IMG/VR virus record: IMGVR_UViG_3300046387_000245
Location: 1 to 29,685 of that record
Direction: 5' to 3' (one strand)
Source: a virus
Length of the DNA: 29,685 nt
Shown: positions 1 through 29,685 of the stretch, in pieces
Position numbering within the stretch: position 1 is the first letter of the stretch
Layout of the letters: every line of letters begins with the position of its first letter
Translations under genes and position numbers: made by a program
The notes under the pieces: model-generated
The model's database searches: none
The model's input: the letters and a program-made list of their open reading frames with translations, nothing else
Told to the model about the DNA's origin: nothing

Positions 1-670
1 TGGCCTTTGATTTTTCAGTTTCAGCGGCGGCGGCGGCTTGTTCTGCTTCCTTTACCTTTTGTGCGGCGGCGGCGGCACGACTGGCAAGCTGGCCGATAGC
101 AACGGCGGCGGCATCCAATGCCTTAACCGCTTCGCTTTCCGTCACGCCCACGCCGATATGCTTGTGCAAAAGGGCAATTTCAGATTGCAGGTTTTCCCGT
201 GCCGTTTGAAGCTTGGTTTTTGGCGTGGCCTTTTTCCGCGCGGCCTTGGCATTGTCCAGCGCGGCGCGGGCTTGCGTCATGCTGGTGTATTCGTGCGCGG
301 CCTTAGTAACATGCTTTTTCTCGACCGAATTTGCTGGCAATCCTGCGACCTTTTCAATCTGCCCCAAATAACTGAAATAAGCTTTCAAGGCTGGGCTTGC
401 TTCCTTCATGCTTCCCGCTGGTTGCTTGTGCGTTTCCGCCTTGCCGTCAACGGTAGACTTGTAGGTGAAGCCAAGGCGGCTTGCCAAGGCGTTATAAAAT
501 TCGTCAACCGATATCGGGCTTTCTCCATACATTGCCCCAAAAGCTTTAAGCAATTCGTCGCCTTTGCTTTTGATTGTCGCATTGCCTTGCTTTTCAGCGG
601 TAAGCAATGCGTCGGCAATGTTGACTGCTTCAAGCAGGGCGGCGGTGTCTTGTGTGTTTTTAATGGTCAT
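1..670 (-). CDS. Ala/Lys-rich unknown protein, partial (runs off left edge)
   Basis: An open frame runs without a stop from ATG at 670 to the window edge, about 223 codons, beginning MTIKNTQDTAALLEAVN. The start has GGAG 9 nt upstream (683-680) and a strong sigma70-type promoter 56-84 nt upstream of the ATG. The first ~115 residues look globular. The rest is rich in Ala, Lys, Glu and Gln with long alanine runs, which suggests a helical or coiled-coil region. I recognise no family. It is much richer in G+C (GCC, GGC, GCG codons) than the genes to its right, which suggests a different origin or strong composition bias. It lies downstream of the terminase block, where the early region would begin if the genome were circularised, so an early host-directed or accessory role is possible but unproven. 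The open plus-strand frame here is a shadow. Confidence 0.75.
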   Translation of the reverse strand, partial: MTIKNTQDTAALLEAVNIADALLTAEKQGNATIKSKGDELLKAFGAMYGESPISVDEFYNALASRLGFTYKSTVDGKAETHKQPAGSMKEASPALKAYFSYLGQIEKVAGLPANSVEKKHVTKAAHEYTSMTQARAALDNAKAARKKATPKTKLQTARENLQSEIALLHKHIGVGVTESEAVKALDAAAVAIGQLASRAAAAAQKVKEAEQAAAAAETEKSKA

Positions 671-725
671 GGTCTTAATCTCCGTTTTCGTTACAGGTTT
701 GCAGGCACGAATTGCCTACCTGTTT

Positions 726-754
726 TTTATACCAAATTGCATAGGTAATGACAA
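726..754 (-). promoter_or_regulatory. Near-consensus sigma70 promoter for the gene starting at 670
   Basis: On the minus strand, TTGTCA (754-749) is followed by a 17-bp spacer and TATAAA (731-726). Each hexamer matches consensus at 5 of 6 positions, and the spacer ends in TGG, giving an extended -10 TGn. The expected transcript starts near 719 and has a ~49-nt leader to the ATG at 670. Two palindromes lie 56 and 82 bp upstream of the -35, a plausible position for an operator or for terminators that insulate this promoter from late read-through. It is the only strong host-type promoter I found. Confidence 0.8.
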
Positions 755-809
755 GTCTTATGCGCGCCTTAAAAAAATAGATATATGAAGCATGGGCATG
801 GATGAAAAC

Positions 810-824
810 CGTTACAGTGTAACG
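810..824. repeat. Boundary palindrome CGTTAC-AGT-GTAACG, copy 1
   Basis: Perfect dyad; with the A.T inside the centre the arms extend to 7 bp around a single base. On the plus strand it is flanked by AAAAC on the left and AT on the right. It is the promoter-proximal member of a tandem pair, 26 bp from copy 2. Read as minus-strand RNA it forms a short hairpin followed by GGTTTT, so it could also act as a weak terminator of late transcription. Confidence 0.9.
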
Positions 825-835
825 ATAGCCAAAAC

Positions 836-850
836 CGTTACAGTGTAACG
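836..850. repeat. Boundary palindrome CGTTAC-AGT-GTAACG, copy 2
   Basis: Identical to the copy at 810-824 and in the same orientation (AAAAC left flank, ATT right flank on the plus strand). Centre-to-centre spacing is 26 bp, about two and a half helical turns. Both lie between the terminase block and the early promoter. Confidence 0.9.
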
Positions 851-959
851 ATTCTGGCAGGCCGTGCGATTTCAAGTCTGACGCAAGGCAAGCCCGCCGT
901 GGCCTATCGGTAACTCGTGGCATAACTAGTGGCACACACCCCCCAAAAATACACAGGCC

Positions 960-999
960 AGCGCATGGGCGGCAAGGGGGGAGCGGACGCTCATGCGCT
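960..999. repeat. GC-rich inverted repeat AGCGCATG...CATGCGCT
   Basis: Eight-base perfect arms (960-967 and 992-999), extendable by several pairs with one wobble, enclose a purine-rich loop containing a run of six G on the plus strand. It lies just after the small membrane gene on the minus strand. A T run follows only ~10 nt later, so it is a poor intrinsic terminator. It could be an RNA end structure or a genome-end signal. Function is not determined. Confidence 0.45.
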
Positions 1000-1041
1000 C
1001 ACATGTACCCTTTCAGATTTTTTCACCAAAATACTTTTGCA

Positions 1042-1290
1042 CTACTGCAAGTACCTCAGTCCCCACACAAGTAAAAGGAACAGTGCCGCAGTGTTCACAA
1101 CAATCAAAGCCCTGTCTTTCCACATAAAGGCAACTATAAGCCACATCAGTGTACCTACAGAACTCAGAGCGATATCTAACAGGACAGAGAACCCAGAGGC
1201 TCTTAGAGACAAAGCAATAAGGATGAGGATGGATGCTACCCACTTGATGTACCAGTCTATAGTACCCGTAGGAGTTACTTTAGTAGTCAT
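1042..1290 (-). CDS. Small multi-pass membrane protein
   Basis: An 82-residue protein with a polar N-terminus (MTTKVTPTGTIDWYIKW) and three predicted hydrophobic segments at about 16-30, 35-55 and 62-80. AGG lies 6 nt upstream of the ATG. It follows the large terminase gene by about 65 bp and is the last gene before the regulatory region, the place where T7 carries the small membrane gene 19.5. A role in the host envelope during late infection or lysis is possible. I do not recognise a named family. Antisense and alternate frames across it are shadows. Confidence 0.7.
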   Translation of the reverse strand: MTTKVTPTGTIDWYIKWVASILILIALSLRASGFSVLLDIALSSVGTLMWLIVAFMWKDRALIVVNTAALFLLLVWGLRYLQ

Positions 1291-1332
1291 TAGTAACCTA
1301 TAGATATCTTCTTCAACTATACCCCCCTCTAT

Positions 1333-1350
1333 TCCTATAATGTCCTATAA
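1333..1350 (-). repeat. Tandem TTATAGGA direct repeat ahead of membrane gene
   Basis: On the minus strand TTATAGGA occurs twice with a 10-bp period (1350-1343, 1340-1333), just after the terminase stop. Related CTATAG and GTATAG strings occur at both sides, at about 1361-1356 and again within the ribosome binding region near 1303-1298. The helical-turn spacing and -10-like sequence could mark a local promoter or protein-binding site, but no -35 was found. Confidence 0.35.
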
Positions 1351-1355
1351 GGTGT

Positions 1356-3047
1356 CTATAGAGAGAACCATTGTGTTGAGTTGTCGTGTATGTCGTCCTT
1401 TTTCAGGAGTGTGTTGGTTCTGAACTTCTCCAGTTCTCTGTCGAATAACTCGTCCCGTCTTGCTTTCATCTCCGTGTCGGCTGTCGATGCCATTTGTTCG
1501 ACCCAGTAGCCTACAGCCATCGCAAGGGCATCTAGGCGGTCATCGTGAGCCAATGCACCCCTCTCGCGTGTACAGCGGGTCATCTGGTACGCCAGCGTGT
1601 ACTTAGGGGCTTTCTCGCCGCTGTAGTGCTGTACAGAGTTCCAGTCGTTCTCAATAACCTTGGGGTCAATGATAAGACGATGCTGGTTCATTACAGGCTC
1701 TAGCGTATCAATGATGCGTAGTTCCTTCTGTTTGCTGTGGCGCACTTCGCTTGTACTTACAGGGTATATCGTGGTAAGATGAGGCTTAAAGAGTTCGGTA
1801 AACATCCCGTCACCGAAGTTGCTCTCAATGATTACCTCGTTCACTTTGTTTCGCTTGGCGATGTGCGCTAGACGGTCAAGGGTTTCCTTTGAGTAACCTC
1901 CAGTCACGCCACCAGCGTCAGAGACATACAGGTTGCCGTTGAGCATCTTTACGACTGCGTAGGCTGTTTCGTCAGCACCGCGACCTGACGGGTCAATAGA
2001 CATAACTGACCCAGAGTACTCCAGCCACTCCCCGATGTTCTCTAGGGGGCTGTAGTAGCGGTCACCAGCCAGACCAAGGTTTGGTAGGTCTTTGAGTTCC
2101 CGTGCGGGGTCACGACCCCATACGACTTTCTCAGGGGCTTTGTCGTTATCCAACGGGCTAATAATCAGGTCGTTGAGTTTGAGAGGATACTTGTCGGCAT
2201 CAGACAGGCTGGTGTCGAGCATAAACTGGAGAGAGAAGCCAGAACGACCATAGGACAACTCACGTTCCATTAGGTCATCTTCAGTAAACCTCGTAGGGTC
2301 TACAGGGAGGCCCGTACAGGCCTCTCCGTGCTTGTCTAGGTGGTCACCTACCAGAGGAGCTAAACGCCCCTCGTAGCGGCCTCTGAGGTCTTCTGAGGGG
2401 TATCTGGCAGGCCATATACGAACTTGGTATCCACGGTTGGGAAGTTCCTCATATAGGGACATCTCAGTCTGGGGTGTACCAAGGTAGATGATGCGTCCAT
2501 CAGGTTTGAGGACAGCGTCAAATTCCTTTACGGATTCCGACAGCTTGTCGCGCATAGATTGTGTGGCTGAGTTGTTAGGAATCTCTACGTCATCAGCTAC
2601 GATGATGTCGGCGCGAGAGCCAGCGAGTTGACCCGTGATACCCACGGACTTGACGCTAGGGCTGTGCGAAGCTTGCGCTGGGCCAACATCAAAGCTGATT
2701 TTAGACATCCGCTGGTCTTCGCGGGGCTTCAGGTGTTGCAGTATCGGCATCTCGTTGATGAGTCGTTGCGTAAAGATACTGAAGTCATCTGACCGTGTCT
2801 TACTAGCGGATACCACCAGTATCTTCAGTTCTGGATTTGTCAGAAGCTGGTGAACGACAAACGCACTCGTGATGTAGGATTTGCCTACGCCACGAAAGGC
2901 TTCGATAACCAGACGGCGTGGGCCGTTCTGGAGATACTCTGCCATGTCATATTGGACGGGTGTCGGGTTAGGTAGGTTTAGATGTTTCCAAGCTAGGAAC
3001 AGGAAGTTCCGAAAGTCAGTTAGTTTGGATGAGGTCGTCTTCGTCAA
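1356..3047 (-). CDS. terL: Large terminase subunit (T7 gp19-like)
   Basis: The ATP-driven DNA packaging motor and headful/terminus nuclease acting at the portal. The 563-residue product has a Walker A at 51-57 (FRGVGKS) and a Walker B-like segment at 147-154 (ADIIVADD). The RNase H-like nuclease has acidic residues at D352 (SIDPSGRGADE), E408 (VIIESN) and D502/D503 (HDDRLDALAM). Length and motif order fit T7 gp19 (586 aa). The start is a TTG at 3047, overlapping the small terminase gene by 32 bp. The first in-frame ATG is codon 35 and would trim the N-terminal part of the ATPase domain, so TTG is preferred. The gene belongs to the HNH, small terminase, large terminase unit and overlaps its upstream partner, which suggests coupled translation. 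Confidence 0.95.
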   Translation of the reverse strand: MTKTTSSKLTDFRNFLFLAWKHLNLPNPTPVQYDMAEYLQNGPRRLVIEAFRGVGKSYITSAFVVHQLLTNPELKILVVSASKTRSDDFSIFTQRLINEMPILQHLKPREDQRMSKISFDVGPAQASHSPSVKSVGITGQLAGSRADIIVADDVEIPNNSATQSMRDKLSESVKEFDAVLKPDGRIIYLGTPQTEMSLYEELPNRGYQVRIWPARYPSEDLRGRYEGRLAPLVGDHLDKHGEACTGLPVDPTRFTEDDLMERELSYGRSGFSLQFMLDTSLSDADKYPLKLNDLIISPLDNDKAPEKVVWGRDPARELKDLPNLGLAGDRYYSPLENIGEWLEYSGSVMSIDPSGRGADETAYAVVKMLNGNLYVSDAGGVTGGYSKETLDRLAHIAKRNKVNEVIIESNFGDGMFTELFKPHLTTIYPVSTSEVRHSKQKELRIIDTLEPVMNQHRLIIDPKVIENDWNSVQHYSGEKAPKYTLAYQMTRCTRERGALAHDDRLDALAMAVGYWVEQMASTADTEMKARRDELFDRELEKFRTNTLLKKDDIHDNSTQWFSL

Positions 3048-3243
3048 AAGGCATCTCTTCTAGGAGTTGGACTAGGGTACTGTTGTTTGTCGGGATAGCT
3101 TCGATACCGTTGTCCTTGAGGAACTTTGCGGCGACACTCAGGTCTGCGGCTTTCGCTTCGCCAGACTTGATTTTAAACAGCAGGTCACTTGCGACTGCCT
3201 CGTGTAGCTCGTTGAGTATTTCAGATACTTTCTTATCAGCCAT
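3016..3243 (-). CDS. terS: Small terminase subunit (T7 gp18-like)
   Basis: The DNA-recognition subunit of the packaging terminase. From ATG at 3243 it gives 75 residues, MADKKVSEILNELHEAVASD..., with the helical pattern NELHEAVA..L...IKSGEA.AADL.VA..FLKDNGI that I associate with gp18 of T7-like phages (89 aa), and an acidic C-terminus. The frame stays open upstream to 3336, but that would overlap the HNH gene by about 100 bp. The 3243 start overlaps it by only 8 bp. It overlaps the large terminase gene at its other end. Confidence 0.85.
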   Translation of the reverse strand: MADKKVSEILNELHEAVASDLLFKIKSGEAKAADLSVAAKFLKDNGIEAIPTNNSTLVQLLEEMPFDEDDLIQTN

Positions 3244-3475
3244 AGCTTCTAGGTTTCCTTGCTCTGTTAGCACTTCTGGGTTTGACGGAGAGGTTTGCAG
3301 GGTCGTTGTTTCTTGCGTTGAAATCACGATGGTCAACGTCCTTGTTGTCGCCCTTGGCTACTCGTCCTTGTTTTACCATATATCGTCTAGCCGCGTTGCG
3401 CCCTGCCCTGCGTTTCTTCTGTTCTGGACGGGCGTGAAACTGACGATACTCTGATTTGTAATCTCTGTTTGACAT
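3236..3475 (-). CDS. HNH-family small nuclease-like protein
   Basis: A 79-residue, strongly basic protein. Residues 46-70 (DVDHRDFNARNNDPANLSV, then the polar S..N) resemble the D-H...N...NL core of HNH endonucleases. It lies directly upstream of the terminase pair, as HNH proteins do in many tailed phages, where they assist terminase cutting (family knowledge, not shown here). The start at 3475 uses AAGG 8 nt upstream, and this AAGG lies in the centre of the boundary palindrome at 3479-3493. At this size it is a minimal HNH domain, and activity is uncertain. Confidence 0.75.
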   Translation of the reverse strand: MSNRDYKSEYRQFHARPEQKKRRAGRNAARRYMVKQGRVAKGDNKDVDHRDFNARNNDPANLSVKPRSANRARKPRSYG

Positions 3476-3478
3476 AAT

Positions 3479-3493
3479 CGTTACCTTGTAACG
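3479..3493. repeat. Boundary palindrome, AAG-centre variant over the HNH start
   Basis: Perfect 6-bp arms; on the minus strand the centre reads AAG. The AAGG formed by centre plus arm is the only good Shine-Dalgarno for the ATG at 3475, so in mRNA the ribosome site is partly folded into a hairpin. It is part of a 27-bp block (3473-3499) identical to 29470-29496 before the DNA polymerase gene. It separates the HNH/terminase unit from the lysis genes. Confidence 0.9.
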
Positions 3494-3496
3494 GTT

Positions 3497-3856
3497 TTAT
3501 TTGCGGAGCTTGGAGACACTACGAACACCAAAAGCCGCACCCACGGCGGCAAGCCATGCCGCGATGTACCACTCAGGAACGCTCTCATCTAACGCAATAA
3601 ATCCTGCTTTGACCCTTACGGCCCATTCGTCACCAAGAAAGACCAAGACCATCGGCACAGCCAAGAGAACCCCGTAGAACTCATCAAGCCACCCGTTGTT
3701 GGCGTTGGATGCCCATTGGTTCTCCCAGTTGACTTCGCCAGCCGCTACTTTCTTGGCAATCTCGCCTTTAGCTTTCTGCTCGTCTGCTTTGCGTTCCATG
3801 TAGCTTCCTGCCACATTGCCAACCAGACCAATCGCGTTTGATAAAAGGCTCATCAT
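3497..3856 (-). CDS. Holin-like protein (GTA holin 3TM type)
   Basis: A 119-residue protein. The basic amphipathic N-terminus ends in KADEQKAKGEIAKK, followed by the WENQWASNANNGWLDE block and two clear membrane segments at about 62-75 (YGVLLAVPMVLVFLG) and 96-111 (YIAAWLAAVGAAFGV). The WE...W.DE block before membrane helices is typical of the holin family first described from gene-transfer-agent release (PF11351, from memory). It would make inner-membrane lesions at lysis. Start is ATG at 3856 (a second ATG is at 3853), sharing an ATGA overlap with the preceding holin-like gene, so both are probably translated together. Confidence 0.7.
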   Translation of the reverse strand: MMSLLSNAIGLVGNVAGSYMERKADEQKAKGEIAKKVAAGEVNWENQWASNANNGWLDEFYGVLLAVPMVLVFLGDEWAVRVKAGFIALDESVPEWYIAAWLAAVGAAFGVRSVSKLRK

Positions 3857-4023
3857 GTTTTTATTCTTTCTATTAGTTTCTTGATTGTTTCGGTTTCGTA
3901 AATACGAATACAGACCCAGAGCAGTGAAGCGAGGGCTGTAATAGAAGGTAGTATTTCCACAAAAGCTCCTGCGGTCACGCCTAGTGCGCTTAAATCTATT
4001 ATTGTTTTGTCATCTGGGTACAC
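3853..4023 (-). CDS. Small class II holin-like protein (gp17.5-like), GTG start
   Basis: A protein of 56 residues when started at GTG 4023, which has GGAG 7 nt upstream. A longer ATG version from 4101 would overlap the preceding gene by 65 bp and lacks a comparable ribosome site. The middle has the pattern ALGVTAGAFVEILPSITALASLLWVCIRIYET followed by a charged tail, the arrangement of T7 gp17.5-type holins in marine podoviruses: one or two membrane helices, then an amphipathic basic end. It overlaps the next holin-like gene by ATGA. Two holin-like genes in tandem suggest a holin pair, or a holin plus modulator. Confidence 0.65.
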   Translation of the reverse strand: MYPDDKTIIDLSALGVTAGAFVEILPSITALASLLWVCIRIYETETIKKLIERIKT

Positions 4024-4036
4024 TTGATTGCTCCAA

Positions 4037-4504
4037 TCAGAGAAGAAACAAAGCCATAAGAACTGTGATAAGCAGGACGCACCCGCCAACCACACTTCCA
4101 ACTATTGTTGCGGCTTCTACAAACTCTTCCTTTTTCTTTCTCGCTAACGCCTTTTGCTGACGTATTTGCTCTTTTTCTTCAGAAATTCGTTTGGCTCGTT
4201 CATTTACAATCTGTCTCCATGTGCCGTATCCGAAACGATTGTCGATTAGTATTGACATTTCTTCGAGTTTTTCCTGTGCCAATTTCGCGTCTATAACTGA
4301 GTGGGCGGCATCTTTAGTTTGCCCAATAAGCGACTTACCGCCGTATCTTTCTTTTTGAACCTGTTTCTCTCCCGCAAACAGACCGTCCAGTGCGCCAGCG
4401 ATTTGGCCTATGTCATTCACCGTATTGATGTTTGATTTGATGAACTCCACACTTTTTTGCACAAGCGCAATACCTGCAAGAGTGGATGAGATTGGTTCAA
4501 CCAT
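4037..4504 (-). CDS. Tail-anchored coiled-coil protein, unknown function
   Basis: A 155-residue protein. The N-terminal half contains hydrophobic helices (PISSTLAGIALVQKSVEFI). The centre, about 60-130, is highly charged and helical (RISEEKEQIRQQKALARKKKEEF). A single strong membrane segment ends the protein (about 134-155, IVGSVVGGCVLLITVLMALFLL). It starts at ATG 4504 with AAGG upstream. Position just before the holin-like genes suggests a lysis accessory or envelope-associated virion protein, but I recognise no family and the topology (C-terminal anchor) differs from classical Rz spanins. Confidence 0.75.
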   Translation of the reverse strand: MVEPISSTLAGIALVQKSVEFIKSNINTVNDIGQIAGALDGLFAGEKQVQKERYGGKSLIGQTKDAAHSVIDAKLAQEKLEEMSILIDNRFGYGTWRQIVNERAKRISEEKEQIRQQKALARKKKEEFVEAATIVGSVVGGCVLLITVLMALFLL

Positions 4505-4617
4505 TTGCCTTTTTTCCTTGTTTCGTAAATGCGTTTTTCCAACTCAACTGTCTCCCAAAAACGCTTATCAATATCAGTAAGGTCTAGTACCTGTGACGGA
4601 CGTATGCTTTTACGCAC
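4417..4617 (-). CDS. Possible small overlapping protein, 66 aa
   Basis: An open frame starting at ATG 4617. It overlaps the end of the gene at 4584-5408 by 34 bp and the start of the tail-anchored gene by 88 bp. It is the only frame that fills the gap 4505-4583. Residues 5-40 (IRPSQVLDLTDIDKRFWET...) have natural-looking composition, while the last ~25 residues, read across the next gene, look less convincing. It may be a real small gene or a leader frame. No family recognised. Confidence 0.35.
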   Translation of the reverse strand: MRKSIRPSQVLDLTDIDKRFWETVELEKRIYETRKKGKWLNQSHPLLQVLRLCKKVWSSSNQTSIR

Positions 4618-5408
4618 TCTATCGCTCCACTCGTATCATCATGGACAATTCCAAAGCACCACGGCTGGTCTGTAACGCTGTCAGGCAGAGGAAAGGGTTT
4701 ACCAATATCGGCGCACCATTCACGCATATAGTTGTTGGTGCTGATGACGTAAGTATCGACCCACTGGCTAACCGACCCATCAGTATTGTGTATTCGCGCA
4801 TAGAACGCTGTGCGGTTTGGCGGTAGTTGGGCTGGTGGGTTTGTAAGGTGTGTGCCGTGGTTTTGACTAAACACAAACTTGGCCTGTTTGGTGCCAGCGG
4901 TCAGGTCGTGTTTAATGCCATGCCATTGGAGCAAATCCTCTCCGTAGGTGTCCAAAGTACATCCATAGGCGGCAAGGGTTTCTGCGTTGGGTGTCGAGAA
5001 GTCATAGAAGCTAATGCAGTTGTCAGGATATGGTGGTCTGTAGTTTCCATATTCGCCTATGACGTTTTGCGAGTTTGAGGTCAACCCTTCGACAGTGTAT
5101 TCGGGAAAAGCGGCAACCAGTCTATTAATTTGCGTTAGAGCTTCGCTTCTGTCGCACGAATAATCTACGCGCTTGATTTCGCCAGCCATATACACATCAT
5201 CCCGAAAGTTTTCGGTAAAGTCTGGTTCGAGGTTTTCGGTGTAAATTCGCTCGGCTTTAATATCCTCGAAAAACTCTTTCAATAGTGTCTGAATTTCTGC
5301 TTCGGTTGTAGCAGAACCCTGTTGCACTTCGGCATAGCCAACCTCTGTGTCTGTTGTGCATATGCGCGTCAGGCCATCTTCGGTTATCGTCGTGTATTGA
5401 TACATCAT
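4584..5408 (-). CDS. Unknown protein in tail fibre cluster, probable virion or adhesion protein
   Basis: A 274-residue, acidic, Tyr- and Thr-rich protein with no membrane segment or signal peptide. Two adjacent ATG codons (5408, 5405) are possible; AGG lies 6 nt before the second and only 3 nt before the first, so 5405 may be the real start. It follows the fibre-associated gene at 5413-6048 by 4 bp and belongs to the same fibre cluster, which usually holds host-recognition and fibre-assembly proteins. Residues ~105-150 carry a GNYRPPYPDNCISFYDF stretch, and the C-terminal part has several Trp and Cys. Function is not recognised. Confidence 0.75.
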   Translation of the reverse strand: MMYQYTTITEDGLTRICTTDTEVGYAEVQQGSATTEAEIQTLLKEFFEDIKAERIYTENLEPDFTENFRDDVYMAGEIKRVDYSCDRSEALTQINRLVAAFPEYTVEGLTSNSQNVIGEYGNYRPPYPDNCISFYDFSTPNAETLAAYGCTLDTYGEDLLQWHGIKHDLTAGTKQAKFVFSQNHGTHLTNPPAQLPPNRTAFYARIHNTDGSVSQWVDTYVISTNNYMREWCADIGKPFPLPDSVTDQPWCFGIVHDDTSGAIECVKAYVRHRY

Positions 5409-5412
5409 GAAC

Positions 5413-6048
5413 CTAAGTAATCGTTAGAGTAAAACTTGTTGTGTTGTTGCTGTTCGGGAATATGTTTGACTGACCCGTCCAAATCCAGCCAGCCGTCGAG
5501 CGAACTGTACCCCCAGAAAATAGCGTTGTTGACCCTGAAAATCCGGCGGCAGAACGGCTTAAAGTGCGAGATGCACCGCCACTTATTGTTAAAGTTGACC
5601 AGCCTGAGTTTGCAGGAAAACCAGAATACGTTGCGGAAGTCGCCGCAAAATCAGCCATCGATAAACCGAGTGTATTATTGTTTCCCCAAACTAATGAACA
5701 CCATCGTGTGTTTCGCCCATTGACAGTTACAATCGGGTGGTTGGATACATAAGCGTTTATAAGTGTGGGGTTCGTGTCTGTGGCGTGCATACCATAAACC
5801 GCGCCAACATACTGAGTTGCCGCAACATAACTGGAGTTACCAATCGCGATTGTTTGGGTTGCCACCGCCGAATTGGTTCCGTAAAAATCGCCAATATCAA
5901 TAGCACCGCTTGACGGGATAGTACCGTAATTGGTGCGTCCAGATGGCAGTGACCCAAGATAATACTCACTCAGTGAAATCGGTGACGAGCCGCCCCATTC
6001 TGACTGAATTTGAGATAAAGATATTGCACCGCTACTTTGCAGAGCCAT
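5413..6048 (-). CDS. Tail-associated protein with SGAISLSQIQSE motif
   Basis: A 211-residue protein beginning MALQSSGAISLSQIQSEWGG followed by ISLSEYY and, at ~45-57, PSSGAIDIGDFYGT. This N-terminal module is common in tail and baseplate-associated proteins of marine phages (recalled, not searched). The rest is rich in Ser, Thr, Gly and Asn with alternating hydrophobics, which suggests a beta-rich, surface-exposed fold. It overlaps the tail fibre gene by 17 bp and likely forms part of, or decorates, the tail tip. Receptor binding is plausible but not shown. Confidence 0.7.
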   Translation of the reverse strand: MALQSSGAISLSQIQSEWGGSSPISLSEYYLGSLPSGRTNYGTIPSSGAIDIGDFYGTNSAVATQTIAIGNSSYVAATQYVGAVYGMHATDTNPTLINAYVSNHPIVTVNGRNTRWCSLVWGNNNTLGLSMADFAATSATYSGFPANSGWSTLTISGGASRTLSRSAAGFSGSTTLFSGGTVRSTAGWIWTGQSNIFPNSNNTTSFTLTIT

Positions 6049-8665
6049 TTTTCAACTCCTCCAATTCAACGCGCATTTCTTTGATTTGCGTTTGTTGCTC
6101 TTTAATTGCCTCAATTAAAATCGGCACGAGCTTGTCATAGGCCACAGTTTTATAAGGGTCGCCATCAGGGGATGTGTGTGCGCTACCATGAACTGCCTCT
6201 GGAGCCACGGCCTCGACCTCATGTGCCAAAACCCCAAAATCGTAGGTATTTGGTCTGCCTACAATTTCAGGCATGTCCTTCCACTTAAATCGGACACCAT
6301 TAAGTTTTTGCACCTTCTCAAGGCTGTTTGTCAGGGGTGAGACTTCCTCTTTCAGACGCTCATCGGAGTATGCTGTCACATTACCCGCCGCGACCATATC
6401 TCCGGTAGGCATGTGGACATACCATCTCCATGACGTTGCCGACCAACCGCCAACGCCGAGATACGCATCGGCGCGTAGGTGGAAGTTCGTGGCATAATGA
6501 CCAGCGCAATGAAGCGATAAACTTGCAAGGTTGCTATCGCCCGTACCCCCATCATTCTGTAGTTCAAGCGTCCCAAGGCCACTTGTCGAGTGGTCGCCAC
6601 GCGCTCTAAAAGAACCAGCATGATTGCCTTCGGGAGTTATGAACCTGCTTACACCGCTTTGCTGAACTGTGAGCTGGGCTGTAGTAATGTCGTTGGCATC
6701 GCTTCGCAAAAACTGAGTGCTATCCAAGCCGTCAAGCGTAGCCGCGTTGCCACCATCGGCTGACGTAATAAACCCGCTGTCATTTGTTAGGTCTGAAACA
6801 TTGGATGGGATGGTGGGTGTGCCAGTTAACGAACTATAAGCTCCATCAAAAGACGATGTGCCTGCACCAATCGCTGTCCGAACTTCTGCGCCAGTAATTC
6901 CTGTAGCTAACGCTGGTGTACCAGAGTTGTCCTCAATCGCTGGAGCGGCAGGAATTGTAGGTTTGTTTGAAAGGTCGTTATAGTTACCACTAAAGGTGGT
7001 TATCTGATTCCACTGTGTGCCGTTATAGAACTTGAGTACACTGGCAGTTGTATTGAAGAACAAATCGCCAGCATCATTGGATGACGATGGGTCGGACGAA
7101 CCAACACGATAACGGTCAGCAAAGCTGTTAACCCCTGTGACATTACTTGCAACAGTGGATACGTTAGAAGAAATGCCAGCCACTGTATTAATGTTTGTTG
7201 AGTCTCCAGCTACAGAGTTGATGTTTGCACTGTTAGCCGCAACAGCATTGATGTTGGCACTGTTGGTTGCCACTGAGTTGACATTGGCTATAGCCCCAGC
7301 GACTGTTCCGATATCAGTAGCATCCCCTGCCACTGTGGTTACATCAGAGCTTATATTAGCGACTGCTCCAACATTGGTTACGTTGGCGGCTACGGTATTG
7401 ATATTGGTTACCGCGCCAGCAACAGCGGTGATATTAGAAGCGTTGTTTGCCACGTTGGTGATGTTAGTAGAGTTACTAGCCGCGCTTGTTACGTCAGAGC
7501 TAATGCCAGCTACTGTGGACACGTTGGCACTAATGCCGTTGACAGTAGTGATTGCGCCAATGTTACCGCCTACATCCTGAATATCAGAGATGTTAGAAGC
7601 GACAGTGCTTATGTTATTGGTCGGGCTAATCTGTCCAGCGACATTGTTTATGTTGGCGGTGTTACTTCCAACGCTTGATACTGCGCTGGATATCCCTGAC
7701 ACGTTTCCGATTTCTGTAGATATACCAGCGACAGTGCCGATATTGTTTGTCGGTGATATCTGACCAGCAACCGTGTTCACATTTGTAATAGCACCACCAG
7801 TAGAATTCACGTTGTTGATGTTTGTGCCAACTGTGTTGATGTTAGCGACAGCCCCTGCCACCGTGTCGATTTCTGATGTCTGTTCATTCAGGTCGTTGGC
7901 GACAGTTTCAATTTCTGACACTGTTTCTTGTAAGTCAGAAGCCACCGTTTGAACTGCGGCAATATCTGTGGCAACGGCGGCAATGTTCGAGGAAGCGTTT
8001 GCAACCGTGGTGACGTTAGCGGCAATACCTGCGACAGTCGAAATGTCGGCGTTGTTACCTGCAACTGTGTTTATGTTGGCGTTGTTACCCGCCACCGTGT
8101 TGATGTTTGTGGCATTACCTGCAACAGAGTTGACGTTAGCGATTGCACCCGCAACCGTGTTGATGCTCGCAATGTTAGTTCCCGTTGTATCAATGTTTGT
8201 AATGTTAGCGGGAGTAAGGTAGGTGGTCGTTAGCCAGTTCTTCGTTACTGCATCCTGTGCATCTACAGGGTCTGCCAAGTTCACAATACGTCTTGCGGTA
8301 CTGCTTTTTGTAGCATCAAACTGGTTAGCACTATTCAGAGACAAAGCCCTGTCTGCGGTATCCACAGCTTCCTGAGAAATAAAGAACAACTGGTTGGCGT
8401 TCTTATCAAGGTCAGCCTCTGACAAGATAGCCCCGTCACTGAAGTCAACTAGGCGACTTGCCTTGGGTGTATCCCGTTCAATCAGAATAGATGTTTGAGA
8501 TGCAGGAGCAGAGTTGAACGTGAGGGTTTGTCCATTAACGCTGAAAGCTGTTGTCGCCGTTCCGTTGAGGAACGCTTTGACATCTGCCGTAGCAAGGTAG
8601 TTAAACGTAATGGTGTAGGCTGTGGTTGAGCCATCACCTGTGTATTCAATAAATGAGTTTGCCAT
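6032..8665 (-). CDS. Tail fibre protein with T7 gp17 N-terminus and S74 chaperone
   Basis: An 877-residue host-recognition fibre. Residues 1-150 (MANSFIEYTGDGSTTAYTI..., LSEADLDKNANQLFF) match the tail-binding N-terminal domain of T7 gp17. Residues ~155-513 are a long array of ~10-residue repeats of the NINTVAG type. About 515-560 is a DPSSSNDAGDLFFNT...LKFYNGTQW module, followed by Gly/Pro-containing segments. The end is an S74 intramolecular chaperone: YSDERLK with the predicted catalytic Ser near 767, then VLAHEVEAVAPEAV and a C-terminal coiled coil. Members of this family trimerise the fibre and then cut themselves off. AGGT with an AATAATAA spacer precedes the ATG. The gene is much longer than T7 gp17 (553 aa), mainly because of the repeats. 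Confidence 0.92.
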   Translation of the reverse strand: MANSFIEYTGDGSTTAYTITFNYLATADVKAFLNGTATTAFSVNGQTLTFNSAPASQTSILIERDTPKASRLVDFSDGAILSEADLDKNANQLFFISQEAVDTADRALSLNSANQFDATKSSTARRIVNLADPVDAQDAVTKNWLTTTYLTPANITNIDTTGTNIASINTVAGAIANVNSVAGNATNINTVAGNNANINTVAGNNADISTVAGIAANVTTVANASSNIAAVATDIAAVQTVASDLQETVSEIETVANDLNEQTSEIDTVAGAVANINTVGTNINNVNSTGGAITNVNTVAGQISPTNNIGTVAGISTEIGNVSGISSAVSSVGSNTANINNVAGQISPTNNISTVASNISDIQDVGGNIGAITTVNGISANVSTVAGISSDVTSAASNSTNITNVANNASNITAVAGAVTNINTVAANVTNVGAVANISSDVTTVAGDATDIGTVAGAIANVNSVATNSANINAVAANSANINSVAGDSTNINTVAGISSNVSTVASNVTGVNSFADRYRVGSSDPSSSNDAGDLFFNTTASVLKFYNGTQWNQITTFSGNYNDLSNKPTIPAAPAIEDNSGTPALATGITGAEVRTAIGAGTSSFDGAYSSLTGTPTIPSNVSDLTNDSGFITSADGGNAATLDGLDSTQFLRSDANDITTAQLTVQQSGVSRFITPEGNHAGSFRARGDHSTSGLGTLELQNDGGTGDSNLASLSLHCAGHYATNFHLRADAYLGVGGWSATSWRWYVHMPTGDMVAAGNVTAYSDERLKEEVSPLTNSLEKVQKLNGVRFKWKDMPEIVGRPNTYDFGVLAHEVEAVAPEAVHGSAHTSPDGDPYKTVAYDKLVPILIEAIKEQQTQIKEMRVELEELKNGSAK
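7125..8220 (-). repeat. Coding repeat array in the tail fibre shaft
   Basis: About 1.1 kb of degenerate ~30-bp units encoding roughly ten residues each, with the core (N)I/V-N/S/T-T/S-VA-G/A and variable linkers, for example NINTVAGNNA and ISSDVTTVAG. At DNA level the units share gttgatgttggc-like strings on the plus strand. A ten-residue beta-type repeat fits a long fibrous shaft. Similar units could recombine and change shaft length. Confidence 0.85.
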
Positions 8666-8673
8666 TTTTATTA

Positions 8674-11600
8674 TTACCTATTACTAGCTAAAAGGTCAGT
8701 CCCTTTCGTCATTCGTTTATGCGTCATTACCGCATCTCTAAGTTCTGGATATTTTCTCATTAGTTCTTCTCTAGCCGCCTTTTTATATGCGCCCATTATT
8801 CGAGACACAGACCTAAGTTCGACAGTCGGTACTTGCCCATTTGTGCGATACCTTTTGCGCTCTGCTGGTACGCCTTGCCAAATAGGGCTGGCAAAATACT
8901 CTGAGAGAGTTTGCTCAAGGGTCTTGCCATTTATCTGTAGTTGACCCGTAAGACGGGCGTAATCTGAGAACTGCTCACTTGTTAGTTCTTGTTTCGAGAG
9001 CCTCTTTTCAGGGCCACTAAATCCATACCCAATCTCACGCAGTTCTTTCATAACGCTGGTGTTGTGTACTTCTTGGCTTTGGAAACCCAAGGTGTTTGCA
9101 ATCACTGGAGATTCGATAGGCTTACCTGTAACCCAGTTGTACTTCTTTGGAAGACTGTCTTTGAGTATTGGTATTTTCTTTTTCAGTTTATCTGCAAGAC
9201 CAATGGCTTCGACTAAGGCATCATGCCCTTGAGCAACATCTGTTGTTTGTACCAAAGCCGCTGGGATAAAGGATGCCACAAAGTTGCTTGCGGTGTTCCC
9301 TACTCTGCTAAGAGCCTTTTCGTCTTCAGCGGACAATAGCGTTAGCAGGTTTGACACACCCTGAAAGTAAGCCTTGTTCTTAAATGTTTGAGTAATACCC
9401 AAAACTAACGCTGTGGCTACTTCATCCACTTGGTCAAGTGTGTCAGCATCAGCGTCCTCTAAGACTGGGGACATAGCTTCATAAGCAGTGGCGATAGCAC
9501 CAACCATAATGAAGTTAGGGTCAAGGCGATTGTAGCTGTAGTACTTATCGCCAAGTTTGATGCTATATGGTTGCCAGCCAGCGTTACGAAGGAAGCGTCT
9601 AGCTCTAGGGTCTGTTGGGCCTGCACCTGTAATCTTGCCTTCACCAAAAGCAAAGAACATAGAACTCATAACAACAGCACCCATTGACTGTCGGCCTAAT
9701 GCCTCTGCACGGCGTACACCACCTGCTTTTATATCTTCCCTGACACTTTTTGAAAGCATCGCCAGTAGGGGCGTTCTTTGTCCTGCACGTTTCAAAAGGT
9801 TCGTAGGAGTACGAATAAAGGGCAAAACAAGTTGCATCGCTGGGTATCTAACTGCAAGACGCTGGAGGTCACCAAAGAAGTTGTTGCCTAAGTCTTCAGT
9901 AAACGTAATCCGCTGTGAGTACTCAAGAGCTTCCGTATCGACACCACGGCCTGCGCTATCGAAGGATTCATCCATGCGTTTGGCTACATAAGCATCTAAG
10001 TCCTCTACGCCTGTTTCCAATCCTTCACGGGTAGCTTTAGCTTTCATAAATGAGCGATAGTTCATTTGTTTCAAGAACTCATCGGAACTACCTAGCGCAC
10101 GGAGAGACAATCGGGAGCTTTTACCGATAAAGTCCACAAACCGTCCCATAACGCTATCTTGCTCTACGCCCAAGTATTGAGAGCTTATTCGGTGCTGTGT
10201 GTTCTCTGTAGTTGTTCTCAGCGGGTCAAGAATGTTTTTCTCTTCTTTGAACGAAGCTACAGCGTAAGAAAGAGCATCGTTTGTTGCGTGTTTCAATCCA
10301 ACAAGTTGCTCCCGTGCATCTGCACGAACCGCCGCACCGTCTGCCCCTCTGACAAACATCGAACCCATTATTCTTTCTGTAGGAACAAGGAATGTTTCCA
10401 CAACACCACTTAAAGCGTTGGTTACTTGCGTCTTGTAGTTAAACAAAATCATTGAGCGGAAAAACTCACCCAACGGCCCTGCAATACGTTTGTTGCTTGA
10501 AAGACGAGCAAGCTTTGCTACTGAAGCCACATCTTGCGAGTTACGAATGGCTATACGAAGCTTGTCGGGATTTTCCATAGTTGCTCGTGCGGCTCTTCCT
10601 GACATGTCAAATACACCGCCAGTCAACTCGTCATATGACTTAATACCCATTTGTCGTGACTTTAGCGCACGGCCCATTTCTGTGCGGATGCCTGTTGCAC
10701 CTTGGATAAGACGCTCAAGCTTCTCAAACTCCACAAGCAGTGACATACGAGCCGTATCGTCAAATGCTTCATCAGCAACATTGGCTAAGTTAAGAAGGTC
10801 ATCGTACTGCTTCCTAATCATGGCATCTGTAGCCGCTAGGAACGTATAAGAGTCACGAGTGTTGTCCGCGTGTTTTGCAAGTAGCGAAGCAACCTCATCG
10901 GTTGACAGGTCTGCCGTCTGAGCTAACTGTGCCGCCGCACGTTGAGAAAGCTCATCAAAGGTTTCTGTACGCTTCACAGTTTTCTGTGCGTCTTGGGTCA
11001 AGTCCATAACTTGCCGCCCAACGCTCGAATAGAATACATCCATATCTTCGTATAGGGAGATATGTTCAGCCTGTCCTTGTGACCGCCTTGTTTGAAGAAT
11101 GTTGTACATGAAGCTGTCTACACTCTCTTGTAGTTCATCAAACGATTTCTCATCGCCCTCCGCAGTACGCAGGGCTTTCACTACTTCATCAGCTTTCTTC
11201 TTAGTTATCTTGGGGGTTTTGGGTAACGCGGCATCTACAGTTTCAGGACTATCTTTCTTCGGAGTGTCGCTTTTGGTCTTAGCTGTGGGTGTTTCTTGAA
11301 CTTCGGCTTTGGTGGCAATTCCAGCTTCCGAAACGTCTTCGGTGGCCTCTTTGGTAGCATCTTTCGTGCCCTTTCCAGTAGCTCGTTTAACAGTCTCCTC
11401 TGCTTCGGCTTTTGCGGCTGGGCCTGCCTCTTCTAGCTGTTTGCCTGCCTCTTTTAATTCTGCTTCAGCGGCTTCATCAGCTTTCCCTGTATCGCGCCAA
11501 GTTTTCCAACCCTTTGCAGTAGCTTTACCCCCAAGCACTAAAGCCCCAGTTATTGCACCGTTTGCAATTACATCCTCCAAAGCCATTTTCATACGAAGCT

Positions 11601-12117
11601 CAAACATTGAGTCATCGTCTTTGCCTTGTAACCAATCAGTTATAGCATTTTCGGTTGCTGGGTATTGTTGCATAATGTCAGCTAACCGTTTGTCATAAGG
11701 ATTGTGAGCAACTGTTGATGATATGGCAGAGTCAATCGCCCCCTTTGCCACTTTACCTTTGAAGCCTGCTTCCTTTAAGCCTCTAACAATCTTAATAGAG
11801 TTAGTAAGCTTACCTGCACCCGCCAGCCCGACTACAAATTGTGTCATGTCATCAGTAATTTCACCAGCCGCTGTAACAGGGCGGTCAAACTCAGGAAGAA
11901 TGCGTCCGCTGTCTCTTCCTAGAAATCCAAGTCCGAAGTTTAATGTTTCATCAACAGCATCAGCCGCGCCTGCTAATGCTCCTTCGAGCATATCGCCAAC
12001 GTATCCTGTGCCAGAGACTTCATCGGCTAAACTTGTTCTTAGGTTTCCAATGAACTGGCTTGTTTCATCACTACTAAAAAGCTCTTGCAGTTCTTCTTCA
12101 TAGGCATCTTTATTCAT
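8674..12117 (-). CDS. Large internal virion protein (T7 gp16-like by position)
   Basis: A 1147-residue protein between the gp15-like gene and the tail fibre, the place of T7 gp16 (1318 aa), which is ejected to help DNA cross the envelope. The N-terminus is acidic (MNKDAYEEELQELF). Alanine/glycine-rich hydrophobic stretches occur at ~40-65 and ~185-195. About 205-305 is a low-complexity Lys/Glu/Ala/Thr linker. A hydrophobic block, RYPAMQLVLPFIRTPTNLLK, lies near 770-790. I do not see a lytic transglycosylase motif of the type at the N-terminus of T7 gp16, so wall digestion must come from another protein or be cryptic. The start uses AGGTGAATAATAATG. Confidence 0.75.
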   Translation of the reverse strand: MNKDAYEEELQELFSSDETSQFIGNLRTSLADEVSGTGYVGDMLEGALAGAADAVDETLNFGLGFLGRDSGRILPEFDRPVTAAGEITDDMTQFVVGLAGAGKLTNSIKIVRGLKEAGFKGKVAKGAIDSAISSTVAHNPYDKRLADIMQQYPATENAITDWLQGKDDDSMFELRMKMALEDVIANGAITGALVLGGKATAKGWKTWRDTGKADEAAEAELKEAGKQLEEAGPAAKAEAEETVKRATGKGTKDATKEATEDVSEAGIATKAEVQETPTAKTKSDTPKKDSPETVDAALPKTPKITKKKADEVVKALRTAEGDEKSFDELQESVDSFMYNILQTRRSQGQAEHISLYEDMDVFYSSVGRQVMDLTQDAQKTVKRTETFDELSQRAAAQLAQTADLSTDEVASLLAKHADNTRDSYTFLAATDAMIRKQYDDLLNLANVADEAFDDTARMSLLVEFEKLERLIQGATGIRTEMGRALKSRQMGIKSYDELTGGVFDMSGRAARATMENPDKLRIAIRNSQDVASVAKLARLSSNKRIAGPLGEFFRSMILFNYKTQVTNALSGVVETFLVPTERIMGSMFVRGADGAAVRADAREQLVGLKHATNDALSYAVASFKEEKNILDPLRTTTENTQHRISSQYLGVEQDSVMGRFVDFIGKSSRLSLRALGSSDEFLKQMNYRSFMKAKATREGLETGVEDLDAYVAKRMDESFDSAGRGVDTEALEYSQRITFTEDLGNNFFGDLQRLAVRYPAMQLVLPFIRTPTNLLKRAGQRTPLLAMLSKSVREDIKAGGVRRAEALGRQSMGAVVMSSMFFAFGEGKITGAGPTDPRARRFLRNAGWQPYSIKLGDKYYSYNRLDPNFIMVGAIATAYEAMSPVLEDADADTLDQVDEVATALVLGITQTFKNKAYFQGVSNLLTLLSAEDEKALSRVGNTASNFVASFIPAALVQTTDVAQGHDALVEAIGLADKLKKKIPILKDSLPKKYNWVTGKPIESPVIANTLGFQSQEVHNTSVMKELREIGYGFSGPEKRLSKQELTSEQFSDYARLTGQLQINGKTLEQTLSEYFASPIWQGVPAERKRYRTNGQVPTVELRSVSRIMGAYKKAAREELMRKYPELRDAVMTHKRMTKGTDLLASNR

Positions 12118-12119
12118 TA

Positions 12120-13946
12120 TTATTCACCTAACCAATTAGCGATTTCATTATGAACGGAAGTCACGGTTATTGTGGTATCTGGGTTCACGTTTTTTTCTGC
12201 CTCAACAAAAGCAATCATAAGTTTGCCAAGGTCAGTCTCATGAATTTTTTGTTTTCTTTTTCCTGCGTCTTGGGCGTACCTATACAGTGAGTAGATGTCT
12301 TGTCTCTTATATTTAGATGTGTCCTCCCAAAACTTCGGGGTTTCTGTTTTTGTTACAGGCTTGGCTCTGTTGATAATGTCAGCCATCGTACTCTGATGCC
12401 AATCAAAGAACGCCGCTTTACCTTCTGGTGTTGATATATCGTTTTGACCCCGCCAAGCTTGAAACTTCACATTGTATTCATTTGTGAACTTCTCAGATTG
12501 CTGAACAGCGTCTGGGAGGAAGCCCCCTGAAAAAGGATTCTTGTATAGGTCTTTGATTTGGGCGTAAGGAGCAGTTGCCCCTGTATCTGTAAATAAGTTC
12601 TTCAACACAGAACTGTCTTTTGCATCCTTACGAAGCCGCCTTATGTCTGGGGTAGACAGTCGGTCACGAAATTCATCAATCGTTCTGTTAATATCAGCCT
12701 CACTTGCAAGGCCGCTAAAAATCATATCGTCAATCACCGCAAGCGTAGATGGGTCTGTTTTGATATCTATGCTGTCGTAGTCAGAGCCAAATGTTCTAAG
12801 GGAATCATGCTCGACACGGTCAATAATGAACAGTCGCCGCATTGCACTTCCCAGTGTCATTGTGCGACCATCTACCTCTATTAGTGCCTTTGACCGACTA
12901 TTTCTTATTTCCACGCTAATCTCAGAATTAGCTTCAAGAGCGTCTACAATACCTTGTCTGATTGCCCTAGTCTCAAGCTCGTCAGAGGCTTTTTGTTGTT
13001 TTAGAACATCATCATCTGCGGCATCTTCAGCGGCCTCAAACTGCTGACGAAGCCTTTCAATGTTGAGCCGACCTGTTGTGGTTTCGCCGTAAGTTCCAAA
13101 ACGGTTCTTAATATTAGCCATAACGTCAAGAACGGTTTCCCAATCGCTCAAGCCGTTATCAGCCATGTTAGAACCAATGGCTGTTAGCCCGTTTACTGTA
13201 GAGTCAATAATAGTTGATGCTTTACCGCCTGTAGCTATGCGATGCTCAACAAGAGCATTGATGCTTCCAGACAACGTATCGAAGTTGACACCACCCTCAT
13301 CGCTTATAGCCCCATCGAATGCCCTGCTAATGTCTTTTTCATATAACGCTTCACGCTCTTCTGTGACTTTGGCTATCTGTTTTTCGTTATAGTTCTGCCG
13401 CCGTTGGGCAATGACACCGTCAATTCGTCCATAGTAATTATCTATAAGAAGGTCATCGTCAAACGCATCAAGACCATTTTGTAGCGTGTAGTTTCTAACG
13501 TATTCATCGGCAAACTGGTCGTAGTCAAAATTGGGATTTTCACTTTGTTCTGCAAAGGCAATACCAAAGTCAGTTGCCATGCTGTCAGCTTTGTCCTCAA
13601 GATAGGAACGAGCATAACCTTCCATCCAGAACTCAGATTGTCGCGGGTCACCGCTTTCTATTTGTTTTATGTCAGCTTTGCGCTCTTCTTCTGTGGCATT
13701 CCTGTAGCGGGTAATGCCCTCTTTGATTCCCTCTTCACGCTGTTGTTCTCGTTTTTCCTTAAAATACCCACCAATAACTGGTGAAAGCTGAGAAAGTCCT
13801 CTCTCTATTTCCCGCGCACGGGTGCTTTCTGTTACTGCCGCTTGTCTCGTAAAGGTATCTACTGGACTAGCAACAACAGCCGTATCCTGTTCTAACGCTC
13901 GCAAGCGTCCAAGGCTCTGAGAGAGCCTCTGAGGTTTTTTAGCCAT
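12120..13946 (-). CDS. Internal virion protein (T7 gp15-like by position)
   Basis: A 608-residue, soluble, highly charged and mainly helical protein with an N-terminal basic region (MAKKPQRLSQSLGRLRALEQ) and a long Glu/Arg-rich segment at ~60-110 (YFKEKREQQREEGIKEG). No membrane helices. It lies between gp14-like and gp16-like genes, matching T7 gp15, the core protein that forms the periplasmic tunnel and binds DNA during ejection. Sequence similarity is not obvious by eye, so the assignment rests on order, size and composition. Start at 13946 has AGGATAATAAGA before ATG. The boundary palindrome at 13963-13977 lies just upstream. Confidence 0.75.
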   Translation of the reverse strand: MAKKPQRLSQSLGRLRALEQDTAVVASPVDTFTRQAAVTESTRAREIERGLSQLSPVIGGYFKEKREQQREEGIKEGITRYRNATEEERKADIKQIESGDPRQSEFWMEGYARSYLEDKADSMATDFGIAFAEQSENPNFDYDQFADEYVRNYTLQNGLDAFDDDLLIDNYYGRIDGVIAQRRQNYNEKQIAKVTEEREALYEKDISRAFDGAISDEGGVNFDTLSGSINALVEHRIATGGKASTIIDSTVNGLTAIGSNMADNGLSDWETVLDVMANIKNRFGTYGETTTGRLNIERLRQQFEAAEDAADDDVLKQQKASDELETRAIRQGIVDALEANSEISVEIRNSRSKALIEVDGRTMTLGSAMRRLFIIDRVEHDSLRTFGSDYDSIDIKTDPSTLAVIDDMIFSGLASEADINRTIDEFRDRLSTPDIRRLRKDAKDSSVLKNLFTDTGATAPYAQIKDLYKNPFSGGFLPDAVQQSEKFTNEYNVKFQAWRGQNDISTPEGKAAFFDWHQSTMADIINRAKPVTKTETPKFWEDTSKYKRQDIYSLYRYAQDAGKRKQKIHETDLGKLMIAFVEAEKNVNPDTTITVTSVHNEIANWLGE

Positions 13947-13962
13947 TCTTATTATCCTAAAT

Positions 13963-13977
13963 CGTTACAATGTAACG
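13963..13977. repeat. Boundary palindrome CGTTAC-AAT-GTAACG
   Basis: Perfect dyad in the 32-bp gap between the stop of the gp14-like gene (13979) and the start of the gp15-like gene (13946). The minus-strand flanks match the consensus (AACC before, ATT after). It splits the internal virion protein set, so it may set different expression of gp15/gp16/fibre relative to the upstream genes. Confidence 0.9.
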
Positions 13978-13978
13978 G

Positions 13979-14536
13979 TTAATCTTTGCTTGTTTTTGTT
14001 GTCTTCGGTGTTTTACCACCATCAAAAGCACCGAAGTCTGCGGCTGTGCCTGCAATCTGCGCTCCCGTTGTAACGAGAGCCGCCGTTGCGCTTGGTTTGA
14101 CACCGCGACTGACTGAGTTGATACGCGAGTTTGTACGGGACGTTATTCCAGCGCGTTCAAGGTCGAGTTGGTTTTCTCTAGCTTCTAGGTTTCTTGCTAT
14201 TGAGTCTGCATTCCTCAGACCTTGGCGCGTAATCTCGCGCTGAAGCACGTTGGCGTTTTGAACTACGCCACTCTCACTGGCCTGCGCCCGTCCCTTTGCT
14301 CGAAGGGTTTCTAGTCTAGCCTCTCTCTTCTTATCAAATGCCTGACCCCGAACTTGCTCTCTTTGCATCGCAAGTGCGCGAGCTTCACGCATACCTGCCG
14401 CAATAGATTCCTGACGGTTTCTCTTGAATGCCGCTTCCTGCTGTTCAGCATTGAACTTGCCTTCTTGATAAGCGGCATAACCAGCGGCACCTTGGAGGCC
14501 ACCTATAACTGCCATACCTGTTACGGGGTCACACAT
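13979..14536 (-). CDS. Internal virion protein (T7 gp14-like)
   Basis: A 185-residue protein starting MCDPVTGMAVIGGLQGAAGYAAYQEGK, a short Ala/Gly-rich hydrophobic segment followed by a long Arg/Gln/Glu-rich helical region (~30-130) and a Ser/Thr/Ala tail. This Ala/Gly-rich N-terminus plus helical body is typical of gp14-type proteins (T7, 196 aa), which form the outer-membrane part of the ejection channel. AAGGATTAATAATAATG provides a good start. It overlaps the gp13-like gene by 8 bp. Confidence 0.8.
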   Translation of the reverse strand: MCDPVTGMAVIGGLQGAAGYAAYQEGKFNAEQQEAAFKRNRQESIAAGMREARALAMQREQVRGQAFDKKREARLETLRAKGRAQASESGVVQNANVLQREITRQGLRNADSIARNLEARENQLDLERAGITSRTNSRINSVSRGVKPSATAALVTTGAQIAGTAADFGAFDGGKTPKTTKTSKD

Positions 14537-14999
14537 TATTATTAATCCTTACAAATTCGTAGAACGGTTTTTTACCGACACCAAATTCCTCAATTTTGTT
14601 AATGAACATAAATCCCAAAGACTTGAGCCAGCGTATTGCTACGCGATTATCTTCTGACACCCAGTTGTTTAGAATGGGTGTTTCTTCTTGCATACGGTCA
14701 ACCCATTCCTGCGCTTGCGGGATGAACTGCCGTGCAAAACCTTTTTCGTAAATACCATCGGACATCAGAAGCCAAGGGAAACCATTGGTATCTGTAGCCT
14801 TTGCGACACCAAACATACCGATAATGTCCTCTTTGTCGCTGATGATAGTGTTGCACTCGTAAGAAGCCCAATACGAATACGCTAATGATTGGTAACCGTT
14901 AGAGCCGCTGGACGCTTGAACTTCTCTCAAGTCAACCTCGCGTAGTCGTGGGGCAAGGACTTTGCAATCCTCGTAAACTGAAGGTCTATAGTATGCCAT
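14529..14999 (-). CDS. GNAT-like gp13 homologue
   Basis: A 156-residue protein starting at ATG 14999 in a TAATG junction with the tail tube B stop, with AGG 6 nt upstream. An open extension to 15059 would overlap tail tube B and lacks support. The C-terminal EDNRVAIRWLKSLGFMF pattern and the preceding MFGVAKA...PWLLMSDG are typical of GNAT acetyltransferase folds, as in T7 gp13 (138 aa), a protein needed for virion assembly and placed between gp12 and gp14. Whether it acetylates anything is unknown. It may be a structural relic of the fold. Confidence 0.8.
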   Translation of the reverse strand: MAYYRPSVYEDCKVLAPRLREVDLREVQASSGSNGYQSLAYSYWASYECNTIISDKEDIIGMFGVAKATDTNGFPWLLMSDGIYEKGFARQFIPQAQEWVDRMQEETPILNNWVSEDNRVAIRWLKSLGFMFINKIEEFGVGKKPFYEFVRINNNV

Positions 15000-17569
15000 T
15001 AAAGCCTGCGGGTTCTGTCCTTGTACATAGCTTCGTATTCTGCCGACTGGAACGCACATGGTAGGTGACTGTCAGACTCAATGGTGATTGTTACCTTTGA
15101 GGACTCAGCCAGCACAGGAACTTTGAAAGAGCCTGTAGCAATAGGCGTAACGCCAAGCTTGTTCTGCTCCGAACCCAATACGCGACCAGTAAATGTCTTG
15201 ATGGTTTCGTTGCGGTTATCAGGTCTAATCTTGACCTTGAAGAACGAAGTGTCAGAGAAAACGATATGGAAGTTGCGTATCTGCATTCGTCCTGTGGTTA
15301 TAGCCACATTGTTATTCTTTATGACCTGCTCTGAGAACTGGTACTTGAAGGTGTACTTTAGTCCACCCCAAACTCTCTTACCATCTGTAATCGCCTGCGG
15401 GACATTCTTTGCGGGTATCTCTGAGCCATCCTGTGACACAAAGGTCAGGAACTCATCTATGTGAGCCGCAACACTTGTGGGTATAGGCGAACCAGAATTA
15501 GCCTGACCGACAGGAAACCTTGGGGCTACGCCATCGTAGGCCACGTTGAAACTTTGTCGTGACCCTGCATCATCTAAGTAATAATAAGGAATATTGTGTC
15601 CTGATGTATAAGAACCGCCCGACCCGACCTCGAAACGTCTGTCGAGTAACACGGGTATTTTGTCATCAGTTTGGTCTTCGGTAACATCACGCGAAAGCTG
15701 TAGACGCTCAAGAGTTACTTCTACTTTTGTGCTTGTTACAACATTACTTCCACTGAATGTTCCTTCAGCGTATGAGTATTTAACAAGCATCACAATCTCT
15801 GAGCCATCGAACTCTGCCTGTAGAATTTCTATAGTTGCGCTAGTGTCTTTTGCTTTGAACACTTCACCTATCTTGAACTTTGACCAAGATGATTGGAGCT
15901 TTTCATTTTTGTTGAAGTACCACTTGTACACATACACAACGTCCTTCTCGCCATCCGTCAGCATGAGAAGCAAGTCTTCGTTTGATGAAGCGGCAAGCTT
16001 TCTAATTTGGCCTTCAAGATACGTTGGAACATGTGCTGAGACATCTGCGGCATCATTGGTTTCTGTATCTGTCTCAACGTAATACTCGCGCACTCCTGCG
16101 AAGTCACCCCGTTTGGTAGCAAAGTAAACGTATTTGCCAGCCCCTACAGGCTTAGACAAAAGGTCGGCCTCAAACTGTGTGGTCACATCCACCGCCACAG
16201 TATCTGCCGCAAGTATTTCGCCAGCCGACAAACGGAACTGGTTGAGGTCAGAAAACAGCAGAAGGGATTCTGAGAATGGTACTGCCTGCTTCAGTATTGA
16301 TATCTGGTTGTTTGATACCGCAACATCAATCGGGTTACTCTCCACAAAGGTGAGTGTGGTTGTATTGAAGAAGTTGTAGTACTCCGCCGACTGGCTGAAG
16401 ATGACATTCTCATCTGACAAAAAGCCCAGCCTGTTGCGGTGAAAGAAGATGTCATTGATTTTGAAACCAACGAAACTTGGAAAGGGGTTTGTATCTTCAT
16501 CCCCTACCTTGCGCTCATCCCAAGTATTCGGCTTAAAGGTGAACGTACCGTTAGCCTCCCTTATCAGAACATGAGGCATTGTGGTGTTATCGAAATCTTT
16601 TTCTGAGGACGGAGCGGCACACTCTTTGTAGAACTTTGTGCCGTTTGTTCCTTCAGAAAGTTGGACGTAATAATCGTCTTGGTTTTTCGCGTTGTCGCCA
16701 ATCACCTGTATAACAAAACCTGTTGGGCCATCAGGCGGCAGTTTCTTAAAATCGCCTGTCTGACCTTTGTAAGCAAAGATGTCTTGGTTACCGTTAGAGT
16801 CCTTAACTGCAACTTCAAAGTCATCTGAGGGTGAGTTGCCTTGTATGTATATGACGTTACCAAAAACACTAAAGGTCAATCCGCTATGTGCCGCCGCATT
16901 TTGGATATTATCAAAAAAGCTTGAAGAAGGCGTAGCGTCGTGCCGAAGGCTGTTTGCGATACGGTCAGTCTGAATGCTCTGTTCCGCCGTTTGAGTGGCG
17001 GCTGTATCAGCCTGTGAACTTGATTTTGTAGTCAGCTTTTGAGTTCTTTTGACACCACCCTTAGTTATCGAAAGCTCGTACTCTGAACTGTAATCAGCTT
17101 GTTTGATATACACCAAAGCTTCTGGATTACGCGCTGGGTAGGTAGCGGTGCTTTTAGCAACAGTCTTGTTTTTATTAACGATGAAGGTGAAGTCAGCAAT
17201 CGTTGTTGCTGTTACTTGGCTGGCTGGGTCTGAAAGTCCTGACAAATAGTTTAGTGCGCCCGTTGTTGGGTTAACAGTTTGTTGTACGCCTACCTCGTCA
17301 TAAACGAAGATAGCACCACTCGTTATGACCAAGCTGTAAAACTCTAGGTTATCTCCACGCCTAATCGTGTGCAGAAAAGCAGAAGAGATAGACGCGGGTA
17401 TATTGGGGAGAGTAGCGATGTGTCGGGTCGCTGGCCTTTTGGTTAGGCCGTCAACGACACTTGATAATCCGTTTTCTTGAACCTCACCTTGAGACGGTAA
17501 GCGCAGGGCAGGCGGCTGTTGCGAAACCCCATTGATAAGGTTTGGCAGAGCCGAAGATATGAGCGGCAT
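14999..17569 (-). CDS. Tail tubular protein B (T7 gp12-like, nozzle)
   Basis: An 856-residue nozzle protein at the distal end of the short tail (T7 gp12, 794 aa). The N-terminus, LISSALPNLINGVSQQPPALRLPSQ and then ENGLSSVVDGLTKRPAT, is the family hallmark, and most of the protein is beta-rich. It begins directly after the tail tube A stop (TAA ATG) and ends in a TAATG overlap with the gp13-like gene, so the three are translated as a coupled unit. It likely hexamerises on the gp11 ring and carries the tail fibres. Confidence 0.93.
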   Translation of the reverse strand: MPLISSALPNLINGVSQQPPALRLPSQGEVQENGLSSVVDGLTKRPATRHIATLPNIPASISSAFLHTIRRGDNLEFYSLVITSGAIFVYDEVGVQQTVNPTTGALNYLSGLSDPASQVTATTIADFTFIVNKNKTVAKSTATYPARNPEALVYIKQADYSSEYELSITKGGVKRTQKLTTKSSSQADTAATQTAEQSIQTDRIANSLRHDATPSSSFFDNIQNAAAHSGLTFSVFGNVIYIQGNSPSDDFEVAVKDSNGNQDIFAYKGQTGDFKKLPPDGPTGFVIQVIGDNAKNQDDYYVQLSEGTNGTKFYKECAAPSSEKDFDNTTMPHVLIREANGTFTFKPNTWDERKVGDEDTNPFPSFVGFKINDIFFHRNRLGFLSDENVIFSQSAEYYNFFNTTTLTFVESNPIDVAVSNNQISILKQAVPFSESLLLFSDLNQFRLSAGEILAADTVAVDVTTQFEADLLSKPVGAGKYVYFATKRGDFAGVREYYVETDTETNDAADVSAHVPTYLEGQIRKLAASSNEDLLLMLTDGEKDVVYVYKWYFNKNEKLQSSWSKFKIGEVFKAKDTSATIEILQAEFDGSEIVMLVKYSYAEGTFSGSNVVTSTKVEVTLERLQLSRDVTEDQTDDKIPVLLDRRFEVGSGGSYTSGHNIPYYYLDDAGSRQSFNVAYDGVAPRFPVGQANSGSPIPTSVAAHIDEFLTFVSQDGSEIPAKNVPQAITDGKRVWGGLKYTFKYQFSEQVIKNNNVAITTGRMQIRNFHIVFSDTSFFKVKIRPDNRNETIKTFTGRVLGSEQNKLGVTPIATGSFKVPVLAESSKVTITIESDSHLPCAFQSAEYEAMYKDRTRRL

Positions 17570-18166
17570 TTAGATAACCTTTCCGCCCAGCCTATCTATG
17601 ACTGAGCCGACACTGTAGTTGTCAAAGATTGAGTGGTCAGCATTTTCAGCATCGGAGTCGCGCAACTCAGTCAAAGCCATTTGCTCATCTCTGAGTTGGT
17701 AACCATGAAGCTCTTGTGAGCCAATAGTTCTGTCTTGGAATATACGGGCGGCGCGGATGGTGATGTACCTACGGGCGGCTTCAGGAAGAAGCGTGTAATC
17801 CAGAAAGACAACGATATCTAGTTTGATTGGGCCGTCTGTAAGAACGTATGTACCTTCGGCTCTGTTGTACATCTTTGTGCCACGCTGAACTAAGTCAAAG
17901 CTCTCTGTGCGTGTTGCACACATGTCAGCCTTCAGTACATCATTACCAAGCAACAACTCTCCTGCGCCATCTAAAGCATATGACCTGTTGTATTCTGTGT
18001 TGAAACTCCATCCTGCCGCCTGTACCTCGCGGCTCACATTATGAAGCGTAGTTTGAGCAAGCTCTGCATCCACCAACCCAGAACTCAAAGAGTTCACAGG
18101 TGCTTCGCCAATAGACGAGAGCATGATGTTTACAGCTTCTAGCTCCGTGGTTGTTGCGTTAGCCAT
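17570..18166 (-). CDS. Tail tubular protein A (T7 gp11-like, adaptor)
   Basis: A 198-residue adaptor ring between portal and nozzle (T7 gp11, 196 aa). Family features are the N-terminal TTELEAVNIMLSSIGEAPVNSL, then AELAQTTLHNVSREVQAAGWSFNTE, and PEAARRYITIRAARIFQDR in the C-terminal third. Its stop is immediately followed by the nozzle ATG. It lies 3 bp after the basic DUF6321-like gene. Confidence 0.93.
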   Translation of the reverse strand: MANATTTELEAVNIMLSSIGEAPVNSLSSGLVDAELAQTTLHNVSREVQAAGWSFNTEYNRSYALDGAGELLLGNDVLKADMCATRTESFDLVQRGTKMYNRAEGTYVLTDGPIKLDIVVFLDYTLLPEAARRYITIRAARIFQDRTIGSQELHGYQLRDEQMALTELRDSDAENADHSIFDNYSVGSVIDRLGGKVI

Positions 18167-18169
18167 TGT

Positions 18170-18499
18170 CTAAGCCTTTTTCTTTTTTAGGTTTTGGTAA
18201 CGGGCGAGAAGCCTACGGCCTTTTGCTACAGCAGAGGCTTTGTCACCAAAGTGACCCCATGCCTCTAAACTGAGCTTCAAACGGGTCTTCTTCCCATTCT
18301 TCATCAGTGGCCCTTTTGCGCTCCCCATCCTTACTAGGAAGCTTCCCTTCCGTTTTATTTGTTCTGGAGTTTTCGGTGCGCCTTTTACGGGAGCTTTCAG
18401 TGTCCCGCCTGTTTGAGCTTTGTATGATGCTCTGCCCTTGGCGTTCAGACCGCCCTTTGGGTTCTTCCCTGCTTTGCGTTGCCATGCAGGTGTACTCAT
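18170..18499 (-). CDS. Basic DUF6321-like protein
   Basis: A 109-residue, very basic protein. NPKGGLNAKGRASYKAQTGGTLKAP, then KRKGSFLVRMGSAKGPLMKNGKKTRLKLSLEAWG resembles a small family I recall as DUF6321, found in marine phages. No biochemical function is known to me. Its start overlaps the preceding gene by ATGA. Position between capsid and tail genes suggests a late structural or DNA-binding role. Confidence 0.7.
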   Translation of the reverse strand: MSTPAWQRKAGKNPKGGLNAKGRASYKAQTGGTLKAPVKGAPKTPEQIKRKGSFLVRMGSAKGPLMKNGKKTRLKLSLEAWGHFGDKASAVAKGRRLLARYQNLKKKKA

Positions 18500-19140
18500 G
18501 TAGCAACCGACTCAGGCTTTTTCTTCTGGTTCGTCTTGAGCATAGCCTGAAGTTTCTTGCCATACTTGCCACCAGACTTTTTAAGCTCTTCTTTTGTAGC
18601 AACGGTGTAGGTTTTGTCATTGAACTTGAAGGTTGCCTTACCACCTTTTTTGTAAGCCGCCCGTGCTTTTGCATAGGCTGTTTGGAAAGAGGAGCGACCT
18701 GATTTACCAGATGCTTTTGAAGGTGTTGCTGGACGCGCCTTGGGCTTTGGAGTGGCCTTTGGTGCTTCTGCCTTTTTCTCTGGCTTTCTGTTTGGGTTTA
18801 CCTTTGGCCCTGCGAGGACTTCGCGTCCACGGCGTGAATCAGTGGGGCTGGATTTTTTTGCAATACTGAAGTCGCGGCCTGTTCGTTGCCCTTTGGTTGG
18901 GTTCACAGACGGCCCTTGTTTCCGCATGTTTACACGCTTGTATCTCGCGGGTTGACCTTTCGTGTGCGAAATTAGAAACACCGCCCCTGACTTGGGGTCG
19001 CGTCCGTAGTATTGTTTGAACTGGTCATTCCGCTTCAGCGTTTTACCAATCTGGTTGCCTCGTGCGCGGGTGGCTTGGTTTCGCAGTCGTTGACTCGTAC
19101 CCACCTCGCTAAACGGGCCTTTGTGACCTTTCTCATGCAT
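18496..19140 (-). CDS. Highly basic Lys/Pro/Ala-rich protein, unknown
   Basis: A 214-residue protein with a polar Arg/Lys-rich N-terminal half, a Pro/Ala/Lys linker at ~118-145 (KKAEAPKATPKPKARPATPSKA) and a small C-terminal module at ~150-190 (FQTAYAKARAAYKKGGKATFKFNDKTYTV). The last looks like the short K-G-G-x-x-F-x-F-N-x-K-x-Y box seen at the ends of many marine phage small proteins. It starts at 19140 with AAGGAATAATAAC before ATG. The strong positive charge suggests binding to DNA or to capsid interior, but this is inference. Confidence 0.7.
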   Translation of the reverse strand: MHEKGHKGPFSEVGTSQRLRNQATRARGNQIGKTLKRNDQFKQYYGRDPKSGAVFLISHTKGQPARYKRVNMRKQGPSVNPTKGQRTGRDFSIAKKSSPTDSRRGREVLAGPKVNPNRKPEKKAEAPKATPKPKARPATPSKASGKSGRSSFQTAYAKARAAYKKGGKATFKFNDKTYTVATKEELKKSGGKYGKKLQAMLKTNQKKKPESVAT

Positions 19141-19258
19141 AGTTATTATTCCTTTTTAGATAGCGGCGATTACCAGCCATTTTCTTCTTTTTGTCTTGCT
19201 TGTATTTCTGCATACCTTCTTTGTTGTATGCGTATGTTTTTCCGTCTAGGTCTGGCAT
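19133..19258 (-). CDS. 41-aa basic protein, unknown
   Basis: A short gene easily missed by length cut-offs. ATG at 19258 shares one base with the stop of the DUF5872-like gene (TGATG), has AGGA 7 nt upstream, and its own stop overlaps the next start by 8 bp. The product begins MPDLDGKTYAYNKEGMQKYK and continues with a Lys-rich run. The pattern (x-x-G-K-x-Y-x-Y-x-x-x-G) is familiar from tiny late proteins of marine phages. Function unknown. Confidence 0.75.
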   Translation of the reverse strand: MPDLDGKTYAYNKEGMQKYKQDKKKKMAGNRRYLKRNNNYA

Positions 19259-19629
19259 CACGCTGTCCTATATCTTCTTGTTTTTTGAGCGATAGCTCTG
19301 GGTTGACTTGAGTATTGTTTTCCAGCGGCAGTGTCTTCTCGCTTCTTTCTATTCGTTGCCGCCCTTTCGGATGGTGAAAGACTTGCAATCGCTTTCTTTG
19401 GTAAGTAGCGGGACGCACCGCGCTTTCCTGCATACGTCCACCCTTGTTTCGACCATCGCCGTAATTTGTTAGTGGATTTCTTCGCGCCAGAGTAAGTCCC
19501 CCCTGCATCCTTGTAGTATTTCACGGCAAGTTGCATCGCACGGGCAGAGTGCTTTCCACCCATTCTTGCCCTTGCACGAGCCTTTGCCCTCGCCCATTTT
19601 TCAGGGTCGCGCTTCGTGGCTGTAGACAT
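19258..19629 (-). CDS. DUF5872-like basic protein
   Basis: A 123-residue protein from ATG 19629. The segment KWARAKARARARMGGKHSARAMQLAVKYYKDAGGTY, then NKLRRWSKQGW...SRYLPKKAIASLSPSE fits the family I recall as DUF5872, seen in marine phages and some giant viruses. An upstream in-frame start (19674) would lie inside the terminator, so it is rejected. It is the first gene after the capsid terminator and therefore depends on read-through or an unseen promoter. The role is unknown; basic charge and position suggest a virion or packaging accessory. Confidence 0.78.
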   Translation of the reverse strand: MSTATKRDPEKWARAKARARARMGGKHSARAMQLAVKYYKDAGGTYSGAKKSTNKLRRWSKQGWTYAGKRGASRYLPKKAIASLSPSERAATNRKKREDTAAGKQYSSQPRAIAQKTRRYRTA

Positions 19630-19643
19630 TAGATTCTCAAATG

Positions 19644-19680
19644 AAAAAAAGGGGGACACCCTCAAAGAGAGCATCCCCCT
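19644..19680 (-). terminator. Intrinsic terminator after the major capsid gene
   Basis: Minus-strand RNA folds as GGGGGA...UCCCCC with an inner helix that continues through G-U and C-G pairs to about 13 bp around a UUU loop, followed directly by seven U (19650-19644). It lies 36 bp past the capsid stop, as T7 Tphi follows gene 10. Partial termination here would give more capsid mRNA than downstream tail mRNA. An additional small hairpin (GAATGG/CCATTC, 19691-19708) and a degenerate boundary palindrome abut it. Confidence 0.88.
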
Positions 19681-19691
19681 ACACTGTAACG
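19677..19691. repeat. Degenerate boundary palindrome fused to the terminator
   Basis: CCCTAC-ACT-GTAACG on the plus strand matches 13 of 15 positions of the boundary palindrome. The left arm is altered where it runs into the C-rich terminator stem. It keeps the right arm and centre exactly. Confidence 0.6.
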
Positions 19692-19715
19692 AATGGAGTT
19701 AACCATTCATCCTAA

Positions 19716-20825
19716 TTATACACTCAGGAGTGCAATAGAGCAAGCAGGACGTAGGATATTATGTCCCATTGCATACTTAGCAACCATCAGAGTTCCCTGA
19801 CGATTGATTTGGTATTCGCTTTCAACACCAAGGTCGAGAAGCTTCACGGTTGCTACGGCATCTTTAGTCATTACCAGACCTTTGACTTTAGCGGCAACGT
19901 CAACGAGGTTGACACCGTCAGTCGTAGCGTTGGTGATGTCGTAAGCAGTCGTGCGGCCTGAACCAGCAGTGTTGGCAATCGGACGATTACCTTTAGATTG
20001 ACCTTTAGAACCGCCAGAGGTTTCGACAAGGTCAGACACAACAAGATTGTTGCTCATGTATACAGGCATACCAGCGATTTGCGGTACAACAGCAGAGGCT
20101 ACAGAGCCTGTGCCACCGAAGTCGCGGTTCATGTATACGAGCTTGTTACCATCAGTTACGTCTAACAGAGCGTAGTACTGGTCTGGGCCAAGGACAACGA
20201 AAGCACCTTCTTGCGGTACGTTTTTCTTGTCCATTTCTTTACGAGCGTCAAAGATTGACTTAGCCAATTTAGATGGGTCAGTCACATCACCAGAAGCCGC
20301 ACCGATAGTAATGTTATCAGTAAAGTCTTCTTCGGAGAACGCTGTGTAGTCCTGAACGAGAGCCGCCGCACGAGTGGCATTAGTAGCCAGCGAAGCTTTC
20401 AGAGCTTGGCGCAGGATGTTCTTGTCGGCCTCAGTAGCCAACGCGATACCTGCTTCTTTCGAGTACGTTGAACGTACATCGTAGTGGTTGATGGCTTCAT
20501 CAATGCTGGCAATAAACTGAGAGCTAATCAGCAAATCGTCAATCGTGACGATACGCTCAGAAGCGCGTACCTGACCGCCCGTGATTTCATTTCCAGGGGT
20601 GTGGTACTCAGCAGTTGTACGGCCCAACATTGGGAACGAAGCTGATTTGCCTTTGCTGATGGTACGAGTACGCATCAGAGGCATCATGATGTTTTTGGCC
20701 TCAAAGGAAGTCAGAACCTCACCTGCATATAATTTCAGGAAGAGAGAACGGACATCACCTGAGAGGTTTGTTTGACCTAGACGGGATACGTCATAGGCTG
20801 GATTGGATGCACCTTGCATTGCCAT
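19716..20825 (-). CDS. Major capsid protein (T7 gp10-like)
   Basis: A 369-residue HK97-fold shell protein. Family features are MAMQGASNPAYDVSRLGQTN near the N-terminus, LYAGEVLTSFEAKNIMMPLMRTRTISKGKSASFP (E-loop region) and TGNxxx-type beta segments. Start is ATG 20825, with AGGTGA 5 nt upstream; an in-frame GTG at 20834 would lie inside that ribosome site. Length is close to T7 gp10A (345 aa). It is preceded by the scaffold gene and a 195-bp leader, and followed by a strong terminator, which suggests its own highly expressed transcript. No slippery site giving a gp10B-like extension was seen. Confidence 0.93.
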   Translation of the reverse strand: MAMQGASNPAYDVSRLGQTNLSGDVRSLFLKLYAGEVLTSFEAKNIMMPLMRTRTISKGKSASFPMLGRTTAEYHTPGNEITGGQVRASERIVTIDDLLISSQFIASIDEAINHYDVRSTYSKEAGIALATEADKNILRQALKASLATNATRAAALVQDYTAFSEEDFTDNITIGAASGDVTDPSKLAKSIFDARKEMDKKNVPQEGAFVVLGPDQYYALLDVTDGNKLVYMNRDFGGTGSVASAVVPQIAGMPVYMSNNLVVSDLVETSGGSKGQSKGNRPIANTAGSGRTTAYDITNATTDGVNLVDVAAKVKGLVMTKDAVATVKLLDLGVESEYQINRQGTLMVAKYAMGHNILRPACSIALLSV

Positions 20826-21020
20826 TTTTATCACCTCATATGATATTCTAGTGTTGATGTAGGTTTCGTTACATTGTAACGATTAAGTGTTCCTGCATTC
20901 ACTACTCACTTCACCAAGGATTGTCCCGCGCACGGGGTCAAAGGTTCTGCTTTGGCTTCAGACAAGTTGCGGCAGGGGGCAAGAAGCCCCCCACCGACTG
21001 ACACTTGAAATGGAGACAGC
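20826..21020 (-). promoter_or_regulatory. Capsid leader region with GC hairpin and palindrome
   Basis: A 195-bp gap between scaffold and capsid genes, long for this compact genome. On the minus strand it holds a stable hairpin GGGGGC-UUCUU-GCCCCC (about 20992-20975) without a following U run, a small CCCG/CGGG hairpin near 20930, a boundary palindrome (20867-20881) and a strong ribosome site. The hairpin could protect a processed 5' end of capsid mRNA. No convincing sigma70 promoter was found, so the capsid promoter, if any, is unlike the host consensus. Confidence 0.55.
20867..20881. repeat. Boundary palindrome CGTTAC-ATT-GTAACG before capsid
   Basis: Perfect dyad 41 bp upstream of the capsid ATG, inside the leader. 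On the plus strand the right flank ATT fits the consensus, while the left flank (TTT instead of AAC) does not. Downstream on the minus strand a TAGAAT hexamer lies 17 bp from the palindrome's edge, so the palindrome would overlap the -35 of any promoter using it. Confidence 0.9.
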
Positions 21021-21818
21021 TTAAATTACCGAAGACCGCTGAAGCTTGGCTTCAACAGCACCCCGATAAGCGGGGTCTTTCTCGTACCTTGGGTCTGACA
21101 TCGCCGCAGTAATCTCTGCAACCGACTGAAAAGCACCCGCCGTGACATCAGCGGCCTGACCTTGTACGAGGGTCGGGTTATCGCCATATTCACTACGGAA
21201 ACGAGCATTAAGACCTTGCACCGCGAGCAGAACGGATTCTGTATCTCCGCTATTTACTGCCGCGTTATAAGCGTCCTGTTCGCGCTCAGAAAGCGTGTTA
21301 GTTGCCCAGTTCATCATTTGGGCATAGCCTTCCTCGCCACCTGCGGCATCAAAGACAGCCGCCTGTGTTTGGTTAACGACAGCCATTTGACCGTCGATAT
21401 ATTGGTCTACGATATCTGAAGGAATACCTACTGCTTCCAGCAAGTCATACTGCTCTTCAGATAATCCGTTGTTTTCCCAGAAGGCTTCAGACAGTTCTTG
21501 AAAATCAACGCCGTTTTGTTTCAGATATTCATCTGCGGCTTCTACATTTTCAAAGTCTTCGTCATCGCCCTCTTCAAATTCGTATTCTTGTTCTTCCTGA
21601 GATTCACGAGAACTGAACTGCTTTTCTAGCTCTGCATATGCTTGTGCTAGTTGTGCAGGGTCTTGGAACTTCTCAGGAAGCCAGTCGGGACGTTGTTCTT
21701 GTTGTTCGTCCTGACCAGCATTAAGTGCCGCCTCGCCTTTCGCAACCATGTTATCGACATACTCTTGCGTTTCAGGGGCGGGTTCTTGATGTGTATTTAG
21801 TGTTTCTGTCTCAGCCAT
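21021..21818 (-). CDS. Capsid scaffolding protein (T7 gp9-like)
   Basis: A 265-residue, very acidic protein between portal and capsid, the fixed position of T7 gp9 (307 aa). It has Glu/Gln-rich low-complexity N-terminal parts (EEQEYEFEEGDDEDFENVE near 77-95), PDWLPEKFQDPAQLAQAYAELEKQF at 44-68, a typical scaffold opening, and a C-terminal basic helix (YEKDPAYRGAVEAKLQRSS) expected to bind the capsid. It directs procapsid assembly and leaves before DNA packaging. Start at 21818, 4 bp after the portal stop. Confidence 0.9.
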   Translation of the reverse strand: MAETETLNTHQEPAPETQEYVDNMVAKGEAALNAGQDEQQEQRPDWLPEKFQDPAQLAQAYAELEKQFSSRESQEEQEYEFEEGDDEDFENVEAADEYLKQNGVDFQELSEAFWENNGLSEEQYDLLEAVGIPSDIVDQYIDGQMAVVNQTQAAVFDAAGGEEGYAQMMNWATNTLSEREQDAYNAAVNSGDTESVLLAVQGLNARFRSEYGDNPTLVQGQAADVTAGAFQSVAEITAAMSDPRYEKDPAYRGAVEAKLQRSSVI

Positions 21819-21822
21819 CTTA

Positions 21823-23415
21823 TTAGTTTTCCATTTCTTGCTGTTGCCCCTCTAAATAATCCATGCCTCTCTCAGCGAGATTAGGGGCGGCACGTTCAGC
21901 CATGTTCTTCATGGCCTCTTGCATCATGGCTTGCTGATTGGCCTGTTGTGAGGCTTGTTGTTCAGCTTGCCGTTGTTCTGGGGACTTGATTAGTCCACCA
22001 GTATCAATTCCCAAGGAAGCCGCTAATCTGTCTATGTAATCGGCTACGTTTAGTTCTTGAGAAATGACATCTTGTCCTAGAGGTTGCAGATATTGCAGAA
22101 GTTGAGCCAACTTGCTCAAGTCCTGTCCGCGCCCAAGAGCCTCTAGTCCTGTTACGATTTGTGGTTTGACTGTGTCCTTTGGCATCTTAGGCATCTTGCC
22201 TTGTTGCTCCAGACGAGCCAGCAGTAGGTTTACGAAGGGGCGTTGGAACTCCATAGAAAGAATGCTGTACACACCACCAAGAGCAGTCTCTAGCTCCTGC
22301 GCCATGAAACGCACTTCTTCAGCGGTTACACGCTCTGCCTTACGTTGTACTGAGTTGTTAAGCAGGAAAGCAAAGCTAAGTCGCTTACCTATTTCCAACG
22401 ATGTTTCTTGGGCTACCCTGAAGTCGCCCTGCTTCTGCACCTGTAGGGTGCTAACATCATTGCTGTCACCTGACACAATGCCACCATTTGGTGCTTGCGA
22501 CAGGACACGCTGTTTCGTAGTCCCGTTAGGACGCACAAGGAACAATACCTTGGCTGATGCCGCCGCGCCCTCAACGATTGCACGGGTCAGAGCCTCTAGG
22601 CTTCTGAGGTCACCAATGTATTCTTCTACATAACCACGACCATAGTCTTCACCGTCAATGCGGGTAAACCGTAGCGGTATAAATGGTAGGCGTTCTGCTG
22701 GGTATGAGCCACGGGTCTTAGGTATCTCAACACCTTTTACCTCTTGATGTATGTCAAACTTGTCACCACGGCGACAGACATGTGTGTAGAGGTCGCAGTC
22801 TTTTGCGTTGGTTATGTCTTCCTTATTGTAGTTGTTTCCCTCACCGTAGATTATATCCTGTGCGGCCTTGGGCAGAACTTGTGGAGACACACTTTCTTTA
22901 GTGATGATTTCCATCACGTTACCCATTGTGTCACGCTTAACAACATAGCGGTCAAGGCGATACACCTTCATGCCGCCTTCCTGTGGCATATAGACTAGGG
23001 CGTTACCAGTAACGATTAGTTGTTTCAGTGCTTCATGAATGGGGACACGAACAGCCAAGGCTTCAATGTCTTGCTGTGCCGTGCGCTCAAGCCGTGCCAA
23101 TGCCTCTTCGACAGCACCACGAGCGTCTTTACGTCCCGCTAACTCTTCAATGTCAAAGTCATCAATCGTCAGGCGAAAGAAAGGTGAGTTAGGTGGTAGC
23201 AGGGTCATAAGTAGCTTGGAAGCTAGGTTGTTGACCCCACGCGCCCCTACGGATTGGTAGGGTGTTTTGTAAACGGTAGCACTGGAATGCCCTTGCGGTG
23301 GCAGAAGCGTTGGGAGTGTTAGCTCCGAAGCATCTCGCCCCCTCTCAAGGAACGTGTGCCGCTCTGACTCTAGTTGAGCGTAGCGATGCGCTACAGTTTT
23401 CTTTTTATTATCCAT
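21823..23415 (-). CDS. Portal / head-tail connector (T7 gp8-like)
   Basis: A 530-residue dodecameric portal (T7 gp8, 536 aa). Recognisable stretches are ERDTFLERGRDASELTLPTLLPP, the GARGVNNLASKLLMTLLPPNSPFFRL block, YMPQEGGMKVYRLDRYVVKRD, and a Gln-rich C-terminus (RQAEQQASQQANQQAMMQEAM), which usually lines the barrel. Start at 23415, one base after the Gly-rich gene's stop; the ribosome site is weak, so translational coupling is likely. Confidence 0.95.
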   Translation of the reverse strand: MDNKKKTVAHRYAQLESERHTFLERGRDASELTLPTLLPPQGHSSATVYKTPYQSVGARGVNNLASKLLMTLLPPNSPFFRLTIDDFDIEELAGRKDARGAVEEALARLERTAQQDIEALAVRVPIHEALKQLIVTGNALVYMPQEGGMKVYRLDRYVVKRDTMGNVMEIITKESVSPQVLPKAAQDIIYGEGNNYNKEDITNAKDCDLYTHVCRRGDKFDIHQEVKGVEIPKTRGSYPAERLPFIPLRFTRIDGEDYGRGYVEEYIGDLRSLEALTRAIVEGAAASAKVLFLVRPNGTTKQRVLSQAPNGGIVSGDSNDVSTLQVQKQGDFRVAQETSLEIGKRLSFAFLLNNSVQRKAERVTAEEVRFMAQELETALGGVYSILSMEFQRPFVNLLLARLEQQGKMPKMPKDTVKPQIVTGLEALGRGQDLSKLAQLLQYLQPLGQDVISQELNVADYIDRLAASLGIDTGGLIKSPEQRQAEQQASQQANQQAMMQEAMKNMAERAAPNLAERGMDYLEGQQQEMEN

Positions 23416-23416
23416 T

Positions 23417-23767
23417 TTAACTTGGTACGTTTACTGACGCGCCTTGCGCTGGGATATTTAGTCCTATGTTTTCGCCTTGGACAATCTGACTTCTAAATCT
23501 TCGTTTGCCTCTGCGTTTACGCCTTGCAAGGGCATTTAAGCTATCTGCAATGGCCTCTGCTTCTTTTTGGTCAGTAATACGGCCTTTGTACATAGTAGAG
23601 CCGCCAGAGCCGCCAGAGCCGCTACCATAATCTATGTCTCCGGCATTACCGCCGAAGCCGCCAAAGTTGCCGCCCATACTTCCGAAGCCGCCCCCACCGA
23701 AGCCGCCTCCGCCTCCACCGCCGCCGAAGCCTCCGCCTCCGCCGCCGCCGCCGCCACCGTCACACAT
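23417..23767 (-). CDS. Gly-rich gp7.3-like small virion protein
   Basis: A 116-residue protein. Residues 2-55 are almost all Gly with a few Phe, Asn and Ser. Then a charged helix (DQKEAEAIADSLNAL), a basic ARRKRRGKRRFR motif at ~81-93 and a short GENIGLNIP end. It sits directly before the portal gene. T7 genes 6.7 and 7.3 lie in the same place and their products end in a Lys/Arg-rich motif plus a Gly-rich INI tail, so I infer a gp7.3/6.7-type virion or tail assembly protein. It is paired with the Pro-rich gene next to it, which shares the basic motif. The repetitive GGN codons could drift in length. Confidence 0.6.
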   Translation of the reverse strand: MCDGGGGGGGGGGFGGGGGGGGFGGGGFGSMGGNFGGFGGNAGDIDYGSGSGGSGGSTMYKGRITDQKEAEAIADSLNALARRKRRGKRRFRSQIVQGENIGLNIPAQGASVNVPS

Positions 23768-23770
23768 AAC

Positions 23771-24028
23771 TTATGCCGCCGACTTTGGGATGGAGAGGCC
23801 ACCAGTATTGGTGGAAGAGCCAGTGCCGCCGAAATTTGCGCTACCCGCCATGTTGACGCTTTCCTCTGGTTTGATACGGAACCGTTTCTTGCCACGCTTC
23901 TTTTTGTTCTGTGTAGCTAGGTTGGTTTCAAACTCGAAGGTTTGTATGTCTTGTGGGCCTGCCGCCGCCGCTTTCGGTGGAGCGGGAGGGGGCGGTGGTG
24001 CCTTGGGAGCTTTAGGGCGACTGCACAT
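23771..24028 (-). CDS. Pro-rich gp7.3-like small virion protein
   Basis: An 85-residue protein from ATG 24028, starting MCSRPKAPKAPPPPPAPPK, followed by a short globular stretch (DIQTFEFETNLATQ), the basic motif KKKRGKKRFRIKPEES at ~43-58 and a Gly/Ser/Asn-rich end with GGLSIP. The order (MC start, low-complexity N-terminus, K-R-G-K-R-F-R motif, Gly-rich end with L-x-I-P) repeats that of its Gly-rich neighbour, so the two look like diverged paralogues. An upstream start at 24109 would overlap the previous gene by about 100 bp and is rejected. Virion role by analogy with T7 gp6.7/gp7.3. Confidence 0.65.
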   Translation of the reverse strand: MCSRPKAPKAPPPPPAPPKAAAAGPQDIQTFEFETNLATQNKKKRGKKRFRIKPEESVNMAGSANFGGTGSSTNTGGLSIPKSAA

Positions 24029-24212
24029 TTTCTTCTTCGTCCTCGTTATTGTGGAGTTGTCTAAGTTTTTCGATAACCATTTGTTGGCCTTGTAGAATAC
24101 GCAAGGCATCTATAGGTATCTGGGAATCCTTTGGAAGTTTGTCAGGGAACTGCTCTTCCATGTAGGTAAGCAGTTCCACAGAGACAAACGGAGTACTAGA
24201 AAACACTTTCAT
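24012..24212 (-). CDS. Small conserved-looking protein, unknown (66 aa)
   Basis: MKVFSSTPFVSVELLTYMEEQFPDK, then IDALRILQGQQMVIEKLRQLH and an acidic end. The pattern of a predicted helix with GQQ.VI..LR.LH is one I associate with small proteins upstream of the portal in marine T7-like phages, but I cannot name a family. GGAAA lies upstream of the ATG. It is the first gene after the boundary palindrome at 24240-24254 and overlaps the Pro-rich gene by 17 bp, so it heads the virion block. Confidence 0.7.
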   Translation of the reverse strand: MKVFSSTPFVSVELLTYMEEQFPDKLPKDSQIPIDALRILQGQQMVIEKLRQLHNNEDEEENVQSP

Positions 24213-24239
24213 GATGTTTTTCCGATAATGTCCAAAAAC

Positions 24240-24254
24240 CGTTACACTGTAACG
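24240..24254. repeat. Boundary palindrome overlapping the RNR stop codon
   Basis: CGTTAC-ACT-GTAACG. The minus-strand arms encode the last three residues of the ribonucleotide reductase and its TAA. Minus-strand RNA then reads GGTTTTT, giving an 8-bp hairpin plus U run, the best terminator-like version of the repeat. It lies between DNA metabolism and the virion block. Confidence 0.9.
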
Positions 24255-26146
24255 ATATCGACAACCTCACAGCTATCGCCCGAACAAGCCAAAGTCTGAC
24301 TGCCCATCGTATTGTCTTCCTTCTCATATTCACGAAGGCGTGACCAATCAACGCTGGCAGGCATTTTTGCTATTAGTTCTTTGTAGGTTTCCTCATCAAT
24401 ATCTTGGTAAGGAGCTTGGCGATATACATGGTCGCTATAGGGCAGGAACGAGATGCCCGATAGGATGCTGAAGTTGTCGTAAACCCATGCGCCAACGTGC
24501 ATCCACTCTTCATCCTTAACTGAAATAGTTACAGACGGCTTATGCTCACAGAAGTGGATAGCATACAGCTTCCAAATCTCTAGTTGTTCGATGGCACTCA
24601 TTTCGGTACGAGTTATCGCACCGTCAGGTGAACGCATAGGAAAGCTAAACACTGTGGTGTTGTCTGGCTTGAGATACTCAGGTTCTGAAGGTATCCCCTG
24701 CTCAATCATGAACTGCGTTAGCGGGTCTTTGTTATCGCCGCGAACATTGCGAATATAGTAGTCAGAATGACGAGCATGAATGCCGCTGGCGGAATCAACA
24801 AGCTGTGAGACAGTACCACTAGGCTTGACACAGGTGATAGCCGTACTCTGAGGGATTGCAAGTAGCTCTGCATAATCCCTGTTTGTTTGTACTGCCACGC
24901 TACGAAGGCTCTCCAGAAGGGATGGTTCAGGATTTTTCGTGTATTCATTGTCCATAATACCTGTCAGACTTACACCCAACAGCCTTTCTTCATCAGTGTT
25001 TTTGTTCCAAATGGGACGTAGGTAGGGCATGTAGGTAAACATTGACTGCACAGTCCCAATGATTGTCGCAATCTTGACCTTTTTCTTCAGGGTCTGTGGT
25101 GTGTCTGTAGCTCTTACGACTACCTCAGACAGGTTGCAGAACTGATAAGGGCGCAACAGGATTTCAGAGCATGGGTTGCACCCAAACTCATGGTCGTGTT
25201 CTCGCCGTCCGTTGTTTTCTACATGTGCTTGTGCGGCTACGCGGCTGAAGATGCCCCGCTCACCTGACTTGCTTTCTACCAAGGCAACCCATTCACGCAT
25301 GAATGCTTCCATGTCGGGGGTCTTGGTGTAGACCACTGAGTTGTTTGCCAAGGCCATCTCAGGTCGGTGTTCCCACCAGTTGCCTGATTTGGCGGTACGC
25401 ATCTTGTCATCTTGCAGGTTGCTGAGACTAATCATTGCACTGCGGCGGACACCGCCTACGACAACAATCTCACCAATCTTGCACATGATGCTGTGACACT
25501 CGAAGCTGTCCAGACGGCGACCAGCGGCCTCTTTGAACTTGTCCACGGTGTAGCGGAACAACTGGTCAAGCGGCTCTGGGCCACTGGCGCGGCCTCCGAA
25601 AGTCTTCAGTCGCGCACCCGCTGGGCGTATCTTGTCCAAGTTCCACTGCGGAATATCGCCGCTGTACAGGAAAGAGATGAGCTTGCGGTATGCTTTAGAC
25701 CAACCCTCTTTGCTGTCCTGAACAACAATCGTGTCATCGGACGGCGCAAGGTCGGCAGGGATTGTTGGCAGAGCATCTATATAGTGACGCTCCACACTAA
25801 AGCCTACCCCAGTCCCACAAAGCAGGATGAACATTGCCTCATCGAATGCTCTAGGATGATTAACAGGGAGATAGGAACAATTATATATACAAGTGTTGTC
25901 ACGGTCTGCGGCCTCGCCTGCTGTCATTAAGGCTCTCATGGAAGGCATTACATCCAAATTGAGGATGGCCTCACGAACCTGTTTGACAGTCTTCTTATCG
26001 GTTATGTGTCTTTCAATAATGTTTGCCATGAAACGGTCTACGGTTTCACCCCATGACTCGCGGCGTTCCTCTTCAGGAAGCCAACGAGCGTAACGGGAAG
26101 TGGCGATGAATGTTTGGTAGTCTGTGGGGAGATAATTACTTTTCAT
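24242..26146 (-). CDS. nrdJ: Class II (adenosylcobalamin-dependent) ribonucleotide reductase
   Basis: A 634-residue single-chain enzyme that makes deoxyribonucleotides using a cobalamin-generated thiyl radical. Residues equivalent to the Lactobacillus leichmannii enzyme can be placed: C90 (YNCSY), C326 and E328 (NPCSE), C337 (FCNLS, 11 residues later as in that enzyme) and the C-terminal redox pair C621/C626 (CSGDSC). CVKPSGTVSQLVDSASGIHARHS, a phosphate-binding and loop region, is also present. The enzyme is shorter than the Lactobacillus enzyme (739 aa). It needs host-supplied B12, which suits marine Rhodobacteraceae. It overlaps the DUF1599-like gene by 11 bp and ends inside a boundary palindrome. 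It is the marker gene of the cobavirus group. Confidence 0.95.
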   Translation of the reverse strand: MKSNYLPTDYQTFIATSRYARWLPEEERRESWGETVDRFMANIIERHITDKKTVKQVREAILNLDVMPSMRALMTAGEAADRDNTCIYNCSYLPVNHPRAFDEAMFILLCGTGVGFSVERHYIDALPTIPADLAPSDDTIVVQDSKEGWSKAYRKLISFLYSGDIPQWNLDKIRPAGARLKTFGGRASGPEPLDQLFRYTVDKFKEAAGRRLDSFECHSIMCKIGEIVVVGGVRRSAMISLSNLQDDKMRTAKSGNWWEHRPEMALANNSVVYTKTPDMEAFMREWVALVESKSGERGIFSRVAAQAHVENNGRREHDHEFGCNPCSEILLRPYQFCNLSEVVVRATDTPQTLKKKVKIATIIGTVQSMFTYMPYLRPIWNKNTDEERLLGVSLTGIMDNEYTKNPEPSLLESLRSVAVQTNRDYAELLAIPQSTAITCVKPSGTVSQLVDSASGIHARHSDYYIRNVRGDNKDPLTQFMIEQGIPSEPEYLKPDNTTVFSFPMRSPDGAITRTEMSAIEQLEIWKLYAIHFCEHKPSVTISVKDEEWMHVGAWVYDNFSILSGISFLPYSDHVYRQAPYQDIDEETYKELIAKMPASVDWSRLREYEKEDNTMGSQTLACSGDSCEVVDIVTV

Positions 26147-26525
26147 TTTCGTCTTTTTTCGTCTTTATATATTGGTGGAACAGGACGGCGTAGTTGATGA
26201 TGTCAATCAAAGTGTCCTCGACTGACTCATCCTTCACCGCCAACTCATTGTTTTCGGTGAACGAAGCCAACCGACTAAACTTGTCGGTCATGCGAACCAG
26301 AAAGCCCTTTTCTGTAGAGGTGATACCCATATCTTCAGTCCGCCGAAAGTTGGCGAAGATGTCTGCGTCACCTGCGTAGTCTTGGTTTTTCTTGTCCATA
26401 AGAACTCGCGCCTTGGCACACATGGCTTCATGTGCAACCAGAAGGTTTTGGCGTTTGCTATTAGTGCTTTCCCGCATCTCTTTCATGGAGCGACCCATGT
26501 AGTCGTGGTAACTTTCACGAGCCAT
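26136..26525 (-). CDS. DUF1599 / MazG-like nucleotide-modification-associated protein
   Basis: A 129-residue protein. LMDKKNQDYAGDADIFANFRRTEDMG (42-67), FLVRMTDKFSRLASF (75-89) and VKDESVEDTLIDIINYAVL (97-115) reproduce the K-N-x-D-Y...N-F...R-M-x-D-K...D-E-S-x-x-D-T-x-x-D pattern of the DUF1599 family (nucleotide modification associated domain 1), an all-alpha, MazG-related group. It may act on nucleotides or their pool; activity is not established. GGAG lies 7 nt before ATG 26525. It overlaps both neighbours by 11 bp, so it is co-translated with the exonuclease and reductase. Confidence 0.8.
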   Translation of the reverse strand: MARESYHDYMGRSMKEMRESTNSKRQNLLVAHEAMCAKARVLMDKKNQDYAGDADIFANFRRTEDMGITSTEKGFLVRMTDKFSRLASFTENNELAVKDESVEDTLIDIINYAVLFHQYIKTKKDENEK

Positions 26526-27297
26526 GTGCCATCTCCTTCGTGTAACCTTCGTCTGCGGTCAAAGGCGGCTCCCATAGCTTGACGTTGCCGAAGGAGACAT
26601 TCACATCACCAGCACGAAGCAGGTAAGCCATACGAGCATTCATCAGTGCGTCTTCACTGGGCTGTTCAGCTTTGGCATAAGCACCAAGAACGGCCTGCCA
26701 CATATCAAGTGATGTTCTGCATCCAGCAAGGATGCGTTCTGCTTTAACTGGCCCAACGCCACGACAGCCTTTGTAATTGTCCGCCGTATCGCCCGTCAGT
26801 ACTTGGGTATAGAAGTTCTTGAGGGCTTGTTGTTCTGATACCTCAATAACCTCACCTTTGTTGTAGTGGTAGCCAGCAATCGTTTGCAGGTCTTTATCGT
26901 CCGAAACGATGATTGTATCTTCGTCAAAGCTTTGTGTAGCCATGATTCCAAGAACGTCATCCGCCTCAAGCGTAGGCCATATAACTGCTAGGTATTTGGT
27001 TTTGAAGAAGTCCTGTGCAACTCCCAAGCCCATAGGCTTTCGGGTGTTGGCACGGTTGGCTTTGTACTCAGGATTTAGTTCCTTTCTGAAGTTCTTACGG
27101 TCAGACAAGGCGATGATTACCTCTTCCGTTTTGAACTTATCTTTCAAAGCCTCAATGCTCTTCGTCAGTTCAGCCATGACCTCTGCTTCGCTGGTGTGCA
27201 TAGTCCAGAGGTCTTCGTCCCATTTTATTGGGTGTTCGCAAGCCGCCGCTGTGCGGTATGCGATGATGTCTCCATCAACAAGTAGTCGTACATTCAT
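26515..27297 (-). CDS. 5'-3' exonuclease (T7 gp6-like, FEN family)
   Basis: A 260-residue nuclease that removes RNA primers and degrades DNA. Metal-binding acidic residues are visible at D8/D10 (LLVDGDIIAYR), E111-D114 (LEADDVLG), D133-D136 (VSDDKD) and D170/D173 (TGDTADN). They are followed by the helix-three-turn-helix DNA-binding loop GCRGVGPVKAERIL (177-190). Length is close to T7 gp6 (300 aa). It starts in an ATGA overlap with the endonuclease gene. Confidence 0.92.
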   Translation of the reverse strand: MNVRLLVDGDIIAYRTAAACEHPIKWDEDLWTMHTSEAEVMAELTKSIEALKDKFKTEEVIIALSDRKNFRKELNPEYKANRANTRKPMGLGVAQDFFKTKYLAVIWPTLEADDVLGIMATQSFDEDTIIVSDDKDLQTIAGYHYNKGEVIEVSEQQALKNFYTQVLTGDTADNYKGCRGVGPVKAERILAGCRTSLDMWQAVLGAYAKAEQPSEDALMNARMAYLLRAGDVNVSFGNVKLWEPPLTADEGYTKEMAHGS

Positions 27298-27737
27298 GTG
27301 TCAGTTTCCTCAGTGGATAGGTCAGCGTACAGTTTGACCGTATCCGTACTAAACAGCTTCGACAGGTTCACGAGGAACATGCGGGACGCATTATGGTCAC
27401 CGCCGTTAACCACGCGATGGTGGTCTAGCTGTTCAACTATTTTCTTCAGGTTATCAACGCTGAACACCAAGGTGCAAAAAACGTCATCACCCAAAGCAAG
27501 ATTATGAAACCAATAGTCGGCTTCGGTTGCTTTGATACCACTGGGCTTTCCCCAGCTTTGAAACTCGATGCAGATGTTTCCAGTTTTTGACCACTGGTCA
27601 CGCTCTGTTTTGACCTCGATTTTTTTGTTCTGAAGCATGTCCGCAATGCGGTCTTCATGAAGGTGTCCGTAAGCAAGGTCTAAATCAAATTTCTTTCGGT
27701 CTTTCTTAGTGGGTTTCAGCCCAGTTTTTTCCGACAT
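27294..27737 (-). CDS. Endonuclease, PD-(D/E)xK-like (T7 gp3 position)
   Basis: A 147-residue protein from ATG 27737 (GGAGAG just upstream). The open frame extends to 27803, but that start would overlap the polymerase gene by 98 bp rather than 32. KIEVKTERDQWSKTGNICIEFQSWGKPSGI carries the E-V-K core (acidic residue, then ExK) plus a G...E helix upstream (GHLHEDRIAD), typical of PD-(D/E)xK nucleases. The place between polymerase and exonuclease is that of the T7 gene 3 Holliday-junction endonuclease, and a junction-resolving or host-DNA-cutting role is inferred. Confidence 0.78.
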   Translation of the reverse strand: MSEKTGLKPTKKDRKKFDLDLAYGHLHEDRIADMLQNKKIEVKTERDQWSKTGNICIEFQSWGKPSGIKATEADYWFHNLALGDDVFCTLVFSVDNLKKIVEQLDHHRVVNGGDHNASRMFLVNLSKLFSTDTVKLYADLSTEETDT

Positions 27738-29472
27738 TATACTCTCCATCAAGTCGTAGTCGGAAGTTGTAGGCTTCTCCCGCGTCCTTGATGGCTTCCA
27801 CACACAAAGCTCCTACGCGCTCTGTGATGCTCTTTTTGGCTATAATCTGAAGCTCATCATGAACAAATGCCGCTTGGTAATAGTCCTCTCCAAGCACAAA
27901 GCCTTCAGCCTGCATCTTGCGATGGAACTCAACGAGCCACCGCTTGCAGATGATTGCACCCGTGCTTTGAAGAAGCGTATTCAAGCTTGCGTGTTTATGT
28001 CGGACAGGCACTTTTCGCCCATCCAACACTTTTAGGTAGCCCCTGTTTTCTGCCGCCTTGCTTACGTTGTCACGAAGCTTGGCAAGCGCAGGGGTCTTTT
28101 TTAGGAACTGGGCTTTGAGCCTTCGTCCCGCTTTAGCATCTTTACCAACGATACTGCCGATTTTTTCATCACCTCCACCGTAGAGAAACCCGTAGATGAA
28201 AGTCTTTGCAGTCGCTCGTGAAGGTAAGCCAGCGGCTTCCATGTTGGTTGTATGTATGTCTCCCGTAAGTATCTCATCGGCATACGCTCCCCCATCGTAT
28301 AGAGCCATATAATGAGCCAGAGCGCGTAGCTCCAGACCGCTAACATCACAGCCGATAATACGATAGCCATCAGGAGCGATAAAAAGACTCCGACAAGCAC
28401 TACCGTAAGTAGCCCCTGTAGAAGGTATTTGACCAGTGTTGGGATTTGAATGCGTACAACGTGACGTATGCGTTCCCATGTGATTAACGCGCCCATGTAT
28501 TCGTCCTTTCTTAACGAGCTTGAGCCAAGCTTGCTTACCTTCCCCAAGCTGTCCCAGTCGTTTCTGGAGCATCAGGTATTCAGATAGAAGTTTTGCCTCT
28601 GGGTACTCCAAGGCAGAGAGAACAGTCTCGTCCACCTTTGCAAGCCCTGTCTCAGTGAACTCATCAGGTTGCCAGTCGTATCGCTCTCGAAGCGCACGGG
28701 CTATGTGTTCACGGGAACAGGGGTTGAAAACAGTTTCTTTGACTTTGATGAAAGGCTCACCCTTCACATAGCCAAGTTTCTTATTGTTGACCTTGGGTAT
28801 GAACTCTGTCTCTTCACGCCACGGCAGAAAGACTTCCTGTAGTTCAGCCTCAATCTCTGTGCGGCGGTTAGACAACTCGCCATAGAGCTTCCAGCCAGCC
28901 TGCTCATCAAAGGGAAACCCAAGGTACTCCTGCACCAGCAGATGGTGATGCACCTCATGCTCTAACTTGATGGCATCCTCGCTGTACTTCTTGCTCTCAA
29001 TCTTCAAGAACAGGTGTTTGTTTACCACGACATCTTGGCGGCAGTACTCAAGCATCTGCTCAGTGAAAACATCAAAGTCTTCTTGCTCACCAAACTCGCC
29101 CTTCAATTCGCCAAGGCGGTAGCCCCATGCCTTGAGGCTATGTGAGCCAATCATCTTCGGTGGCAGTTTGCCTGCATGATAGAGCGTGAAGTCCTTGTTC
29201 TTAACGTCAGACCAAATGAGGCGGCACATCACTAACGTGTCACGCACCTCGCCTTCATAGTCGAAGTCAAAAATGTTTTTGAGGGCAGGTAAATCGTAGC
29301 CCATAATGTTATGCCCAATCAGGCAGTCAGCCTGTGCAAGGAGTTCAAGCCCTGCCTCAAGCTGGTCAGGACGGAACACATACTCTTCGTCTGTGTCCAC
29401 ATCCCGTGCGACAATGCAGTGTACAATGTCGGGTGTGAGGCTATTCGCCTCTATGTCAAATATCAGTCTCAT
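27706..29472 (-). CDS. Family A DNA polymerase (T7 gp5-like)
   Basis: A 588-residue replicative polymerase. Proofreading residues: D6/E8 (FDIEAN), D60 (GYDLPAL) and D147 (YCRQDVVV). Polymerase motif A D376 (GCDVSGLELR), motif B (AKTFIYGFLYGGGDEKI, with Y427) and motif C H538-D539-E540 (FVHDELQ). It is about 115 residues shorter than T7 gp5 (704). Between the thumb region (LQEVFLPW, ~211-218) and VFNPCSREHI (~248-257) only ~30 residues remain where T7 has ~70-80 including the thioredoxin-binding loop, so processivity is probably thioredoxin-independent. The ATG at 29472 takes its AAGG from the boundary palindrome. Confidence 0.96.
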   Translation of the reverse strand: MRLIFDIEANSLTPDIVHCIVARDVDTDEEYVFRPDQLEAGLELLAQADCLIGHNIMGYDLPALKNIFDFDYEGEVRDTLVMCRLIWSDVKNKDFTLYHAGKLPPKMIGSHSLKAWGYRLGELKGEFGEQEDFDVFTEQMLEYCRQDVVVNKHLFLKIESKKYSEDAIKLEHEVHHHLLVQEYLGFPFDEQAGWKLYGELSNRRTEIEAELQEVFLPWREETEFIPKVNNKKLGYVKGEPFIKVKETVFNPCSREHIARALRERYDWQPDEFTETGLAKVDETVLSALEYPEAKLLSEYLMLQKRLGQLGEGKQAWLKLVKKGRIHGRVNHMGTHTSRCTHSNPNTGQIPSTGATYGSACRSLFIAPDGYRIIGCDVSGLELRALAHYMALYDGGAYADEILTGDIHTTNMEAAGLPSRATAKTFIYGFLYGGGDEKIGSIVGKDAKAGRRLKAQFLKKTPALAKLRDNVSKAAENRGYLKVLDGRKVPVRHKHASLNTLLQSTGAIICKRWLVEFHRKMQAEGFVLGEDYYQAAFVHDELQIIAKKSITERVGALCVEAIKDAGEAYNFRLRLDGEYNVGKNWAETH

Positions 29473-29475
29473 AAT

Positions 29476-29490
29476 CGTTACCTTGTAACG
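29476..29490. repeat. Boundary palindrome, AAG-centre variant over the polymerase start
   Basis: Perfect arms, minus-strand centre AAG. Forms the only clear Shine-Dalgarno (AAGG, 8 nt before ATG) of the DNA polymerase gene. The 27-bp block 29470-29496 is identical to 3473-3499. A further partial copy GTTACAGTGT lies at 29497-29506 across the stop of the preceding gene. Confidence 0.9.
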
Positions 29491-29497
29491 GTTTTAG

Positions 29498-29685
29498 TTA
29501 CAGTGTCTGTCCGCACAGGTTTGCTAAGTCATCGGCAAGGTCACGAAGCTGATGTGCGATGGCTAGGACGGTTTCTTTGTCTTCAGGGTCACTAATCAGA
29601 CCCCCACGCCCGTTGCCATATAGCTCATCAGTTTCATCGAAAAGAGCGTCATAGGTGATTGAAAAAAGTTGAGGCGGTGTTTCAG
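29498..29685 (-). CDS. Unknown acidic protein, C-terminal part (runs off right edge)
   Basis: The last 62 codons of a gene entering from the right edge and ending TAA at 29498. The visible part has an acidic stretch (YDALFDETDELYGNG), then a predicted helix LAIAHQLRDLADDLANL and the end CGQTL. No family recognised. It lies directly upstream of the DNA polymerase, separated by 25 bp that are almost entirely the boundary palindrome. In T7-like genomes this place often holds helicase-linked or small replication genes. Confidence 0.7.
   Translation of the reverse strand, partial: ETPPQLFSITYDALFDETDELYGNGRGGLISDPEDKETVLAIAHQLRDLADDLANLCGQTL

Follow-up and report, generated by a model that had tools for sequence, protein, structure and literature searches.

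What is the function of a family of 15-bp palindromes that is dispersed over a phage genome and placed almost entirely between genes? The question is raised by a viral DNA stretch of 29,685 nucleotides, referred to here as the window, in which the initial annotation had described palindromes of the form CGTTACNNNGTAACG as marks of module boundaries. The palindrome family is real: seven exact sites are present in the window, whereas 100 dinucleotide shuffles contained 0.00 on average, and the start coordinates given for them (810, 836, 3479, 13963, 20867, 24240 and 29476) are exact. Here, we propose that the palindromes are probably operator sites, scattered over the genome, for a dimeric repressor that the phage itself encodes; a MarR-like protein (phrog_9665) is the most likely candidate.

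Palindromes in part of a temperate T7-like phage genome

Six of the seven exact sites lie wholly in non-coding DNA (binomial P about 2e-9), which makes up 3.0% of the window according to our own gene list, with 2.5% of all 15-mers being wholly non-coding. The seventh site, at 24240, shares 13 bases with the end of the ribonucleotide reductase gene. The form CGTTACAnTGTAACG is found at five of the exact sites, and the remaining two (3479 and 29476) read CGTTACAAGGTAACG on the coding strand. The sites in the window are as follows, none being assigned to a strand:

810..824, no strand, operator-like palindrome CGTTACAGTGTAACG, first of a pair, upstream of gene 2-670
836..850, no strand, operator-like palindrome CGTTACAGTGTAACG, second of the pair
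3479..3493, no strand, palindrome, CGTTACAAGGTAACG on the coding strand, before HNH gene 3236-3475
13963..13977, no strand, palindrome CGTTACAATGTAACG, 17 nt before the start of internal-virion gene 12120-13946
19677..19691, no strand, degenerate palindrome copy with 2 arm mismatches
20867..20881, no strand, palindrome CGTTACATTGTAACG, 33 nt before the major capsid gene
24240..24254, no strand, palindrome CGTTACACTGTAACG, over the reductase gene end and just upstream of a phage-promoter-like sequence
29476..29490, no strand, palindrome, CGTTACAAGGTAACG on the coding strand, before the DNA polymerase gene

The starts of the first two sites are 26 bp apart, and the same pair is present in contig G032. 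Two of the palindromes contain a probable Shine-Dalgarno sequence, namely AAGG at 3484-3487 for the HNH gene 3236-3475 and AAGG at 29481-29484 for the DNA polymerase gene. The 3479 site is identical in all six clade-A contigs that hold it, the window included. The two arm mismatches initially reported for the copy at 19677 were confirmed; since this copy carries two mismatches here and two to three in the five other clade-A contigs holding it, it has probably decayed or is no site at all.

The window covers part of the genome of a temperate T7-like phage. Over 6,064 bp, the contig G001 matches the window with 99.97% identity, and its genes include those for a T7-like RNA polymerase of the single-subunit Autographiviridae type, an integrase and a MarR-like protein. 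The RNA polymerase gene is not in the window, and the initial description of a phage lacking this enzyme thus reflects the fragment and not the phage, because the near-identical contig encodes one. An origin close to SIO1 or the cobaviruses, which had also been suggested, found no support in protein searches and was rejected; by terminase and DNA polymerase, the closest isolates are Roseobacter CRP phages, Rhizobium phages and the Pseudomonas phage LUZ100. The genes and candidate promoters referred to below are:

27706..29472, minus strand, DNA polymerase (T7-like)
19716..20834, minus strand, major capsid protein
1356..3047, minus strand, large terminase subunit (T7-like)
3236..3475, minus strand, small HNH endonuclease-like protein
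24223..24234, minus strand, candidate phage promoter TGGACATTATCG, 2 mismatches to TGGACACTATAG, which sits before the RNA polymerase gene in relatives
1335..1346, minus strand, candidate phage promoter AGGACATTATAG, after the terminase gene, 2 mismatches

Symmetry, conservation and lineage-specific site sets

The initial annotation had viewed the element as an oriented unit of about 23 bp. Conserved bases do extend beyond the core, but the clade-A element is a symmetric site of about 21 bp, AAYCGTTACAnTGTAACGRTT, since AAY flanks the core in both half-sites, and the impression of an orientation is due only to C versus T variation at position -1. Among the half-sites of 32 distinct clade-A sites (up to 1 mismatch), A is found at -3 in 52/64, A at -2 in 58/64 and C or T at -1 in 58/64. 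The symmetry also includes the centre, where the A and T bases surrounding the central position are complementary at the DNA level. The central base is A or T in 29/30 sites of clade B and C or G in all 28 sites of clade D, with a less strict preference in clades A (A or T in 24/32) and C (C or G in 11/14). In all four lineages, the arms are better conserved than the flanks, with arm versus flank differences of 3/532 versus 114/3040 in B, 0/126 versus 49/720 in C, 9/322 versus 172/1840 in D and 18/476 versus 242/2720 in A (sites with up to 3 mismatches, the compared pairs not being independent).

The word of the site differs between the lineages, being CGTTACAnTGTAACG in A, TGTCTCAnTGAGACA in B and GTTTACAnTGTAAAC in C and D, and it switches as a whole set. 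Relatives carry different words at corresponding positions: sites before the RNA polymerase gene and before the capsid gene (20867 in the window) are present in all four lineages, and a site before the single-stranded DNA-binding protein (SSB) gene is present in A to C, where in B it precedes a small gene in front of SSB. In clade A, the SSB site follows a T7-type start at a distance of a few bases, and several sites in the lineages lie within 35 nt of start codons. Placement outside of gene interiors holds for the window, but in relatives some sites fall within the genes for primase, DNA polymerase, reductase and exonuclease, and intragenic sites occur in B, C and D. These sites weaken the description of the palindromes as module boundaries, as does the finding that the longer contigs of B, C and D have no exact site in their late half ahead of the right end. 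The exception is a short clade-B contig, L138, with one exact late-region site about 1.1 kb before the small terminase gene. As compared to the seven copies in the window, the clade-B genome G007 has 15 exact sites, and G035 has 10 plus 3 in its right repeated end, the ends of this genome being a 1.03-kb repeat of 93.8% identity with palindrome copies within it. The clade-A genome G003 has kept eight exact sites, with no site before the RNA polymerase gene.

Bacterial assemblies contained three further T7-like phages, all of which have both a MarR-like gene and a palindrome set of their own, and together 39/40 sites are on the phage contig. In Chelatococcus sambhunathii, 23/24 whole-assembly sites of GTGCAGTnACTGCAC (up to 1 mismatch; reversed-pattern control 2) are on a 40.3-kb phage contig. 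In a gammaproteobacterial MAG, all eight sites of CCGAAGNNNNCTTCGG are on the phage contig (control 0), one of them 15 bp before the phage's own MarR gene, and the same holds for all eight sites of TTAACCNNGGTTAA in a Rhodobiaceae MAG (control 1). At the level of sequence, the site set is thus symmetric, conserved, lineage-specific, genome-wide and, in the three assemblies, nearly confined to the phage contig.

Several other matches were not taken as operators. Scans of viral contigs with the C and A patterns, whose counts are to be read as "at least", gave mostly single copies among the matches listed. A single copy of the clade-A motif inside a tail gene of G046 was taken as chance, and so was TTTACCCnGGGTAAA, with two copies in L046, one of them common to L047. 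The TTAGGTTGCACC repeats of CRP-113, CRP-125, CRP-114 and CRP-361 are mostly not palindromic and were taken as phage promoters.

A proposed MarR-like repressor and competing readings

Among the options initially offered, the operator set of a phage-encoded regulator is the best supported, because the word switches set-wise and 39/40 sites in the three bacterial assemblies are on phage contigs. The candidate is a winged-helix protein whose gene is located just upstream of the integrase gene, in a part of the genome outside the window. It matches phrog_9665 with an E value of 2e-28, with a Pfam MarR_2 match below the cut-off, and its AlphaFold2 model (pLDDT 89.3) has a MarR fold, with MarR, MexR and MepR as the top Foldseek matches (E about 1e-4, TM about 0.6). 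Clades C and D have GTTTACAnTGTAAAC as their common operator, and one C and one D MarR protein are identical at 18/21 positions in the recognition-helix region as compared to 32/88 outside of it, a single contrast for a region picked after viewing the alignment.

We propose that repressor dimers would occupy the sites when the repressor is present, during lysogeny or early infection. At promoter-proximal sites, such as the one before SSB, the dimers might block initiation or escape, whereas dimers bound in leaders and inside genes might act as roadblocks to the host or phage RNA polymerase. The repressor could in this way switch off much of the phage genome, and the repressor-operator pair may have diversified between lineages in the manner of immunity specificities. 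In T7-like phages, much of the genome is pulled into the cell by transcription, and in the longer contigs of B, C and D the sites are densest at the early-gene end and sparser toward the capsid gene. One might speculate, as a rather doubtful extension, that the repressor array of a lysogen stops the polymerase that reels in a superinfecting genome, so that immunity would also act on DNA entry, and that arrays of this kind arose in several T7-like lineages, each with its own specificity.

MarR genes and palindrome sets do not always coincide. No phrog_9665 match was found in 4/4 clade-B contigs, all of them fragments, and a tblastn search of G005, G007 and G013, the three clade-B contigs that reach upstream of the RNA polymerase gene, gave neither an integrase nor a MarR match. 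Similarly, a MarR gene was not found in G003, despite its exact sites. A palindrome set was lacking at 7/10 MarR-bearing prophage loci, one locus being only 7.5 kb long, in 8/9 MarR-bearing isolates (P<1e-7, tandem repeats set aside) and in the MarR-bearing virus loci L050, L069, L080 and L093. The locus L502, which has no MarR gene, passed the threshold of P<1e-7 with a set mostly in coding DNA, and this counts against the MarR reading.

Sites persist in clade B and G003 although a MarR gene was not detected there, and this would fit a different phage regulator, either an unrecognised factor common to A to D or different proteins in each clade, a reading that we regard as possible but a good deal less probable. 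Clade B encodes an unrelated 118-aa HTH_23-like protein (AlphaFold model pLDDT 47, too poor to use), whose gene follows a Pyr_excise-like gene near the position of MarR in clade A and has a one-mismatch site near its own start. However, this protein was found in B only among the genomes searched, and the sets in the three bacterial assemblies accompany MarR. Genes present in A to D and absent from seven isolates and two other relatives were a 79-aa HNH gene, a virion protein gene and a 60-aa ORF; the clade-A counterpart of the 60-aa ORF does match isolates, and the HNH endonuclease was set aside as the site-binding factor, as a related HNH gene is present in CRP-118, where no palindrome set was found.

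It is improbable that the palindromes act as RNA, be it as hairpin terminators, as processing sites or as hairpins masking a ribosome-binding site. Hairpins of -5.1 to -7.7 kcal/mol are predicted in five examples, AAGG is in the loop before a start codon in two copies, and GTTTT follows 3/7 exact sites (810, 836 and 24240) in the direction of the gene. But no T-run is found in the gene direction at the other 4/7, the set does not have the GC-rich hairpin with T-run of intrinsic terminators, and a terminator scan of window positions 1-4000, which hold 3/7 sites, scored only the 3479 copy and this on the non-coding strand. The intragenic sites of B, C and D also argue against a role as RNA, and no compensatory arm changes were seen among orthologous site copies in a search allowing up to 3 mismatches. 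Moreover, the central A and T complementarity and the preferences for the centre base serve no obvious purpose in a loop of 3 nt.

It is likewise improbable that the palindromes are DNA-organisation sites, bound by a phage protein for partition, packaging, origin function or condensation with no direct role in transcription. The fairly even spread of the 23 sites over 40 kb in the Chelatococcus phage and the copies in the repeated ends of G035 would suit such a function, but none of the scanned proteins was recognisable as a partition gene product, and sites recur in front of the genes for RNA polymerase, SSB and capsid, several of them close to start codons. Operators of a captured host regulator, for which one might invoke that the lineages may differ in host, are the least likely reading, as the 39/40 sites on phage contigs in the three bacterial assemblies argue against it.

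Comparison with known repressor systems

In expression vectors, a lac operator is placed just downstream of a T7 promoter, where the bound repressor blocks initiation or escape. The clade-A SSB site resembles this design in that a presumed dimer site follows a T7-type start within a few bases, but the arrangement here is natural, repeated genome-wide and would involve another protein family.

T7-like phages have long been treated as strictly lytic, and the palindrome sets may bear on how their lysogens stay silent. Since the operator set can be read from each genome, defined candidate repressor-operator pairs are available, including that of Chelatococcus sambhunathii DSM 18167, a named strain. 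In the open-licence part of PubMed Central, no account was found of T7-like phages with palindromic operators distributed over the whole genome. As presented in excerpts of the LUZ100 paper, a MarR-based lysogeny switch has been proposed for temperate T7-like phages (PMC10134795, citing Boeckman et al. 2022); stable lysogens of LUZ100 were not confirmed, and integration is cited for the phages Pasto and HTVC019P (PMC10134795). The protein family beside the integrase is the same, and repression of the phage RNA polymerase region is likewise proposed there (PMC10134795). The proposal in these excerpts covers sites flanking the RNA polymerase promoter (PMC10134795), whereas up to 15 or more sites are distributed genome-wide here, including sites before capsid and replication genes.

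The closest parallel in dispersal, one short site repeated through a phage genome, is provided by the stoperators of Cluster A mycobacteriophages, which are described in excerpts of two papers as asymmetric 13-bp sites, mostly in one orientation, for the monomeric immunity repressor of L5/Bxb1 (PMC6550527, PMC9283540). As far as these excerpts go, both systems have a short repressor-type site in many copies scattered over the genome, a motif that is phage-specific and diversifies between relatives, and a repressor-type gene in the phage. In contrast to the stoperators, the sites described here are symmetric palindromes of 15-16 bp, the candidate repressor is MarR-like and predicted to be a dimer, and the phages are of the T7 type and encode an RNA polymerase of their own. 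Stoperator systems halt the elongation of transcripts and confer immunity to superinfection, and if our reading is correct, the stoperator principle would extend to phages of another kind, with repressors that act as dimers and read palindromes.

Palindrome sets in the window and in related lineages

All seven exact CGTTAC-NNN-GTAACG palindromes listed in the initial annotation were confirmed in the window, against 0.00 expected from 100 shuffles, and we read them as candidate dispersed operators of a phage-encoded repressor. Six of the seven are wholly non-coding by our own gene list, in which non-coding DNA makes up 3.0% of the window. The seventh extends over the end of the reductase gene. 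The proposal that none lies in the interior of a gene holds for the sites here but not for relatives, some of whose sites are intragenic. The degenerate copy at 19677 has two arm mismatches in the window; its counterparts in five further contigs of the window's lineage, clade A, have two or three each. When searched with 17 of its bases fixed, the motif matched 24 stretches in viral contigs. The following features of the window were also recorded:

3236-3475: 79-aa HNH protein, 57-73% conserved among clades A, B and C, adjoining the small terminase gene
3479: site whose central bases read AAGG on the coding strand, 8 nt ahead of the HNH start codon
7150-8199: tail fibre gene in which a 48-nt repeat occurs 12 times, mostly spaced by multiples of 30
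23417-23767: short protein with a long N-terminal glycine run (MCDGGGGGGGGGG)
29476: site whose central bases read AAGG on the coding strand, 8 nt ahead of the DNA polymerase start codon

The terminase and DNA polymerase of the window match those of Roseobacter CRP phages, Rhizobium phages and Pseudomonas phage LUZ100, which are all T7-like. Three IMG/VR contigs are nearly identical to it, namely G001 (99.97% over 6.1 kb), G004 (99.97% over 23.3 kb) and G032 (99.91% over 6.5 kb). Upstream of the DNA polymerase gene, G001 encodes a MarR-like protein, an integrase and an RNA polymerase (RNAP) of T7 type; this early region is absent from the window, and nothing indicates that the phage itself is without RNAP.

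A repeated-palindrome search of 108 loci revealed that relatives at 55-57% DNA polymerase identity have different palindromes of the same build.

Palindromes of the four clades (palindrome; number of sites; distance of a site before RNAP; before the capsid gene)
Clade A: CGTTAC-NNN-GTAACG; seven exact in the window; 292-294 nt (G001, G002, G030, G031); 33 nt
Clade B: TGTCTCAnTGAGACA; exact, 7 in G005, 15 in G007, 4 in G009, 8 in G013; 528 nt; 131 nt
Clade C: GTTTACAnTGTAAAC; 7 in G011, 6 in G012, 7 in G014; 144 nt; 134-135 nt
Clade D (G035, G038, G041): GTTTACAnTGTAAAC, common to clade C; in G035 (44.4 kb), 10 plus 3 in the right end; 449 nt; 138-139 nt

Copies therefore recur before RNAP and the capsid gene in all four clades. 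Others lie inside genes: in clade B those for primase, DNA polymerase and reductase, in clade C the exonuclease gene and in clade D the DNA polymerase gene. A site also precedes the single-strand-binding protein gene (SSB) in clades A and C, and the small gene preceding SSB in clade B. Two further clade A sites precede an internal virion gene and the HNH gene. The longer contigs G009, G012, G014 and G035 showed no exact site from the capsid leader to the right end. L138, a short clade B relative, has an exact clade B palindrome in its late region (3780-3794), before the terminase genes, around which it is 95.6% identical to G009, which lacks an exact site there. In G035, whose ends are a 1.03-kb repeat (93.8% identity), the gaps between sites (70 to 9,244 bp) broadly widen rightwards, and the 10 sites fall within the first 52% (P ~1e-3 if uniform, post hoc).

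Symmetry of the sites and the candidate repressor

In every clade the arms diverge less than the flanks among orthologous site pairs, although these pairs are not independent, as they share genomes. Among sites picked by motif match (at most one mismatch), the centre base is A/T in 29/30 clade B and C/G in 28/28 clade D sites, and looser in A (A/T 24/32) and C (C/G 11/14); clade A half-sites have AAY in common outside the core. No compensatory arm changes were seen when orthologous copies with at most three mismatches were compared. This conserved symmetric pattern is what a protein dimer that binds DNA symmetrically leaves. RNA hairpins with predicted energies of -5.1 to -7.7 kcal/mol could form, but the intragenic sites and a constraint on sequence, not on pairing, argue against hairpins as the function.

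The centre base itself changes often between orthologous sites (12/38 clade B pairs vs 3.7% flank divergence), once with 80 identical flanking bases. In clades B, C and D, 9/10 changing site families swap it to its complement, which amounts to inversion of the palindrome and is as expected from template switching in a hairpin; clade A changes also include C vs A or T.

As for a dimeric protein that might read the operators, gene presence was compared across clades A-D, seven isolates and two other relatives. The MarR-like protein (phrog_9665), with a predicted MarR fold, occurs in 9/16 records: four of clade A (G001, G002, G030, G031), all three of clade C, and G035 and G038 of clade D. It was not found in the other records of these 16, namely the window, G003, the four clade B contigs, among which G009 starts at the primase gene and could not show it, and G041, which starts inside RNAP. 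One clade C and one clade D protein, which have an operator in common, are identical at 18/21 positions in the recognition-helix region, chosen after viewing the alignment, vs 32/88 elsewhere. Clade B instead encodes an HTH_23-like protein of 118 aa, whose match (E 2.6e-5) narrowly misses the Pfam cut-off and whose structure model is poor. The clade A contig G003 (L112/L113) has an integrase gene and 8 exact sites but neither a detected MarR gene nor an operator before RNAP; it may be a natural derivative that has escaped control by the repressor.

Palindrome sets in bacterial assemblies and isolates

RNAP alignment yielded the best 80 of 116 candidate loci from bacterial and archaeal assemblies, of which 10 carry the MarR-like gene. 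Each P-value refers to a single seed out of many tested, so only the strongest sets were used. Non-tandem sets at P<1e-7 occurred in 3/10 MarR-bearing loci (L426, L427, L466) and in 1/70 without MarR (L502, mostly in coding DNA). Counted over whole assemblies, 23/24 sites (at most one mismatch) in Chelatococcus and 8/8 in each of the L466 and L426 metagenome-assembled genomes lie on the phage contig, with 2, 0 and 1 matches to the reversed-pattern control, respectively. These 33-40 kb contigs could be free phage or prophage. That of Chelatococcus sambhunathii (L427, contig 17, 40.3 kb, T7-like) bears 23 near-exact GTGCAGTnACTGCAC sites along its whole length.

Among the isolates, all nine with MarR, RHEph21 alone has a dispersed set passing P<1e-7; it comprises five sites at up to two mismatches, and four of the five fall between genes or at their edges. 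These TATCCACnnGTGGATA-like palindromes of this Rhizobium phage (L134) lie at boundaries 8381, 13866, 24420 and 37113, and one in the DNA polymerase gene; the TATCCACnnGTGGATA core is also present in LUZ100 and L470. CRP-114 passed the threshold only via tandem collagen repeats.

Candidate promoters and comparison with known systems

Both RNAP and SSB are preceded in clade A by TGGACAYTATAG, which resembles a T7-type promoter and is assigned by motif only. The palindrome starts about a dozen bases past the presumed transcription start in the SSB leader, whereas in the RNAP leader it is found roughly 60 bases upstream of TGGACAYTATAG. After the reductase gene, it abuts the upstream side of a sequence similar to TGGACAYTATAG. 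Motif matching recognised no promoter at the remaining sites, which would serve as roadblocks, if they act at all. Roseobacter CRP phages (L109, L132, L111, L133) have a TTAGGTTGCACC-like motif on both sides of RNAP and in further places, which is likely a phage promoter.

The LUZ100 paper (PMC10134795), with reference to Boeckman et al. 2022, puts forward control of the RNAP region by MarR. The terms MarR and palindrom- are absent from the main text of the Roseobacter Autographiviridae paper (PMC11092137). The closest functioning parallel to the palindrome sets is the stoperators of Cluster A phages (PMC6550527, PMC9283540); however, stoperators are asymmetric and read by a monomer, whereas the palindromes described here are symmetric.

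Follow-up and report, generated by a model that had tools for sequence, protein, structure and literature searches.

A 27-bp block before two unrelated genes

In the window (the entire 29,685-nucleotide stretch of viral DNA analyzed here), the same 27 bp lead into the start codons of an HNH endonuclease gene and of a DNA polymerase gene some 26 kb away, which raises the question of how two such distant gene starts come to be identical. An earlier note, made from the letters alone, had reported this identity, ATG included, and sequence comparison bears it out: both copies, at 27 of 27 bp, read TAAAACCGTTACAAGGTAACGATTATG on the minus strand. The features concerned are as follows.

3473..3499, minus strand: 27-bp block, comprising the upstream gene's stop codon TAA, a putative operator and the HNH gene ATG
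29470..29496, minus strand: 27-bp block, ending with the DNA polymerase gene ATG
3236..3475, minus strand: HNH endonuclease gene, 79 aa, adjoining the terminase genes (Pfam HNH_3, E 2e-6)
27706..29472, minus strand: DNA polymerase gene, 588 aa

At the HNH gene the block spans exactly from the upstream stop codon to the start codon, while at the polymerase gene the upstream stop lies 4 nt further out; beyond the block, the flanks of the two copies are unrelated. At both genes an AAGG Shine-Dalgarno lies within the centre of a dyad, 8 nt before the ATG. Among 2.9 million viral contigs, the exact 22-bp core is limited to eight stretches, all of them before the HNH or polymerase gene of this phage species group.

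The source is an uncultured T7-like marine phage. The window is a fragment of a T7-like podovirus genome encoding terminase, internal virion proteins, capsid, portal, ribonucleotide reductase (RNR), exonuclease and polymerase, and near-identical contigs extend it leftward with genes for primase, lysozyme, ssb, a single-subunit RNA polymerase and an integrase. No close DNA match to the window was found among phage isolates. An 877-aa gene in the tail region carries 30-bp periodic repeats at window positions 7150-8200, encoding a 10-residue protein repeat.

Seven copies of one dyad in the window

The two blocks contain members of a larger family. Seven perfect CGTTACNNNGTAACG dyads (CGTTAC-NNN-GTAACG) are found in the window, compared with none expected from 100 shuffles, along with one degenerate copy:

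810..824, no strand assigned: operator palindrome, tandem copy, upstream of the first gene
836..850, no strand assigned: operator palindrome, tandem copy, upstream of the first gene
3479..3493, no strand assigned: operator palindrome, CGTTACAAGGTAACG in minus-strand reading, 3 nt ahead of the HNH start and with the AAGG Shine-Dalgarno at the centre
13963..13977, no strand assigned: operator palindrome just before a gp15-like gene
19677..19691, no strand assigned: degenerate operator CGTTACAGTGTAGGG with two mismatches, following the capsid gene; types E and F (below) have an intact operator at this place
20867..20881, no strand assigned: operator palindrome about 30 nt before the major capsid gene (site start 47 nt from the gene start)
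24240..24254, no strand assigned: operator palindrome overlapping the RNR stop codon, 3 bp from a phage-promoter-like motif
29476..29490, no strand assigned: operator palindrome, identical to the copy at 3479, 3 nt before the DNA polymerase start; CGTAACAATGTAACG in sister strains

When the 14 sites of this spelling (type A; the window plus contig L186) are aligned in orientation, they give AACCGTTACANTGTAACGATT, with near-invariant arms and a free central base. The AAG centre is confined, as the earlier note had stated, to the copies before the HNH and polymerase genes. The HNH copy is kept in five sister-strain contigs.

Family membership alone does not account for an exact 27-bp match, as only 5e-4 pairs with such identity beyond the family consensus would be expected among the 14 sites. 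This improbability is what favors a recent local copy, by gene conversion or as a mobile start module, over shared constraint. Nonetheless, the identity stops at functional borders with unrelated sequence outside, both copies are older than the split of several strains, and the letters shared beyond the consensus are mostly the Shine-Dalgarno AGG and the ATG (the HNH block also starts with the upstream stop codon). Recent copying seems a possible but rather doubtful origin; the exact identity may stem from it or from the joint demands of operator, Shine-Dalgarno and start codon. Copying would in any case concern only how the identity arose, and is compatible with a role of both copies as operators.

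Type-specific spelling at equivalent places in related phages

A de novo search for repeated palindromes in related phages distinguished eight types, including A, with seven half-site spellings: CGTTACA (A), TGTCTCA (B), TGTCGCA (C), GTTTACA (D and G), GTTAACC (E), GTTAACT (F) and CCCGAAC (H). Relatives carry 6-16 palindromes each, and almost every site is perfect or one mismatch off. Half-sites are usually separated by one base, by two in type E and by one or two in type C. Both spacings occur within one type C genome (G011; contig L102, positions 12028, 15314, 16095, 17662 and 18553), as would be seen with a dimer that is flexible on DNA. At the left ends of five contigs retrieved for another purpose (L106, L108, L111, L117 and L137), two to three palindromes of the respective type are found in each.

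The palindromes recur at the same places: upstream of the first gene, in the RNA polymerase-ssb gap, at the RNR stop codon, around the capsid gene, before gp15 and at the DNA polymerase gene. Within the last of these the exact position varies, with intragenic sites near codon 74 in types E, F and G, and near codon 208 in types B and C. Codon-level alignment shows that types E, F and G each have their own spelling at the same polymerase codons. Moreover, in the same frame, type B has TGTCTCATTGAGACA (CLIET) where type C has TGTCGCATTGCGACA (CRIAT), a difference of two amino acids in an otherwise closely similar protein. Polymerase residues thus change in step with the operator spelling, which is the strongest evidence for selection on the DNA sequence itself.

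Own spellings at equivalent places, and a coherent respelling within the polymerase gene despite amino acid changes, argue that the palindromes are sequence-specific DNA operators, and that both 27-bp copies belong to a genome-wide set, here of type A (AAYCGTTACANTGTAACGRTT). We put the probability of this reading at about 0.8. The earlier note's view of the block as an operator is thereby supported, and extended to dispersed, genome-specific palindromes at the DNA level.

Several further features of the relatives were observed. One contig (L003, 1955-3650) keeps the integrase, without the MarR-like gene and without the operator before the RNA polymerase gene that its sister strains have. A type E relative (L220, TTAACC palindromes) comes from a 33-kb contig that was binned with a Rhodobiaceae MAG, which hints at either an alphaproteobacterial host or a co-binned virus. 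Genome G015 has a terminal redundancy of ~1 kb, with three operators at both ends (L200 42-330 and L202 3784-4070).

RNA folding and phage promoters

The earlier note had further proposed a translation switch, in which a hairpin in the leader mRNA partly hides the Shine-Dalgarno of the polymerase and HNH genes and couples their synthesis. The location of AAGG within the dyad is as such a switch would have it, and an isolated 36-mer is predicted to form a 6-bp hairpin (-5.1 kcal/mol). However, the full leader RNAs show no excess stability over shuffles (z -0.78 and -0.09), AAGG is present in only two of the seven sites, and sites of other types can fall inside genes. The innermost CA-N-TG is also conserved, which a 3-nt hairpin loop does not need but half-sites on double-stranded DNA do. 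In sister strains from two samples, moreover, the polymerase site (CGTAACAATGTAACG) lacks AAGG and its left arm is broken, while in the same two samples the HNH operator and ATG are unchanged on contigs that are not physically linked to those with the altered site. Independent divergence of this kind had been named in advance as speaking against the switch, which we regard as very improbable. Nor do the relatives bear out the proposal that the block ties replication to the synthesis of a packaging nuclease: no palindrome was found directly at the HNH gene in any type other than A, and offsets at the polymerase gene differ, the ATG lying 3 nt after the end of the type A palindrome and 38-41 nt after the start of the type H site.

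Promoters for the phage's own T7-like RNA polymerase would offer another explanation for the palindromes, which are the strongest dispersed repeat and lie near places where T7-like promoters might be expected. A separate promoter-like motif, TGGACAYTATMG, was found instead on the sense strand (83 sense versus 27 antisense matches), is common to several types and resembles the T7 core CACTATAG. In several types it is located after terminase, around the RNA polymerase gene, in the RNR-portal gap, before gp14 and in gp16. The example nearest to an operator in the window is:

24223..24236, minus strand: phage RNA polymerase promoter-like motif TTTGGACATTATCG, beside the operator at 24240

Further minus-strand candidates resembling TGGACAYTATMG are at 14819-14832, 10125-10138 and 1335-1348; all four have counterparts at similar places in related phages. 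The palindromes themselves have asymmetric flanks in both orientations and are followed by no common start region. Moreover, the RNA polymerases of types B and C are 98.8% identical and share the same specificity loop, yet their palindromes differ. Given the separate motif, and a polymerase loop that stays unchanged while the palindrome changes, we rejected the palindromes as phage promoters, a reading that retains only a slight probability. Some operators lie 2-57 bp from TGGACAYTATMG, while many promoter-like motifs have no operator nearby, which counts against the operator reading. Scans for sigma-70 promoters at the left end gave nothing above chance.

If the palindromes are operators, a dimeric, probably phage-encoded protein would bind them as double-stranded DNA, in the early region at the left end and at the borders of the main gene blocks. 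Once bound, it may halt or modulate both the initiation and the elongation of transcription by the host and phage RNA polymerases, in the manner of stoperators. With its own spelling in each phage lineage, the operator set would also define a regulatory, immunity-like specificity. At the HNH and polymerase genes the space ahead of the start codon is taken up by the operator, so that the Shine-Dalgarno would have been placed in the operator's centre, with the loss of one innermost base of the dyad.

Candidate readers of the palindromes

The best candidate for the protein that reads the operators is encoded by the first gene, which is cut at the window edge:

2..670, minus strand: first-gene protein, candidate DNA-binding reader; full length 241 aa in contig L225 (from 5814)

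This fast-evolving protein consists of a helical N-domain and a Lys/Ala-rich tail, and is encoded in every palindrome-bearing type, with two to three tandem operators upstream in most of them. At the sensitivity of the profile it is absent from the other genomes at hand, including the similarly distant G020 and G022. Three contigs outside the set from which the profile was built (L106, L117 and L137) match it and also carry palindromes. A segment after a predicted beta hairpin is relatively conserved among types whose operators are alike: type A has KE.S.ALK.Y.SYL, types B and C have TP..LR..RSAI, types D and G have IP..IKQ, and types E and F have WPKG.LSTYR. This pattern suggests that the segment may be a recognition helix. 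On these grounds we tentatively assign the role of reader to the first-gene protein, at close to even odds.

Database comparisons place the protein in no familiar group. The protein was not found in phage isolates, and three family members had no match among 50,697 phage records. PHROGs gave weak matches without a known function, and the sequence matches in PDB were not significant. The confident model of the N-domain (pLDDT 86.6), compared with known DNA-binding folds such as the winged helix, has SSV1 F-93 as its best Foldseek match (E 0.14) and VIA Z-scores below 5; no convincing family appeared in the VIA and Foldseek lists, where absence excludes nothing. Between two type A strains with the same operator the first-gene protein is 37% identical, a divergence that also fits an arms-race gene. 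The palindromes and the first gene may also be two marks of one clade.

A MarR-like winged-helix protein encoded beside the integrase was considered as well, as regulation by such a protein has been proposed for temperate T7-like phages, LUZ100 among them (PMC10134795). Its gene adjoins that of the integrase in types A, D, E, F and G, and types D and G share both the operator and a near-identical recognition helix (ASASRHC). However, the gene is absent from types B, C and H, for which the early region is covered, and from G003, all with intact operators, and it is carried by LUZ100, HTVC019P, Pasto and CRP-125, which are without such palindromes. In addition, the helices of types E, F and A are similar while their operators differ. 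The MarR-like protein is thus an unlikely reader, and as a universal one we rejected it on its distribution. Types B, C and H lack the integrase as well as the MarR-like gene; hence, a link of the palindromes to lysogeny is not general.

Two other proteins were rejected as readers. The HNH protein, as a reader or cutter of the palindromes, is encoded by every type, yet also by phages such as G020 in which no palindromes were detected, and its C- and D-type versions are alike while the operators differ. A small helix-turn-helix-like protein is encoded beside an operator in types B, C, E and F (e.g., L094 3650-4006 and L102 18494-18850), with the operator within the 5' end of its gene in types B and C, but it was not found in A, D, G, H or G014.

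Relation to known systems and implications

In Cluster A mycobacteriophages (L5, Bxb1 and TipsytheTRex), repressor sites are scattered over promoters and the short spaces between genes, and their motifs differ from lineage to lineage (PMC9283540, PMC6550527). In anatomy, this stoperator/operator network is the nearest known kind. Shared features are many near-identical short sites dispersed over one genome (seven in the window), near promoters and in short gaps between genes, and a lineage-specific spelling that has changed together at all sites. Cluster A stoperators, however, are 13 bp long, asymmetric, monomer-bound and oriented with transcription, whereas the sites described here are 14-16-bp dyads with flanks in both orientations, often lie inside genes and belong to T7-like podoviruses, with a reader that is only a candidate. 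In the Cluster A system the sites are bound by the phage's immunity repressor, which halts elongation; a candidate reader and a putative repression would correspond to it here. As the asymmetry and orientation of Cluster A sites are not found here, we do not claim membership.

Within the same phage family as the window, LUZ100 (PMC10134795), HTVC019P and Pasto have the MarR-integrase-RNA polymerase gene order common to types A, D, E, F and G. These three phages are without dispersed palindromes, whereas several palindrome-bearing types are without MarR and integrase.

The tandem palindromes upstream of the first early gene in most types recall another arrangement. Lambda-type phages have tandem dyad operators at early promoters; here, in contrast, the same dyad is also scattered genome-wide, including inside structural and replication genes. 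Our literature searches found no description of such palindromes.

Taken as a whole, a stoperator-like network of 6-16 palindromic operators per genome, read by a new DNA-binding family encoded by the first gene, with a specificity that has switched repeatedly and all sites rewritten each time, including those in the polymerase gene, is a proposal that we offer at somewhat less than even odds.

Textbooks present T7-like phages as the example of control through a self-made RNA polymerase and its promoters. Dyad operators spread over the whole genome, with a spelling specific to each lineage, would form a second layer and bring repressor-like or immunity-like control to such phages. The related phages would also supply, as a natural series, at least seven operator specificities in which a regulator and a dozen dispersed sites change together, and the first-gene protein a testable candidate for a new DNA-binding family.
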